Shown here piece by piece: positions 1 to 64,000 of a stretch of DNA of 64,000 nt; positions within the stretch are counted from its first letter, which is position 1, and each line of letters opens with the position of its first letter. The notes under the pieces were generated by a model. The model had not been told where the DNA came from. It searched no databases and saw nothing but the letters and a program-made list of their open reading frames with translations. Source of the stretch: Halomonas alkalicola (GTDB lineage: Bacteria > Pseudomonadota > Gammaproteobacteria > Pseudomonadales > Halomonadaceae); contig NZ_CP131913.1 of NCBI RefSeq assembly GCF_030704205.1, positions 1,054,001-1,118,000 on the forward strand, read 5' to 3'. Position numbers and translations under genes: made by a program.

Positions 1-2890
<2,890 letters not shown>

Positions 2891-2930
2891 GTCGTTTCCC
2901 TTGTCTGTTCTCTCGTCCCGGTGGCGTGCC

Positions 2931-5765
2931 TTACAGATTGAAGGCGTCTTCCACCAGCTGGCGCTGCTGTTCGATATGGACGGACATGTAGCCCGCGGCG
3001 GGTGCGGCAGAGGCCGGGCGCCCGGCGAACTTGAGCGCACCGCCCAGGTCGCTCTTGAGCATGTCGGCCACGGCCCGCATATGGTGCTGGCTCGAGTACC
3101 AGGCGCCCTGGTTGAGCGGCTCCTCCTGACACCACACCACGTCCCTGACGTTGACGTAGGCCTTGAGCGCCTCGAAGAGCTCCTCCTTGGGGAAGGGGTA
3201 GAGCTGCTCGACCCGCACGATGGCGACATCCTGGCGGTCATTCTCCTCGCGCCAGGTGGCCAGGTCGTAGTAGACCTTGCCGGCGCACAGGATGATGCGC
3301 TCGACCTGCTGGGGATCGCGCTCACCCTGATCGGGCAGCACCATCTCGAAGCGGCCCTCGGCCAGCTGGTCCAGGCTCGAGGTGGCGTCCTTGTGGCGCA
3401 GCAGGCTCTTGGGCGACATCACCACCAGCGGCTTGCGCAGCGGGCGGATCACCTGGCGGCGCAGCAGATGGAAGATCTGCGCCGGGGTGGTGGGCACGCA
3501 GACCTGCATGTTGTGCTCGGCGCACAGCTGCAGGAAACGCTCCAAGCGCGCCGAGGAGTGCTCGGGGCCCTGACCCTCATAGCCATGGGGCAGCAGCATG
3601 GTCAGGCCGCACAGCCGTCCCCACTTGGTCTCGCCGGAGGAGATGAACTGGTCCACCACCACCTGAGCACCGTTGACGAAGTCGCCGAACTGCGCTTCCC
3701 AGATCACCAGGTCGTTGGGCGCCGTGGTGGCATAGCCGTACTCGAACGCCAGCACCGCCTCCTCGGAGAGGAAGGAGTCGTGGATAGTGAAGCGCGGCTG
3801 GCCGTCGGCCAGATGCTGCAGCGGCACGTAGGTGCTGCCGTCCTTCTGGTTGTGCACCACCGCATGGCGGTGGGAGAAGGTACCGCGGCCCACGTCCTGC
3901 CCGGTGATACGCACCGGATGCCCCTCGTCGAGCAGCGTGGCGTAGGCCAGGGTCTCAGCGAAGCCCCAGTTCAGCGCCATGCCACCGGCCTGCATCTTGC
4001 GCCGGTCGTCGTAGATCTTGGCCACCTGACGCTGCACCTCGATCCCGTCCGGGATCTCGCACATCCGGGCGGCCAGCCGCTGCAGACGCTTCATCTCCAC
4101 GGCGGTGTCGGCATAGCCGCTCCACTCGTGGCCGAGGTAGGGCTTCCAGTCGACAAACAGCGAGGTGTTGGGCTCCTGCACCAGGGCGTTGGCCACGTGG
4201 TTGCCGGCCAGCAGGTCCTCGCGGTAGGTCTCGATCATCGCCTTGGCGTCCTCCTCGGAGAGCACGCCTTCTGCCACCAGGCGCTTGGCGTAGATCTCAC
4301 GGGAAGAGGGATGGTCCTTGATCTTCTTGTACATCAGCGGCTGGGTGCCACTCGGCTCGTCGGCCTCGTTGTGACCGCGGCGACGATAGCAGACGAGGTC
4401 GATCACCACGTCCTTCTTGAACTGCTGACGGAAGTCGAGCGCCACCTGGGTGGCGTGCAGCACCGCGTCGGGGTCGTCGCCGTTGACGTGGAAGATCGGC
4501 GCCTGGACCATCTTGGCGATGTCGGTGCAGTACTCGGTGGAGCGGGTGTCCAGCGGGTTCGAGGTGGTGAAGCCGACCTGGTTGTTGATCACGATGTGCA
4601 CCGTGCCGCCGGTCTTGTAGGCGCGGGTCTGGGACATCTGGAATGTCTCCATGACCACGCCCTGACCGGCGAAGGCCGCATCGCCGTGGACGTTGATCGG
4701 CAGCACCTTGCTGCCGTCGCTGTCGTCGCGGCGGTCCTGGCGGGCGCGCACCGAGCCCTCGACCACCGGGGAGACGATCTCCAGGTGGGAGGGGTTGAAG
4801 GCCAGCGCCAGGTGCACCTCGCCTCCCGGGCTCATCACATTGGAGCTGAAGCCCTGGTGGTACTTGACGTCGCCGGAGCCGCGCTCGATGACCTTCTTGC
4901 CATCGAACTCGTCGATCAGGTCGCCGGGGTTCTTGCCTAGGATGTTGACCAGCAGGTTGAGGCGGCCCCGGTGGGCCATGCCGATCACGATCTCCTTGAT
5001 GCCGTAGCCGCCGCCGCGCTGGATCAGCTCGTCCATCATCGGAATGAAGGACTCGCCGCCCTCGAGGCCGAAGCGCTTGGTGCCCGGGTACTTGGAGGCC
5101 AGGTAGTTCTCCAGGCCCTCGGCGGCGGTCAGCCGCTCCAGCACGTGCTTGCGCACCTCGTTGCTGAACTTCGGCGCGCTGCGCACCGACTCGAAGCGCT
5201 GCTGCAGCCAGCGCTTCTCCTCGGTATCGACGATATGCATGATCTCGCAGCCGATGGAGCGGCAGTAGGTCTGCTCCAGCGCCTCGACGATATCGCGCAG
5301 CGGCGCCTTGTCCAGCCCCAGGAAGAAGGAGCCGGTCTGGAACTCGGTGTCCAGGTCGCTCTTCGACAGCTGGTGGAAGGAGAGGTCGAGGTCGGGAACG
5401 GGAAGCTGGCTGCGCAGGCCCAGCGGATCGATGTTGGCCTTCTGGTGACCGCGGAAGCGGTAGGCGTTGATCAGCTGGAGGACCTTGACCTGCTTGCGGC
5501 TCTCCTCGCCATCGGCTGCGGCGGGAGCCAGTGCCGTTCGGCGCTGCTTGGCGAGCTGGTGGAACTGTTCGCGGACCGGGGCCAGGGGAACATCGTGGGA
5601 GGGGCCGTCGTCGGGGCGCGGCAGCTGGTCAAAATACTGGCGCCACTCGTCGGGAACGGCGGAGGGATCATCGAGGTACTGCTCGTAGAGCGCTTCCACG
5701 TAATGGACGTTGCTGCCACTGACGTGTGAGGAGCGCCACATCAACTCCATTATGCCTTGTTGCAT
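2931..5765 (-). CDS. sucA: 2-oxoglutarate dehydrogenase E1 component
   Basis: Thiamine-diphosphate-dependent decarboxylation of 2-oxoglutarate and transfer to the E2 lipoyl arm. The 944-residue length matches the family. I chose the ATG at 5765 ([10 protein letters not shown]), which begins the conserved N-terminal helix that docks E2; an upstream in-frame ATG at 5828 would add 21 residues that look non-coding. Conserved blocks include GMAHRGRLN, the ThDP-binding GDAAFAGQG and [17 protein letters not shown], and the C-terminal pyrimidine-domain segment [17 protein letters not shown]. It follows sdhB after a 255-bp gap that holds a perfect inverted repeat. Confidence 0.96.
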
Positions 5766-5903
5766 CTCTCGGTCACCCTGCACTGATGGGGTGGTATCGG
5801 CGCCGCGGCACCGCTGGTGCTGCGACATCGGTGATGCCCTGCCGGTAGGGCCTGTGTTGTTCCGGCGCTGCCGGCGCTGGACCGTCAGCCTGGTTTTTCA
5901 TGC

Positions 5904-5936
5904 TCAGGAGCCGGTGCCCAAGGCACCGGCTCCTGA
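5904..5936. promoter_or_regulatory. Perfect 15-bp inverted repeat between sdhB and sucA
   Basis: TCAGGAGCCGGTGCC, loop CAA, then its exact reverse complement. No T-run follows on either strand, so it is a poor intrinsic terminator. Inference: an RNA stem that attenuates transcription or protects an mRNA end between the sdh and suc halves of the operon. The rest of the 5766-6020 gap shows no gene. Confidence 0.6.
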
Positions 5937-6020
5937 TGCTGCTGACCCGCCGGCCATCGGCTGCGACACCGGGTCGCAGCCAATGCATGGGGGCCATGAT
6001 AGCAAGCTCGCGGCCACGAT

Positions 6021-6725
6021 TTAAGTGGCGTTGGCCAGCAGCATCTCGCGGATCTTGCCGATCGCGCGAGTGGGGTTGAGCCCCTTCGGACAGACCGCCA
6101 CGCAGTTCATGATGCCGCGGCAGCGGAACACGCTGAACGGGTCCTCGAGCTCGGCCAGGCGTTCGCGAGTGGCGGTGTCGCGGGAGTCGGCCAGGAAGCG
6201 GTAGGACTGCAGCAGGCCGGCCGGACCCACGAACTTGTCCGGGTTCCACCAGAACGACGGGCAGGAGGTCGAGCAGCAGGCACACAGGATGCACTCGTAG
6301 AGGCCGTCCAGCTTGTCGCGATCCTCCGGCGACTGCAGGCGCTCGATGGCCGGGGCCGGGGTGTCGTTCTGCAGGTACGGCTGGATGCGCTCGTACTGCT
6401 TGTAGAACAGCCCCATGTCGACCACCAGGTCGCGGATGACCGGCAGGCCGGGCAGCGGGCGCAGCACCAGCTTGCCGTTCTTCACCACCTCGGAGAGCGG
6501 GGTGATGCAGGCCAGGCCGTTCTTGCCGTTCATGTTCATGCCGTCGGAGCCGCAGACGCCCTCGCGGCAGCTGCGACGGTAGGCCATGCCGTTGTCCTGC
6601 TCCTTCACCAGGTGCAGGACGTCCAGCACCATGATGTCACGGCCCTGGGTGTCGACCTGAAACTCCTGCATGTAGGGCGCGGAGTCGGTTTCCGGGTTGT
6701 AGCGGTAGATGGATACCTGAAGCAT
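6021..6725 (-). CDS. sdhB: Succinate dehydrogenase iron-sulfur subunit
   Basis: Carries electrons from the SdhA FAD to the membrane quinone site. The 234-residue protein has the N-terminal [2Fe-2S] ligands in SCREGVCGSDGMNMNG followed by GLACITPL, and the two C-terminal cluster motifs CILCACCSTSCPSFWW and CRGIMNCVAVCPKGLNP. The length is typical. It lies 11 bp after sdhA in the sdhCDAB order, with the ATG at 6725. Confidence 0.97.
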   Translation of the reverse strand: MLQVSIYRYNPETDSAPYMQEFQVDTQGRDIMVLDVLHLVKEQDNGMAYRRSCREGVCGSDGMNMNGKNGLACITPLSEVVKNGKLVLRPLPGLPVIRDLVVDMGLFYKQYERIQPYLQNDTPAPAIERLQSPEDRDKLDGLYECILCACCSTSCPSFWWNPDKFVGPAGLLQSYRFLADSRDTATRERLAELEDPFSVFRCRGIMNCVAVCPKGLNPTRAIGKIREMLLANAT

Positions 6726-6736
6726 CGTGACTCCCC

Positions 6737-8509
6737 TCAGTAGGTGCGGACTTTCGGCTCGAACGTATCGACGGTCTTCGGCGTGAAGTTGACGTCACGC
6801 TTGCCGAGCTTCTTCTCTGCCGGGAAGTAGAGCGAGTGCTTCAGCCAGTTGACGTCGTCGCGATCCGGATAGTCGTAGCGGGAATGGGCGCCACGGCTCT
6901 CCTTGCGCTCGAGAGCGGCGATGGCGGTCGCCTCGGCGACTTCCATCAGGTTGTCCAGCTCCAGGGCCTCGACGCGCGCGGTGTTGAAGGCGTTGGACTT
7001 GTCCGGCAGGTAGGCATTGGCGATGCGCTCGCGCAGTGCGGCCAGCTGCTTGACGCCCTCGACCATGTTCTTCTCCTCGCGGAACACGCCGAAGGAGTTC
7101 TGCATGATGTTCTGCAGCTCGCGCTTGAGCTCCGGGACGGTCTCGCCGCCAGTGGACTCGTTCCAGCGGTTCATGCGCTTCATGGCCGACTCGATGTCGG
7201 ACTCGGAGGCGTCGAGGTAGTCGATACCCTCGTTGAGCGCCCCCTCGATGAACATGCCGGCCGCGCGGCCGAAGACCACCAGGTCCAGCAGCGAGTTGCC
7301 GCCCAGGCGGTTGGCGCCGTGCACCGACACACAGGCCGCCTCGCCGCAGGCGAACAGACCGTTGATGATCTGGTCGTTGCCGTCGGCGTCCTGCATGATC
7401 GCCTGGCCGTGGATGTTGGTCGGCACGCCGCCCATCATGTAGTGGCAGGTCGGCACCACCGGGATCGGCTCCTTGGCCGGGTCCACGTGGGCGAAGGTCT
7501 TGGAGAGTTCGACGATGCCGGGCAGACGCTTGCCGAGCACTTCCTCGCCCAGGTGGTCGAGCTTCAGGAAGACGTGGTCGCCGTGCTCGCCGCAGCCGCG
7601 GCCCTCGAGGATCTCCATCACCATGGAGCGGGCGACCACGTCGCGGCCGGCCAGGTCCTTGGCGTTGGGGGCGTAACGCTCCATGAAGCGCTCGCCATCC
7701 TTGTTGACCAGGTAGCCACCCTCACCGCGGCAGCCTTCGGTCACCAGGGTACCCGCACCGTAGATGCCGGTCGGGTGGAACTGCCACATCTCCATGTCCT
7801 GCATCGGGAAGCCGGCGCGCAGCGCCATGCCGATGCCGTCGCCGGTGTTGATCAGGGCGTTGGTGGTGGAGGCGTAGATGCGACCGGCGCCGCCGGTGGC
7901 CAGCACGGTGGCCTTGGACTTGACGTGGACCACTTCACCGGTCTCGATGTCCATGGCGATGCAGCCTACCACGTCGCCGTTGGCGTTCTTGACCAGGTCA
8001 ACCGCATACCACTCGTTGAGGAAGGTGGTATTGTTTTTCAGGTTGTTCTGATAAAGGGTGTGCAGCAGGGCATGGCCGGTACGGTCGGCCGCGGCACAGG
8101 TACGCGCCGCCTGGCCGCCGGCGCCGAACTCCTTGGACTGGCCACCGAACGGACGCTGATAGATGCGGCCGTTGTCGAAGCGGGAGAACGGCAGGCCCAT
8201 GTGCTCGAGCTCGAAGACCGCCTTGGGGCCCTCGGAACACATGTACTCGGCCGCGTCCTGGTCGGCGATGTAGTCGCCGCCCTTGACGGTGTCATACATG
8301 TGCCAGCGCCAGTCGTCGTTGGGGTCGGCAGACGCGATGGCGCAGGTGATGCCGCCCTGGGCGGAAACGGTATGGGAGCGGGTCGGGAAGACCTTGGACA
8401 GCACGGCGGTCTTCTTGCCGGACTTGGCCAGCTCGAGGGCGGCACGCAGGCCGGCACCGCCACCACCGATGATGATGGCGTCGAAGGAAAGGCTACGCAG
8501 GTTGGACAT
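6737..8509 (-). CDS. sdhA: Succinate dehydrogenase flavoprotein subunit
   Basis: Oxidises succinate to fumarate at a covalently bound FAD. The 590 residues include the dinucleotide fold [14 protein letters not shown], the SHTVSAQGG segment whose histidine carries FAD, the substrate-site HPTGIYGAG, and the catalytic-arginine region near HMHANRLGG-type [15 protein letters not shown]. It starts 3 bp after the sdhD stop and is intact from start to stop. Confidence 0.97.
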
Positions 8510-8512
8510 GTA

Positions 8513-8860
8513 TCAGGCTCCCCACAGAATCTGAATGCCCCAGACCAGGAACACGAAGATGGCCAGGATGATGGCGGTCTGGGCGCCGACGCGAAGGCCG
8601 GTCGGCTTGAGGTAGTCGGTGGTCACGGTCCACAGCCCGACCCAGGCGTGGGCGGCCAGCGACACGAAGGCCAGCAGCGAGAAGATGCGCATCCAGGTCT
8701 GGGCGAACAGGCCGCTCCAGGTGACGTAGTCGAGACCGGGATTGAACAGCAGATAGAGAACGATGAAGACGGTGTAGAGCGCCAGAATGACCGCCGACAC
8801 GCGCTGAATCAGCCAGTCGGAGAGGCCACTGCGGCCGAAATTCGTGATGTTGGTTACCAT
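8513..8860 (-). CDS. sdhD: Succinate dehydrogenase membrane anchor subunit
   Basis: A 115-residue inner-membrane protein with three hydrophobic helices (about 20-40, 55-78 and 92-113). It anchors SdhAB and shares the heme b and quinone site with SdhC. The segment AHAWVGLWTVTTDY carries the expected heme histidine region and the tyrosine near the quinone. It overlaps the end of sdhC by 7 bp, which suggests translational coupling. Confidence 0.93.
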   Translation of the reverse strand: MVTNITNFGRSGLSDWLIQRVSAVILALYTVFIVLYLLFNPGLDYVTWSGLFAQTWMRIFSLLAFVSLAAHAWVGLWTVTTDYLKPTGLRVGAQTAIILAIFVFLVWGIQILWGA

Positions 8861-9231
8861 ACCCAGACTCCCGCCAGAATGATCAGGACCGCACTCACCA
8901 CCACGGTGATCTGCGCCTTCTTGACGCCACCCTCGAGGGTCACGCCGATATCTGCGTCCATCAGCAGGTGCTTGATGCCGGCCACGAAATGAAAGGCCAG
9001 CGCCGAGAGCAGGCCCCAGGCGATCAGCTTGGCCAGGAAGTTGCCGGCCAGGGCATCACTCACGGCCTGGAAGCCGGCCGGGGAGGAGAGCGACTTGCTC
9101 AGTGCCCAGAAGGCGAAGATCAGGCCGACGAAGAGGATCACGCCGGTGATGCGGTGGGCGATGGACGTCAGGGCGGGCAATGGAAACTGTATCGTGGACA
9201 GATCCAGATTTACGGGTCGTTTGCTATTCAC
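8854..9231 (-). CDS. sdhC: Succinate dehydrogenase cytochrome b556 subunit
   Basis: The 125-residue membrane anchor is the first gene of sdhCDAB-sucAB-lpd. It has the family signature RPVNLDL...SIAHRITGV at the N-terminus and FHFVAGIKHLLMD, which contains the heme-ligating histidine. Three membrane helices are evident. The ATG at 9231 lies about 276 bp downstream of a plausible sigma-70 promoter on the minus strand, so the operon has a long leader. Confidence 0.94.
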   Translation of the reverse strand: MNSKRPVNLDLSTIQFPLPALTSIAHRITGVILFVGLIFAFWALSKSLSSPAGFQAVSDALAGNFLAKLIAWGLLSALAFHFVAGIKHLLMDADIGVTLEGGVKKAQITVVVSAVLIILAGVWVW

Positions 9232-9506
9232 GGCTCTCTACACACTCTCTATGGCCCACTCTCGACAGGACGGGCATGGCCCGAGCGGGCGGTGGTTTCG
9301 GGAAGGAGCGAACTTGCCCCGTGGTGACGGACAAGAGCGCTATTCCTGCCAGTCGCGCGGGGTGGATTATAGGGACATGGCCCCTCCATGACAAACGAAG
9401 CGGCGGCCTACTAGACCATGGTGCAAAGGTTGTCGACACCCCCGCGCCGGCCCATCCCACGCCGGAGACACCCCTGCCCGCGCGGGCGTGGTGCACAGCA
9501 CCATTT

Positions 9507-9533
9507 ATTGTACAACAGCTTCACCCGCGTCAA
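9507..9533 (-). promoter_or_regulatory. Probable sigma-70 promoter of sdhCDAB
   Basis: On the minus strand TTGACG (9533-9528) and TACAAT (9512-9507) are separated by 15 bp, which is short of the ideal 17. It is the best match upstream of sdhC. The leader from here to sdhC (9232-9506) contains no convincing gene. Confidence 0.5.
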
Positions 9534-9567
9534 GAGGATGCACAAGACAACAGTCGCCATGGGCTAA

Positions 9568-9595
9568 TTGACAATCGCTGGAACGCTTCTATAGT
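9568..9595 (+). promoter_or_regulatory. Sigma-70 promoter of gltA
   Basis: TTGACA at 9568-9573 and TATAGT at 9590-9595 with a 16-bp spacer, about 88 bp before the gltA ATG. It is back to back with the sdh promoter, so gltA and sdhC share a divergent control region. Confidence 0.75.
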
Positions 9596-9683
9596 GGGCG
9601 AACCTTTTCGCCGGCATTCGCTGCGAACTCGCTAGTGAAATAACGACTTATCGCCCTATCACGAACTCGAGAGGAGGCCTTTC

Positions 9684-10967
<1,284 letters not shown>

Positions 10968-11007
10968 GCCAACGGCAGGTGCGGCCACGCCCGCATGCGC
11001 TACTCTA

Positions 11008-11034
11008 CAGAAAGCCGCCTTCGGGCGGCTTTCT
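11008..11034. terminator. Intrinsic terminator after gltA
   Basis: CAGAAAGCCGCC-TTC-GGGCGGCTTTCTG forms a 12-bp perfect stem flanked by A and T bases, so it can act on both strands. It lies 40 bp after the gltA stop. Confidence 0.85.
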
Positions 11035-11077
11035 GCGTCGTGACCCCCAACCTTCCCAACCAGAGTGAGCAGTCAGG

Positions 11078-11979
11078 ATGAGCAAGAGCATCTCTAGAGT
11101 CGCCTTCATCGGCCTGGGCGTGATGGGCTATCCCATGGCCGGCCACCTGGCCCGCGCCGGGCTCGAGGTCCGCGTCTACAACCGCACCGAGGCCCGCGCC
11201 GCCGCCTGGGCCACCGAACATGGCGGCAGCCACCACCCCACTCCCCAGGAGGCCGCGAGCGAGAGGCGAGAGGCGCCGACCTGGTGCTGGTCTGCGTGGG
11301 CAACGATGATGACGTGCGCCAGGTCACCACGGGCGAGCAGGGCGCGCTCTCCGGCATGGCAGAGGGCAGCCTGCTGGTGGACCACACCACCGCCTCGGCG
11401 GAGCTCGCCCTGGAGCTCGACGCCGCCTGCCGCGAGCAGGGCATCGGCTTTCTTGACGCGCCGGTCTCCGGCGGCCAGCAGGGTGCCCAGAACGGCGCTC
11501 TGACCATCATGTGCGGCGGCGAGGACGACGACTTCGCACGCGCCGAAGCCGTGCTCGCCCACTATGGCCGTGCGGTGACCCTGATGGGTGCCGCCGGCAG
11601 CGGCCAGCTCACCAAGATGGTCAACCAGATCTGTATCGCCGGCCTGGTCCAGGGGCTGGCCGAGGGGCTGCACTTCGCCGAGCAGGCGGGGCTCGATCGC
11701 CAGCGCGTGGTGGACGTCATCGCCAAGGGCGCGGCCGGCTCCTGGCAGATGGAGAACCGCCACGCCACTATGATCGCCGACGAGTACGAACACGGCTTCG
11801 CGGTGGACTGGATGCGCAAGGATCTCGGCATCTGCCTGGCGCAGGCCCGCCAGCTGCAGGCGCGACTGCCGGTCACCGCTCTGGTCGACCAGTTCTATGC
11901 CGATGTCCAGGTGATGGGCGGCGGCCGCTGGGACACCTCCTCGCTGCTGCGCCGACTGCGCGCCGTGGGCCACCGCTGA
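11078..11979 (+). pseudogene. NAD(P)-dependent beta-hydroxyacid dehydrogenase (3-hydroxyisobutyrate dehydrogenase / tartronate semialdehyde reductase family), frameshifted
   Basis: The N-terminal Rossmann motif FIGLGVMGYPMAGHLARAG is in one frame. From about 11272 the protein resumes in another frame with GADLVLVCVGNDDD, the substrate-site FLDAPVSGGQQGAQNGALT, and the catalytic-lysine region GAAGSGQLTKMVNQ. Removing 11 bases (11261-11271, GAGAGGCGAGA, part of a GAGAGGC repeat) gives the reading EAASGADLVLVC, as expected for the family. The restored protein would be about 296 residues. The exact substrate cannot be told from sequence. It is either a real slippage mutation or an assembly error; as written it makes a truncated protein of 141 residues. 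Confidence 0.85.
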
Positions 11980-12097
11980 GCTTCAGGGCGGCGCCCCGGC
12001 GCCGCCCCGCCCCCCCCCCTCCCCCGCCAGTATTAGCCTCCCCCTCTTTTCAGGTTGACAAAAGCCATACTGCACAGCGCCAGAGGCTTACTCGCCG

Positions 12098-12275
12098 TTG
12101 TCCACACATTCTGTGGATAAACCTGTTCACAACCGCAAGAAAAGGCCGTCAGATCGCCATGAACTGGGGGCTGAGCTCAGATTGATCAATTTTTGATCTT
12201 GTATAAACCATTGATTTTGAAAGGCTTTATGAAAAAGCCTGTAGACACGGGCGATTGCAGACCTGCTGTGCACAG
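12098..12275. other. Origin-like patch: DnaA-box cluster beside an AT-rich GATC segment
   Basis: TTGTCCACA (12098-12106, one mismatch), TGTGGATAA (12112-12120, perfect consensus TTATCCACA on the minus strand) and CTGTTCACA (12123-12131, two mismatches) lie within 34 bp. A 60-bp stretch (12181-12240) follows with 16 G or C (27%), in an otherwise GC-rich window. It carries two AT-rich repeats that each start with GATC (12184 and 12195); a third GATC is at 12152. CTGTGCACAG (12266-12275) is a further palindrome. The layout resembles the DnaA-box and unwinding-element design of oriC or another DnaA-binding locus. No dnaA, dnaN, rpmH or mnmG is nearby. The wider gap 11980-12395 has no convincing gene; a C-rich run sits at 12007-12025. 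Confidence 0.45.
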
Positions 12276-12395
12276 GCGTACCGACGGAACCCCGCCTGGT
12301 GGACAAGTCAAGCAGAAATCGCCCCGCAAGAGGGGCCCCAAGAGGGAGATAACGTGAGAGGCATCAACGCTGGCGACCGCCACCGGGCGATGAAA

Positions 12396-12425
12396 AAAGG
12401 GCACTCAGAGAGAGTGCCCTTTTCA
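12396..12425. terminator. Intrinsic terminator after the tRNA pair
   Basis: AAAAGGGCACTC and GAGTGCCCTTTT form a strong stem with A and T flanks, immediately downstream of tRNA-Glu on the minus strand. It probably ends the tRNA-Ala/tRNA-Glu transcript. Confidence 0.8.
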
Positions 12426-12432
12426 GGAAGAG

Positions 12433-12508
12433 TGGCGTCCCATAGGGGGTTCGAACCCCTGTTCCCGCCGTGAAAGGGCGGTGTCCTAGGCCACTAGACG
12501 AATGGGAC
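12433..12508 (-). tRNA. tRNA-Glu (anticodon TTC)
   Basis: 76 nt with encoded CCA. The acceptor stem is GTCCCAT/ATGGGAC, the T-arm is GGTTCGAACCCC-like, and the anticodon loop is CTTTCAC with TTC. It lies 20 bp downstream of tRNA-Ala on the same strand. Confidence 0.95.
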
Positions 12509-12528
12509 GCAGGTGTCGTTCGAGGGGT

Positions 12529-12604
12529 TGGTGGAGCCTAGCGGGATCGAACCGCTGACCTCAACACTGCCAGTGTTGCGCTCTCCCAGCTGAGCTAAGG
12601 CCCC
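12529..12604 (-). tRNA. tRNA-Ala (anticodon GGC)
   Basis: 76 nt with encoded CCA. The acceptor is GGGGCCT paired with AGGCTCC (one G-U), the D-arm is TTAGCTCAGCTGGGAGAGC, the anticodon stem-loop is CAACA-CTGGCAG-TGTTG, and the T-arm is CGGTTCGATCCCG. Confidence 0.95.
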
Positions 12605-12660
12605 GTGCCCTGAAGACGAGTCGTATAGTACTGATTCGACTCGCCTTCGTCAACAGGAAA

Positions 12661-14142
12661 TCACGCGAGTTCGCGGAATTCCTTCTCGAAGCGCTTGGCC
12701 TGCTTCTTGGAGACGCCGCCGAGCACCTCGATGGCGTGGCGCAGGCGCGCCCGGGTCATGTCGGAGCCGAGGATCGCCATGGCGTCCATCACCGAGGTGC
12801 TGGCGGCGGAGCCGGTGATGGCGATGAAGACCGGCGCCAGGAACTCCTTCATCTTGAGGTCGAAGTGGGCGGCCAGAGCCTTCACCTCGCTAAGCAGCGC
12901 CTCCTTGTGCCAGGCGGGCAGCGTCTCCAGGCGCCACACCAGGAACTGCAGCAGCCTGAGCAGGTCCTCGCGACCCAGCTTGACGCCGTCGAAGCTCTCC
13001 TCGCCGATCCGCGGCAGCCCCGAGAAGAAGTGGCCGGCCAGGGGCACCACCTCGGAGAGGGTCTCCACCCGCGGGCGCACCTGGGGCAGGATCTCCTTCA
13101 CGTAGCGCTCGTTGAAGGCCCACTCCATCAGCGCCCTGAGGAAGGCGTCGTCGTCGAGCTCCTCGCGGATATAGAGGCCGTTGAGCCAGGTCAGCTTCTC
13201 GAGGTCGAAGACCGGGCCGCCCAGCGAGACCCGCTGGATATCGAAATGGGCCATCATCTCGTCGAGGCTGAACTTCTCGCGCTCGTCGGGCATCGACCAC
13301 CCCATCCGGCCCAGGTAGTTGATCACCGCCTGGGGCAGGTAGCCCATGCGCCGGTAGTAGTTGATCGAGGTCGGGTTCTTGCGCTTGGAGAGCTTCGACT
13401 TGTCGGGATTGCGCAGCAGCGGCATATGGCAGAGCTCGGGCATCTCCCAGCCGAAGTACTCGTAGAGCAGCTGGTGCTTGGGCGCCGAGTTGATCCACTC
13501 CTCACCGCGCAGCACATGGGTAATCCCCATCAGGTGGTCATCGACCACGTTGGCCAGGTGATAGGTGGGCATGCCGTCGGACTTGAGCAGGATCTGGGCA
13601 TCCACCTGGGCCCAGTCCACCTCGATGGTGCCGCGCAGCATGTCCTGGATCACGCAGGTGCCGCTGGCAGGCACCGCCATGCGCACCACGTAGGGCCAGC
13701 CCTCCTTCTCGCGGCGCGCCTGCTCCTCGGCGGGCAGGGCGAGGTCCGCGGGCTTGAGCGCCAGGTGCATGCCGGCAGCCTTGCGCGCCTCGCGCAGCTC
13801 ATCGAGCTCCTCGCTGGTGCGGTAGCACTTGAAGGCGTGCCCCGCCTCGATCAGCTGGCGGGCGTACTCGGCGTAGATGTCGCCGCGCTCGCTCTGGCGA
13901 TAGGGCCCATGAGGGCCACCCACGTCGGGGCCCTCGCCCCACTCCAGGCCCAGCCAGCGCAGGGAGTCGAGGATCATCTGCTCGGACTCGGCCGTCGAGC
14001 GCACCCGGTCGGTGTCCTCGATGCGCAGGATGAACTGGCCGCCGTGCTGGCGGGCGAAGCAGAGGTTGAACAGGGCGATGTAGGCGGTGCCGACGTGGGG
14101 ATCGCCGGTCGGTGACGGCGCGATACGCGTGCGTACGGTCAT
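12661..14142 (-). CDS. gltX: Glutamyl-tRNA synthetase
   Basis: Class I aminoacyl-tRNA synthetase that charges tRNA-Glu; a tRNA-Glu gene lies just downstream. The ATG at 14142 begins [18 protein letters not shown], which holds the HIGH-equivalent motif. [11 protein letters not shown] is the KMSKS-equivalent, and an anticodon-binding C-terminal domain follows (about residues 320-493). At 493 residues it has normal length. An upstream in-frame start at 14217 would add 25 residues outside the conserved fold. Confidence 0.96.
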
Positions 14143-14292
14143 GTCGTTGCGGTGTCCCGGTGCTGGTGGAAGAATGGCCGCATTATACGCACCTGCCGCC
14201 CGCTCGGCAGCCGTCACCGGGAATCATCCGCGTGGATCGCGGTCAATGTCAGGCTACCCGACCTGGCCCGCCGGCCGACCAGGAGACACGTC

Positions 14293-15033
14293 ATGCTTGC
14301 GCAACTTCCCGAGGGCTTCACCACGCTGGTGACCGGCGCCGGCGGCGGCATCGGCCGGGCGGTGGTGGAGACCCTGCTGGCCAGCCCCAGGCCGGGCCGG
14401 GTGATCGCCGCCAGCCGGCGCCCGATGCCCCATGCAGATCCCCGCCTGGAGCCGCTGGAAGCCGACCTCACCACGCCCGAGGGCCGAGAGCGACTGGCCG
14501 CCCACCTGGACGGCACACCGCTTCACCTGACCTTCAACACCCTCGGCATGCTGCATGACGAGGCTCTCGGCATTCACCCAGAGAAGAAGCTCGACGACCT
14601 CGACGCCGAGGCCATGGCACACCTGTTCCACGTCAATGCCACGACCCCGGCCCTGCTGCTCCAGGCGCTGCAGCCCAGCCTGAAGGGAGGGCACCCGGCC
14701 CTGGTGGCCAGTCTCTCGGCCCGGGTCGGCTCCATCGATGACAATCGTCTGGGCGGCTGGTACGCCTATCGCGCCAGCAAGGCGGCCCATAACATGCTGA
14801 TGAGGACGGCCGCGGTGGAGCTGCGAGGGCTCAACAAAACCCTCGCCGTGGTCTGCCTGCATCCTGGCACCACGGATACCGGACTCTCACGCCCCTTCCA
14901 GGCCCGGGTGCCGGAAGGCAAGCTGTTCACACCGGCATTCGTGGCCGAGCGGCTTCTCGCGGTGCTGGGGGAGCGCGCGCTGGGCGGCGCCGCCAGCTTT
15001 TTCGACTGGGCCGGGGATCCGGTGGCCTGGTGA
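14293..15033 (+). CDS. Short-chain dehydrogenase/reductase family protein
   Basis: A 246-residue protein with the SDR cofactor motif TGAGGGIGRAVVE near residue 13, FNTLGMLHD in the NAG position, a serine in VASLSARVGS, and the YAYRASKAAHN motif (YxxxK), followed by HPGTTDTGLSRPF. This resembles the CsgA/Rossmann group of SDRs found beside core genes in marine gammaproteobacteria; the substrate is unknown. The start is set by AGGAGACACGTC before the ATG at 14293. Confidence 0.85.
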   Translation: MLAQLPEGFTTLVTGAGGGIGRAVVETLLASPRPGRVIAASRRPMPHADPRLEPLEADLTTPEGRERLAAHLDGTPLHLTFNTLGMLHDEALGIHPEKKLDDLDAEAMAHLFHVNATTPALLLQALQPSLKGGHPALVASLSARVGSIDDNRLGGWYAYRASKAAHNMLMRTAAVELRGLNKTLAVVCLHPGTTDTGLSRPFQARVPEGKLFTPAFVAERLLAVLGERALGGAASFFDWAGDPVAW

Positions 15034-15061
15034 TCACCACCCATGGCGCCATAAGCGGTTA

Positions 15062-15073
15062 ATCAACGTTGAT
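15062..15073. promoter_or_regulatory. 12-bp palindrome ATCAACGTTGAT, candidate operator
   Basis: A perfect palindrome about 97 bp upstream of the XRE/S24-like regulator at 15170. Autoregulation is inferred from position only. Confidence 0.35.
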
Positions 15074-15169
15074 GCGCGTTATTGCACAGCCGCACAGGAT
15101 CCCGGATGATCGTCGCCGGCTTTTCCTAACGTTCCGATAACACAAGACATGCAACGACAGGATGAAGAG

Positions 15170-15760
15170 ATGGATTCACTAGGCCCGCGCATCAAGGAGC
15201 TCCGTCTGGAGGCCAACCTCAACAAGGCGGCCCTGGCTCGACGGGTAGGCGTTTCGGACGTGACCATCTCCTACTGGGAGTCGGGCGCCATCCGCCAGAT
15301 CGGCCACGAGCGGCTGGTGGCGCTGTCCCAGGCCCTGGGCTGCCCCCTGTCGCGGCTGCTGGAGGGCGAGAACGGCGGCCGGGCCGCCCCTCTCTACCTG
15401 CGCAGCCAGCCCCCCGCCCCCTGGCAGGACCCCGCCGCCGGACGCATCGAGCTGCCCTTCGAGCTGGTGCCCGCCCAGCAGTGGGAGGGAGAGTGCTTCC
15501 TGCTGACCCCGGCCCCTGGCGAGCATTTCGACTTCCTGAGCGAAGGTGACCTGGTCGCCGTGGCCCCCACCGACATCTTCCATCAGACCGGGCTCTACCT
15601 GGTCGAGCGAGAGGGGCGTCACTGCATCCGTCGCGTCAGCCAGGACGATGACGGCAAGCTGCTGTTCAGCGCCGAGGAGAGCGACCGGGTCGAAGGCTAT
15701 ACCCCGGACACCCGGCTGCTGGGCAAGCTGGTGGCCCGCTGGCAGACCGCCCCACTCTGA
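15170..15760 (+). CDS. XRE-family transcriptional regulator with a LexA/CI-like C-terminal domain
   Basis: A helix-turn-helix at about residues 4-60 (IKELRLEANLNKAALARRVGVSDVTISYWESG) is followed by a C-terminal domain (about 90-196) with the beta-rich S24/LexA layout: GDLVAVAP, then GLYLVEREGRHCIRRV, and LLGKLVARW at the end. I do not see a clear Ser-Lys autocleavage dyad, so it may be a sensor without self-cleavage. The start is the ATG at 15170 after AGGATGAAGAG; an upstream ATG at 15149 would add seven residues. A perfect palindrome lies upstream. Target genes are unknown. Confidence 0.8.
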   Translation: MDSLGPRIKELRLEANLNKAALARRVGVSDVTISYWESGAIRQIGHERLVALSQALGCPLSRLLEGENGGRAAPLYLRSQPPAPWQDPAAGRIELPFELVPAQQWEGECFLLTPAPGEHFDFLSEGDLVAVAPTDIFHQTGLYLVEREGRHCIRRVSQDDDGKLLFSAEESDRVEGYTPDTRLLGKLVARWQTAPL

Positions 15761-15779
15761 GGCGGCCCGCTTCCTCGCT

Positions 15780-16376
15780 CTACTCGACGCCCAGCACCTC
15801 GACCTCGACCCGATCATCGGTCCGGCGCGGCTCGCTGCCCACCAGGAAACGCCGGGAGACACTGGCCACCTGCCCCAGGCCGTGTCGTGAGGTACTCACC
15901 AGCGGACCGCTCAGGTGCTCGCCCTGCTGGCCGATCTTCCGCCGCACCTCCAGCGGCTGCACGCTGGCCTCGGGCAGGTTCACGGTAATGGTGTAGCCGC
16001 CGTCCGGCAGGCCACTGCCCGGGCCGAAGGGACCGGCATGGAAGCGCCCTTCCTGCAGGGTGGTACGTTGCTGCCAGCGCACGCCGCTCAGTTCCCGCTC
16101 CACCACGATCTGCAGCCGCGCCCCCTCGGGCAGATTGCTCTCCCCCTCGACCATCAGCCGCCGGTCGGTGCGCAGGCTGGCCGCGAACTCGATGGCGACC
16201 GGCTCGTCGAAGGGTGCCACCTCGGGTTCCGGTTCGGGCGCCGGCGCCTCGACGACCACCTCCGCTTCCGGCTCCTCTGCCGGCGCCTCGGGCGCCGCGT
16301 CACCATTATCGGCGCCGCCGCAGCCCGCCAGCAGCAGCAGCAGCCCCAGGCTGCATCCTCGATACCACAGCTTCAT
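15780..16376 (-). CDS. Probable outer-membrane lipoprotein, function unknown
   Basis: About 198 residues. It starts MKLWYRGCSLGLLLLLAGC, a lipoprotein signal with an LAGC lipobox. A low-complexity Glu/Pro/Ala linker follows (about residues 25-60), then a beta-rich domain with EGARLQIVVERELSGV and GGYTITVNLPEA. The ATG at 16376 follows GGGAGGT. I do not recognise the family; the linker-plus-domain design suggests a periplasm-facing binding or envelope protein. It overlaps no neighbour. Confidence 0.75.
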   Translation of the reverse strand: MKLWYRGCSLGLLLLLAGCGGADNGDAAPEAPAEEPEAEVVVEAPAPEPEPEVAPFDEPVAIEFAASLRTDRRLMVEGESNLPEGARLQIVVERELSGVRWQQRTTLQEGRFHAGPFGPGSGLPDGGYTITVNLPEASVQPLEVRRKIGQQGEHLSGPLVSTSRHGLGQVASVSRRFLVGSEPRRTDDRVEVEVLGVE

Positions 16377-16447
16377 GCATGACCTCCCAAGCGATGACTC
16401 CCAGGCCAAGGCTATCATCGGCTCGGGCTGCCCGTCCCGTGAACCAC

Positions 16448-16771
16448 TCAACGTGGCTCGGCGCAGTCTCGGCAGAGGGTAGCGAACGGCAGGGCCTCGA
16501 GACGCTCGCCCGCGATCGGCTCCTCGCACACCTCGCAGAGCTCCCCTTCGCCGCCGTCGATGCGCGCCAGGGCATGCATCACCTGACGCAGCTCATCCTC
16601 GGCCTCCCGCTCCAGGGCATCGACCACCTCGTCGTTCTGCAACTCGATGGCCTGCTCCTCCATGTCCTTGTCCAGCGGGCCTGCACGCTGCTCCTTGTGG
16701 TCACGATAGCGATCGATTCGCTCGACCAGCTCGTCACGCAGGGTCTCGAGTCGCTGCTTGCGCTCCATCAT
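16448..16771 (-). CDS. DksA/TraR-family C4 zinc-finger protein
   Basis: A 107-residue protein with an N-terminal coiled coil (about 1-60), the segment EREAEDELRQVMHALARID, and a C-terminal zinc finger with cysteines in CEVCEEPI and LCRDC. Family members bind RNA polymerase through the secondary channel. It is shorter than E. coli DksA (151 residues) and lacks the DxxDxA tip motif in its classic form, so it may be a DksA paralogue or a TraR/YbiI-like protein. Confidence 0.85.
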   Translation of the reverse strand: MMERKQRLETLRDELVERIDRYRDHKEQRAGPLDKDMEEQAIELQNDEVVDALEREAEDELRQVMHALARIDGGEGELCEVCEEPIAGERLEALPFATLCRDCAEPR

Positions 16772-16928
16772 GGTCCTGCCTCCCGTCGCCAGGCGTACCG
16801 GAGTGGCACCGCCTGTCCTTCTTCATAGCACATGCCGACCGTCCCACGACCCGGCAATTGCCTGTCGGCACGGGTTTTCCACTAGAATGCCCTCTTCACG
16901 ACAACCCATGACGATCGAGGAGACGCCC

Positions 16929-17735
16929 GTGGATCCCCTGTGGTGGCTGGCCTATCTGGCCCTGGGAAGCTTCGTTGGCCTGATGGCCGGCATGCTCGGC
17001 ATCGGTGGCGGCGGCATCATGGTGCCGATCCTGACCTTCCTGTTCGTGCTCCAGGGCGTCCCCCATGAGCACCTCGCCCACCTGGCCCTGGGCACCGCCA
17101 TGGCCGCCATCGTGCCGTCCGCCTCGGCCAGCCTCTGGTCGCACCATCGGCATGGCGCGGTGAACTGGCATGTCGTTCGCCTCATCACCCCCGCGATCCT
17201 CGCCGGCACCTTCCTGGCCACCTTCATCGCGGCCCTGATACCGACCCGCGGCCTGGCGGTCTTCTTCGCCTGCTTCATGGTACTGATGTCGCTGCAGATG
17301 TTCGCCAACCTCAAGCCCAGGCCATCGCGCACCCTGCCGGGCGCCGTCGGCCTCTCCGGAGCGGGGTTCGGCATCGGCGGCATCTCCGCGCTGGTGGCCA
17401 TCGGCGGCGGCTCGCTCACCGTGCCCTTCCTCACCTGGTGCAACGTCCGGCTGCCCCAGGCGATCGGCACCTCCGCCGCGGTGGGCCTGCCTATCGCCCT
17501 GGCCGGGGCGCTGGGCTACCTGATCAACGGCTGGGGCACCGCCGGCCTGCCGGATGCCGCCTGGGGCTATGTCTACCTGCCCGCCCTGCTGCTCATGGCG
17601 CCCTTCAGCATCCTCACCGCCCCCCTCGGCGCGAGGCTCGCCCACCGCCTGCCGGTGGCGCTCCTCAAGCGGGTATTCGCGGTCATGCTGATGCTCCTGG
17701 CGCTGCAGATGCTCTACACGGTGTTCACCGCCTGA
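16929..17735 (+). CDS. TauE/SafE-family sulfite exporter-like permease
   Basis: An inner-membrane protein of about 268 residues with eight predicted helices and the two duplicated glycine-rich TauE signatures: GLMAGMLGIGGGGIMVPIL near the N-terminus and GFGIGGISALVAIGGGSLTVPFL in the middle. I chose the GTG start at 16929 because GAGGAG lies 9 nt upstream; the ATG at 16908 has no ribosome site. The family exports sulfite, sulfoacetate or related anions; the substrate here is unknown. Confidence 0.88.
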   Translation: MDPLWWLAYLALGSFVGLMAGMLGIGGGGIMVPILTFLFVLQGVPHEHLAHLALGTAMAAIVPSASASLWSHHRHGAVNWHVVRLITPAILAGTFLATFIAALIPTRGLAVFFACFMVLMSLQMFANLKPRPSRTLPGAVGLSGAGFGIGGISALVAIGGGSLTVPFLTWCNVRLPQAIGTSAAVGLPIALAGALGYLINGWGTAGLPDAAWGYVYLPALLLMAPFSILTAPLGARLAHRLPVALLKRVFAVMLMLLALQMLYTVFTA

Positions 17736-17759
17736 GCGCGTGCCGACCAGGCGGGCCCG

Positions 17760-17996
17760 TCAGGTCATGTCGAGGGCCGCATAGCCCTCCTCGGTCAGCG
17801 TCAGGGTCTCCCCCTCCCGGCCGGCATGGGGCGTCACCGTGATCAGCCCCTTCTCCTCGAGCGCGGCGATATCCTCACGCAGCGCCGGCAGCAGGGCGTC
17901 CTCGTCTGAGTAGCCGAAGGGCGAGGAGAGGACCCCGCCATGCTGCAGCAAGCGGGCCAGCAGCTCCAGCTGGTGGTCGGTCAGTTCGTGGGACAT
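17760..17996 (-). CDS. Small protein of unknown function, winged-helix-like
   Basis: 78 residues (MSHELTDHQLELL...). The pattern of a helix, a YSDEDALLPALREDIAALEEKGLI segment and TVTPHAG...LTLTEEGYAAL resembles a small winged-helix, but it is too short to name a family. An in-frame ATG three codons upstream is an alternative start. It is convergent with the TauE/SafE permease gene. Confidence 0.55.
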   Translation of the reverse strand: MSHELTDHQLELLARLLQHGGVLSSPFGYSDEDALLPALREDIAALEEKGLITVTPHAGREGETLTLTEEGYAALDMT

Positions 17997-18227
17997 GGCC
18001 GTCATCTCGCAGAGTAAGGTTCCAGGGTTAGCGTCGCTCGCGCTTGAAGGATCGCCCTCACCCACAGGGTACAAGGCCTGACCCTGATCTGCCGGCAGTG
18101 CGGCAACCGCGAAGCGCCGACCGCCTTCTCCCAGACCGGCCCGACGGGCCGCAGCATGTCCGCCATGGGCAACCCGCGCCGGGGGCTGGTAGAATGCTGG
18201 CCTCTCCGAACAACCCCGTGATGCCCG

Positions 18228-18293
18228 ATGCCCCAGCTCGACCGCACCTTCTCCGTCGCCCCGATGATGGATTGGAGCTCACGCCAGCAATGA
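18228..18293 (+). pseudogene. dusA: Detached 5' end of dusA (original start)
   Basis: The ATG at 18228 reads MPQLDRTFSVAPMMDW, the normal DusA N-terminus, then runs into foreign sequence and stops at 18293. The same FSVAPMMDW segment recurs at 19478 in the full dusA gene. This is the original start, cut off by a 1.2-kb insertion. Confidence 0.85.
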
Positions 18294-18416
18294 CGGGCAT
18301 TTCAGCGACTCAGTAGCAAATTCGCAGCAACATGAAGCCGAAATTGCCGCCGACGGCATGGCGTATCAGAGCATAACCGAGCCCGGCCCCTGGTTCTTAG
18401 GTGGCGCTGCCCCGCC

Positions 18417-18456
18417 TTGACTATAGGGCGCCGCCTATATAGGCTTTACCCTATAG
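18417..18456 (+). promoter_or_regulatory. Promoter and operator of the toxin-antitoxin module
   Basis: TTGACT (18417) starts a region with nested dyads: CTATAGGG (18421-18428) pairs with CCCTATAG (18449-18456) around the palindrome GCCTATATAGGC (18433-18444). This is a typical autoregulatory operator for an XRE antitoxin; binding is inferred. The gap 18294-18471 holds nothing else. Confidence 0.6.
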
Positions 18457-18471
18457 CCGAAGGATGACCCT

Positions 18472-18813
18472 ATGTGGCAAATCGAGCAGACCAGGACGTT
18501 TGAAGAGTGGTACTTCTCGCTCGACGATGCCGACCGGGAGAACGTACTGGCCGCGCTCTTGATGCTGAGGGAGCGAGGGCCGATGTTGCCCCGGCCGCAT
18601 GCCGACACGGTGAACGGCTCGCAGTATCGCAACATGAAAGAGCTGAGGATTCAGAGCCAGGGCCGGCCGCTCCGGGCCTTCTTCGCCTTCGACCCGCGGC
18701 GAACCGGCATCGTGCTATGCGCCGGAGACAAGACCGGCAACAAGCGTTTCTATGATGACCTGATCCCAGTGGCCGACCGGGAATACGCCGCCCACCTGGA
18801 ATCCTTGAAGTGA
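18472..18813 (+). CDS. RelE/HigB-type toxin (phage Gp49-like family)
   Basis: 113 residues. The N-terminal MWQIEQTRTFEEWYFSLDDADRE and the core MKELRIQSQGRPLRAFFAFDPRRTGIVLCAGDKTG match the Gp49/HigB branch of RelE mRNA interferases. In this branch the toxin gene precedes the antitoxin, as here (10 bp gap). Conserved Arg and Lys residues near RPLRAFFAFDP and GDKTGNKRFY are in place, so the toxin looks active. Confidence 0.88.
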   Translation: MWQIEQTRTFEEWYFSLDDADRENVLAALLMLRERGPMLPRPHADTVNGSQYRNMKELRIQSQGRPLRAFFAFDPRRTGIVLCAGDKTGNKRFYDDLIPVADREYAAHLESLK

Positions 18814-18823
18814 GGTGATAGCC

Positions 18824-19126
18824 ATGACCCGCACCCTGGACCAACTGCTCGCCAGCGAGCGACCCGAGGTCGTCAGCCGGGCCAAGGAGAAGGCAGACGA
18901 GATGCTGCTCGAGCTGCGCCTGGCGGAGGTTCGCCGCCTGGTCGAGATGACGCAGGCAGAGATGGCCGAGGCCCTCGGCGTCAAGCAACCGACCATCGCC
19001 GGCATGGAGAAGGGCGGCCAGGACCTCCGCCTGAGCTCCCTCAAGCGCTACGTCGAGGCCATCGGCGGCAAAGTGCGTCTCGACATCGAGCTGCCCGACG
19101 GCACCCATCACGGGTTTTCGGTGTGA
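18824..19126 (+). CDS. XRE-family antitoxin (HigA-like)
   Basis: 100 residues from the ATG at 18824, preceded by GAGGTGATAGCC. The helix-turn-helix is LVEMTQAEMAEALGVKQPTIAGMEKG (about residues 40-66). The N-terminal helix probably neutralises the upstream toxin and the HTH binds the operator dyads at 18421-18456. It overlaps the next gene by 4 bp (GTGTGA). Confidence 0.88.
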   Translation: MTRTLDQLLASERPEVVSRAKEKADEMLLELRLAEVRRLVEMTQAEMAEALGVKQPTIAGMEKGGQDLRLSSLKRYVEAIGGKVRLDIELPDGTHHGFSV

Positions 19127-19350
19127 CTCGCGCCCTCGAATACCAGGGCTATGCCGCCCGCATCGAGTTCGACGCCGAAGACGAGGTGTTCGTCGGCCAC
19201 GTCCTCGGGATCGCCGACCGCATCAGCTTCCACAGCGCGCGCGCCGCCGAGTTGCAGGCCGCCTTCCGCGCCGCTGTCGACCACTACCTGGAAGACTGCC
19301 GGGCCATCGCCCGGGCCGCCGCCGAGAGCGGCTTACAGCCCGGGCACTGA
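19123..19350 (+). CDS. HicB-like protein lacking the C-terminal DNA-binding domain
   Basis: 75 residues: MTRALEYQGYAARIEFDAEDEVFVGHVLGI...ISFHSARAAELQAAFRAAVDHYLEDC is the partial RNase H-like fold of HicB antitoxins. Typical relatives continue for about 35 residues with a ribbon-helix-helix; here the frame ends at SGLQPGH. The GTG start overlaps the antitoxin stop, so it is the third gene of the operon. No HicA toxin is present. It could be a truncated relic, or an accessory protein of the TA pair. Confidence 0.7.
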   Translation: MTRALEYQGYAARIEFDAEDEVFVGHVLGIADRISFHSARAAELQAAFRAAVDHYLEDCRAIARAAAESGLQPGH

Positions 19351-19441
19351 CCGGCGGCCAAGGCCGACGCGGTGCAACAGGTGAAGCAGCAGGCCGAATC
19401 GTGACGACAATCCCCCAAAGGAGGGAGGCTAGACGCCTGAT

Positions 19442-20452
19442 ATGGTAGGAACAACCCCAGCAGACGCGGCCCGCCGATTTTCTGTGGCCCCCATGATGGA
19501 TTGGACGACCCGCGACTACCGCGCCTTCGCCAGGACCCTGACCCGCCACGCCCTGCTCTATACCGAGATGGTCACCACCGGCGCCATCCTTCACGGCAGC
19601 CCCCGGGAGCGCTTTCTCGGCTTCGATGCGGTGGAGCATCCGCTGGCCCTGCAGCTTGGCGGCAGCGACGCCGGCGAGCTCGCCGAGTGCGCCGCCATCG
19701 CCGAGGCCTGGGGCTATGACGAGGTCAACCTCAACGTGGGCTGCCCCAGTGACAGGGAGCAGAACAACCTGATCGGCGCCTGCCTGATGGCCCACCCCGA
19801 GAAGGTGGCCGCGGCGGTGCGCGCCATGCGCGAGGCGGTGTCGATCCCGGTCACGGTCAAGTGCCGCATCGGCATCGACGACCAGGATGAGGACGCGGAT
19901 CTCGAGCGCTTCATCGCCACGGTGGCCGACGCCGGCTGCGACACCTTCATCGTGCACGCCCGCAAGGCCTGGCTGCAGGGCCTCTCGCCGAAGGAAAACC
20001 GCGATATCCCGCCGCTCAACTACCCCCGGGTGCACCGCCTCAAGGCGAGCCGCCCGGCACTGCATATCGGCATCAACGGCGGCATCAGGACCCTCGAGGA
20101 GTGTCGTGCGCAGCTCGAGCAGGTGGACAGCGTGATGGTGGGGCGCGAGGCCTACCAGAACCCCTGGCTGCTGGCCGGCGTGGACCAGGCGCTCTACGGC
20201 GAGCCCGGCCCGGCGGTCAGCCGACACGCGGCGGCACGGGCCTTTCGCCCCTACATCGCCCGGCGCCTCGAGGAGGGCGCCAAGCTCAACCACATCACCC
20301 GCCACCTGCTGGGCCTCTTCCAGGGCCAGCCCGGGGGCCGGCGCTTCCGCCGCCACCTCTCCGAGAACGGCCACCTCGACGGGGCCTGCCTGCGGGTCTT
20401 CGACGACGCCCTGAGCCTGGTCCCCGAACGCGACGCCGTCGCGGAGAGCTGA
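19442..20452 (+). CDS. dusA: tRNA-dihydrouridine(20/20a) synthase
   Basis: FMN- and NADPH-dependent reduction of uridine in the tRNA D-loop. The 336 residues have the FMN-site FSVAPMMDWTTRDYR, the catalytic-cysteine motif NLNVGCPSD, FIVHARKAWLQGLSPKENR, and NGGIRTLEEC. The first 11 residues (MVGTTPADAAR) come from the inserted element, which replaced the original start at 18228; AAGGAGGGAGG supplies a ribosome site. Expression now depends on sequence inside the element. Confidence 0.95.
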   Translation: MVGTTPADAARRFSVAPMMDWTTRDYRAFARTLTRHALLYTEMVTTGAILHGSPRERFLGFDAVEHPLALQLGGSDAGELAECAAIAEAWGYDEVNLNVGCPSDREQNNLIGACLMAHPEKVAAAVRAMREAVSIPVTVKCRIGIDDQDEDADLERFIATVADAGCDTFIVHARKAWLQGLSPKENRDIPPLNYPRVHRLKASRPALHIGINGGIRTLEECRAQLEQVDSVMVGREAYQNPWLLAGVDQALYGEPGPAVSRHAAARAFRPYIARRLEEGAKLNHITRHLLGLFQGQPGGRRFRRHLSENGHLDGACLRVFDDALSLVPERDAVAES

Positions 20453-20462
20453 GCCGCCGCCT

Positions 20463-21495
20463 TCAGTAGAGCGGGTCGGGCGGGGGCGAGAGGCTGGAGT
20501 GGAAGTCCTCGATGGCGCTCTCCGCCTCCTCGATGGCGTCGAAGCGGGCGATATGGAAGAGCGCCTCCCCCTCGTTGGCCAGGGGCAGTCGACTCATCCC
20601 GATGACGATGCCGTCGGCCATGGAGCGCACCTCTCCTTCCGCGTTGCCGAAGGGGTCGGCGACACGCCCCAGCAGCTCCCCCTTCGCCACCCGGTCGCCC
20701 AGGCGCACCTGAGGGCGCAGGATGCCGTCGATGGGCGCCCGGGCCCAACTGGAGCCGTTGGCGGCCCTCCGCCGCCGGCGGCGCGCGACGGCGGTGCTCG
20801 CCGGTCAGCATGCCGAGCCGGCGCATCACCCGCAGCACGCCGCGCACCCCGGGGGTGATCGCCCACTCATCGAAGCGTAGCGCCTCGCCGGCCTCGTAGG
20901 TGAGTACCGGGATGCCGCGCGTCTGGGCATAGTGGCGCAGGCTGCCCTCGCGCAGCTCGGCGTTGAGAATCACCGGCGCGCCGAAGGCGTTGGCCATGCG
21001 CTCGGTCTCACTGCCGCTCTCCAGCTGGGCGCGGATCTGGGGCAGGTTGGTGCGGTGGATCGCGCCGGTGTGCAGGTCGATGATATGGGTGGCGTGGTCG
21101 ACGATCTGCTCCCGAAACAGCGCCGCCACCCGCCCGCCCAGGGAGCCCGACTCGCTGCCCGGGAAGCAGCGGTTGAGGTCGCGCCGGTCGGGCAGGTAGC
21201 GGCTGTGCTGCACGAAGCCGAAGACATTGACGATGGGTGCGGCGACCAGGGTGCCGCGCAGGCCCTGGAGCTGCTTGGAACGCAGCAGCCGGCGCACGAT
21301 CTCCACGCTGTTGATCTCGTCGCCGTGGATGCCCCCGCACACCAGCAGCGTCGGCCCCGCCTGGCGGCCATGCACCACCTCCACCGGTATATAGAGCGGC
21401 GCATGGGTGTAGAGCCGGGCTACCGGCACATCGATCTGGGTGCGACTGCCGGGGGCAATCCGTATGCCGGCGAGGTCGAAGGGAGCGCGGGCCAT
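20463..21495 (-). pseudogene. Succinylglutamate desuccinylase/aspartoacylase-family M14 deacylase, frameshifted
   Basis: The N-terminal part (from the ATG at 21495) carries the zinc-site motif GGIHGDEINS, RDLNRCFPGS, DLHTG and LTYEAGEAL. After LGMLTGEHRRR the frame is lost in a GC-rich stretch at about 20745-20790. It resumes in another frame as NGSSWARAPIDGILRPQVRLGDRVAKGE and runs to the stop at 20463. The whole gene would encode about 343 residues, typical of this family. The zinc domain is complete upstream of the shift, so a truncated product could fold in part. The substrate is unknown. Confidence 0.8.
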
Positions 21496-21583
21496 GGCGA
21501 GTCATCCTGTGACGGGGCGAGGTTTCCTTTATACCCGTGTCATCAGGGGGTTGGCGAGGGCGGCGACGGCCGCCCACCAACCA

Positions 21584-21599
21584 TACATTGACGAATGTA
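21584..21599. promoter_or_regulatory. AcrR-type operator before the TetR gene
   Basis: TACATTGACGAATGTA is a 6+4+6 palindrome 58 bp before the tetR start. It closely matches a second dyad at the efflux operon (28999-29014) and the TACAT/ATGTA core known for AcrR. Autoregulation is inferred. Confidence 0.7.
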
Positions 21600-21656
21600 A
21601 AAGTCGCGACAATCGGTTAGAATCACTTCCCCACCGCTTGATGGAGTCCGCCCCAC

Positions 21657-22274
21657 ATGGCGCGAAAGACCAAGGCCGAGGCCGCCGCGACCCGCGAGGC
21701 CCTGCTCGACGCCGCCGAGGAGGTGTTCCTCGAGAAGGGCGTGGCCCGCACCTCCCTGGAGCAGATCGCCCGCCATGCCGGCATGACCCGGGGAGCCGTC
21801 TATTGGCACTTCAAGAACAAGGCCGACCTCTTCCAGGCCATGCTCAACCGGGTACGCATGCCCTTCCAGGAGCTGGTGGAGGAGATCGGTGACCCGAGCC
21901 TTGCCGACGCCCCCCTGGAAGCGATCCGCCTGGCCTGCGTCAGCGGCTTTGCGCGCCTCGAGCGGCCGCGCTACCGCCGTGTCCACGCCATCCTGATCCA
22001 CCACTGCGAGGTGTTCGGCGACATCGACCCACTCGCCATGCAGAACGAGATGGCCGAGGAGTCCTGCGGCGCCCTGCGTGACTACCTGCAGAGCGCCGCC
22101 AGACTCGGCCAACTGCGCGAGGATCTCGCGCCGGAGGTGGCCGCCAAGCTGCTGCAGTCGATGCTCGGCGGGCTGTTCCACGACTGGCTGCGCAATCACG
22201 AGCAGCTCTCCATCCTGGAACAGGGCAACCTGCTGGTGGAGACCCAGCTCGGGCTGTTCAGACGCCAGGCCTGA
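21657..22274 (+). CDS. TetR-family repressor of the AcrR/TtgR type
   Basis: 205 residues. The helix-turn-helix is TSLEQIARHAGMTRGAVYWHFKNKADLFQAM, the typical AcrR-type sequence, followed by a helical ligand-binding domain (about 60-205). The matching dyads before its own gene and before the RND operon 6.6 kb away point to control of the efflux pump and of itself, with drugs or lipophilic molecules as likely inducers. An enoyl-CoA hydratase gene separates it from the pump. Confidence 0.9.
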   Translation: MARKTKAEAAATREALLDAAEEVFLEKGVARTSLEQIARHAGMTRGAVYWHFKNKADLFQAMLNRVRMPFQELVEEIGDPSLADAPLEAIRLACVSGFARLERPRYRRVHAILIHHCEVFGDIDPLAMQNEMAEESCGALRDYLQSAARLGQLREDLAPEVAAKLLQSMLGGLFHDWLRNHEQLSILEQGNLLVETQLGLFRRQA

Positions 22275-22305
22275 TCCGGCCCGGCGCCCTGCCCTTCCGG
22301 TCAGG

Positions 22306-23061
22306 TCACGGATGGCGTCTTCTGGCGTAGAAGGCATCGATGGCCCCCTGGGCCTCGGGCGTGCGACAGCGCGCCAGCAGCATCTGCTCCTCGCGATCCA
22401 GCGCCGCCTTGACCGCCTCGGCCTGCCCCTCACGCATCAGCGCCTTGGTGGCCAGCACGGCCTCGCCGGGCTTGGCCAGCAGCCTGGCGGCGCAGTCGAA
22501 GGCCTGCTCCAGCGCTCGGCCATCCGGCGCGGTATCGGTCAGAAGGCCGATCTCCCGGGCCTCGCCGGCGGAGAAGGCCTGTCTCAGCAGCAGCATCTGT
22601 GCCGCCGCCTTGTGGCCCGCCAGCTGCGGCAGCAGCCAGGTGGTGGCCCCCAGCGGGCTCAGCGCGAAGCGGGTGAAGGGCAGCTGGAAGCGGGTCGAGA
22701 GCCCCGCATAGGCGAAGTCGCAGTGCAGCAGCATCGAGACCCCAAGCCCCATGGCGATCCCCTCCGCCGCCGCGATGGCCGGCTTGGGAAAGGCGTGCAG
22801 GCGGCGCAGGAAGGTGATCGCCGTGACGCTGTCGGCCTCGGCCAGGGCCCGGTAGTTGGCCAGGTCGTTGCCCGCCGTGAAGCAGTTCTCGGTGCCGGTG
22901 AGAATCAGCACCTTGACCCCGTCGTCCGCCTCCGCGCTGTCGAGGGCCTCGATCAGCGTCGCGTAGCTGGCCTCGTCGAGGATATTGCGCCGCTCCGGGC
23001 AGCTGATCTGCAACACCATGATGCCGTCGTTGCGCCGTGTCGCGGTGATGCGGGTTGCCAT
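22306..23061 (-). CDS. Enoyl-CoA hydratase/isomerase family protein
   Basis: A 251-residue crotonase-fold protein. GTENCFTAGNDLANY and AAAEGIAMGLGVSMLLHCDFAYA form the oxyanion-hole regions; RFQLPFTRFALSPLGATTWLLPQLAG follows. The second catalytic glutamate of true hydratases appears replaced (ALSPLGATTW), so isomerase or another crotonase activity is possible. It lies between the repressor and the efflux operon on the minus strand, with a hairpin upstream. Confidence 0.85.
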   Translation of the reverse strand: MATRITATRRNDGIMVLQISCPERRNILDEASYATLIEALDSAEADDGVKVLILTGTENCFTAGNDLANYRALAEADSVTAITFLRRLHAFPKPAIAAAEGIAMGLGVSMLLHCDFAYAGLSTRFQLPFTRFALSPLGATTWLLPQLAGHKAAAQMLLLRQAFSAGEAREIGLLTDTAPDGRALEQAFDCAARLLAKPGEAVLATKALMREGQAEAVKAALDREEQMLLARCRTPEAQGAIDAFYARRRHP

Positions 23062-23085
23062 GAGATCTCTCCCTTCCAGTGATTC

Positions 23086-23107
23086 GGGCGGCCACCCTGG
23101 GCCGCCC
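23086..23107. terminator. GC-rich hairpin between the efflux operon and the hydratase gene
   Basis: GGGCGGCC and GGCCGCCC with a 6-nt loop. There is no T-run, so it is a weak terminator candidate for the efflux operon or an mRNA 3' stabiliser. Confidence 0.35.
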
Positions 23108-23130
23108 AGGTTCCATGGGTCGCGCCCGTG

Positions 23131-24543
23131 TCAGCCCTCGACCTGCCAGCCGCCGCCCAGCGCCTTGAACAGGGTGGCGGTGGCGGTCAGGCGATCGCGC
23201 ATCGCTTCAGACAGCGCCAGCTCCGCGGCGAGCAGCGCCCGCTGGGCGTCGAGGAGCTCGATGAAGCCCACGAAGCCCTCCCGGTAGCGCACCTCGGCCA
23301 GCTCCAGGGTGCGCTCGAAGGCCGCCACCTGGCGACCGATCGCCTCCACCCGCTCCCCGCTCGCCTCGTAGCTGACCAGTGCATTGCGCACCTCGTTGAA
23401 GGCCTGGGCCACGGTGGCGCGATACTGCACCTCCGCCTGCTCGGCCAGGGCCTCGGCGGTCTCGATGCGCGACGCGCTGCGCCCGAAGTCGAACAGCGGC
23501 CCCATCACCGTGGCGGAGAGCCCCCAGGTGCCGGCCGCCGAGGTGAACAGGTCCCCGGCGTCGCCGGCGGCAGTGCCCAGCAGCCCGCCCAGGTTGAAGC
23601 GCGGCAGGCGGCTCGCCTCGGCCACGCCGATCCCGGCGTTGGCGGCGACCAGCCCCGCCTCCGCGGAACGAATATCGGGGCGCCGCGAGAGCAGCTCCGA
23701 GGGCAGCACCGCCGGCACGCCATCGGGCAGTGCGATCGCCTCAAGGTCGTTGTCGCCATAGTCCAGCTCGCCCATCAGCTCGGCGGGGCTCATGCCCACC
23801 AGCAGCGCCAGGGCGCCCTCCAGCATGCGCACCCGCTCACGCTGGCCTGGCAACTGGGCCAGGGTCGACTCCAGCTCCGACTGGGCCTGACGCAGGGCCA
23901 GCTCGTCGCTCTCCCCCACGTCGAAGCGCAGCTGCTCCAGGCGGAAGGTCTCCTCCCGGGACGCCACGGTCGCCTCGGTGATGCGCAGCTGGCGCTCGGC
24001 GCTACGCAGGTCGAAGTAGGTGGCCACCACATCGGCGATCACGTTGAGCCGCACCGCATCGTGGGCGAAGAGGCTCTGTTCGAGCAGCGCCTCGGAGGCC
24101 TCCCGCTCCCGGGCCAGGCGGCCCCAGAGGTCCAGCTCGTAGTCCAGCACGCCGGCCAGGGAGAAGAGGTTGTCGGTGCTGCTCTGCCCCAGGGGCGAGG
24201 CGGCCCCCGGGGTGCGCTCCCGGGCCGCCTCGGCCTGGGCATTCACCGACGGCAGCTGCTCGGCCCGGGCCAGGCCCAGGCGCGCTCGCGCCTCCTGGAT
24301 CCGCGCCAGCTGCAGGCGCAGCTCCAGGTTGTCATCCACGGCCCTGGCCACCAGGGCATCCAGGTGCGGGTCCTCGAACTGGCGCCACCACTGCTGCCAG
24401 TCGGCGCGGGCCTCGTCGGAGAGCAGCACATGTTCGGGCCACTCGTCGGGCAGGTCCAGCGCGGGGGCCCGATAGTCGGGCCCCACGGCACAGCCGGCGA
24501 TCAGCGCGGTGGAGAGCAGCAGGGCAGGGAGTACCTTACGCAT
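23131..24543 (-). CDS. RND efflux outer-membrane channel lipoprotein (OprM/NodT family)
   Basis: A 470-residue TolC-like channel. The start [18 protein letters not shown] gives a lipoprotein signal with lipobox IAGC, then [14 protein letters not shown] as in OprM. Two repeated coiled-coil OEP domains follow. The ATG at 24543 overlaps the transporter stop by 8 bp, so the three efflux genes are translationally coupled. It forms the outer-membrane exit of the tripartite pump. Confidence 0.93.
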
Positions 24544-27500
24544 GGGTTGACTCCTTCCGTTGCCGAGCCGCCTTGCGCTCGCGCAGCCAGGTGGTGAGAT
24601 CGTCAAGCAGCTTGTAGGCCAGGGGCACGAAGATCAGCGCCAGGGAGCTGGCCAGGAGCATGCCGCCCACCACCACGGTACCGATCTCCTGCCGGCTGTT
24701 GGCGCCGGCGCCGGTGGCAAAGACCAGCGGCAGGGTGCCGATGATAAAGGTCAGCGCCGTCATCAGGATGGCCCGGAAGCGCTGCTGGGCCGCGGCCAGG
24801 GCCGCCTCGGCGGAACTCTTGCCCTCGCGCCGGTTCTGGGCGGCGAACTCCACGATCAGGATGGCGTTCTTGGCCGCCAGGCCGATCAGCACCAGCAGGC
24901 CTACCTGGAAGTAGATGTCGTTGGGGAAGCCCCGCAGCATGGCGGCGAGCGACGCCCCCAGCACCCCGAAGGGCACCGCCGTGGCCACCGCCAGGGGCAG
25001 CGACCAGCGCTCGTACTGGGCGGCCAGGATCAGGAACACCATCAGCAGGCCCAGGCCGAAGGCCAGGCCGCCGGCGCCGGCCGCGGCGTCGAGCTGGTAG
25101 GCCTCACCGGTCCAGCCCAGGGAGGCATCGCCACCCTGCAGCACCTCGGCGGCCACCGCCTCCATGGCCTCCTTGGCCTGGCCGGTGGTGTAGCCCGGCG
25201 CCGCGTCGGCCAGGAACTTGGCGGCCGAGTAGACATTGTAGCGGTTGAGTATATCCGCCCCGGCCTCCCGGGTCAGGGTCACCAGGGAGCTGAGCGGAAT
25301 CATCTCGCCGCTCTGGGAGCGCACGAAGACCTTGTTGAGGTCCTCCGGCTGGCTGCGGAACTCGCCCTCCGACTGCAGGTTCACCTGCCAGTTGCGCCCC
25401 GCCAGGGTGAAGTCGTTCACGTACATGGAGCCGAAGGTGCTCTGCATGCTGGCGAAGACCTCGTTGATCGGCACCCCCATGGCACGGGCCTTCTCCCGAT
25501 CCAGCTCCGCCCGGTAGCGCGGGATGGAGGCATCCAGGGTGGTGCGGGCGTTGGTCAGCTCCGGGCGCTCGTTGGCGGCGGCGGCAAGCCGGCCGGCCAG
25601 CTCGGCGATCTCCTCGGTGCTGGCGTCGCCGCGGACCTGCAGGTAGCCCTCCACGCCACCGGTCAGCGAGAGCCCCATGATCGGCGGCGGCGTGAAGGCG
25701 ATCACGAAGGCCTCGGGAATGCCGCCTCCCATGCCCATGATCGGGCCAGTCAGCGACTGGGCATCCTGGCCGGGGCCTTCGCGCTCGCTCCAGTCGGCCA
25801 GGTTGGCGAAGCCCACGCCGACATTGCTGCGCAGGGCGCCGGCAATGATGTCGAAGCCGGCGACGGAGGTGAACTCATCCACCTCGTCCATCTCCAGCAG
25901 CATCGCCGAGACCTGGTCGCGCACCGCCTCGGTACGCGGCAGCGCCGACACCTGGGGCAACTGGTATACCACCAGCGCCACGCCCTGATCTTCCTGGGGC
26001 ACCAGCCCCGGGGGCAGGCGCGACATGGTGAACAGCGTGGCGGCGAGGACGCCGGCAAACAGCACCACGCCGACCAGCGCATGGCGCAGCAGCTTGCCGA
26101 CCAGCCAGGTAAAGCCGGCGGTCAGCCGATCGAAGCCGGCGTTGAACCACTGGAAGGGCTTGGCCACGGTGTGGGACTGCTTGTCGAGCAGCAGAGCGCA
26201 CATGGCGGGCGTCAGGGTCAGGGCCACCACGCCGGAGACCACGACGGAGACGGCGATGGTCACTGCAAACTGACGGTAGAGCTCGCCGGTCAGGCCGCCC
26301 AGGAAGGTCACCGGGGCGAATACCGCCACCAGCACCAGGGTCGAGGAGACCACGGCACCGGCCACCTGCTTCATGGTCTCGATGGCCGCCTCGCGGGCCT
26401 TCATGCCCTGTTCCTTGATCAGGCGGTCGACGTTCTCCAGCACGATGATGGCGTTGTCCACCACGATGCCGATGGCCAGCACCAGGCCGAACAGCGTCAG
26501 CAGGTTGACCGAGAAGCCGAAGGCCAGCATGCCGGCGAAGGTGCCGATCAGCGACACCGGGATCGCCGCCACCGGAATCAGGGTGGCGCGCCAGTGCTGC
26601 AGGAAGACGAAGGTCACCGCCACCACCAGCGCCACGGCGATCAGCAGGGTGATGAACACCTCGCGGATGGAGATCTCGACGAACTCGGTGGTGTCGTAGG
26701 GCACCGTGTAGGCGAGCCCCTCCGGGAAGCGGGAGGAGAGATCCTCCGGGGCCTCGCGAACCGCGGTGGCGGTCTCCAGGGCGTTGGCGCCCGGCTGCAG
26801 GTAGATGCCCATGGGCACAGCGTTCTGGCCGTTGTAGGTGGCCGAGAAGGCATAGTTCTGGGAGCCCAGTTCGGCGCGGGCCACATCCCCCAGGCGCAGG
26901 GTGCTGCCATCCTGCTCGGCGCGCAGGATGATGGCCTCGAACTCCTCGGCCTCGGAGAGCTGGCCCTGGGTGGAGACGGCGAAGGTGAAGGCCTGCCCCG
27001 CCGGGGCGGGCTCGGCGCCGATGCTGCCGGCGGCGAACTGGGCGTTCTGCTCCTCGATCGCCGCGGCCACATCGGAGGGAGTGAGATCGAACTGCGCCAG
27101 CTTGTCCGGCGACAGCCACACGCGCATGGAGTAGTCCATGGCGCCGAACAGCGAGGCATCGCCCACGCCGGGCAGGCGCACCAGTTCGTCGAGCACGTTG
27201 AGCAGCGCATAGTTGGACATGAACAGCACGTCGCGGCTGCCGTCCGGCGAGAACAGCACCGGCACCATCAGGATGTTGTTGGAACGCGCCTCGACCCTGA
27301 CCCCCAGGGTCTGCACCTGCTGGGGCAGCCTGGAAAGCGCTGCCTGCACACGGTTGTTGACGTTGATCGCCGCCTGGTCGGGGTCGGTGCCCATGGCAAA
27401 GGAGATGGTGATCTGCAGGCTGCCGGCATCGGTCGAGGTCGACTCCATGTAGAGCATGTTGTCGACACCGTTGATCTCCTGCTCCAGCGGTGCGGCCACC

Positions 27501-27682
27501 GCCTCGGCGATCACCGTGGAGCTGGCGCCGGGATACGCGGCCTCGACCACCACCTGGGGCGGCACCACGTCGGGGTACTGCTCCACCGGCAGGGCCCGCA
27601 GCGCCGCCAGGCCGACCAGCATGATGATGATGGAGATGACCGAGGCAAAGATCGGCCGATCGATGAAGAACCTGAGCATCAC
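24536..27682 (-). CDS. RND multidrug efflux transporter (AcrB/MexB type)
   Basis: A 1048-residue inner-membrane drug:proton antiporter. It starts [20 protein letters not shown], typical of the HAE1 family. The paired aspartates of proton relay are in [18 protein letters not shown] (TM4), with the C-terminal [18 protein letters not shown]. Length and domain order match AcrB. It overlaps the adaptor gene by 4 bp (ATGA). Confidence 0.96.
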
Positions 27683-28914
27683 GCCTCCTCGTCGTCGACG
27701 TCGGCGGCGTCGAGCGACACCTCGGCGGCCGTCTCGTCTTCCACGACGTCCTCGGCGGAATCCGCCACGCTGACCTGCACCGGCATGCCATCCTGCAGCA
27801 TCACCAGGCCGCTGACGATGATGCGATCACCCGCTTCGAGGCCGCTCAGCACCACCTGGCGATTGTCGACGATGGGCCCCAGCGCCACATCGCGGGCATG
27901 CGCCCGGTCCTCGGCGACCACGAAGATACGCGGGCCGCCGGGGCCCTGGCCCACCGCCTCCTGGGGTACCAGGAAGACGTCGTCGAGCTCCTGCACCAGC
28001 ACGCGCACGCGCACGAACTGCCCTGGCACCACCAGCCCCTCCGGATTGGGGAAGACGGCGCGCGCCGAAACGCTGCCGGTGCGCGGGTCGATGGTGCTGT
28101 CGGTGAAGTCGATCTGGCCGCGCTCCTCGTATTCGCTGCCGTCGGGCAGGGTCAGCCACGCCTCCCGGGGCGCCTCCGCCTGGGCGTCACTCATGGCCCG
28201 CCGCGCGGCGCGCTGCAGGGCCGCATCGCGCTCGGGCAGCGAGAAGCGCACATGGATCGGGTCCTGCTGGGTCACCGTGGTCAGCAGGGTACCGCGCTCG
28301 ATCAGGCTGCCCTCGGGGAAGCTCTCAAGCCCCGTCAGGCCGTCCAGGGGCGCCTCTACCTGGGTGTAGCTGAGGTTGAGCTCGGCGCTGGCCACCCCGG
28401 CCTCTGTCAGCGCATAGCGCGCCTCGGCCAGCTCCCGGGCGGACAGCGCGCTGTCGCGCTCGCGCTCGCTGACCGCGTTCTGGTTGAACAGGGTCGAGAT
28501 GCGCCGCCACTCGCGATTGGCCTGGTTCAGCTCGGCCTGGGCATTGGCGCGCTCGGCCTCGGCGCGCTTGAGGGCGATCTCGTAGGGCTCGCGGTCGATG
28601 CGAAACAGCGCGTCGCCCTCGCTGACCATCTGGCCCTCGGTGTAGAGGCGCTCCTCGAGGATGCCGTCGACCCGGGCACGCACCTGCACCTCCCGGGAAC
28701 CCCGTGCGCGGGCCGCATACTCCTCGATCACCTCCACGCTGCGCGGCTCCACGCCCACCACGACGACCGGGGGGGGCGGGCGGTCGCCGCCACCGCCGCC
28801 GGGCGCTCCGGCCTGATCGTTGTCCTGACCGCAGGCGGACAGCCCGACGGCCATCAGGCCCGCCAGGGCAAGGATTCTCAGGGGCCTGTGCCTCTTCAGG
28901 GGTGCCAATCGCAT
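27679..28914 (-). CDS. RND efflux periplasmic adaptor (AcrA/MexA type)
   Basis: A 411-residue membrane-fusion lipoprotein: signal peptide with lipobox LSAC near residue 27, then a beta-barrel/lipoyl/hairpin arrangement ([26 protein letters not shown], a long coiled-coil hairpin, [10 protein letters not shown], and [22 protein letters not shown]). It has an unusual acidic C-terminal tail (about 385-411), [31 protein letters not shown] in composition, which fits the acidic proteomes of halophiles. It is first in the operon, 85 bp from the operator-promoter. Confidence 0.94.
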
Positions 28915-28998
28915 GGAAGTCTCCTGTCAGGGTGGTGTCGCACGGGAAGAGCGAGGGCGCCAACTTCTGCGGTGGGCGCTGCAGCGCGGGATTGTAGC

Positions 28999-29014
28999 TA
29001 CATTCGTGTATGTA
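28999..29014. promoter_or_regulatory. AcrR-type operator over the RND operon promoter
   Basis: TACATTCGTGTATGTA lies just upstream of a TACAAT -10 on the minus strand (28997-28992, sharing no more than a few bases), so a bound repressor would block the promoter. It is the partner of the dyad at 21584. Confidence 0.7.
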
Positions 29015-29049
29015 TACTACCCGACTTCGCCCACCGCACCCGCTGCCGT

Positions 29050-29077
29050 AAAAAAAAAAACCGCCCGGGGCGGGCGG
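29050..29077 (-). terminator. Intrinsic terminator facing into the efflux promoter
   Basis: On the minus strand CCGCCCG-CCC-CGGGCGG is followed by 11 T. It lies immediately upstream of the efflux promoter; no minus-strand gene lies directly before it, so it probably insulates the operon from read-through. Confidence 0.8.
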
Positions 29078-29279
29078 CAAGGCAGGGTGGGTACAGACGG
29101 GACTTGAAACGAGAAAAAAGAGGTCATTTCAAGTGGAGGGCGAACCACCCTCGCCAGCAATATTGGACCACGGTTATCCATATTTCAACATTTGTATAGC
29201 TTTATGCCCTCGACCCCACCTCGCCCCGTCGCTAACCTGCCTCCAGGAGTTTTCGTGGAGCCCCCCCCGGAGAGATGAG

Positions 29280-30113
29280 ATGGATGCCCTGGAACTGGTT
29301 CGCCTGGACGGGCTGGAGCTTGCCGCCCGGATCTGGCACCCCGACGCACCCCGAACCCTGGTGGCCTGGCACGGCCTGGCACGGCACGGCGGCGACTTCG
29401 CCGCCCTGGCCCGCCGCCTCGGTCCCGAGTGGCGACTGATCGCCCCGGACACCCCCGGCCGCGGCCTCTCCGGCTGGTCGCCGCAGCCGCCCCACGACTA
29501 CCGCTACGCCCGCTATGCCGAGCTGGCCGTCGCCCTGCTCGACCACTTCGGGCTGGAGCGGGTGTCCTGGGTCGGCACCTCCATGGGGGGCCTGCTGGGC
29601 ATGCGCCTGGCCGCCGAGCCCGATACCGCCTCGCGCATCGAACGCCTGGTGCTCAACGATATCGGCCCGGAGCTCGAGCCCGCCGGGCTTGCCGATATCG
29701 CCTCCTACTTCGCCCGGCCCCACCGCTTCGACAGCTTCTCCGACCTGGCGGCGGAGCTGCGTCGCCACTACGCCGGCTTCGGTCTGGAGAGCGATGCGGC
29801 CTGGCGCGAGATGGCCCTGGGCAGCGCCCGGCGCCTCCCCGACGGCGGCTGGAGCTTTCACTTCGACCCGCGCATCGCCGAGCAGTTTGCCCAGGACACA
29901 CCCCGGGACCTGTGGGCGGACTGGGCCACCATCGCCTGCCCGCTGATGGTGATTCGCGGCGCCGACTCGCCCCTGCTCAGCGCCGGTGCCGTGGAGAGGA
30001 TGGCCGAGGCCCAGCCCGGGCTGGTCGCCCTCGAGGCCCCCGGCTGCGGCCATGCCCCGATGCTGGACCGCCCCGAGCAGGTCGAGCCGCTGCGCGCCTT
30101 CCTCACCCGCTGA
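29280..30113 (+). CDS. Alpha/beta hydrolase
   Basis: 277 residues. The nucleophile elbow is VGTSMGGLLG (Ser), the acid is in IRGADSPLLS and the histidine in GCGHAPMLDRP, so the triad is complete. The oxyanion region is VAWHGLARHGGDF. The start ATG at 29280 follows GGAGAGATGAG. The substrate is unknown; the sequence is nearest in style to small ester or lactone hydrolases. Confidence 0.88.
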   Translation: MDALELVRLDGLELAARIWHPDAPRTLVAWHGLARHGGDFAALARRLGPEWRLIAPDTPGRGLSGWSPQPPHDYRYARYAELAVALLDHFGLERVSWVGTSMGGLLGMRLAAEPDTASRIERLVLNDIGPELEPAGLADIASYFARPHRFDSFSDLAAELRRHYAGFGLESDAAWREMALGSARRLPDGGWSFHFDPRIAEQFAQDTPRDLWADWATIACPLMVIRGADSPLLSAGAVERMAEAQPGLVALEAPGCGHAPMLDRPEQVEPLRAFLTR

Positions 30114-30140
30114 CGCGGCCCGCCGCGAAGGGCCCTCCAC

Positions 30141-30166
30141 AAAAAAGCCGCCCGGGGCGGGGCGGC
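30141..30166 (-). terminator. Intrinsic terminator of the FAS1 gene
   Basis: A GC-rich stem (GCCGCCC with GGGGCGGC) followed on the minus strand by six T, 37 bp after the fasciclin-domain gene. Confidence 0.75.
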
Positions 30167-30202
30167 AAGAGCAAGGGACTGGAGGAAGCGCGGAAAGGGG
30201 GG

Positions 30203-30709
30203 TCACTCGGGCAACAGTACCGCGTCGATCACGTGGATGACGCCATTGCTGGCCTCGATGTCGGCCTGGATCACGTTGGCCTCGTTGATCATCACGCTGC
30301 CGTCCATGGTGGTGATGGTGATCTCCTGGCCCTGAACGGTCTCGGCGCTCTCCAGCCCCATGGCGTCCTCGGCCATCACCTTGCCGGCCACCACATGGTA
30401 GGTGAGGATCGCCTGCAGGGTCTCCTGGTTCTCGGGCAGCAGCAGCTCCTCCAGGGTGCCCTCGGGCAGGGCGGCAAAGGCTTCGTCGGTGGGCGCGAAG
30501 ACGGTGAAGGGACCCTCGCCCTTCAGGGTGTCGACCAGGCCCGCTGCCTCGACGGCGGCCACCAGGGTCTCGAACTCCCCCGCCGCCACGGCGGTGTCGA
30601 CGATGTCAGGATGGCCGTGATCATGGTTGCCGGCCTGAACGGCGCCGGCCATCATCAGACCGGTCGCACCGATGCTCATCCAGCGGGTTACTGCCTTGAA
30701 GCTTGTCAT
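30203..30709 (-). CDS. Secreted fasciclin (FAS1) domain protein
   Basis: 168 residues with a Sec signal peptide (cleaved after about AGAVQAG) and one FAS1 domain: [24 protein letters not shown], the H1 box [17 protein letters not shown], and the H2 box [14 protein letters not shown]. Bacterial single-FAS1 proteins are periplasmic or extracellular adhesion or stress proteins. A His-rich HDHGH sits just after the signal peptide. It is divergent from the next gene, with dyad sequences between. Confidence 0.9.
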
Positions 30710-30790
30710 GGTCTTGCTCCTCGAATGCCTGCCCGGGGGCAGTTCGTCAGGGGTATCGCTATTGTACGCGACAGATTATTTGTACACCTT

Positions 30791-30807
30791 GTGAACAAGA
30801 AGTTCAC
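30791..30807. promoter_or_regulatory. Inverted repeat GTGAAC-AAGAA-GTTCAC in a divergent intergenic region
   Basis: A perfect 6-bp dyad with 5-bp spacer between the FAS1 gene and the NIF3-like gene, 37 bp before the latter. It is a candidate operator for an unknown regulator. Confidence 0.4.
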
Positions 30808-30843
30808 GGCCCGAGCACTTTTTTTTCTACAGGAGGGTTGATC

Positions 30844-31158
30844 ATGTACAAGCTGGCCTTCTTCGTCCCCGTGGAGGACGCCGAGGCGGTCAAGGAAGCC
30901 GTATTCGCCACCGGCGCCGGGCGCATCGGCGACTACGAGGCGTGCTGTTTCCAGACGCCGGGCACCGGGCAGTTCCGCCCGCTGGCCGGCGCCAACCCGC
31001 ATATCGGCCGCGTCGGCGAGCTGGAGCGCGTCGAGGAGCTCAAGGTGGAGCTGGTCTGCGAGGACGACCGCATCCAGGCCGCCGTGGCCGCGCTCAGGCT
31101 GGCCCACCCCTACGAGGAGCCGGCCTATGACGTCTGGAAGCTGGAGACCTTCGACTGA
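30844..31158 (+). CDS. NIF3/YqfO C-terminal-like domain protein
   Basis: 104 residues (MYKLAFFVPVEDAEAVKEAVF...). GRIGDYEACCFQTPGTGQFRPL and the ending HPYEEPAYDVWKLE are the signature of the CutA-like domain inserted in YqfO/NIF3 proteins, which here stands alone as in many gammaproteobacteria. The fold is of the PII/CutA type; its role is not settled. A strong AGGAGGG ribosome site precedes the ATG. Confidence 0.88.
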   Translation: MYKLAFFVPVEDAEAVKEAVFATGAGRIGDYEACCFQTPGTGQFRPLAGANPHIGRVGELERVEELKVELVCEDDRIQAAVAALRLAHPYEEPAYDVWKLETFD

Positions 31159-31160
31159 CG

Positions 31161-31225
31161 CTCAGGCGGAACCAGCGTCAGGCAGAACCAATGTCAGGCA
31201 GAGCCACCGTCAGGCTGAGCCAAAG
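31161..31225. repeat. Four imperfect 16-bp tandem repeats
   Basis: TCAGGCRGARCCA-type units begin at 31162, 31178, 31194 and 31210, exactly 16 bp apart. The last unit contains the stop codon of the Nudix gene. No coding role is seen. Confidence 0.7.
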
Positions 31226-31767
31226 TAGCGCTCGCGATCCTCGGGGGTGATGTCGCTGACGTGCAGCGGAAACCGCTGATCGCGGCGGTCGGCGTAGAAG
31301 TGGCGCAGGGTGCGTTCGATGGTGGGAAAGGCGAGCTCCTCCCAGGGGATCTCGTGCTCCTCGAACAGCGCCACCTCCAGGCTCTCGGGGCCGGGGCCGA
31401 AGCCGCCGGTGAGATCGGCCCGGAAGATCATGTAGACCTGGTTGATGTGGGGCAGGTTGATCAGGGTGTAGAGCCCGTGGATATCGACCTCGGCGCAGGC
31501 CTCCTCGCGGGTCTCCCGGGCGGCCGCCTCCACGGTGGTCTCGGCGTTCTCCATGTAGCCCGCCGGCAGGGTCCAGTACCCCTTGCGCGGGGCGATGGCG
31601 CGGCGGCAGAGCAGGACCCGGGTGCCGCTCACCGGCAGGGTGCCGGCCACGATGCGCGGGTTCTGGTAGTGGACGGTGCCGCACTCGTCGCACAGGTGGC
31701 GGGGGCGGTCATCCCCCTCGGGAATCGCGAAGCGCACGGTGTGGCCGCAGTGGCTGCAGAAGTTCAT
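31210..31767 (-). CDS. Nudix hydrolase with N-terminal zinc ribbon (NudC-like, short form)
   Basis: 185 residues. The zinc ribbon is at the N-terminus (CSHCGH...LCDECG). The Nudix box is [20 protein letters not shown] (about residues 66-90), matching GX5EX7REUXEEXGU. It is shorter than NADH pyrophosphatase NudC, so it is a relative acting on an NDP-linked compound of unknown identity. Its stop lies in a 16-bp tandem repeat. Confidence 0.87.
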
Positions 31768-31845
31768 GGGGCTCCCGGGCAGGCTGGCGGGCTTGACGCC
31801 GCGGAAGGCGGCCGGGTAGAAGGAATCAAACCCGATGGAAACCCC

Positions 31846-32481
31846 ATGTTAGAGAATCTTCGCGAACGCCTGCAAGCGCACCGCCCCCGGCGGTCACTGC
31901 TGCAGCTGCCGGAGGCGGCGGTGCTGATGCCCATCGTCGACCGCCCCGAGCCGACCCTGCTGCTCACCCGCCGCGCCGCCCACCTCAACACCCACAGTGG
32001 CCAGGTGGCCTTCCCCGGCGGCAAGCGCGAGGCGGGCGACCCTGACCTGCTGACCACCGCCCTTCGGGAGTCCCATGAGGAGATCGCCCTGCCCCCCTAC
32101 CGGGTGGAGCTGCTCGGCCGGCTGTCGGACGTGGTCTCGCTGCACGGCCTGCGCGTCACTCCCTACGTGGGGCTCATTCCACCGGACCTGCCCCTGATCC
32201 CCGACCCCACGGAGCTCGACGCCATCTTCGAGGTGCCCCTCGCCCACTTCCTGGAGGATCGCCGCCACCATACCGACGTCATCCCCGTGGACGGCCGGCC
32301 CCTCTATGTGCCCAACTACCACGTAGACGGCCAGGTGATCTGGGGGCTCTCGGCGATGATGCTGGTGGAGCTGCTGGCCGAGGGGTTCGGCTGCCCGGTG
32401 AGTCTGGACAGGAAGCCCCCCGGCCGGCTCTGCTACTTTCCCGACCGCCTGCTGCGCATCCAGCAGCAGGCGAGCCGCTGA
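31846..32481 (+). CDS. CoA pyrophosphatase (NudL/PCD1-like Nudix hydrolase)
   Basis: 211 residues. [22 protein letters not shown] immediately before the Nudix segment ESHEEIAL is the signature of CoA pyrophosphatases, which cut CoA to 3'-phosphoadenosine 5'-phosphate and phosphopantetheine. The start at 31846 gives [12 protein letters not shown]; there is no strong ribosome site. It is divergent from the other Nudix gene. Confidence 0.9.
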
Positions 32482-32507
32482 CCCGTTCGACCCAGGAGAC
32501 CACGACA

Positions 32508-33173
32508 CTGAGCCTGCCCTCCGCCCTGCCCCCCGCGCTGGCCCCCGAGGCCCTGCCCCGCCTGATCGATGCCTTGGTGGAACAGGGCTGGTACCTGGGC
32601 GAGGGGGTGCTGGACGCCGACCTGTGCGCGGAGCTTCACGCCGAACTCACCGCCCTGGCCGAACGCGACGCCCTGGAGGCCGCCGGCATCGGCCGCGGCC
32701 AGGAGCTTCAGCTGCGTCGCGATATCCGCGGCGACGCCATCCACTGGCTCGACCGCGAGAGCCTCGCCCAGCGCCGCTATCTGGAGGCCATGGGCGAGGT
32801 GCAGCAGGCACTGAACCGGGCACTGTTCCTGGGGCTCTTCGAGTACGAGGCCCACTTCGCCCACTACCCGCCCGGCGCCTTCTACCGCCGGCACCTGGAC
32901 AGCTTCCGCGGCCGCGCCAACCGGGTGGTCTCCACCGTGGGCTACCTCAACCCCGACTGGCCCGAGGACGGCGGCGGCGAGATGGTGCTCTACGCCCCCG
33001 ACGAGCCCGAGCGCGAGGTGGCCCGGGTGCGGCCCAGCGCCGGCACCTTCGCCTGCTTTCTCGCCGAAACGGTTCCCCACGAGGTGCTGCCGACCCGCCT
33101 GCCGCGGGCCAGCATCGCCGGCTGGTTCCGGCGCAACGCCTCCCTGGGCGGCCGGGTGGACCCGGCGCGCTGA
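32508..33173 (+). CDS. 2-oxoglutarate/Fe(II)-dependent oxygenase family protein
   Basis: About 221 residues. AHYPPGAFYRRHLDSFRG gives the first iron ligands (HxD), HEVLPT the distal histidine and RASIAGWFRRN the 2-oxoglutarate arginine. The domain seems to begin upstream of the first GTG (32574). An in-frame CTG at 32508 has AGGAG 9 nt before it and adds SLPSALPPALAPEALPRL, so an unusual CTG start is likely; a lost ATG is the alternative. Prolyl hydroxylase-like or nucleic-acid-modifying roles are possible. Its stop overlaps the kinase start by one base. Confidence 0.8.
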   Translation: MSLPSALPPALAPEALPRLIDALVEQGWYLGEGVLDADLCAELHAELTALAERDALEAAGIGRGQELQLRRDIRGDAIHWLDRESLAQRRYLEAMGEVQQALNRALFLGLFEYEAHFAHYPPGAFYRRHLDSFRGRANRVVSTVGYLNPDWPEDGGGEMVLYAPDEPEREVARVRPSAGTFACFLAETVPHEVLPTRLPRASIAGWFRRNASLGGRVDPAR

Positions 33174-34756
33174 TGACGGGGCAAAACGAAAGGACCGAGG
33201 GGCTGGCGGCGCGCTGCGCCGAGCTGGAGGCAGAGAACCGGCGGCTCAGGGACCAGCTGCAGCCACTCCAGGACGAGCGCGACCACTACCAGTGGCTGGC
33301 CGAGAGCACCACCGACCTGATCAGCCGGCACGCCCGGGACGGCACCTTCCTCTACGCCTCCCGCGCCGCCCGGGACCTGCTCGGCTACGCCCCCGAGGAG
33401 CTGATCGGGGTCTCCGCCTACGATCTCTTCCACCCGGCGGACCTGGCCGACCTGCTCAACAAGTCGCCGCGGGTCTACTACCACGACGGCTTCTACCAGC
33501 AGACCTACCGCTTCCGAGCCAGGGGCGGCCACTATGTCTGGTTCGAGACCACCAGCCGCACCCGCCGCGACCCGGCTACCGGCGAGCTTCTGGACATCCT
33601 CTGCGTCTCCCGGGACGTGGGCCGGCGCATCCAGGCCGAGGCCAACCGTGAGCGCCTGGCCCGGGTGGTGGAGTCCACCACCGACTATGTGCTCTTCATG
33701 GATGACGACGAGCGGCTGTTCGATGCCAACGAGGCCGCCCGCCGCCTGCTGCGCCTGCCTCGGGAGGGCGGCGAGGCCCGCCTGTCGGACGCCTACGGCG
33801 AAGAGTCGCTGGCCGAACTGCGCGATATCGTGCTCCCCGCGGTGGCCCGCTATGGCTCCTGGAGCGGCGAGCTGGCCATGCGCGGCCCCGACGGGCCGGT
33901 GCCGGTGCTCAGCGTGGTGATGGCCCATCGGGGCCTGGGCAGCGAGCCGGGCCATGTGTCGCTGCTCAACCGCGATATCGGGCTGCGCAAGGCCGCCGAG
34001 ACCCAGGACCGCCGCCACCAGGAGCAGATCGCCCACGCCAACCGCCTGGCCACCACCGGCGAGCTCGCCTCCAATATCGCCCACGAGCTCAACCAGCCCC
34101 TGGGAGCCATCGCCAACTACGCCAGCGGCGCCCTGCTCAAGCTCGACGCCGACCCCGACCTGCCGGCCGAGGCGCTGCGCCTGCCGCTCTCCCGGATCAG
34201 CGACCAGGTGGCCCGCCTGGCCGAACGCCTGCGGCATATCCGCGCCTTCGTGCGCAAGGGGCAGACCCGGCCGCGGCCGGCTGTCCTGCTGGAGGTGGTG
34301 GACGCCGCCTGCCGGCTCTGCGAGTGGCAGTTCCAGCAGGCCGGCATCGCGCTGGAGCACCACCTGCCCGAGACCCTGCCGCGGGTCATCGTCGACCCGG
34401 TGGCCCTGGAGCAGGTGCTGGTCAACCTGCTGCTCAACGCCCTGGAGGCGAGCCGCGACCACCCCGGCGCCGAACGGGTCAGTCTGCGCGCCCGCCAGAG
34501 CGGTCGCCGTGAGGTCACCCTCACGGTCAGCGACCAGGGGCCCGGAGTGCCGGCCAGCGACGCCGAGCGCATCTTCGCGCCCTTCCACTCCGGGCGACCG
34601 GAGGGGCTCGGCATGGGGCTCGCTATCAGCCACTCGCTGATGGAGGCGATGGGGGGCGACCTGCGCCTCCTGCCCGCCAACGGTTCCGGCGGCGCCACCT
34701 TTGCCGCTACACTGCTGGCCGAACCCGCTCCCCTGGCTGCCGCGAGACACCCGTGA
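33173..34756 (+). CDS. PAS-domain sensor histidine kinase
   Basis: 527 residues: an N-terminal coiled coil (about 5-35), PAS domain 1 (about 40-155, FLYASRAARDLLGYAPEELIG), PAS domain 2 (about 165-275), the H-box SNIAHELNQPLGAIANY, and the ATPase domain with N (LLLNALEAS), G1 (VSDQGPGVP) and G2 (GLGMGLAIS) boxes. There are no membrane segments, so it senses inside the cell. The H-box resembles FixL, and the partner is FixJ-like. The signal is unknown. The ATG shares one base with the oxygenase stop. Confidence 0.93.
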   Translation: MTGQNERTEGLAARCAELEAENRRLRDQLQPLQDERDHYQWLAESTTDLISRHARDGTFLYASRAARDLLGYAPEELIGVSAYDLFHPADLADLLNKSPRVYYHDGFYQQTYRFRARGGHYVWFETTSRTRRDPATGELLDILCVSRDVGRRIQAEANRERLARVVESTTDYVLFMDDDERLFDANEAARRLLRLPREGGEARLSDAYGEESLAELRDIVLPAVARYGSWSGELAMRGPDGPVPVLSVVMAHRGLGSEPGHVSLLNRDIGLRKAAETQDRRHQEQIAHANRLATTGELASNIAHELNQPLGAIANYASGALLKLDADPDLPAEALRLPLSRISDQVARLAERLRHIRAFVRKGQTRPRPAVLLEVVDAACRLCEWQFQQAGIALEHHLPETLPRVIVDPVALEQVLVNLLLNALEASRDHPGAERVSLRARQSGRREVTLTVSDQGPGVPASDAERIFAPFHSGRPEGLGMGLAISHSLMEAMGGDLRLLPANGSGGATFAATLLAEPAPLAAARHP

Positions 34757-35403
34757 CCGACACACCCGACGCCTGCATCGCCGTCGTCGACGACGACCAG
34801 GACCTGCGCGAGTCGCTGGCCTGGCTGCTCGACTCCGTGGGCCTGGCCAGCCGCGCCTTCGCCGACGGCGAGGCCTTCCTGGCCGCCGACCCTGACGCCT
34901 TCGACGTCGTACTGCTGGATGTGCGCATGCCGGGCCTCTCCGGCCTGCAGGTCCAGCAGCGCCTGAACGAGCGCGGCGACGAGCTCCCGGTGATCTTCAT
35001 GACAGGCCACGGCGACGTCCCCATGGCGGTGGCGGCCCTCAAGGCCGGTGCCCTGGACTTCATCGAGAAGCCCTTCAACCACCAGCAGCTGATCGATACC
35101 GTGCAGCAGGCGCGGCAGGCCCACCAGCGGCAGCGCCGGGAGCGGGAGCGCCACGACGACCTGCAGGCGAGCTACGCGGCGCTGCGCCCCAAGGAGCGGC
35201 AGATCCTGGTGCACGTGGCGGAGGGGATGACCAGCCGCGAGGTCGCCGAGCATCTGGGGATCAGCGCCAAGACCGTGGAGGTCTACCGGCTGCGCGCCAT
35301 GAAGGCGCTGGGAGCGTCGAGCCTCGCCGAGCTGGTGCGGCTCTGCGTGGCGCTGGAGCTGGTGGAGGCGCTGCCTGACCGGGGTCAAGTCGACGCCGAT
35401 TGA
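34753..35403 (+). CDS. FixJ-family response regulator (receiver + LuxR HTH)
   Basis: 216 residues from a GTG start overlapping the kinase by 4 bp. The receiver has the acidic pocket VVDDD, the phosphorylated aspartate in LLDVRMPG, T in FMTGHGD and K in IEKPFN. The LuxR-type HTH is LRPKERQILVHVAEGMTSREVAEHLGISAKTVEVYRLRAM. It forms a two-component pair with the upstream kinase. No adjacent target is evident; a terminator follows. Confidence 0.93.
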   Translation: MTDTPDACIAVVDDDQDLRESLAWLLDSVGLASRAFADGEAFLAADPDAFDVVLLDVRMPGLSGLQVQQRLNERGDELPVIFMTGHGDVPMAVAALKAGALDFIEKPFNHQQLIDTVQQARQAHQRQRRERERHDDLQASYAALRPKERQILVHVAEGMTSREVAEHLGISAKTVEVYRLRAMKALGASSLAELVRLCVALELVEALPDRGQVDAD

Positions 35404-35526
35404 TGCCCGCCGAGGCGTCCCGGCGCCTTGTCGCGGCCGCCGGCCACTGCCTGAGCGGCACCGCCGGCCGCTTCAGCCTGGCGAACGCCCCTGGCACGAC
35501 CACGGCGACCACGGCCGCCACTGACG

Positions 35527-35552
35527 AGAACGGGCGCCCGAGGGCGCCCGTT
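35527..35552. terminator. Intrinsic terminator after the two-component genes
   Basis: GAACGGGCGCCC and GGGCGCCCGTTC form a 12-bp stem with a very small loop, between convergent genes, so it probably works both ways. Confidence 0.75.
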
Positions 35553-35570
35553 CCGTGAGCCTGGCTCGCG

Positions 35571-36628
35571 TCAGTCGTCGCTGAGCGCCAGCTCCTCGAA
35601 GAGGCCGTTCAGCGCCGGCGCCTCGTCGGGCTCGGGCTCGGGGGGCGCCTGCAACGCCACCACCTGGCCGCTGGGCTCTTCGAGCAGGCCACGCAGCTGC
35701 TCGAAGTCGAAGGCAGCGCCGTTGGCATTGCCCGCGTTGAGACGGGAGATGGTGTCGATCAGGGCCGACATGCCGTGCTCCTGGGACTCCAGGGGCTCGA
35801 AGACCTGCACCAGGGCCTGGCCGTCCCGCCAGCCCACCTTGATCGGCTGGTCGATGATGTTGACCTGGGTGCCCACCGGCACGGTGTGGAACACCGACTC
35901 GATATCCTCGGGGAACATGCGGATACAGCCGCGGCTGGCGCGCATGCCGATGCCGTCGGGATCGTTGGTGCCGTGGATCAGGTAGCCGGGGATATCGAGC
36001 AGCACGGCATGGCGCCCCAGGGGGTTGTCGGGGCCGGGCGGCACCACGGCCGGGGCCGGCTCGCCGCGGGCGGCGGCTTCCTCGCGCATGGAGCGCGGCG
36101 GATACCAGGCCGGGTCCTCCAGGCGCATGGTGGTCTTGGTGATGCCCAGCGGGGTGTCATAGCCCTCGCGGCCGATGCCGATCGGATAACTCTCGACCCG
36201 CGGGGTCTCGCCGTTGCGCGCCTCGGGAAGTAGTAGTAGAGGCGCAGCTCGGCGACGTTGATCACCACCCCGGTGCGCTCGGCATCGGGCAGGATGAACT
36301 TGCCGGGAATGGTCACCTCGGTGCCCTCGCCGGGAATCCAGATGCTGACGTCCGGATTGGCGCGCACGATCTCCTCGTAGCCAACGTTATGGCGGCGCGC
36401 GATGTCGATCAGGGTGTCCTCGTGGTCGTCCACGGTCACGGTGTAGACCTCGCCGATCACGTTGCCCTCCTCGGGCAGCGGGTAGTGGCCACGGGGCCAT
36501 TCGCGCTCCTCGTCGGCCTGAACGGCGCCGGTAAACGCCAGCAGACCGGCGAGAAGCCCGCTCTTGGCAAGGGCCAGCCACCTCAGGCCCTCCCTCGAGC
36601 TATCCGGCTTACAACTTGTCATTGCCAT
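35571..36628 (-). pseudogene. L,D-transpeptidase (LysM + YkuD, ErfK/YbiS type), frameshifted
   Basis: It starts MAMTSCKPDSSREGL at 36628 with a signal peptide (about residues 20-38), then a LysM domain (YTVTVDDHEDTLIDIARRHNVGYEEIVRANP). After RLYYYFP the frame breaks at about 36224-36226, where one G appears to be missing. The other frame continues with EARNGETPRVESYPIGIGREGYDTPLG and holds the catalytic YkuD motif HGTNDPDGIGMRASRGCIRM. The restored protein would be about 350 residues and would cross-link peptidoglycan or attach lipoprotein. As written, the catalytic domain is lost. Confidence 0.87.
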
Positions 36629-36790
36629 CTATATCACCTCGTCAAGGCAGCCTCGGCCGCAAGGCCTCGGGATCATTATCGTGTCCGTAGTGTAACGGGG
36701 AGCACCCCGTCCCGGAGCAGCAAGAGTGTTGAGATTTGTCACCGGGCTCCCTGACGCCCGGTACCAGACGCGACGTCTCGGCACGTTGGC

Positions 36791-38239
36791 TCACAGCACC
36801 GGCGCCAGCAGGTACGAGGCACGAGCGGCGACCCGGTGCCAGAGCGGGTGGTGATCGATCTCATCGGCACGCATCCTTCTCGACTGGACAAAATCACGCT
36901 CGAACATGGCTTCGACCTCGGCGGCGAAGCCGGGATCCATCACCAGCGCGGTGACCTCGAAGTTGAGCCGGAAGGAGCGGTTGTCGAGATTCACGGTGCC
37001 GACCGCCGCGCCGATATCGTCCACCAGGAAGGCCTTGCCATGCAGGAAGCCCCCCTCGTAGCGGTAGACCTTGACCCCCGCCTCGAGCAGCGAATCGAGG
37101 AAGGCGTAGGCGGCAAAGTAGGTCAGCGGGTTGTCCGGCCGCTCGGGAATCAGGATCCTCACGTCCACGCCGCTCAGGGCGGCCAGCTTGAGCATCGAGA
37201 GCACGCCTTCGTCGGGCACGAAGTGGGGGCTGGAGATCCAGATTCGCTCATGGGCGGCGTGGATCGCCTGCTGGATCATCAGGCTCGCGGTCTCGAAGCG
37301 GTCCGCGGGCCCGGTGGGCAGGATCAGCACCGGCATGCCGTGGTGGCTCGGCACCACCGGCGCCCAGGGCAGCTCGGGCAGTGTCTCGGTGGCCCAGTGC
37401 CAGTCCTCGAGGAACACCAGCTGCAGCGCCAGGGCCGCCGGCCCCTCGATCATCAGGTGGGTGTCGCGCCAGGGACCGATGCGCGGATGGCCGTGCAGGT
37501 ACTCGTCGCCGACGTTGAAACCGCCCACCCAGGCCCGCTCGCCGTCGGCCACCACGATCTTGCGATGGTTGCGGAAGTTGAGCTGGAAGCGGTTGCCCGT
37601 GCCGCGGGTGGAGTGGAAGCGGTGCACCTGGACCCCGGCCTCCTGCATCGCCCTGAGATAGCTCCCCGGCAGCGCATAGCTGCCGATCTCGTCATAGAGG
37701 AAGAAGACCTCCACCCCCTGCCGCGCCTTCTCGATCAGCCGCGCCTGCAGCGCCCTGCCCACCTCGTCGGCGCGCACGATGTAGAACTGCACCAGCAGAT
37801 AGCGCTCGGCGGACTCGATGCCGGCGAACAGGCTCTCGAAGGTCGCCTCGCCGTCGATCAGAAGCTCCACCCGGTTGCCGCCGAGAAACGGCAGCTTGGC
37901 CAGCTGCTCGACGCCTACCAGGTGCTTGTCGCTGTGGGCGGCGGAGACGCCGTGGGCGCGCAGCTCCGCCAGCTTGTCGGCCAGCGCCTGTCCCAGCGCC
38001 GAGTCCTCGTCGCGCCGCGCCGAGACATAGCCCTGGAACCGCGCGCGACCGAACACCCAGTAGGTGGGCACCGCCACATAGGGCACGGTGTTGAGGGAGA
38101 CGATCCAGGCGATGGCCCCCTGGGAGGTCCGGCTCGACATCATCGCATCCAGCGATGAGGCCAGGCCCACCAGATGAGCGATGCCCATCACCAGCAGAAT
38201 CCGGCGCCAGGGGCGGCGTCGCCTTGCCTGAAGCGTCAT
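36791..38239 (-). CDS. cls: Cardiolipin synthase
   Basis: 482 residues. Two N-terminal membrane segments precede two phospholipase-D motifs: HRKIVVADGERAWVGGFNVG (about 215) and HGKAFLVDDIGAAVGTVNLD (about 400). It condenses phosphatidylglycerol to cardiolipin at the inner membrane. The start ATG at 38239 overlaps the stop of the upstream lgt copy by 4 bp. Confidence 0.93.
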   Translation of the reverse strand: MTLQARRRRPWRRILLVMGIAHLVGLASSLDAMMSSRTSQGAIAWIVSLNTVPYVAVPTYWVFGRARFQGYVSARRDEDSALGQALADKLAELRAHGVSAAHSDKHLVGVEQLAKLPFLGGNRVELLIDGEATFESLFAGIESAERYLLVQFYIVRADEVGRALQARLIEKARQGVEVFFLYDEIGSYALPGSYLRAMQEAGVQVHRFHSTRGTGNRFQLNFRNHRKIVVADGERAWVGGFNVGDEYLHGHPRIGPWRDTHLMIEGPAALALQLVFLEDWHWATETLPELPWAPVVPSHHGMPVLILPTGPADRFETASLMIQQAIHAAHERIWISSPHFVPDEGVLSMLKLAALSGVDVRILIPERPDNPLTYFAAYAFLDSLLEAGVKVYRYEGGFLHGKAFLVDDIGAAVGTVNLDNRSFRLNFEVTALVMDPGFAAEVEAMFERDFVQSRRMRADEIDHHPLWHRVAARASYLLAPVL

Positions 38240-39032
38240 CGGGAAGCGGCTTCCACCGCCGGCTGTCGCCGCGACCAGCCGATCAGCGCCGCGCCTGCCA
38301 CCATCATCGGCAGGGTCAGCGCCATGCCCATGGTCACCCAGCCGAAGGCGATGAAACCGATATGCGGATCGGGCAGGCGCACGAACTCAACGGCGAAGCG
38401 GAAGACACCGTAGAGCAGCAGGAAGAGCCCGGAGATCAGCCCGGTGCGGCGCGGCTCGCGGGAGAGCCACCAGAGCACCGCGAACAGCACCACCCCCTCC
38501 AGGGCGAACTCGTAGAGCGCCGTGGGGTGGCGCGGCTCAGGCCCCATGTGCGGGAAGGGCATCGCCCAGGGCAGCTCACTGACCCGGCCCGGAAGCTCGT
38601 GATTGATGAAGTTGCCGATCCGCCCCGCCCCCAGTCCGATCGGCACCAGCGGTGCGATGAAGTCGGTCAGCGACAGGAAGCCGAGCCGCTTCTTGCGCGC
38701 GAACAGCCAGGCCGCCACCAGCAGCCCCCGACCAGGCCGCCGTGGAAGCTCATGCCCCCCTCCCAGAGTCGCAGCAGCCAGAGCGGGTCGGCAAGCCACT
38801 GCCCGCTGCCGTAGAAGAGCGCATAGCCCAGCCGTCCGCCGAGCACCACGCCGACGGCGGCGTAGAAGATCAGGTCGCCGATATCATCGTGGGTCAGGCC
38901 CAGGCGGTGGGCCCGGCGGCGCCCCAGCCACCAGGCGGCAACGAAGCCCACCACGTACATCAGGCCGTACCAGTGAATCGCGAACGGGCCGAGGCTGATG
39001 GCCACCGGGTCAATCTGTGGATATTGCAGCAT
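38236..39032 (-). pseudogene. lgt: Prolipoprotein diacylglyceryl transferase, copy 1, frameshifted
   Basis: The ATG at 39032 begins [20 protein letters not shown]. The reading is intact through [12 protein letters not shown], then lost at about 38722-38728, where this copy reads AGCAGCCCCCG against AGCACCCCG in copy 2 (two extra bases). The other frame continues with [13 protein letters not shown], the [14 protein letters not shown] signature and the C-terminus. A 907-bp segment (38267-39173) is collinear and nearly identical with 52861-53766. The enzyme adds diacylglycerol to lipoprotein cysteines. Copy 2 is intact; a housekeeping copy may exist elsewhere. Confidence 0.9.
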
Positions 39033-39173
39033 GGGGTACCTCCCGGTTCACTCGAGACGCGACCAGTCGCGCCCACCGTTCTCGCTGATCAGCAGCTGAT
39101 TCAGGTCATCGGCCGCCACCAGTCGCTGGGGATTGTCGGGATCCACCGCCAGGTGCATCAGATAGCGCTCTCC
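38267..39173. repeat. Segmental duplication, copy 1 (lgt plus 3' tail of a BNR-repeat gene)
   Basis: 907 bp matching 52861-53766 (906 bp). The only length differences I see are +2 in lgt here and +1 in the tail of copy 2. It starts in the lgt 3' end and stops abruptly at 39173 inside the membrane-protein reading frame. Confidence 0.9.
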
Positions 39174-39638
39174 GAGCATCTGGCGGCGTGCCAACCACAC
39201 GATTATCGGCGGTAGCACGAGCCGCTGCAGCAGAGGTGTCAGCCCGGTGCCCACAAGAGGCAGTGTCGGCATCCGCTCGGCGTACTGCCAACGCTGCTGA
39301 AGCTCAGTGGCATGCCACTCGAGACCGACTGTAATCACGATACCAGTGGCAATGAAGGCGAAGATCGCTCGCGCATCGGGCCGGAGCAGCCAAGAGCGCT
39401 GGCGCCGAAACATCGCTACGACCCAGAAAGCCACCAGGGCAATAAGCACATCGCCCATGGTTGCCCGGGTGCAAAAGATGACCGCATCCCAGTGAGCCAT
39501 CTCAGGCATTGCGACGAAGTAGGGAACTTGCAGGAATTCCCACGGATAGTTCAACAGAAACGCAAATAGCGCCACGTTGAACTCCGGGATGGCCAATAGC
39601 CGGCTAGACCTGCTGTATCCGGCTCGTGCTCCCGCCAT
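39048..39638 (-). CDS. Multi-pass membrane protein of unknown function with a foreign C-terminal tail
   Basis: 196 residues. Residues 1 to about 154 are a four- or five-helix membrane protein (FLLNYPWEFLQVPYFVAMPEM, GDVLIALVAFWVVAM, FIATGIVITVGLEW, LVLPPIIVWLARRQML). The last 42 residues, from [23 protein letters not shown], are the tail of a BNR-repeat protein and are shared with the proteins at 53602 and 55019. The join is the end of the duplicated segment at 39173. I do not recognise the membrane family. It may be driven by an FNR-type box at 39756 read on the minus strand. Confidence 0.65.
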   Translation of the reverse strand: MAGARAGYSRSSRLLAIPEFNVALFAFLLNYPWEFLQVPYFVAMPEMAHWDAVIFCTRATMGDVLIALVAFWVVAMFRRQRSWLLRPDARAIFAFIATGIVITVGLEWHATELQQRWQYAERMPTLPLVGTGLTPLLQRLVLPPIIVWLARRQMLGERYLMHLAVDPDNPQRLVAADDLNQLLISENGGRDWSRLE

Positions 39639-39755
39639 TATCAGGGCTCCAGAACAGAGAGAAGGCGATGCTGGGCAACAGCTTGAGACAGTGTTTCACG
39701 CCATTCGAAGCCAGGCAACCGCTGCCATGCTTACAGCTCGAGCAGCCATCGTTCC

Positions 39756-39769
39756 TTGATACCGGTCAA
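39756..39769. promoter_or_regulatory. FNR/ANR-type box 1
   Basis: TTGATACCGGTCAA (one mismatch to TTGAT-N4-ATCAA). On the plus strand TATGGT (39792-39797) is centred as in class II promoters: box centre to hexamer 29.5 bp, implied start 39804, box at -41.5. The downstream sequence resembles that after box 2 but is cut by an insertion sequence at about 39846. Confidence 0.7.
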
Positions 39770-39845
39770 GCGATCTCCTTGGACAGTGAGCTATGGTGAA
39801 AAGACCAATCGGCGTCAGACACCCATACGCCGTGCCAACCCCCAG

Positions 39846-40681
39846 TGTCAGGATGACTGTCGTGCCCTCTGATACCCTGTTCCTATAAACCGATCAGGGG
39901 GCGAAAGGAGACACTCATGCCTCGTTACTCAGAGGAGCGCCGGCAAGCCGTGGTCACCAAGCTGCTGCCTCCCCACAACCTCTCCCCGCAGGTGATCGCG
40001 GAGCAGGAAGGGATCTCGCTGGGCACCGTCTACACCTGGCGCAAGCAAGCCCGCGCCGAGGGACGTTGCCTGCCGGACGCGCTGGGCAAAGGCACCGATG
40101 GCTGGTCGTCCAAGGACAAGTTCAACGCCGTGCTTGAAACCGCCTCGATGAATGCTCAGGAGACCGCGGAATACTGCCGCCGTCGGGGCATCTTCCCCGA
40201 ACAGCTGGGGCGGTGGCGGCATGACTGCGAGCAAGCCGCCAGCCTCTCGCACTCGGAACGCCAGCGTGAAGCCGACGAGGCCAAGCAACAGCGCAAGCGC
40301 ATCAAGGCGCTGGAAAAGGAGCTCGCCCGCAAGAACGAGGCCCTGGCGGAGACCGCAGCGTTACTGGCCCTCAGAAAAAAGGCGAGGGCGATCTGGGGGG
40401 ACGAGGACGCATGATCAGCACCCCAGATCGCCAACGCGCCATCGCGCTGATCGAAGAGGCCAGGGCCCAGGGGGCCCGCCTGGAGGCCGCCTGCCGAGAG
40501 CTGGGCATCACCGCCAGGACGTACCAGCGCTGGACGCGCGGCGGCGAGCTGCACGAGGACCAGCGCCCTTTGGTCGGCCGGCCGGTGCCGGCTAACGCGC
40601 TAACACCGGCCGAAGAACAGGAGATCCTCGACGTGTGCCACCGCCCCGAGTACGCCAGCCTGCCGCCAGAGCAGATTGTTC
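39846..40681 (+). mobile_element. IS3-type element remnant (element A), 3' part missing
   Basis: It contains an intact orfA-like gene and a truncated orfB-like gene. It is interrupted at 40681 by a second IS3-type element; after that element (43310) the orfB frame reads into FNR-box sequence, so the 3' part was already deleted. The left end is approximate, placed where similarity to the box 2 leader ends. Confidence 0.65.
39917..40414 (+). CDS. Transposase OrfA of IS element A
   Basis: 165 residues: an N-terminal helix-turn-helix (LSPQVIAEQEGISLGTVYTWRKQAR), then WSSKDKFNAVLETASMNAQETAEYCRRRGI, and a C-terminal coiled coil (about 115-155). This is the two-HTH OrfA type of IS3-family elements. 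It overlaps the next gene by 4 bp. Confidence 0.8.
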   Translation: MPRYSEERRQAVVTKLLPPHNLSPQVIAEQEGISLGTVYTWRKQARAEGRCLPDALGKGTDGWSSKDKFNAVLETASMNAQETAEYCRRRGIFPEQLGRWRHDCEQAASLSHSERQREADEAKQQRKRIKALEKELARKNEALAETAALLALRKKARAIWGDEDA

Positions 40682-40695
40682 TGGTCAAGTCGTAG
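40411..40695 (+). pseudogene. Transposase OrfB of IS element A, truncated
   Basis: The N-terminal 90 residues remain (a helix-turn-helix, ALTPAEEQEILDVCHRPEYASLPPEQIV). Insertion of element B at 40682 ends the frame with LVKS; the DDE catalytic domain is absent. Confidence 0.8.
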
Positions 40696-40726
40696 CGGAC
40701 ACTTTTATTAAGCTGCTTCCGCGATT

Positions 40727-42112
40727 GAGTTAAGCTCAGTTCTTGTGTATGGAGGGCAGTAGAGAGGGTGGCGTATCCTGTTGATTGATCTCGCTAGATC
40801 ACAACCAACATAGGACGGATACGCCATGACCGATTCTACTCTCCAAGCCGTGACGCAGCCAGACGCAGGTGCCACCGATCCGCTGCATGAACTGCTGCGT
40901 AAGGGAGCCCGAGACCTGATCGCCAAGGCCGTGGAGGCGGAGTTGAGCACGTTTCTGGAGCTATATGCCGACAAGACGCTGGAAGACGGCCGTCGAGAGC
41001 CGTCGTCCGCAACGGCTACCTGCCGGAGCGCACCGTGCAGACCGGTATCGGCGATGTCGAGATCAAGGTGCCCCGGGTCCGTGACCGCAGTGGCGACGGG
41101 GTGACCTTCAGCAGCGTGCTGCTGCCGCCCTACCTGAAGCGGGCCCGCAGTATCGATGAGCTGATCCCCTGGCTCTACCTGAAGGGAGTCTCCACCGGCG
41201 ATTACCAGGAGGCCCTGTCGGCCCTGCTGGGTGACCAGGCCAAGGGTCTCTCGGCCAACACCGTGTCGCGGCTCAAGAAGCAGTGGGAGGACGAGCATGC
41301 CGACTGGCAAAAGCGTGACCTGGCAGAGCAGCGCTATGTCTACTGGTGGGCGGACGGCGTGTACAGCAACGTGCGCATGGATGACCGCCTGTGCCTGTTG
41401 GTGATCATCGGCGTCACCGAGCAGGGTCGCAAGGAGCTGGTGGCTGTCGAGGATGGGCAACGCGAGTCGGAGGCCAGCTGGAAAGAGCTGCTCACGGGTC
41501 TACGCGAGCGCGGACTGACCACTGCCCCCAAGCTGGCGGTCGGCGACGGCGCCATGGGCTTCTGGGCTGCACTGAGCAAGGTCTATCCGGAGACCGATCA
41601 CCAGCGTTGCTGGGTCCACAAGACCGCCAACATACTGAATAAGCTGCCGAAATCCGTGCAGCCCAAGGTCAAGGCCGACCTTCACGAGATCTGGATGGCC
41701 GAGACCCGCGATGAGCACACACAAGGCCTTCGATCGCACCGTGAAACGCTTCGAGGCCAAGTACCCCAGAGCCATGGAGTGCCTGGCCAAGGATCGGGAG
41801 GAGTTGCTGGCGTTCTATGACTACCCGGCAGAGCACTGGGTGCATATCCGCACCACCAACCCGATCGAATCGACCTTCGCCACGGTCCGCCTGCGGAGCA
41901 AGCGGAGCCGGAATTGCGGCTCCAGAGCGACGACCCTGGCGATGGTCTTCAAGCTGCTTCAGAGCGCCCAGAAGCGCTGGAAGCGGATCAAGGGGTTCAA
42001 CAAGCTGGAGCTGGTCGTGAACAACGTCCAGTTCCAGGATGGCGAGCCCTTGACCGATCAGTCAGACAGGTCTGCCGCCTGACCGGCTATACACAGGATT
42101 TGACAATAACTC
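40727..42112 (+). mobile_element. IS256-family element inside element B, 9-bp target duplication TCCGCGATT
   Basis: TCCGCGATT flanks it at 40718-40726 and 42113-42121. Terminal inverted repeats begin GAGTTA and share TTGTGTAT/CTGTGTAT (18 of 24 positions). The element is 1386 bp. Excision in silico restores the OrfB C-terminus of element B as REIEKIAEAA-stop. Confidence 0.9.
40826..42082 (+). pseudogene. IS256-family transposase with two frameshifts
   Basis: The frame starts [15 protein letters not shown] at 40826. It shifts near 41000 (extra base(s) before [14 protein letters not shown]) and again near 41711 (before the AHKAFDRTVKRF region). The pieces together give a mutator-type DDE transposase: [26 protein letters not shown] (first D), VGDGAMGFWAAL (second D), RCWVHKTANILNKLP, and NPIESTFATVRLR (E). 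About 415 residues if restored. No active transposase can come from this copy as written. Confidence 0.88.
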
Positions 42113-42915
42113 TCCGCGATTTTCTCGATCTCCCTCGGCGTGTGGTAGCCAAGGGTCGAGTGGAGCCGGCAGCTGTTGTACTCCATCTCGATATAGGTCA
42201 CGACGTCGCGCCTCGCTGACTGGCGGGTCCAATACCGCTGTCCCTCCAGCCATTCGCTCTTCAGAGAGCCGAAGAAGCGCTCCATGACCGCATTGTCCCA
42301 ACAGTTCCCCTTGCGGCTCATGGAGGCCTGGAACCCGTGCTTTGCCAGTCGTTCGCGATACGCACGAGAGGCGTACTGGCTGCCGCGATCCGAGTGGTGA
42401 AGCACGCCTCGGGGAGGCTGTCGGCGGCCAATTGCCATCTCCAGGGCGTCCAGGGTGAGTGACGTCTTCATATGGTCGGCCATGGCCCAGCCGATGACCT
42501 GTCGGTCGTAGAGGTCCAGCACGGCCGCCAGGTACAACCAGCCTTCCAAGGTCCAAATGGCAGTGATGTCGGCCACCCACGCCTGATTGGGCTCAGGCAC
42601 CGTGAACTGCCGCTTGAGCAGGTTGGGAGCCACTGGCAGCCCGTGGTCGCTGTCCGTCGTATGCCGGTAGCGGCGACGCTGTCGGCAGGCGACACCCGCT
42701 TCCTGCATCAGGCTACGCGCCTGATAACGACCGACCGTATGACCTCTGCGACGGAGTTCCTTGGCCATTCGCCGGCTCCCATAGCTACCTCGTTTCTGAT
42801 CGTGGATGTCCTTGACCTCCCGGTGCAGGCACTGGCGCTGCTCATCGGGTTCACGCTGACGCCAGGCATAGAAGCCACTGCGGCTGACGTCCATGACACG
42901 GCACAGCACCGCCAC
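42058..42915 (-). CDS. Transposase OrfB of IS3 element B, C-terminus altered by the IS256-type insertion
   Basis: 285 residues with the rve-type DDE domain: WVADITAIW (D), LHHSDRGSQYAS (D) and WDNAVMERFFGSLKSE (E). The N-terminal part is the HTH_21 region (SYGSRRMAKELRRRGHTVG). The final AESYCQ...DLSD comes from the inserted element and replaces AEAA. The catalytic core is complete. It is expected to be made as an OrfAB fusion by -1 slippage on the A7 run at 42987-42993. Confidence 0.9.
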   Translation of the reverse strand: MAVLCRVMDVSRSGFYAWRQREPDEQRQCLHREVKDIHDQKRGSYGSRRMAKELRRRGHTVGRYQARSLMQEAGVACRQRRRYRHTTDSDHGLPVAPNLLKRQFTVPEPNQAWVADITAIWTLEGWLYLAAVLDLYDRQVIGWAMADHMKTSLTLDALEMAIGRRQPPRGVLHHSDRGSQYASRAYRERLAKHGFQASMSRKGNCWDNAVMERFFGSLKSEWLEGQRYWTRQSARRDVVTYIEMEYNSCRLHSTLGYHTPREIEKIAESYCQILCIAGQAADLSD

Positions 42916-42953
42916 TGGGAAGGAGGCCTTCTCCGACTCGATGAACTGGTATC

Positions 42954-43247
42954 TCAGCTCGACTCTCTCGCGAAGAAGGCCGTGGCTTTTTTTAAAACCT
43001 CCTTTTCAATCCGCAACTTACGAACTTCTTCGCGAAGCTTCTTGATCTCGGCATCCCGCTCATCCACCTGGTCGTCAGTCACACCATCCTCTCGGTCACG
43101 TTGCTGGCGGCACCAGCGATCCAGCAGGCTGCGATCGATATCCAGCCGCCTGGCGGCCTCGGAGATGGCATAGCCCTCTCCTCGAACCATGTTGACCGCC
43201 TCAGCCTTGAATTCGTCGGAGTAACGACGTCGCGTCTTCTTGGTCAT
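42954..43247 (-). CDS. Transposase OrfA of IS3 element B
   Basis: 97 residues from MTKKTRRRYSDEFKAEAV, an HTH_Tnp_1 domain (GYAISEAARRLDIDRSLLDRW), then a leucine-zipper coiled coil (EIKKLREEVRKLRIEKEVLKKA). A run of seven A on the coding strand (42987-42993) near its end is the likely -1 frameshift site for the OrfAB fusion. Confidence 0.88.
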   Translation of the reverse strand: MTKKTRRRYSDEFKAEAVNMVRGEGYAISEAARRLDIDRSLLDRWCRQQRDREDGVTDDQVDERDAEIKKLREEVRKLRIEKEVLKKATAFFARESS

Positions 43248-43317
43248 GAACACCTCCAATGCCTCCAGTATGAGGCTTACCGGGGTGTCCGCTCCAATTA
43301 GACCAGTTCAATATCAC

Positions 43318-43331
43318 TTGATGTCGATCAA
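43318..43331. promoter_or_regulatory. FNR/ANR-type box 2 (perfect) with class II promoter
   Basis: TTGATGTCGATCAA. TATGGT at 43354-43359 lies 29.5 bp from the box centre, giving a start at about 43366 with the box at -41.5. The secreted-protein gene starts at 43395. Confidence 0.8.
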
Positions 43332-43394
43332 GCGACATTGGATGCCAGTGAGCTATGGTGAATAGGATCCCTCAGCGTCAGGCAACGATGCGCC

Positions 43395-43823
43395 ATGCAC
43401 TCTCACAGCTTATTCAACCGCCAAGCGCCGTATGTTCCCGTGAAGTGGGCAAGGCTATTGCTGGTCGGGCTATTTGCGCTGCTGCTGAGTGGGCTCGCGC
43501 TGGCCCATGCCGAGGCCCCGGATCCCGAGGCCGGTGATCCCGGGCACCACGTGGTAATGGTGCTTGAGGGCGCTTCCACCACGGTGGCTGCTGAAGCGCG
43601 GCATGAAGAAGGGCCACTTTGCCGGCACGGTCATGGCGAGTTCACCCTGCCTAAGGGAGTCCTGCGTGTCGATCAGCAGGAAATCGAGTACGAGGATGCC
43701 CTGACGGTCACCACCGAACCGACGCCTGCCCCCATCCCTAGTTTCGTCTCCGGCACACCTCGAAAACAGCCGTCCAATTCCGGCGTTCCCATCTATCTGC
43801 TCACCCAGCGCCTGCGCCTGTAA
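43395..43823 (+). CDS. Small secreted His/Cys protein with C-terminal YLLTQRLRL motif
   Basis: 142 residues. A signal peptide (about 17-40, ARLLLVGLFALLLSGLALAHA) precedes a low-complexity region with GPLCRHGHGEF, a possible metal site, and the C-terminus GVPIYLLTQRLRL. The same ending occurs in the proteins at 58218 (VPLYLLTQRFRS) and 52319 (PPVYLATARLRI); all three follow FNR-type boxes. I do not recognise the family. A GTG at 43438 is an alternative start that would begin directly at the signal peptide. The gap after it, 43824-43967, shows no further feature. Confidence 0.75.
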   Translation: MHSHSLFNRQAPYVPVKWARLLLVGLFALLLSGLALAHAEAPDPEAGDPGHHVVMVLEGASTTVAAEARHEEGPLCRHGHGEFTLPKGVLRVDQQEIEYEDALTVTTEPTPAPIPSFVSGTPRKQPSNSGVPIYLLTQRLRL

Positions 43824-43967
43824 GCCGTACATCCGTTCTACTCGGAGCCGCGGCACGGGCATACCCACGAACGTTGTCGGTTTGGTGCTACGGTCACCGG
43901 TGTCCTAACTGAGATCTCGATACTTGGTCTCATGTGTTGATACACACCAGTAAAGTGAGTGATTGCC

Positions 43968-45104
43968 ATGAACGTTGAAACCTTTCGTGATGTGGTCGAG
44001 TGGACTCGGGCCCTGCATGAGCATCTGGCCAGGTGCCTGAAGCACTGTTCAACGCGGCAGGAGGAGGAGCGCGCCAAGTGGCTGTTGGAATATCTAGCGG
44101 ATCATGAGGCGGCACTGGAGAAAACCGTCACTAGCTTCAAGAAGCAGGCCGCCACCAAGGCGTTGAATACCTGGCTCTACGACTACATTGCCTACGCGCC
44201 CATCAAGCCCCACCTGTCATGCAGCGCACCCTATGCGGAGATGAGCTTCGACGAGATCTGCCAGGAGGTCTTCGACCTCCATGAGCAGGTCATCGGCTTC
44301 TATCGCTATCTCGAAGGGCGTACCGAGATTCCCGAGACGCGCAAGCTGATCGGTGAGCTCCTGAAGCTCGAAGAGCATGAAGCGATGCGCCTGGTCCACC
44401 AGACCAACCGCTCCAAGGACCTCTATATGGCTCAGCAACCTTCCACTACGGCGACGGATCGGCTGTGGCCGGCTACGGTGGCCAACCAAATGATGCTCAA
44501 CCTGTTGAGCTACCAGACCGATCTCTGGCAGCGCAGCGTGCTCCATCTGGACACCCTGCGTGAGCGCGCAAACAACATGCTCGAGCACGAGCGGGCCGGC
44601 AAGCCGCCGCTGCTCGACTTCGACTACGAGACAGTCCTCGACGGCCGCCGGCTGGAACGCCCCGCTAACTATGCGCTGCTGCGGATCACCCGGGGGGGCG
44701 ATGACTGCCTGGAGGACTGCCTCGACGCGACCAAGCCCCCAGTAGTCATCGTTGATCCGCGCGCCGGCCACGGCCCCGGCATCGGCGGCTTCAAGCGCGA
44801 CTCCGAAGTCGGGATGGCGCTCCACGAAGGCCACCCGGTCTACTTCGTCGCCTTCTTTCCGGAGCCCGTGGCCGGGCAGACGCTGGGTGATGTATTGGAT
44901 GTCTTGCGGCGTTTCGTCGAAACGGTAGCCGAACGCCACCCTGGCAAGCCGCCGGTGCTCTACGGCAACTGTCAGGCGGGCTGGGCCATCGCTCTGCTCG
45001 CCGCCGACTGCGAGGGCCTGGTGGGACCCGCACCCCAAGCGCGGCCAGGAAGCGATGGACGCCATCGGCGTATTGCCCTTCGTGCGTGGCGTGCTGGTGC
45101 ATGA
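43968..45104 (+). pseudogene. Helical-domain protein fused in frame to a truncated DUF3141 protein
   Basis: Residues 1-150 are an all-helical domain (MNVETFRDVVEWTRALHEHL...LEEHEAMRLVHQTNRSKDL), ferritin- or hemerythrin-like in helix pattern, with many His/Glu. From about residue 155 (MAQQPSTTATDRLWPATVANQ) begins a DUF3141 alpha/beta-hydrolase-like protein with PPVVIVDPRAGHGPGIGGFK and the nucleophile-like elbow YGNCQAGWAI. The two join through TATATG, as if a stop codon had mutated and linked two adjacent genes. The DUF3141 part is cut at about 45026 by an IS66 fragment, and the last 25 residues are foreign. Confidence 0.7.
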
Positions 45105-45699
45105 TCACTGGAAGCCCTACTACCGCTATCCGGATTGCCGGCACGCGCTCTGTAATGCGCACCACCTTCGGGAGCTGACAGCGGCCTGGGAGAACGATGG
45201 CCAGGCATGGGCCAAGGCCTTGCATGACCTGTTGTTGGAGATGCATCGCGCCGTGGAGGTGGCCGACGGCTGCCTCTCGGCCGATGAGACCCGAGCCTGG
45301 CGGCAGCGCTATCGAGATTGCCTGGCGAAAGGGGACGCCGAGTGCCCCCCGCCGGTGAAACCGCCACCTGGAACGCGAGGCCGGGCCAAGCGCACCAAGT
45401 CGCGCAACCTCCTGGAACGCCTCCAGGCGTACGGGGACGACGTGTTGCGCTTCCTCGACGACCCTGCCGCTCCCTTCACCAACAACCAGGGGGAACGCGA
45501 TCTGCGAATGACCAAGGTCCAGCAGAAAATCTCGGGCTGTTTCCGCTCCTGGGAGGGGGCGGAGATCTTCTGCCGGATGCGCAGCTTCCTCTCGACCGCC
45601 GTCAAGCAAGGGGTGGCGGCGCATACCGCACTGGAGCAACTGTTTGCGGGTGATGTGCCATCCTTCATGCAGCCTACAGCCACGGATCAGGCGGCGTGA
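45026..45699 (+). mobile_element. IS66-family transposase fragment (C-terminal half of TnpC)
   Basis: The frame DPHPKRGQEAMDAIGVLPFVRGVLVHDHW...CNAHHLRELTAAWE is the middle of an IS66 TnpC; FTNNQGERDLRMTKVQQKISGCFRS and RSFLSTAVKQG are its conserved C-terminus. The N-terminal half and the other IS66 genes are missing. Its left boundary lies inside the DUF3141 gene. Confidence 0.88.
45055..45699 (+). pseudogene. IS66 TnpC, 5'-truncated open frame
   Basis: 214 residues from an internal ATG. The first catalytic aspartate region (upstream of VHDHWKPYY) is only partly retained, while the glutamate (NNQGERDLR) is present. It is unlikely to be active. Confidence 0.8.
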
Positions 45700-45728
45700 G
45701 CTAAACAGTTACCAACAAGGTATACATC

Positions 45729-46790
45729 ATGTATGACCACCATGGGTCACCGATACTGAATCCCCTCTGGGTGATCGCGATCATCCTTATCGTCGCCGCC
45801 CTCTACTGGCTACGGGTTCTCGCTGCGCCCATGGCATTCTCGCTGTTTCTGATGGCGCTGGTGTGGCCTGTGTACCAACACAGAGCATTCAAGGGAAGGC
45901 GAGCACTGCGCGGATTGGCGCTCATCGTTTCGGTTATGCTCGTGTTGGTTGCCACGGCTGCGTTTCTCCTGCTGATCGGCTACGGCGCCCGTACCGTTGC
46001 GGTCGGCCTGTCCCTGTATGGCGAACGTGCACAGGAGACCTATCGCGCCATCGGGCTATGGCTCGAAGGAAGGGGGGTTGGCCTTTGGCCCACCGCCGGT
46101 GATCCGTTCAGCCCCAACGGACTCTTTCACCTGGTTCATGAGGCCGTGCTGCGCATCAATGCGATCATGGGCTTCGTGGCATTGACCTTGATCTTTCTGA
46201 TTCTGGGCCTGCTGGAAGCCAGTGCCTTTCAGCATCGCCTTCCTCATGCACTTGGCGCGGATGCAGCCGACCGGCTGTTGAGGGCATTCCATATTCTCGG
46301 GTGGAAATTTCGCCGCTACATGCTCGTCAGGACCGCTGTCAGTGTACTGACCGGTTTGTTGACCTGGATATTTGCGCTAATGGCGGGGCTCGACTTTGCC
46401 ATTGCCTGGGGCATACTCGCCTTCGCGCTGAACTACATCCCCTTTGTCGGCTCCATTCTCGCGGTCTTTCCTCCGGTCCTTTTCGCCATTGTCCAGTTCG
46501 AGTCATGGCAGACCCCGGCACTGGTTCTCCTCGGCATGACACTCATCCAGTTCTCTATCGGCAACCTGCTTGACCCCAGGCTCGAAGGACGCGCCCTTGC
46601 CGTCTCCCCCTTCGCCGTCGTTTTTTCCATTTTCTTCTGGGGCATGCTATGGGGCATCCCCGGCGCCTTCATGGGTGTTCCCTTGACGATCGCCTTCGCC
46701 ACGGTATGCAACCATTTTCATGATGCCTGCTGGATAACTCGGTTGTTGACCCCTCATAATTCACCAGCTAAGGCCAAGAGATCAGGATGA
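45729..46790 (+). CDS. AI-2E family transporter (PerM/YdiK/TqsA-type membrane protein)
   Basis: 353 residues with about eight membrane helices: two or three at the N-terminus (NPLWVIAIILIVAALYWLRVLAAPMAFSLF), a soluble middle segment (about 90-140), and the C-terminal block ILAFALNYIPFVGSILAVFPPVLFA with GNLLDPRLEGRALAVSP and WGMLWGIPGAFMGVPLT, the family signature. Members act as efflux permeases or Na+/H+ antiporters; the substrate is unknown. It starts 29 bp after the IS66 fragment, so its promoter may have been replaced. The gap 46791-46917 shows nothing. Confidence 0.9.
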   Translation: MYDHHGSPILNPLWVIAIILIVAALYWLRVLAAPMAFSLFLMALVWPVYQHRAFKGRRALRGLALIVSVMLVLVATAAFLLLIGYGARTVAVGLSLYGERAQETYRAIGLWLEGRGVGLWPTAGDPFSPNGLFHLVHEAVLRINAIMGFVALTLIFLILGLLEASAFQHRLPHALGADAADRLLRAFHILGWKFRRYMLVRTAVSVLTGLLTWIFALMAGLDFAIAWGILAFALNYIPFVGSILAVFPPVLFAIVQFESWQTPALVLLGMTLIQFSIGNLLDPRLEGRALAVSPFAVVFSIFFWGMLWGIPGAFMGVPLTIAFATVCNHFHDACWITRLLTPHNSPAKAKRSG

Positions 46791-47644
46791 CAAAAGGGCG
46801 AATGCCGCTGAAGTGGAAGAGTGGCGAAAGCGTATGGGTAATCAGGGCCGCAGCTGAGAGAATTAGCTTGGCTATCCAGCCATATGTTGCGGATATGCGA
46901 CGTTGCTAGGTGGACCAATGACAGTACCACCTCGATGGCTACGGCTTATCGCCCTTGTGGCTGTTGTGCTAGCAAGCGCCACCTGCTTTGTAACACTCAA
47001 GGCGGCCCTTGAGCAGGCACCGCCGTTGCGCCTGGTAGCGCTGCGCTTGTTAATTGGTGGCGCCATGCTGCTCGCGCTGTTTCCTGTGATGGGCATTCGG
47101 CTCGTACCCAGTCGCGATCTATGGCCATGGATCATCGTACTGGGCATTGCCGTCACAGCCTTTGCCTACGGCACCATGGCTATCAGCCTTGGATACACGG
47201 GAGCCGGGATTGCGTCGGTACTGGGTAACAGCCAACCCTTGCTGGCGGTTGCACTGGGTGTCTGGCTGCTTGGCGAGCGACTGACCCGGATGCGCTTGCT
47301 TGCCTTGTTGCTAGGCCTTGTGGGCGTCGTTCTGGTGGCGTTTCCGGCGACATCTGAGATGGCCGTGGGTGGTCAAATCGGCCCATTACTCGCACTGGCG
47401 TCAAGTGTAGGGCTCGTCACAGCCAGTTTGATCGTCAAGCACGTCGGCCCAGGCGTGTCTCGGCTTATGCTGGCCGCTTGGCCACTGGTGCTCAGCAGTG
47501 TTCCATTGTTCCTTCTCTCGCTGGCACTGGAGCCCGATCCCAAGATCACATGGTCGTTACAGTTCATTAGCCTATTGCTGTTCCTCGGGATTTGCATATT
47601 CCAGCGAACGTGACCGGTCATTCCGGGGATCGTGACCGATTTGC

Positions 47645-48445
47645 TCACCCCTCTCTCGCTGGTTCTGGTTTTGTAAGCTGACCGGTCACGATGGGGTCAA
47701 CAACTTCTGCCGCTTGCGGGGCGGCGCTCTTGCGCATCGATTCTCCTCTGAGCGTCAGGCGGTGGGCGCTGTGCAACAGCCGGTCCAGGATGGCATCGGC
47801 CACCGTCGCGGCGCCGATGTAGTCGTGCCAGTGCTCGATGGGCAGTTGACTGGCGATCAGCGTCGAGCCCCGACCATGCCGGTCCTCGATCACCTCCATC
47901 AAGTCCTGGCGCTGCGGCGCGGTCATCTTCTGCATCCCCCAGTCGTCGAGGATCAGCAGATCGGTCTTCTGCAGCTGGCCCATCAGCCGGGCGTAGGAGC
48001 CGTCCCCCTGGGCGATGCGCAGCTGCTCGAACAGGCGCGGCACCCGCAGGTAGCGCACCGAGTACCCTTGCCGGCAGGCCTGGTTGCCCAGCGCGCAGGC
48101 CAGCCAGGTCTTGCCGCACCCGGTGGGGCCGGTGATGCACAGGTTGAGTGACTGGCCAATCCACTCGCCGCTCGTCAGCGGTGCCATGCGGCCCCGCTCC
48201 AGGCCGCGGGGGTGGCGGTAGTCGATGTCCTCGACGCAGGCCATCACCCGCAGCTTGGCGGCCTTCAGCAGCCGGTCGAGGCGACGGTTATCGCGATGCA
48301 GGACCTCTCGGTCGAGCAGCATGCCCAGGCGATCCTCGAAGGGCAGGTCGTAGGTGTCCGGCTGGGTGAGCTGGTGAGCCAGGGCGTCGTGCATGCCGGT
48401 CAGCTTGAGGCGGCGCAGGGTGTCGAGCAGGGGCTGGGTCATCAT
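47645..48445 (-). CDS. istB: IS21-family helper ATPase IstB
   Basis: 266 residues from MMTQPLLDTLRRLKLTGM; CCGAGGAGACGACCG precedes the ATG. The AAA+ Walker A is GPTGCGKTWLAC, Walker B is LLILDDWGMQKM, and the C-terminal part has RGSTLIASQLPIEHWHDYIG. It selects targets and activates IstA. It lies 16 bp after istA. Confidence 0.93.
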   Translation of the reverse strand: MMTQPLLDTLRRLKLTGMHDALAHQLTQPDTYDLPFEDRLGMLLDREVLHRDNRRLDRLLKAAKLRVMACVEDIDYRHPRGLERGRMAPLTSGEWIGQSLNLCITGPTGCGKTWLACALGNQACRQGYSVRYLRVPRLFEQLRIAQGDGSYARLMGQLQKTDLLILDDWGMQKMTAPQRQDLMEVIEDRHGRGSTLIASQLPIEHWHDYIGAATVADAILDRLLHSAHRLTLRGESMRKSAAPQAAEVVDPIVTGQLTKPEPAREG

Positions 48446-48461
48446 CGGTCGTCTCCTCGGG

Positions 48462-49979
48462 TCAGTGGTAGTACTCGGCACCGCGCACGTTGGTGTGGGG
48501 CGGCAGGTCGTCAAGCGCCTCGGGGAGCGTCAGCATCGGCTGCTGATCCAGCCCCTGCTTGAGGATCGAGGCGATGCTGGCGTAGCGGGTGGCGGGGATC
48601 GCCAGGGCATGCGCACAGGCCTGCTCCAGGCGGTCCTTGCCGTAGCGCCGGCTGAGCTGAAGCAGGCCCAGGCAGGCACGATAGCCATGCTCGGGAGGGG
48701 GGCGGTCCTGCAGCTGCCGCTGGGTCATCTCCAGGGTGGCGACGCCAATGTCCTTCGCCCAGTCCAGGAAGCGGCTTGGCGACCAGTCGCGGTGCGCTTG
48801 GTGGCGCTTGGGCATGTGCTCGGCCAGGGTCGAGAAGCGACCCGGCGCGTGGCGCGGGTGCGCCGCCACGCGGTGGCCCTTGTGGAACACCTCCACCATG
48901 GCGTGGGTCAGCCGCACTTCCAGCACCTGGCCCACCAGGCTGTGTGGGACGCTGTAGAAGCGTTTGTCGAGGTCGAGATGGTAGTCGATGCCGGGCCTGG
49001 CCTTGCGCCACTCGGCGTACTCGTAGGGCGTCTCCGGCAACAGGCGCATCACCGGCCGGTCGATCGCCTGGAACAGGTCCCGCCGGCTCTCCTCGCGGCC
49101 CTGGAAGGGTCGGCGGTTGAGATCCTCCAGCAGCTCGCGGATGGCCTGATTCAGCGAGGCCAGCGTGAAGAAGGTGTGGTGGCGCAGGCGGGCCAGGATC
49201 CAGCGCTCCACCAGCAGTACCGCGGCTTCCGCCTTGGCCTTGTCCTTGGGCTTGTAAGGCCGCGCCGGCAGTACGGCGACCTGGTAGTGCCGGGCCATCT
49301 CGGCATAGGTCGTGTTGAGCTGGCTCTCGTAGCGACACGCCCGCGTCACGGCGCTCTTCAGGTTGTCGGGGACGAGTAGTTCGGGGACACCGCCCAGGAA
49401 CTGGAAGGCACGCTGGTGAGAGGCGATCCAGTCGGGCAGCGCCTGGCTCCAGGTCGCCTCGGCGTAGGTGTAGCTGGAGGCGCCCAGCACAGCAACGAAC
49501 ACCTGGGCCCGTCGCTCCTCGCCGGTGGCCTGGTTGATGATCGGCACGGTCGGGCCGCAGTAGTCGATGAACAGCTTCTCGCCGGCACGGTGGACCTGTC
49601 GCATGCTGCGCCGCTGGCGATTCCGCCAGGCGCGGTAATGGTCGCAGAACCGACTGTAGCGGTAGGCCTTGTCGCCATGGACCTCGACGTACTCCGCCCA
49701 CAGCAGCTGCAGGGTGACGCCCTTGCGCTTGAGCGCCTGGTGGACCTGGAAGTAGTCCGGCGCCGAGAAGCGCACCGGCGGCGACTTGGCGGGAAACAAC
49801 CGCGCCTCCAGCGCCGCTTCGTCGGTGCCGTCGGGCAGCGGCCAGCGGATGCCGGCCACCTGGGCCAGGCTGACGTACTTGCTGACCACGCCCTTGGAGA
49901 GGCCGCAGGCCCGAGCAATCTTCTCGTGGCTGAGGCCGGCGTCGTACTTGAGGCGCAACACCTCGGTGATGGTTCGCAT
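48462..49979 (-). CDS. istA: IS21-family transposase IstA
   Basis: 505 residues from MRTITEVLRLKYDAGLSHEKIARACGLSKGVVSKY, a helix-turn-helix that would bind the repeated end sites. The DDE core is LFIDYCGPTVPI (D), the region around LVPDNLKSAV (D) and KAKAEAAVLLVER (E). It ends with NVRGAEYYH. In-frame starts upstream (50000, 50114) lack a clear ribosome site. It appears intact, so the element may still be mobile. Confidence 0.92.
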   Translation of the reverse strand: MRTITEVLRLKYDAGLSHEKIARACGLSKGVVSKYVSLAQVAGIRWPLPDGTDEAALEARLFPAKSPPVRFSAPDYFQVHQALKRKGVTLQLLWAEYVEVHGDKAYRYSRFCDHYRAWRNRQRRSMRQVHRAGEKLFIDYCGPTVPIINQATGEERRAQVFVAVLGASSYTYAEATWSQALPDWIASHQRAFQFLGGVPELLVPDNLKSAVTRACRYESQLNTTYAEMARHYQVAVLPARPYKPKDKAKAEAAVLLVERWILARLRHHTFFTLASLNQAIRELLEDLNRRPFQGREESRRDLFQAIDRPVMRLLPETPYEYAEWRKARPGIDYHLDLDKRFYSVPHSLVGQVLEVRLTHAMVEVFHKGHRVAAHPRHAPGRFSTLAEHMPKRHQAHRDWSPSRFLDWAKDIGVATLEMTQRQLQDRPPPEHGYRACLGLLQLSRRYGKDRLEQACAHALAIPATRYASIASILKQGLDQQPMLTLPEALDDLPPHTNVRGAEYYH

Positions 49980-50579
49980 GGGAATCCTCGGTGCTGGCAT
50001 CGTCCCCTCCGGGGCCAAAGGCAAAAGGAGGGGTATGCCGTAAAAGTCCGAATCATTCCAGCGAGTTAGATGAGATTCCGGGAACGTGACCGATGATTCC
50101 GGCATCGTGACCACGGATTCCGGGGAAGAGGCCGAAATCGGTCACGATGAAACGGAATGGCCGGTCACGTTGGCCCGGAATGGTCGGTCACGATAGATCG
50201 GAACGGGCGGTCACGATGGCTCGGAATACGCAGGATTCCCGGCACGGCCCTCCTGACACTCACCTGGTACTGGTTGCTTCGTCATGGTGATCTCGGGCGT
50301 CTGTCACTGTTTTTCTATGCGGTACCAGCCGTGGGCTTTGGATTTTCCTGGGTCCTCTATGCGGAGCCCATTACGCGGCAGGAGTTGGGTGGGATCATGC
50401 TCATTTTGTTGAGCATCGCCGCAATCTTTTCCGAAGAGTGGCAGGCAGGACAAGACTGATGAAATACCTGGGCGAGAGATGTCAGAGCCTGAGCATAACG
50501 CATAGGGCAACCCGTGCCGTGCTCCCCGCCGAGGCAGGGAACAGGGTTGAATTTACCGACGGATACAGAGCTGAGTCAC

Positions 50580-50825
50580 TCACTCCATCACATGTTGGTG
50601 GCGGAACTCGACTTCGGTAATCGATTCTCCAGCGCGGTTGATGCGTAGCTGAATACTGTATCCGCCTTCTGCCGGGAATCTGAAGAAGTTGCCATAGATG
50701 ATCGTATCGGCGATGTCCATCGGCTCGAGTGGTCTGAAGGAGCCCGCATGCCGTTCATGAACCAGGCGTGCGGTAACATCGGCATCCTCGATCCGCTGGC
50801 CACTTTCTTGGTCAGTCAGCGTCAC
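50580..50825 (-). pseudogene. Fragment of a periplasmic protein (C-terminal beta domain), 5' end missing
   Basis: About 80 residues: VTLTDQESGQRIEDADVTARLVHERH and GNFFRFPAEGGYSIQLRI look like the C-terminal half of a small immunoglobulin-like periplasmic protein (YtkA/FixH-like style). No signal peptide or natural start is present; the frame begins just after a stop. I regard it as a remnant. Confidence 0.45.
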
Positions 50826-50890
50826 GATCAGGTGCTGCTCGCGGGTAGTCCATTAACTGCTTGGTCGTTTCGCCCCTCCTCTCGACATTC

Positions 50891-51259
50891 TTATCGTTTT
50901 CCCTTACCACCTGGCGGCGTCTGATGACAGCTCCACGGTTCCTGTCTGGCGTTGTCCTTCACGTTCTGATCAACAAACCGATAGTGTTCCTCCTTGAATC
51001 GATTCCACCAACCCTGGCTGATTTTCACAGTGTGCCTCTCCAGAATTTCCTCGACGCAGTCGAGACACAGTCTCGAGGCGTCGTAATCCAGGTCCAGCCT
51101 CCGTTTTTTGGGGTCGAAGGCAACACTATCCAGCCCGTATAGCTCGTCGATGTCGGCGACAGCAGCGCGAATGTCCTCCTCCTCGCTGGGCTCAAGTTTC
51201 AGGTGCCGAGTCACCAGGTTGATCTCGGATACGCCTAGACGATGATCTTTAGTTTTCAT
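50891..51259 (-). CDS. Ferredoxin-fold-like CLDC protein of unknown function
   Basis: 122 residues from [22 protein letters not shown]. The predicted order strand-helix-strand-strand-helix-strand resembles HMA metal-binding domains, but the CxxC (LCLDCVEEIL) lies at the start of the second helix, not in the first loop. A Lys/Arg-rich tail follows. The first about 85 residues are closely similar to the N-terminus of the chimera at 53602. AGGAGAATATCCC precedes the ATG. It lies downstream of a methyltransferase-like gene and a DUF2933 gene on the same strand. Confidence 0.65.
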   Translation of the reverse strand: MKTKDHRLGVSEINLVTRHLKLEPSEEEDIRAAVADIDELYGLDSVAFDPKKRRLDLDYDASRLCLDCVEEILERHTVKISQGWWNRFKEEHYRFVDQNVKDNARQEPWSCHQTPPGGKGKR

Positions 51260-51330
51260 GGGATATTCTCCTATTCTACCAAGTTTTTCGTACACAGAAT
51301 CGATCAGCCATCGGTGTCAGACGGCATGCT

Positions 51331-51996
51331 TCATTCCCCCTTGGAATGAGCAGGGGATTTGGGATTGACTCGGGGTATAAACCCCGGAATTTTCTTCATA
51401 TAGGTTCTGTATTCCTCGCCAAACTCTTTCATAGCCATCTCTTCTTCGCGGCGAGCGAGGCGTACATAGACCACAACCAGGATTGGGAACATGATGAGGG
51501 TCAACAGCGTGGGCCATTGCAGCAGGAACCCGAGCATGATCAGGATAAAGGCGGCATATTGCGGGTGTCGGCAGCGCGCATACCAGCCGGTCATAGCGAG
51601 TTCGCCATGCTGCTGGGCTTGGTGAAGTACACGCCAGGAAGACGCCAGAATGAGGAACCCCACCACGATGATGATACTGCTGGCGATATGCAAAACGTTG
51701 AAATGAGGGTCTCCCTCAACCCCCAGGAGAGTCTGGAGAAGGTGACCGCTCTCGTGAGAGAAGGGATCAAGATCGGGGAAGCGCGAGGCCAACCAGCCGG
51801 CCAAAAAGTAGATGGTCAGGGGGGACCCGTACATCTCCACGAACAGCGCCACCACGAATGCCGAGAAGGCACCCAGGCTCCGCCAGTCCGTCTTACTGCG
51901 TGGCTTGATGAAGCTGAACGCGAAAAAGATGAATACGGCCGAGTTCAGGACGACCAGTATCCACAGCCCATAGGCGCTGTGATCCGCGTTCATCAC
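51331..51996 (-). CDS. Isoprenylcysteine carboxyl methyltransferase-like membrane protein
   Basis: 221 residues with five or six membrane helices. The C-terminal part has the ICMT/PEMT signature: GWYARCRHPQYAAFILIMLGFLLQWPT followed by RREEEMAMKEFGEEYRTYMKKIPGFIP. These enzymes use SAM, but many bacterial members have no known substrate. They recur in metal-resistance islands beside DUF2933 proteins, as here. It overlaps the DUF2933 gene by 4 bp. Confidence 0.85.
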   Translation of the reverse strand: MMNADHSAYGLWILVVLNSAVFIFFAFSFIKPRSKTDWRSLGAFSAFVVALFVEMYGSPLTIYFLAGWLASRFPDLDPFSHESGHLLQTLLGVEGDPHFNVLHIASSIIIVVGFLILASSWRVLHQAQQHGELAMTGWYARCRHPQYAAFILIMLGFLLQWPTLLTLIMFPILVVVYVRLARREEEMAMKEFGEEYRTYMKKIPGFIPRVNPKSPAHSKGE

Positions 51997-52226
51997 TGAT
52001 CCTCCTCGTTCTTGCTCTTGCCGTGGTGGCCACCGTGACCGCCGTGCATGAACACATGCATCAGCGGACAGGCCAGCAAGATGAGAAAGGGAAGAAACTG
52101 TATAAAGTGAACCCTATGCTCAGCCCACAGCAGATACACCACGAAGGCGAGAAAAAGTCCCAGTGGCAGCCAGAAACGTATTGGCTGCTGGCCGCCGGAG
52201 TCGGCAGAGTGCTTGTCGAGTTTCAT
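51993..52226 (-). CDS. DUF2933-type small membrane protein
   Basis: 77 residues with two helices (FWLPLGLFLAFVVYLLWAEH and FLPFLILLACPLMHVFMH) and a His-rich C-terminus (MHGGHGGHHGKSKNEEDQ). The pattern PLMHVFMH with a His-rich tail is the DUF2933 signature common in copper and heavy-metal islands. It is coupled to the methyltransferase-like gene. A second member lies at 61955. Confidence 0.8.
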   Translation of the reverse strand: MKLDKHSADSGGQQPIRFWLPLGLFLAFVVYLLWAEHRVHFIQFLPFLILLACPLMHVFMHGGHGGHHGKSKNEEDQ

Positions 52227-52318
52227 CGTTCACCTCGGATGGCTCGTAAGTCGGCCCGATTGGAGCCAGACTCATGGAACACGCAAAATTCGGAAGACGT
52301 CGCTGAAAGCGATTGATC

Positions 52319-52711
52319 TTAGATACGCAGCCGTGCCGTAGCGAGATAAACGGGGGGAGATGAGTACGTAGCGAGGCCACACAGGTGCGATGCTTCGCCC
52401 CGTGTAGCAAGGAGGAAAGGAGAGGAAAAAAGCTCGAGGGGTAACCCCGCGGCAGCCGCCGGGTTGCGCAGGTCTTCTGCCGGCACCTTGCCGAGGCTGG
52501 CCGTGATTCCGGGAGAGGGATCGTCGCAGTTCTCCGGATGCTGAGACGGCGACTCATCTACCACAGCAAGAATCACCTGGCTCTCCGGCTCGCCCACTTC
52601 CAGTTGGGGCGAGCAGGCGTAGGCCGCTCCCACCGACCAGGCCAGTAGCCAGAGAACGAACATGCCCGGCCACCGGGCGAACAGCGATCTGCGTAATCCG
52701 TACAGGCTCAT
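52319..52711 (-). CDS. Small secreted protein with C-terminal YLATARLRI motif
   Basis: 130 residues: a signal peptide (about 15-32, FVLWLLAWSVGAAYA), then CSPQLEVGEPE, a Cys/His/Asp stretch (SQHPENCDDPSPG) and the C-terminus PPVYLATARLRI. The ending groups it with the proteins at 43395 and 58218. FNR-type box 3 lies upstream at class II spacing. The function is unknown; periplasmic metal or redox stress handling is inferred from the neighbours. Confidence 0.7.
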   Translation of the reverse strand: MSLYGLRRSLFARWPGMFVLWLLAWSVGAAYACSPQLEVGEPESQVILAVVDESPSQHPENCDDPSPGITASLGKVPAEDLRNPAAAAGLPLELFSSPFLLATRGEASHLCGLATYSSPPVYLATARLRI

Positions 52712-52792
52712 GATGCCTCTTGGAAGTTGCCTTCCGTCCGTGCGCCAATCCAGCTGATAAGCTCAGTATGGGCGCGGCTACTGTCGATCGCG

Positions 52793-52806
52793 CTGATACA
52801 GATCAA
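52793..52806. promoter_or_regulatory. FNR/ANR-type box 3
   Basis: On the minus strand TTGATCTGTATCAG (one mismatch). CATACT at 52770-52765 is 29.5 bp from the box centre, with an implied start at 52758, 47 bp before the secreted-protein gene. Confidence 0.7.
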
Positions 52807-53624
52807 GTTCCTTTTTGGCTCCTGGTCTGTGCCTGCTGTTTCGGCTCATCCACCGACTGACGCCGCGACCAGCCGATCAGCGCCGCGCCTGCCACCATCA
52901 TCGGCAGGGTCAGCGTCATGCCCATGGTCACCCAGCCGAAGGCGATGAAACCGATATGCGGATCGGGCAGGCGCACGAACTCAACGGCGAAGCGGAAGAC
53001 ACCATAGAGCAGCAGGAAGAGCCCGGAGATCAGCCCGGTGCGGCGCGGCTCGCGGGAGAGCCACCAGAGCACCGCGAACATCACCACCCCCTCCAGGGCG
53101 AACTCGTAGAGCGCCGTGGGGTGGCGCGGCTCAGGCCCCATATGCGGGAAGGGCATCGCCCAGGGCAGCTCACTGACCCGGCCCGGCAGCTCGTGATTGA
53201 TGAAGTTGCCGATCCGCCCCGCCCCCAGGCCGATCGGCACCAGCGGTGCGATGAAGTCGGTCAGCGACAGGAAGCCGAGCCGCTTCTTGCGCGCGAACAG
53301 CCAGGCCGCCACCAGCACCCCGACCAGGCCGCCGTGGAAGCTCATGCCCCCCTCCCAGAGTCGCAGCAGCCAGAGCGGGTCGGCAAGCCACTGCCCGCTG
53401 CCGTAGAAGAGCGCATAGCCCAGCCGTCCGCCGAGCACCACGCCGACGGCGGCGTAGAAGATCAGGTCGCCGATATCATCGTGGGTCAGGCCCAGGCGGT
53501 GGGCCCGGCGGCGCCCCAGCCACCAGGCGGCAACGAAGCCCACCACGTACATCAGGCCGTACCAGTGAATCGCGAACGGGCCGAGGCTGATGGCCACCGG
53601 GTCAATCTGTGGATATTGCAGCAT
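52803..53624 (-). CDS. lgt: Prolipoprotein diacylglyceryl transferase, copy 2, intact
   Basis: 273 residues with seven membrane helices. [18 protein letters not shown], the Lgt signature [14 protein letters not shown] and the final GWSRR are in place. It differs from copy 1 by a few bases and by the C-terminus ([17 protein letters not shown] against PAVEAASR), because the duplication ends at 52861. It transfers diacylglycerol from phosphatidylglycerol to the lipobox cysteine. It may serve the lipoproteins of the island, or make up for the broken copy 1. Confidence 0.93.
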
Positions 53625-53766
53625 GGGGTACCTCCCGGTTCACTCGAGACGCGACCAGTCGCGCCCACCGTTCTCGCTGATCAGCAGTTGATTCAGGGTC
53701 ATCGGCCGCCACCAGTCGCTGGGGATTGTCGGGATCCACCGCCAGGTGCATCAGATAGCGCTCTCC
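52861..53766. repeat. Segmental duplication, copy 2
   Basis: 906 bp matching 38267-39173. It includes most of lgt and about 140 bp upstream. A 112-bp part of the upstream tail region (53698-53809, reaching past this block) is also shared with 55076-55187 in the BNR-repeat gene. Confidence 0.9.
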
Positions 53767-54042
53767 CCAGCCACGCTTCACCACCTCCCAGTCACGGCTG
53801 GCTTCCTCGACTGCATGCTTCCTCAGTATATCCTCCACACAGTCAAGGCATATTCGCGTTGCATCATAAGCAAGGTCGAGCCGACTTTTCCTTGAGTCAT
53901 ACGATACACTCTCCAGCCCATAAAGCTGATCGATGTCGGCGATTGCCGCCTGAATCGCCGCCTCATCACAGGGCACCAGCTTCAGATGCCGGGTTACCAG
54001 ATTGATCTCGGACACACCCAAGCGGCGATCTTTATCGCTCAT
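53602..54042 (-). CDS. Chimera: CLDC-protein N-terminus joined to a BNR-repeat protein tail
   Basis: 146 residues from [20 protein letters not shown]. Residues 1 to about 77 are a close relative of the protein at 50891, including [11 protein letters not shown]. From [37 protein letters not shown] it is the tail of the protein at 55019. A single extra base (GGGTCATC) then shifts the frame, so it ends differently and runs 23 bp into lgt. FNR-type box 4 lies upstream. It is probably a by-product of recombination, but it has a promoter and an intact frame. Confidence 0.65.
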
Positions 54043-54120
54043 ATCAATTACCTTATTCTTCAAGAGTATCGTGCTAGCGCATCAGTCCTTTAAGTATTGC
54101 TCGGACTGGAGCCACTCACA

Positions 54121-54134
54121 TTGATATGGATCAA
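54121..54134. promoter_or_regulatory. FNR/ANR-type box 4 (perfect)
   Basis: TTGATATGGATCAA. On the minus strand AATACT (54098-54093) lies 29.5 bp from the box centre, giving a start at about 54086, 44 bp before the chimera gene. Confidence 0.75.
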
Positions 54135-54179
54135 GTTTGATCTCACCTTAAAAAAACAGCCAGACATGGCGTTATTACT

Positions 54180-54956
54180 TTATGCACCTCTTCGCTTTCT
54201 TTGAAAGAAAACTTTCAACGTAGCTGCCGATTGCAAGATCAAGACGCTTCCGATAAGAGCAAGGAACCAGAATCGAAACCAGTTTGGATCCGGAACCCCA
54301 CGCTGAAAAACCAGATTCCTGAGGCTCAGCTCATAGTGCAAGAAGAGGAAGTAGCTTGCATGAAGGGCTACAAGATAGAAAATTACGTAAGCGTAATTCT
54401 GAAGGTGCTTCCATGTTGAGCTGCCCAGGAAGCGCATGGCCTTGTCGGACGATATGGCGAACAGCACGAGCCCAAGGAAGAGAGCGATCAGACCGATCAT
54501 GTTGGCAAGCCCGAAGCCCGGGTCAACGAGAACTGGGTCCGAAAGCCCCACTACCGGCAAGTCCTGATAGCCTAAAAAACCGCGGATCGACCAGCGTGCC
54601 CAGCCATCCCACACCAGGAAACCGTGTACCAAGGCAAAAATGGCAAACCAGATTCCAAAAGCTCGCCGCCAATTGACGAGATAACCTAGTCTCCGGGGCC
54701 ACAGCCTTGCCAGCGGACCTATCGCCATGACGACAACCAATAGAATGAAGGCGGCATCACCGAAGGCCCGCCAAGTGCGCATTTCCGCGTCCCACTCCAT
54801 ACGGCTCAACCAGAATAGCCCGGCTGCCGCGGCACCGGTCAGGGCGACAGCGAAGTGCTTGCCAAAGTGCCAGCTCTTTGTCTGCTCCTTGGTTTTTGTT
54901 GGTGATGCCCCTTCATCCATGATCCCACTAGCCTGTGCTCTATGCTCCATCTCCAA
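54180..54956 (-). CDS. Ferric reductase-like transmembrane protein
   Basis: 258 residues with six or seven helices. AFGIWFAIFALVHGFLVW and STWKHLQNYAYVIFYLVALHASYFLFLHY hold the paired histidines expected to bind heme in the ferric reductase/MsrQ/YedZ group. A cytoplasmic N-terminal extension of about 30 residues precedes the first helix. It probably moves electrons across the inner membrane; donor and acceptor are unknown. It lies downstream of the BNR-repeat gene on the same strand. Confidence 0.8.
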   Translation of the reverse strand: MEMEHRAQASGIMDEGASPTKTKEQTKSWHFGKHFAVALTGAAAAGLFWLSRMEWDAEMRTWRAFGDAAFILLVVVMAIGPLARLWPRRLGYLVNWRRAFGIWFAIFALVHGFLVWDGWARWSIRGFLGYQDLPVVGLSDPVLVDPGFGLANMIGLIALFLGLVLFAISSDKAMRFLGSSTWKHLQNYAYVIFYLVALHASYFLFLHYELSLRNLVFQRGVPDPNWFRFWFLALIGSVLILQSAATLKVFFQRKRRGA

Positions 54957-55018
54957 CCCTCTCTCCTCTTTATCCTGACGTCTCGACTTCGCCGGGCTAA
55001 GCGCGCTGATAAATGGCG

Positions 55019-55882
55019 TCAGTCGAGGCGTACCCAGTCGCGACCGCCGTTGTCGCTCTGCAGCAGCCGCCCTTCGTCATCGGCCGCCACCAGTCGCTGG
55101 GGATTGTCGGGATCCACCGCCAGGTGCATCAGATAGCGCTCTCCCCAGCCACGCTTCACCACCTCCCAGTCACGGCTGGCTTCCTCGGCTCGCAGCAGGC
55201 CGACGTCCAGCATGAAGGCGTAGAGCGTCCCCTGGCTGGCCACGACCAGGCTGACGGGGCGGCGCTCGGCATGGATCTGGCGCCAGCGCTCACCGCCGTC
55301 CGGGCTCATCAGGAGCCCGGTCTGAGTGGCAGCATAGAGCTGCTCGGAATCACGACTCGAGGCAGCCAGGGCAATCAGCCCGGCCGGCGCCTTTGCGAGA
55401 ATCCGCCAGCTGGTACCGCCATCCTGGCTGACCTGGAGCTGGCCGGCATAGGCCCCGTAGAGCACGTTGGGGCTGGCCGCGCTGACGGTCAGCTGATGGA
55501 AGTCCACCGGGCCATCGACGCCCGCCGCAAGCCGTGACCAGCTGCGACCTCCATCACCGGAGATCACCACCCCGAGGTTGCCGCCAGCCGCCGGATGGCC
55601 GCTGGCGAAGAAGGTCTCGGCCTCCTCGGGATGAGGCGCGAAGCCCATGAAATCATGGGTCTCCTCCGAGACCCTCCGGGCCTTGCCATCTCGCTCCACG
55701 GCATAGAAGCCATGGTGGGTCGCCAGCCACAGTCGTTCGCTGTCGGCTCGATCGAAGGCCAGGCCGTGAATGTGGGTCTGCTGACGCAGCTGGTCGAGAC
55801 TGATGCTGATCGGCTCTCGGGAGCAGCCCGCCAGCAGCGTAAAGAGCAGGGCCATCGCGAGTGGCCATCGATAATGGGTCAT
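55019..55882 (-). CDS. BNR-repeat lipoprotein (F510_1955-like, sialidase/Vps10-type propeller)
   Basis: 287 residues. The lipoprotein signal ends at lipobox LAGC (MALLFTLLAGCSREP). Repeated Asp-box-like motifs SGDGGRSWSRL, SQDGGTSWRIL, SPDGGERWRQI and SDNGGRDWVRL mark the blades of a beta propeller. This family recurs beside copper oxidases in halophile metal islands; its function is unsettled. Its last about 50 codons are the source-type sequence of the tails seen at 39048 and 53602. Confidence 0.82.
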   Translation of the reverse strand: MTHYRWPLAMALLFTLLAGCSREPISISLDQLRQQTHIHGLAFDRADSERLWLATHHGFYAVERDGKARRVSEETHDFMGFAPHPEEAETFFASGHPAAGGNLGVVISGDGGRSWSRLAAGVDGPVDFHQLTVSAASPNVLYGAYAGQLQVSQDGGTSWRILAKAPAGLIALAASSRDSEQLYAATQTGLLMSPDGGERWRQIHAERRPVSLVVASQGTLYAFMLDVGLLRAEEASRDWEVVKRGWGERYLMHLAVDPDNPQRLVAADDEGRLLQSDNGGRDWVRLD

Positions 55883-55964
55883 GACGTCACTTCCTTATCC
55901 CTCGTCAGGTATGGCCGGCGCCATGCGAAGCCGCCGCATGGCGCCGAAGCACGATACGGCAGGA

Positions 55965-57629
55965 TCAGCTCACGCGGATCGTCGCCATCATCCCCAGCTC
56001 TTCGTGCTCGATGATGTGGCAGTGGAACAGCCAGTCGCCTGGCTCGCGGAACACCATGCGGAGTTTCAGGCGCTGGTAGGGCGCCAGGTTGACGGTGTCC
56101 TTCCAGGCCAGCCAGGGCGCCTCGCGCCACTCGCCGTCGCCATCGCGGCTGGCGACCACCTGGAAGTGGGTGCCATGCACATGGAAGGGGTGGTCCATAT
56201 GGGAGTTGTTGAAGACCTCCCACTCCTCCACCTCGCCGGCCCTGCCCTCGAAGAGGATCTCGTCCATGGCGAAGGCGCGGCCATTGATCAGGAAGTCCAC
56301 CTCCGGCCGGCCGGCCATCTCGGACATGTCGTGGCCATTCCCATGACCGTTTCCATGGCCACCTCCATGACCATTCTGGGCAGCGCCATGGCCACCACCG
56401 TGAGCGTCATGGTCATCCGACGCGCCCGACATGCCGCCATGCTCATCGTGGCCAGCGTCTGGCATGCCGCCTTCCTCGCCATGTCCCGCACCGTTATCGT
56501 CATGGCCCGGCATCACCTCAGTCAGCTCCACCCGACGCTGCACCGCCGGCTCGACCAGGGGCTCGACGCTACCCAGCCGATCAGGCAGGGTGACGGCGGG
56601 CTGTACGCCCGAGTTACGGGTGTGGATTGCCAGCAGCGGCGCAACCTGGTCCAGATGGGGCGGACGATCACCCATCCAGCCACGCTCGTAGGGGTGGCTG
56701 GCCAGCCAGAAGCGCCCTTCGACCTGTTCACTCACCCGGACCAGCAGGTCGGCGCGCTCGCCCGGGGTGATCAGCAGCTCCTCCAGCGGCTGAGGCCGCT
56801 CGATCAGCCCGCCGTCGGTGCCGATCAGGGTCAGTTCGTGCTCCTCCAGGCGCAGACGCAGATAGCGGCCGGCGCAGGCATTGATCAACCGCAGACGCAG
56901 GGTGGTGCCCGGCGCCACATCGAGGCGCGGTTCGCGCTGGCCGTTGACCAGCAGCAGTTCCCCCTCGCGGCCGTTCAGCCAGTCCTCGGCGGTGTGGGGA
57001 GCGACCTCGCCCGTTGCCGTCAGGCGCAGGTCGCTGACCACCAGCAGGTGCTCCTCCACCTCCATCGGCAGCACATCCTGGGGCGGGCGCACCAGCAGGG
57101 CGCCGGCCAGGCCATGGGCCACCTGTCGGGCGGTGCCCTGGTGGGGATGAGGATGGAACCAGTGCAAGCCAGCGCTGCCCTCCGGGAAGGTGTAGTGGTA
57201 GCGGCGTGACTCGCCTGGCGCCACGGCATCCCAGGGGGCGCCATCCTGGGCCTGGGGAACCGGCACGCCGTGCCAATGCACGGTGGTCTCCTGCTCCAGT
57301 TCGTTGATGAGGGTGATGTCCAGTTCATCTCCCTCGCGGACCTCGATCAGCGGTGCCACCTTGCCGTTGTAGAGCCACAGCCTGGCCTCGAGCTCATCGC
57401 CGAGCGGCACCGCATGGGGGGCCGGCGTCAGCGCACTATGAAAGCGGCCGGCCGTCTCGCTCAGGTTGGCGATACGTGGCAGCGGTTGCAGCGGCTGGCC
57501 GCCTTCGGGAAGCAGGGCAGGCGCCATGCCGTGGCGTTGCGTGCGGGTGGCGGCGAAGGCCATGTAGCCGGTCGATGACAGGACCAGGCCACCCAGGGCC
57601 GAGTAGCGCAGGAAATCGCGACGATTCAT
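55965..57629 (-). CDS. Tat-exported multicopper oxidase (CopA/CueO-like)
   Basis: 554 residues. A Tat signal (MNRRDFLRYSALGG) is followed by three cupredoxin domains. Copper ligands are HWHG (about 118), HWFHPHPHQG (about 155), HMDHPFHVHGTHF (about 475) and the type 1 and trinuclear motif HCHIIEHEELGM at the end. Between domains 2 and 3 is a His/Gly/Asp/Met-rich insert (about 375-445, GHDEHGGMSG, GGGHGNGHGNGHDMSEM). It oxidises Cu(I) or phenolics in the periplasm and is a main copper-detoxification enzyme of the island. Confidence 0.94.
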   Translation of the reverse strand: MNRRDFLRYSALGGLVLSSTGYMAFAATRTQRHGMAPALLPEGGQPLQPLPRIANLSETAGRFHSALTPAPHAVPLGDELEARLWLYNGKVAPLIEVREGDELDITLINELEQETTVHWHGVPVPQAQDGAPWDAVAPGESRRYHYTFPEGSAGLHWFHPHPHQGTARQVAHGLAGALLVRPPQDVLPMEVEEHLLVVSDLRLTATGEVAPHTAEDWLNGREGELLLVNGQREPRLDVAPGTTLRLRLINACAGRYLRLRLEEHELTLIGTDGGLIERPQPLEELLITPGERADLLVRVSEQVEGRFWLASHPYERGWMGDRPPHLDQVAPLLAIHTRNSGVQPAVTLPDRLGSVEPLVEPAVQRRVELTEVMPGHDDNGAGHGEEGGMPDAGHDEHGGMSGASDDHDAHGGGHGAAQNGHGGGHGNGHGNGHDMSEMAGRPEVDFLINGRAFAMDEILFEGRAGEVEEWEVFNNSHMDHPFHVHGTHFQVVASRDGDGEWREAPWLAWKDTVNLAPYQRLKLRMVFREPGDWLFHCHIIEHEELGMMATIRVS

Positions 57630-57696
57630 CAGGTTGTCCTCGTGACATGAACACTCTCACCGCGGGGGTGCCCGCGGCGCCATGGGGGGAGGGGGT

Positions 57697-58080
57697 TCAG
57701 CGACGAGGAGGCCGTTCGAAGGGCGCGGGAGGCCCGGACGGATTGCCCAGATCAGGTCCGGACAGGGGGATGGAGGAGACCGCCCCCTCAGCGGCCAGCC
57801 GGGCCATGGAGGCTCCGCACTGGGCACAGGGCAGGCAGCAGGGGGACGCTGCAGAGGAGTGTGACTCGCTCGGTTCGGCCGTTTCCGACGTGTCCCATGC
57901 CACCGGGTCTTCCAGTGACAGGCTCTCCAGGCAGGCCACATCACCATGATGCCCACCCGCGGCAACGGGCGCCGCAATGGCCAGCAACAGGGCCATCACC
58001 AGGCAGAGCAGCCAGTGGCAGGAGAGTCGACGCATGGGGTGAAACGGCCTTGTCAGCCAATGGAAGAACGAGTATTTCAT
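57697..58080 (-). CDS. Small secreted Cys-rich protein
   Basis: 127 residues. A signal peptide (cleavage near APVAAGG) precedes HHGDVACLES and the cluster SPCCLPCAQCGASM; it ends FERPPRR. The protein at 62245 has a similar plan (signal, CASCAALP, ending RRPPRA). Such proteins resemble CopL/DUF2946-type periplasmic metal proteins, without a firm match. An ATG at 58035 is an alternative start nearer the signal peptide. It is divergent from the gene at 58218. Confidence 0.65.
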   Translation of the reverse strand: MKYSFFHWLTRPFHPMRRLSCHWLLCLVMALLLAIAAPVAAGGHHGDVACLESLSLEDPVAWDTSETAEPSESHSSAASPCCLPCAQCGASMARLAAEGAVSSIPLSGPDLGNPSGPPAPFERPPRR

Positions 58081-58137
58081 GGCCTCGAGGATACCCGCAA
58101 CCTGGGTCCTGCACGCAGGTTTACCATCAGATAACTC

Positions 58138-58151
58138 TTGATTTGCATCAA
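58138..58151. promoter_or_regulatory. FNR/ANR-type box 5 (perfect)
   Basis: TTGATTTGCATCAA in the divergent gap between two secreted-protein genes. On the plus strand a weak hexamer (CTAGGG at 29.5 bp or TAGGGT at 30.5 bp from the centre) gives a start at about 58186. No comparable hexamer is seen on the minus strand. Confidence 0.72.
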
Positions 58152-58217
58152 TGGACAGTTTGCGCCGCTGGCCCTAGGGTTATAGCCACATGGCACAGAT
58201 TAAGTGAGCTCCACGAG

Positions 58218-58652
58218 ATGGGTCCACAGGCGACCGAACAGAGTACAACACCCGGCCGGAGCGGACTTTCCGTCTGGCTGGGTGCTGTGCTCATCCTGGC
58301 GCTGCTGCTGGCCACGCCTCTGGCCAAGGCCGACGTGGTGCAGCATGCCCACCCGGGCGACCAGGTTGCACCAGCCGGCCTCGAGCTCGCCTTTGGCGAG
58401 GCATCGCCCGACGCCTGGCTCACCTCACCTCCCGCGGGGCCCCACTGCCACCATGACCACGCCTGGCGCTCTGTATCAGGTGTTTTGCCCCGGAGCGAGG
58501 CGCCCGATGTCACCCCCGATCCGTGGCCTCCGATCGTCCCCGCCGCCGGGCCGTCTATACACCTCACCTCGGCACTTGGTCAGACCCTTCCTGGGCCCGC
58601 CTCTCCCCACGTCGTTCCCCTCTACCTGCTGACACAGCGCTTCCGCTCCTGA
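58218..58652 (+). CDS. Small secreted His/Cys protein with C-terminal YLLTQRFRS motif
   Basis: 144 residues from MGPQATEQSTTPGRSG. The signal or anchor helix is LSVWLGAVLILALLLATPLAKA. GPHCHHDHAW is a likely metal site, equivalent to GPLCRHGHGEF in the protein at 43395. The C-terminus is VVPLYLLTQRFRS. It lies 67 bp after FNR-type box 5. The family is not recognised. Confidence 0.75.
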   Translation: MGPQATEQSTTPGRSGLSVWLGAVLILALLLATPLAKADVVQHAHPGDQVAPAGLELAFGEASPDAWLTSPPAGPHCHHDHAWRSVSGVLPRSEAPDVTPDPWPPIVPAAGPSIHLTSALGQTLPGPASPHVVPLYLLTQRFRS

Positions 58653-58770
58653 GTTCTGGGTGGCTTACCTGACACCCTCGAGGCACGGCATTGACCTCTG
58701 TGCCGCACATAGCCGGAATACTGTAAGCAGTGGCCCTCGACTGGGCCAATCGGCAGCAAGGAGAACGACC

Positions 58771-59373
58771 ATGAACATTCGCAAGCAGACTCTCGCCCTC
58801 GGGCTCGCCCTGGCCATCGGTGCCAGCGGTACCGGCACTGCCCTCGCCCAGGGCATGCCGGACTCTCGACCCGGTCAGGGAAGCGGCATGATGGGAGGAA
58901 TGATGGGCGGTGGCGGCCAGGGCGGCATGGGCCCCGGCATGATGGGGGGCATGATGGGCGGCGGCGGCCAGGGCGGCATGGGCCCCGGCATGATGGGAGG
59001 CATGATGGGCGGCGGCATGATGCCCTGCCCGATGATGGGCGAGGGCATGGGCATGATGTCGATGCTCGACTCCGATCAGCGCAGCCAGATGCGCGAACTG
59101 ATGCAGGAGCACCGCCCGGCCCAGTTCGAGCGCAAGGGGCGCCTGATGAACCTGCGCGACGACCTGATGGCCGAGATGCACGGCGAACGTCCGGACCCTG
59201 AGCAGGTGCAAGAACTCCACGGCCGCATGGCCGAGTTGCACGGCGAGATGATGGCCGAGATGGTGCGCATGCGTAACGCCATGCACGACCTCATGACCGA
59301 TGAGCAGCGCGAGCAGCTCCGCCAGGCGGCGCCCGCCGACGTGGATCCCGAGGACCACGATGCCCATCACTGA
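58771..59373 (+). CDS. Met/Gly-rich periplasmic protein with CpxP/Spy-like helical domain
   Basis: 200 residues. A signal peptide (about 1-26) is followed by about 2.4 copies of a 19-residue Met/Gly repeat (GMMGGMMGGGGQGGMGP) at 32-80, then a helical domain (85-190) with LDSDQRSQMRELMQEH and LTDEQREQLRQ-like MTDEQREQLRQAA, the LTxxQ pattern of Spy/CpxP/CnrX-type proteins. The Met motifs suggest Cu(I) or Ag(I) binding. AAGGAGAACGACC precedes the ATG. It comes 80 bp before the copper ATPase gene and is probably co-expressed. Confidence 0.82.
   Translation: MNIRKQTLALGLALAIGASGTGTALAQGMPDSRPGQGSGMMGGMMGGGGQGGMGPGMMGGMMGGGGQGGMGPGMMGGMMGGGMMPCPMMGEGMGMMSMLDSDQRSQMRELMQEHRPAQFERKGRLMNLRDDLMAEMHGERPDPEQVQELHGRMAELHGEMMAEMVRMRNAMHDLMTDEQREQLRQAAPADVDPEDHDAHH
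58889..59032. repeat. Met/Gly-coding tandem repeat, about 57-bp unit, about 2.4 copies
   Basis: GGCATGATGGG-GGC-ATGATGGGCGG units repeat in frame inside the Met-rich gene; copies are nearly identical, so copy number may vary between strains. Confidence 0.75.
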
Positions 59374-59453
59374 TCGGCGGAGTCACTGAATACGCAACAT
59401 CAAGGACGGCCAACCCTGGCCGTCCACTCGGCGACAGCTGCAGGAGGCACGTG

Positions 59454-61958
59454 ATGAGTGACACCAGGTCCAGAACGATCACCCTGACGGTACCCGGCAT
59501 GGGCAGCGACCACTGCGCCGGCATCGTGCGCAAGACCCTCGAGCGCCTCGATGGCGTGAGCGAGATCCAGACCAATATCGCCAATCATCATGTCAGCGTG
59601 ACGGTCGAGGAAGGCGGACCCGACGGCAACACCCTGAAGGGAGCCGTCGAGGGTGCCGGCTATGACGTGGCCGCCGTCAGCGGTGGTGGCCAGCAGCAGA
59701 TTCGCCTGACGGTGCCCGGCATGGGCTCGGACCACTGCGCCGGCATCGTGCGCAAGACGCTCGAACGCCTCGATGGCGTGGGCGAGATCCAGACCAATAT
59801 CGCCAGCCACCGCGTCAGTGTGACCATCGAGGCCGGTGGCCCCGATGGTGAGGCGCTGAAGCGCGCCGTCGAGGGGGCCGGCTATGACGTGGCGGCAGTG
59901 CAGACGGAGGAGCAGGAAACAAACGAGGGTGATGCCGAGATCGAAGAGGCCTACCTCGCCCAGGCCCGCAAGCGCCTGATCATCGCCGCCGTGCCCACCA
60001 CCCTGATCATGCTGCTGATGATGCCGCACATGTTCTGGCAGCCGATCCCGGGCTACCTGGCCATCGTCGCCCTGCTGGCCTTCCCGGTGATCTTTCTCTA
60101 CGGCGGCGCCGCCACGCACCGCTCGAGCTGGCGCTCGCTGAAGAACGGCACCTTCAACATGGACGTGCTGATCTCCATGGGCAGCCTGCCGCCCTACCTG
60201 ATCGGCCTGGTGGGTTTCATCACTCCGATGACGTCGTTCATCGAGATGGCTGCCACCATCATGACCTTCCACCTGCTGGGGCGTTACCTGGAGGCCCTGG
60301 CCAAGGGGCGCGCCTCCCAGGCCATTCGCCGCCTGCTGACCCTGGGCGCCAAGACGGCCCGGGTGGAGCGCAACGGTGAGGAGGTCGAGGTGCCGGTCAA
60401 GGAGCTGGCGCCCGGCGACATCATGATCGTGCGCCCCGGCGACAAGGTCCCCACCGACGGCGAGGTGGTCGAGGGCGAGAGCCACCTCGACGAATCCATC
60501 GCCACCGGCGAATCGATCCCGGTCTACAAGAGCCCCGGCGACAGCGTGATCGGCGCCACCATCAACAAGGAGGGGCGCCTGCGGGTCAAGGCGACCCGGG
60601 TCGGCGGCGACACCTTCCTCGCCCAGGTGGTGCGCCTGATCGACCAGGCCCAGGGCTCCCGGGTGCCGATCCAGGAGTTCGCCGACCGCATGACCGGCCG
60701 CTTCGTGCCGGCGGTGATCCTGATCGCCCTGGCCAGCCTGGTGGTGTGGCTGCTCATTCCGGACGCCCTGCGCCCGATCCTCGACTGGGGCGCGACCTTC
60801 CTGCCCTGGGTCAACCCCGAGGCCGCCACCCCGGTGCTGGCGATCCTGGCCGCCGTGGCGGTGCTGGTCATCGCCTGCCCCTGCGCGCTGGGCCTGGCAA
60901 CGCCCACGGCGCTGATGGTGGGCTCCGGCATCGGTGCCGAGCGCGGCATCCTGATCCGCTCCGGCGAGGCGATCCAGACCTTCAAGGACGTCAAGGTGAT
61001 GGTGCTGGACAAGACCGGCACCATCACCCGCGGCGAACCGACGCTGACCGAGGTGGTGGCCGCCGAGGGCGTCGAGGAGTCGCGCCTGCTGACCCTGGCG
61101 GCGAGCGTGGAGAACGCTTCGGAGCACCCCATCGCCCGGGCCATTGTCGACGGTGCCAAGGAACGCGATGTGACGCCCGGCGAGGTCAGCGAGTTCCGCT
61201 CCACCGGTGCCCGCGGCGTCTCGGGCCGGGTGGGCGACGCGAGCGTGCTGATCGGCAATCGCCGGCTGCTCGAGGAGGAAGGCGTGGCCGGCCTCGAGGC
61301 CCTGGATGACGCCATGGGCAAGCTCGAAGCGAAGGGGCGCACCGTGGTGATCGTGGCCGCCGACGGCCAGGCCCTGGGCCTGGTGGCCGTGGCCGATACC
61401 CTCAAGGAGGAGTCGGTCGAGGCCATCCGCGGCATGCATGCGCTGGGCCTGCACGTGGTGATGATCACCGGCGACAACGAGCGTGCCGCCCGGGCCGTGG
61501 CCGAGGAGGTCGGCATCGATGAGGTCCAGGCCGGGGTGCTGCCGGAGGGCAAGGTCGACGCCATTCGCGCCCTGCAGGCGAAGCACGGCAACCACGTGGC
61601 CATGGTGGGGGACGGCATCAACGACGCCGCGGCGCTGAAGCAGGCCAACGTGGGCATCGCCATCGGCGCCGGGGCGGACGTGGCCATCGAGGCCGCCGAC
61701 GTGACCCTGGTGCGCGGCGAGCTGACCGGGGTGGTGGAGGCCATGCACCTCTCGCGCGCCACCTTCGGCAAGATCGTTCAGAACCTGATCTGGGCCAGTG
61801 CCTACAACGTGGCCGCCATTCCCATCGCCGCCGTGGGCCTGCTGCACCCGATGATCGGCGTGATCGCCATGACCGCCAGCTCGCTCTCGGTGATCGGCAA
61901 CTCGCTGCTGCTCAAGCGGGGCTTCACCCGCGCCAACCCGCAAGGAGATACCCGATGA
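59454..61958 (+). CDS. copA: Copper-transporting P1B-type ATPase with two SDHC-type HMA domains
   Basis: 834 residues. Two N-terminal HMA-like domains (about 8-73 and 84-149) both read GMGSDHCAGIVRKTLERLDG: serine replaces the first cysteine of GMxCxxC. Then come eight helices with the Cu site ACPCALG, the P-domain DKTGTITRGEPT, the A-domain TGES, MITGDN, VGDGINDAAAL, and the P1B-1 signatures YN (SAYNVAA) and MTASSLSVIGNS. It exports Cu(I) to the periplasm. The two HMA domains are close copies of each other at DNA level. AGGAGG precedes the ATG. Confidence 0.93.
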   Translation: MSDTRSRTITLTVPGMGSDHCAGIVRKTLERLDGVSEIQTNIANHHVSVTVEEGGPDGNTLKGAVEGAGYDVAAVSGGGQQQIRLTVPGMGSDHCAGIVRKTLERLDGVGEIQTNIASHRVSVTIEAGGPDGEALKRAVEGAGYDVAAVQTEEQETNEGDAEIEEAYLAQARKRLIIAAVPTTLIMLLMMPHMFWQPIPGYLAIVALLAFPVIFLYGGAATHRSSWRSLKNGTFNMDVLISMGSLPPYLIGLVGFITPMTSFIEMAATIMTFHLLGRYLEALAKGRASQAIRRLLTLGAKTARVERNGEEVEVPVKELAPGDIMIVRPGDKVPTDGEVVEGESHLDESIATGESIPVYKSPGDSVIGATINKEGRLRVKATRVGGDTFLAQVVRLIDQAQGSRVPIQEFADRMTGRFVPAVILIALASLVVWLLIPDALRPILDWGATFLPWVNPEAATPVLAILAAVAVLVIACPCALGLATPTALMVGSGIGAERGILIRSGEAIQTFKDVKVMVLDKTGTITRGEPTLTEVVAAEGVEESRLLTLAASVENASEHPIARAIVDGAKERDVTPGEVSEFRSTGARGVSGRVGDASVLIGNRRLLEEEGVAGLEALDDAMGKLEAKGRTVVIVAADGQALGLVAVADTLKEESVEAIRGMHALGLHVVMITGDNERAARAVAEEVGIDEVQAGVLPEGKVDAIRALQAKHGNHVAMVGDGINDAAALKQANVGIAIGAGADVAIEAADVTLVRGELTGVVEAMHLSRATFGKIVQNLIWASAYNVAAIPIAAVGLLHPMIGVIAMTASSLSVIGNSLLLKRGFTRANPQGDTR

Positions 61959-62137
61959 ACCGCCTGCACCACGCAATGATGACCGCCTGCCTGGTGCTGA
62001 TGGGGGTGGCCATGCTGATCGTGCTGTGGCGCGGCAACCCCTTCGGCACCGGCACCTGGCTGCTGCTGCTGCCGATGGGGCTCTGTCTCGGCCTGCACCT
62101 GTTCATGCACCGCCACAGCCACCGAAACGATGAATGA
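61955..62137 (+). CDS. DUF2933-type small membrane protein, second copy
   Basis: 60 residues with two helices (AMMTACLVLMGVAMLIVLW and WLLLLPMGLCLGLHLFMH) and a His-rich end (HRHSHRNDE). GLHLFMHRHSH matches the LMHVFMHGGHG end of the protein at 51993. It overlaps the copper ATPase gene by 4 bp, so it is coupled to it and may assist it. Confidence 0.78.
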   Translation: MNRLHHAMMTACLVLMGVAMLIVLWRGNPFGTGTWLLLLPMGLCLGLHLFMHRHSHRNDE

Positions 62138-62244
62138 CCCGCGTCCTCGTTCCCGCTTCGCGATTCGCCCGGGAAGTTGCCTTGGATCAATGCAGCTCGA
62201 GCCACCAAGAGGTAAGCTGAAGGCCTGACTCAAGGGAGTTCCTC

Positions 62245-62562
62245 ATGCACCGGCTCATTCGGACATCAGCAACACAGCGCACAGGAGGCCGCCTGCTGGC
62301 CCTCCTGCTCGCGCTGCTGTTGGCGGTGACCGCGCTGTCGAGCCATGGCGCCATGGAGAGCCACCAGGCCGATTGCGGCCTCGTCGCGCAGGTACAGCTG
62401 CTCGACGCTGATACCCCGGACGAGCACCGCTGCGCCAGCTGCGCCGCGCTGCCGCCCTCCATCGACCTGGCCACGGCTGCCCCTCACTTCCCGGCCCTCG
62501 CCCCGGCGCTGGCCGTGATCGCCCACCGCCCCCTGCCCCCGCGGCGCCCTCCCAGAGCCTGA
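62245..62562 (+). CDS. Small secreted protein with CASC motif
   Basis: 105 residues. A signal peptide (LLALLLALLLAVTALSSHGA), then HRCASCAALPPSIDLATAAPHF and a Pro/Arg-rich end (PLPPRRPPRA). The plan is shared with the protein at 57697. DUF2946/CopL-like metal proteins are the nearest idea; confidence in the family is low. It begins 107 bp after the DUF2933 gene. Confidence 0.65.
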   Translation: MHRLIRTSATQRTGGRLLALLLALLLAVTALSSHGAMESHQADCGLVAQVQLLDADTPDEHRCASCAALPPSIDLATAAPHFPALAPALAVIAHRPLPPRRPPRA

Positions 62563-62649
62563 TCGAACGAAGACGGCCCGGCCGTCGGACCGCGACACCG
62601 TTCGCTGCGACACCGCTCGCATTATGGTTACGTTCCTCAGGAGTACATC

Positions 62650-63756
62650 ATGTCTATCCGTTTTTCATCGGCCGCAACGGCGCGCCAGGCATTCCTGCCT
62701 TCCTCATTGACGCTCACCGGCAACCACCGGCTCCTCGGCTGGCTCATGGCCGCCGGGCTGGCCCTCTCCAGCCCCCCGGCTCTCGCCGGCGAGAGTCCCG
62801 CCGGCAGCGTGGTCACCGCCGACGAGCGCGGCGCCTCGTTGACCCACATCGACCTGGGCAACGGCACCGCCTCTCGCCATGCCATCGGCATAGCCCCCCA
62901 CAACGTTCAGATCAGCGATTCCGGCCGCTACCTGATGGCCGTGGGGGAGCCGGCAGCCGACGACCACGGCCATGGCCATGACGGCGGCCATGCCCACGGT
63001 GATGCCCCCGGCAAGCTCAAGCTCTACCCCTCCCATGACCCGAGCGGCGCTCCCCTGGCCAGCATCGACGTGGGCAGCCACCCGTCCCATGTGGTCAGTG
63101 ACCTGGAAGGCCGCTTCGCCTTCGTCACCAATGCGGGGGACAACAGCGTCTCGGTCGTGGACCTGGAGGCAAAGGAGAGCGTGGCGACCATCGCCACCGG
63201 TGAGTATCCCCACGGACTGCGTCTGAGTCCCGATGGCCAGGAGCTCTATGTGGCCAACGTCCTGGATGGCAGCGTATCAATCATCGATGTCGAAGCGCGG
63301 GAAGAGGTCGCTCGCCTGCCGGTCGGCCAGGCTCCCGTGCAAGTGGGCTTCACCCCGGATGGCACCCGGGTCTTCGTCTCATTACGGGACGAGAACCGCG
63401 TGGCCGTCATCGACACCAACCGCCGCGAGGTCGTCGAGCGCATCGAGGTGGGCCGGCTGCCGATCCAGGTACACGCCACCCCGGATGGACGCTACATGCT
63501 GGTGGCCAATGAGGGCACTGAGGACGAGCCCGATAACCGGGTCTCGGTCATCGCTCTCGACAGCCTGGCGGTGGTGGCCACCCATGAGGTCGGTGCCGGT
63601 GCCCACGGTGTTAGCGTCGATGATTCCGGGCGCTTCGCCTTCGTGACCAGCCTCTATGACGACAGCCTCTCGGTCATCGACCTGGAAGCCGGCGCCGTCA
63701 TCAGCCGCCACGACACTGGCCAGGGTCCCAACGGCGTGACCTGGGTCAACCACTGA
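62650..63756 (+). CDS. Secreted YVTN/YncE-family beta-propeller protein
   Basis: 368 residues with a signal peptide (cleavage near SSPPALAGE). Seven repeats of the form FVTNAGDNSVSVVDLEAKESVATIATG, YVANVLDGSVSIIDVEAREEVARLPVG and FVSLRDENRVAVIDTNRREVVERIEVG make a propeller. A His-rich insert (about 100-117, DDHGHGHDGGHAHGD) sits in the second blade region. YncE-like proteins are periplasmic; in copper islands they may store or sense metal. AGGAGTACATC precedes the ATG. Confidence 0.85.
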   Translation: MSIRFSSAATARQAFLPSSLTLTGNHRLLGWLMAAGLALSSPPALAGESPAGSVVTADERGASLTHIDLGNGTASRHAIGIAPHNVQISDSGRYLMAVGEPAADDHGHGHDGGHAHGDAPGKLKLYPSHDPSGAPLASIDVGSHPSHVVSDLEGRFAFVTNAGDNSVSVVDLEAKESVATIATGEYPHGLRLSPDGQELYVANVLDGSVSIIDVEAREEVARLPVGQAPVQVGFTPDGTRVFVSLRDENRVAVIDTNRREVVERIEVGRLPIQVHATPDGRYMLVANEGTEDEPDNRVSVIALDSLAVVATHEVGAGAHGVSVDDSGRFAFVTSLYDDSLSVIDLEAGAVISRHDTGQGPNGVTWVNH

Positions 63757-63770
63757 GAGGAACCAAGACC

Positions 63771-63932
63771 ATGATCGCGCATTGTACCGCCCTGATGGGC
63801 AACCTGCCTTGGCTGGCCTGGGTCATGCCCATCGCCATGCTCACCCTGCTCGGCCTCGGCATCGCCGCCCTCGCCAAGTACCTGTTCACCTCCCGCCCCA
63901 CGTCCCGCGACCTTCCGGAGGCCCGCCCATGA
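63771..63932 (+). CDS. Small single-helix membrane protein
   Basis: 53 residues: MIAHCTALMGNLPWLAWVMPIAMLTLLGLGIAALAKYLF as one helix and a short polar tail. It lies 14 bp after the YncE-like gene and overlaps the next gene by 4 bp (ATGA), so it is part of the operon. Function unknown. Confidence 0.65.
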   Translation: MIAHCTALMGNLPWLAWVMPIAMLTLLGLGIAALAKYLFTSRPTSRDLPEARP

Positions 63933-64000
63933 ATCGCTTAGGCTCCACCCTCCTGCTCTCCGCCGCCCTGCTGCTGGGCGCCGGCACCGCCCACGCCGCC
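63929..64000 (+). CDS. Secreted protein, truncated by the window end
   Basis: 24 residues visible: MNRLGSTLLLSAALLLGAGTAHAA, a complete Sec signal peptide. The mature protein lies outside the window. Confidence 0.7.
   Translation, partial: MNRLGSTLLLSAALLLGAGTAHAA

Follow-up and report, generated by a model that had tools for sequence, protein, structure and literature searches.

FNR-type boxes and leader operons in the window

The window, that is, the whole 64-kb stretch of DNA analysed here, contains five sites matching TTGAT-N4-ATCAA with at most one mismatch in a pattern scan. Sites 1, 2, and 5 are located on the plus strand, and sites 3 and 4 on the minus strand. Three boxes are perfect, namely box 2 (TTGATGTCGATCAA, 43318..43331), box 4 (TTGATCCATATCAA in the minus-strand reading, 54121..54134), and box 5 (TTGATTTGCATCAA, 58138..58151). 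One mismatch is found in box 1 (TTGATACCGGTCAA, 39756..39769) and in box 3 (TTGATCTGTATCAG in the minus-strand reading, 52793..52806), the latter overlapping the end of the lgt ORF. Each box is followed by a -10-like hexamer, which reads in gene direction TATGGT at site 1 (39792..39797), TATGGT at site 2 (43354..43359), CATACT at site 3 (52765..52770), AATACT at site 4 (54093..54098), and TAGGGT at site 5 (58175..58180). Between the box and the hexamer lie 22 bp at sites 1–4, which puts the start of the hexamer 29.5 bp from the box centre, and 23 bp at site 5. An earlier note on this DNA had listed the five sites with these positions and mismatches and had placed the hexamers at 29.5 bp, possibly 30.5 bp for the last one; all of this was confirmed.

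Shuffling predicts 0.34 such sites per window, and five or more were reached in 0 of 100 shuffles, in line with the enrichment over shuffled sequence on which the reading in the earlier note depended. The 3,611,010-bp genome harbors six perfect boxes, three of them inside the window (P = 1.1e-4 for at least three of six in a given 64-kb window, which in this case was not chosen blind). With one mismatch allowed, the clustering is weak: 91 sites are found genome-wide and five in the window, where 1.6 are expected (P = 0.02). Among the three perfect boxes outside the window, TANNNT at +22 is present only for the one at 2805283, on a single strand, and for the other two it is missing from both strands; the +22 spacing is therefore not general to such boxes. 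Sites 1 and 2 align over ~81 bp and represent one duplicated promoter, which reduces the independent promoters in the window to four. The remaining pairs of window promoters show no alignment outside the box.

Behind each of boxes 2, 3, and 5 lies an operon whose first gene is an unannotated, putatively exported leader ORF. The three leaders comprise 130–144 codons, share a hydrophobic start, and have similar ends. Leader ORF 2 (43395..43823, plus strand, 142 aa) contains the patch CRHGHG and ends with VPIYLLTQRLRL-stop, leader ORF 3 (52319..52711, minus strand, 130 aa) contains NCDDPS and ends with PPVYLATARLRI-stop, and leader ORF 5 (58218..58652, plus strand, 144 aa) contains CHHDHA and ends with VPLYLLTQRFRS-stop. 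Across the six reading frames of the window, the C-terminal pattern occurs three times, in each case in the first gene behind a box. Pfam and NCBIfam searches with leader ORFs 2 and 5 returned no match. Downstream of leader 2, a truncated ORF (43968..45104, plus strand) is composed of an N-terminal part, which matches a stand-alone 150-aa gene of relatives, fused to a DUF3141 piece; the sequence after it is presumably IS66-like. Operon 3 continues with genes at 50891..52226 on the minus strand, encoding a small membrane protein (51993-52226), an isoprenylcysteine-methyltransferase-like protein (51331-51996), and a small conserved protein (50891-51295). Leader 5 is followed on the plus strand by a CpxP/Spy-like protein (58771..59373, match below the curated cut-offs) and a copper-type P1B ATPase (59451..61958; TIGR01511, 544.8 bits against a cut-off of 397). 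Three of the four intact window promoters are located at the head of copper operons that start with a short, putatively exported leader.

Site 1 is what remains of a duplicate of promoter 2: its leader is gone, and a transposase ORF follows from 39917. Behind box 4 there is no leader ORF; operon 4 (52803..54063, minus strand) consists of a chimeric ORF (53602-54063), in which a small protein is fused to a piece of an F510_1955-type protein, followed by lgt (52803-53624). Site 4 does not hold up as a promoter conserved with this small protein, since a class II box is present at just one of 30 loci, the one in the window. The site 4 DNA recurs in full in only one other genome (G400), where it is 100% identical over 189 bp, indicating that pieces move between genomes. 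The leader ORFs behind three boxes, the relic status of site 1, and the rearranged stretch at site 4 had been overlooked in the earlier note. Its picture of five boxes spread across the island holds as far as the sites are real, but two of them are copies, and the boxes stand at the heads of individual operons rather than marking the whole island.

The leader family

A profile built from six leaders found matches in 32 of 201 sampled genomes of the family. Three of these (G440, G327, and G332) were dropped, leaving leaders with a box in 29 of the 201. In the order, this profile (A1) matched 3 of 293 genomes, namely the own genome, the same-genus genome G102, and G184, which belongs to another family and was added separately. 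The wider profile A3, searched against 350 genomes of the class, found only the own genome and a weak partial match without the tail (G723, E 4.9e-4). Named carriers belong to Halomonas or Billgrantia and include H. salipaludis, B. gudaonensis, H. rhizosphaerae, and H. urumqiensis. In Halomonas sp. KO116, the leader is located on a plasmid and annotated as a hypothetical protein, and the genes after it encode YHS, DUF5676, methyltransferase, and SHOCT proteins and a copper P-type ATPase.

Common to the leaders are a Cys patch, which in most reads CHHGH, and a C-terminal motif, YL[LAV][TS]xRxRx, that reaches the stop codon. In the last nine residues, the Y, L, R, and R are present in all 26 non-redundant leaders and the T in 25, with synonymous codons varying freely; in L098, which is outside this set, F replaces the tail Y. 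The distance from the patch Cys to the Tyr is 57–60 residues in 26/26 (mean 58.3, sd 0.95), and 56 in three near-identical leaders left out of the set. The intervening spacers are only ~31% identical on average (pairs of equal length), and the number of residues before the patch Cys ranges from 58 to 80 (sd 6.5). Leader length is 127–147 aa in 26/26, with start codons assigned by hand, and the N-terminus is hydrophobic by eye. Four leaders have CDD or CDK instead of CHH, which makes their patch less certain. The family has no credible match in Pfam or NCBIfam, and the DUF2946 profile matched none of the three window leaders and none of 18 leaders searched. Published C-terminal stalling motifs (RAPP, PP) are missing from most leaders, PP being present within the last 14 residues of 7 of the 26.

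From the patch Cys to the end of the leader there are 66–69 residues. Given the usual lengths of the ribosomal tunnel and the translocon, from which we placed the patch relative to the ribosome, the patch would sit outside the membrane while the tail is still in the ribosome. At the RNA level, the whole intergenic regions behind the leaders are weakly structured (fold z -2.6 to 0.9). A small hairpin precedes the Shine-Dalgarno site in 16 regions of the leader-Spy type (Stouffer -3.85 versus -1.3 in 32 control windows), and 6 regions of other operon types have no such hairpin. Beyond 20 nt from the leader stop, no C-rich, G-poor stretch was found. A strong attenuator, a CutF-type stem-loop, and a Rho-type C-rich region were each considered, and none was convincing in the fold and composition analyses; neither a strong attenuator structure nor a terminator was found behind the leaders.

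These features bear on a different view of the leader, namely that it is an ordinary periplasmic metal-binding protein acting in trans behind genuine class II promoters, with a tail that serves protein contact, not pausing. The putative export signals and the Cys/His patch would suit such a protein, as would the lack of a strong attenuator or terminator and of a known-type stalling motif in most leaders. We regard it as rather unlikely, because the conservation extends to the stop codon, because the patch-to-tail distance stays at 57–60 residues although the sequence and the N-terminal length drift, and because the leader gene comes first behind the promoter in intact loci.

Promoter architecture and candidate regulator

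In class II promoters of FNR and ANR, TTGAT-N4-ATCAA is centred 41.5 bp before the transcription start. We examined this architecture in 46 loci, of which L090 and L105 were dropped as not being leaders, and L103 and L104 were dropped for having kept the tail and lost the N-terminus and the promoter. The box is present in all 42 remaining, intact leader loci, with no mismatch in 16, one in 21, and two in 5. From these, 26 promoters less than 90% identical to one another, three of them from the window itself, form a non-redundant set. In 22 of the 26, the hexamer [TC]ANNNT lies exactly 22 bp after the box, and any other offset from 0 to 45 is found at most 4 times. At 21–23 bp, a hexamer is present in 25/26 non-redundant promoters and 38/42 loci, the other four being near-identical TATATG promoters (L077 and L082-L084). 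In the same loci, boxes carrying no more than one mismatch occur 22 times within the 5,200 nt of promoter windows and once in the other 82,155 nt. Ten of 11 named loci agree, H. shengliensis having no leader end in the stretch examined; the ten intact named loci overlap partly with the sampled leader-bearing genomes. The reading as FNR-type class II promoters, with boxes at about -41.5 as the earlier note had proposed, is well supported by this conservation across homologous promoters, and boxes 2–5 are best read as putative sites of an FNR/ANR-class activator.

The regulator is unlikely to be part of the island, since none of the six PF13545 matches in the own genome lies inside the window. 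Four Crp/Fnr-type genes of this genome are above the family cut-off. One is an FNR/ANR gene with CQTCSLSSLC (CxxCx5C), another is DNR-like and adjoins what we take to be nitrite-reductase-type genes, and two further ones presumably adjoin moaA/moeA-type genes. An FNR/ANR relative is present in 29/29 leader-bearing genomes, with at least 74% identity in 26; CxxCx5C was identified in 6 genomes, which include the own genome and all three below 74%. DNR at no less than 70% identity is found in 14 of the 29 genomes, and DNR was accordingly rejected as a required regulator. In G446, the ANR search gave one match and the DNR search none at E 1e-3, and the leader promoter of this genome keeps the box (2 mismatches), the spacing, and the -10. 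In G360, the ANR and DNR searches both match one single gene. Because of this distribution and of the search results in G446 and G360, ANR appears to be the best candidate for the regulator of the leader promoters.

The boxes could also be bound by other members of the class, because DNR/NarR-type families recognise the same motif as ANR. A main regulator of this type would answer to NO or nitrate, not to oxygen, and the genome does contain a DNR-like gene and two further Crp/Fnr genes. We consider this improbable: a close DNR is limited to the 14 genomes above, and G446 retains the complete promoter architecture with no DNR match. That the boxes are chance occurrences or inherited repeats duplicated within the island, as the copied sites 1 and 2, the mild enrichment of one-mismatch sites, and the site-4 stretch identical in G400 might suggest, is very hard to reconcile with the other window promoter pairs, which align at the box only, and with 26 promoters below 90% identity that keep both box and spacing.

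Proposed control and comparison with known systems

Returning to ANR, we think it probable that ANR-type class II promoters drive copper operons, and that the leader of these operons senses metal in the manner of CutF or CruR while carrying a new C-terminal motif. Copper operons of Halomonas-type bacteria share a promoter that appears suited to an oxygen-sensing activator, and most of them start with a small, sensor-like and putatively exported leader. In a first layer, the Fe-S regulator ANR would bind at about -41.5 under low oxygen and start transcription, the promoter architecture itself being observed; from the sequence, the genes likely answer to oxygen, a response that the earlier note had put more broadly as one to low oxygen, NO, or redox change. 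In a second layer, the Cys/His patch, located 57–60 residues before YLxTxRxR, might sample metal outside the membrane during synthesis and export of the leader, and the C-terminus in the ribosome tunnel might pause or release translation, thereby setting the expression of the downstream copper genes.

Several observations stand against the main reading. TTGAT-N4-ATCAA is common to ANR, DNR, and their relatives, and the own genome (G000) has a DNR-like gene and two more Crp/Fnr genes. Site 4 lacks a leader, and no class II box precedes its gene in the 29 loci examined in relatives. In addition, the intergenic RNA structure is weak with no C-rich, G-poor stretch, published stalling motifs are missing in most leaders, and four leaders have CDD/CDK.

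More tentatively, and with confidence slightly short of even, we propose a two-input copper switch, in which ANR reads oxygen at the promoter and new exported leaders of the arrest type (CHHGH, 58 residues, YLLTQRxR-stop) read metal outside the membrane while they are being synthesised. If so, the copper operons would be fully expressed only when the oxygen and metal inputs agree, and the tail would pause ribosomes through a motif different from RAPP, RAGP, or PP. Should the leader prove to be an arrest peptide, co-translational metal sensing could be tested directly with it, given the unusual tail, the constant patch-to-tail distance, and the many variants that occur naturally. Copper defence is usually described as metal-induced, and the promoters of this mobile copper island appear to be those of an oxygen-sensing activator type. 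Among the literature found, mostly titles and abstract openings, there was no report of FNR/ANR control of such copper operons or of this leader family.

The promoters share with FNR/ANR class II promoters the motif, the -10 positioned 22 bp after the box, and a genomic FNR-type gene with CxxCx5C. What sets them apart is their position in front of copper operons that begin with a leader ORF; the transcription start is presumed from the sequence. Among known leaders, CutF of Rhodobacter capsulatus is described, in the part of the text available, as sensing metal while it is being exported (PMC9973294). As described there, CutF resembles our leaders in having a Cys/His patch, a conserved C-terminus, and copper genes directly downstream, and probably also in its length of fewer than 150 aa and its export signal (PMC9973294). 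Unlike CutF as presented in that text, the leaders have the tail YLxTxRxRx, which is not proline-rich, and the Shine-Dalgarno site of the following gene is not clearly covered by a stem-loop (PMC9973294). Their operons further differ in the FNR-type promoter, FNR being unmentioned in the available text of the CutF paper (PMC9973294).

In CruR of Bordetella pertussis, a DUF2946 protein, the distance between the metal motif and the C-terminal motif is fixed at 45 residues and matters for regulation, according to the available part of the report (PMC9426467). The leaders are similar to CruR, as characterised in that part, in being upstream ORFs, probably exported, with a fixed distance between the metal motif and the C-terminal motif and a copper operon downstream (PMC9426467). 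The arrangement given there for CruR is CXXC-45 residues-RAPP, whereas that of the leaders is CHHGH-58 residues-YLLTQRxR (PMC9426467), and unlike CruR the leaders have no DUF2946 match. Unexpectedly, the leader family behind the boxes may represent a novel type of copper leader that shares its plan, though not its tail, with CutF and CruR.

Exchange and recombination in the island

The 189-bp stretch around site 4 (53982-54170), the perfect FNR/ANR-type box that stands without a leader, has 100% identity in G400, another genome of the same genus, which suggests that pieces of the copper island have been exchanged recently between genomes. At 38236-39300, 52803-53900 and 55019-55882 the window holds near-identical lgt copies, the first of which is split into overlapping frames, and fragments of an F510_1955-type protein fused to other ORFs. 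The near-identical lgt copies and the fused fragments together point to recombination between repeats within the island.

Boxes and leaders in relatives

Genome G430 carries an additional box-like site without a leader (L123 4931, minus strand; ATGATGCACGTCAA, N22, TATGCT); it lies upstream of a leader promoter, at a distance of about 1 kb. Rearrangement has disrupted the leader, a short exported ORF, at three loci: in H. shengliensis (L109) its end is missing in the stretch examined, while L103 and L104 retain the tail and have lost the N-terminus and box.

Genes divergent from leader 5

A small exported Cys-rich ORF (57697-58080, minus strand), ending in FERPPRR, is directly followed by a multicopper oxidase gene (55965-57629, minus strand), both divergent from leader 5 (58218-58652, plus strand). 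The intergenic region common to the Cys-rich ORF and leader 5 contains a 21-bp dyad, ACCT-N13-AGGT (58100-58120), a candidate operator that looks similar to the MerR/CueR type. The two minus-strand genes look like a cutF-cutO pair.
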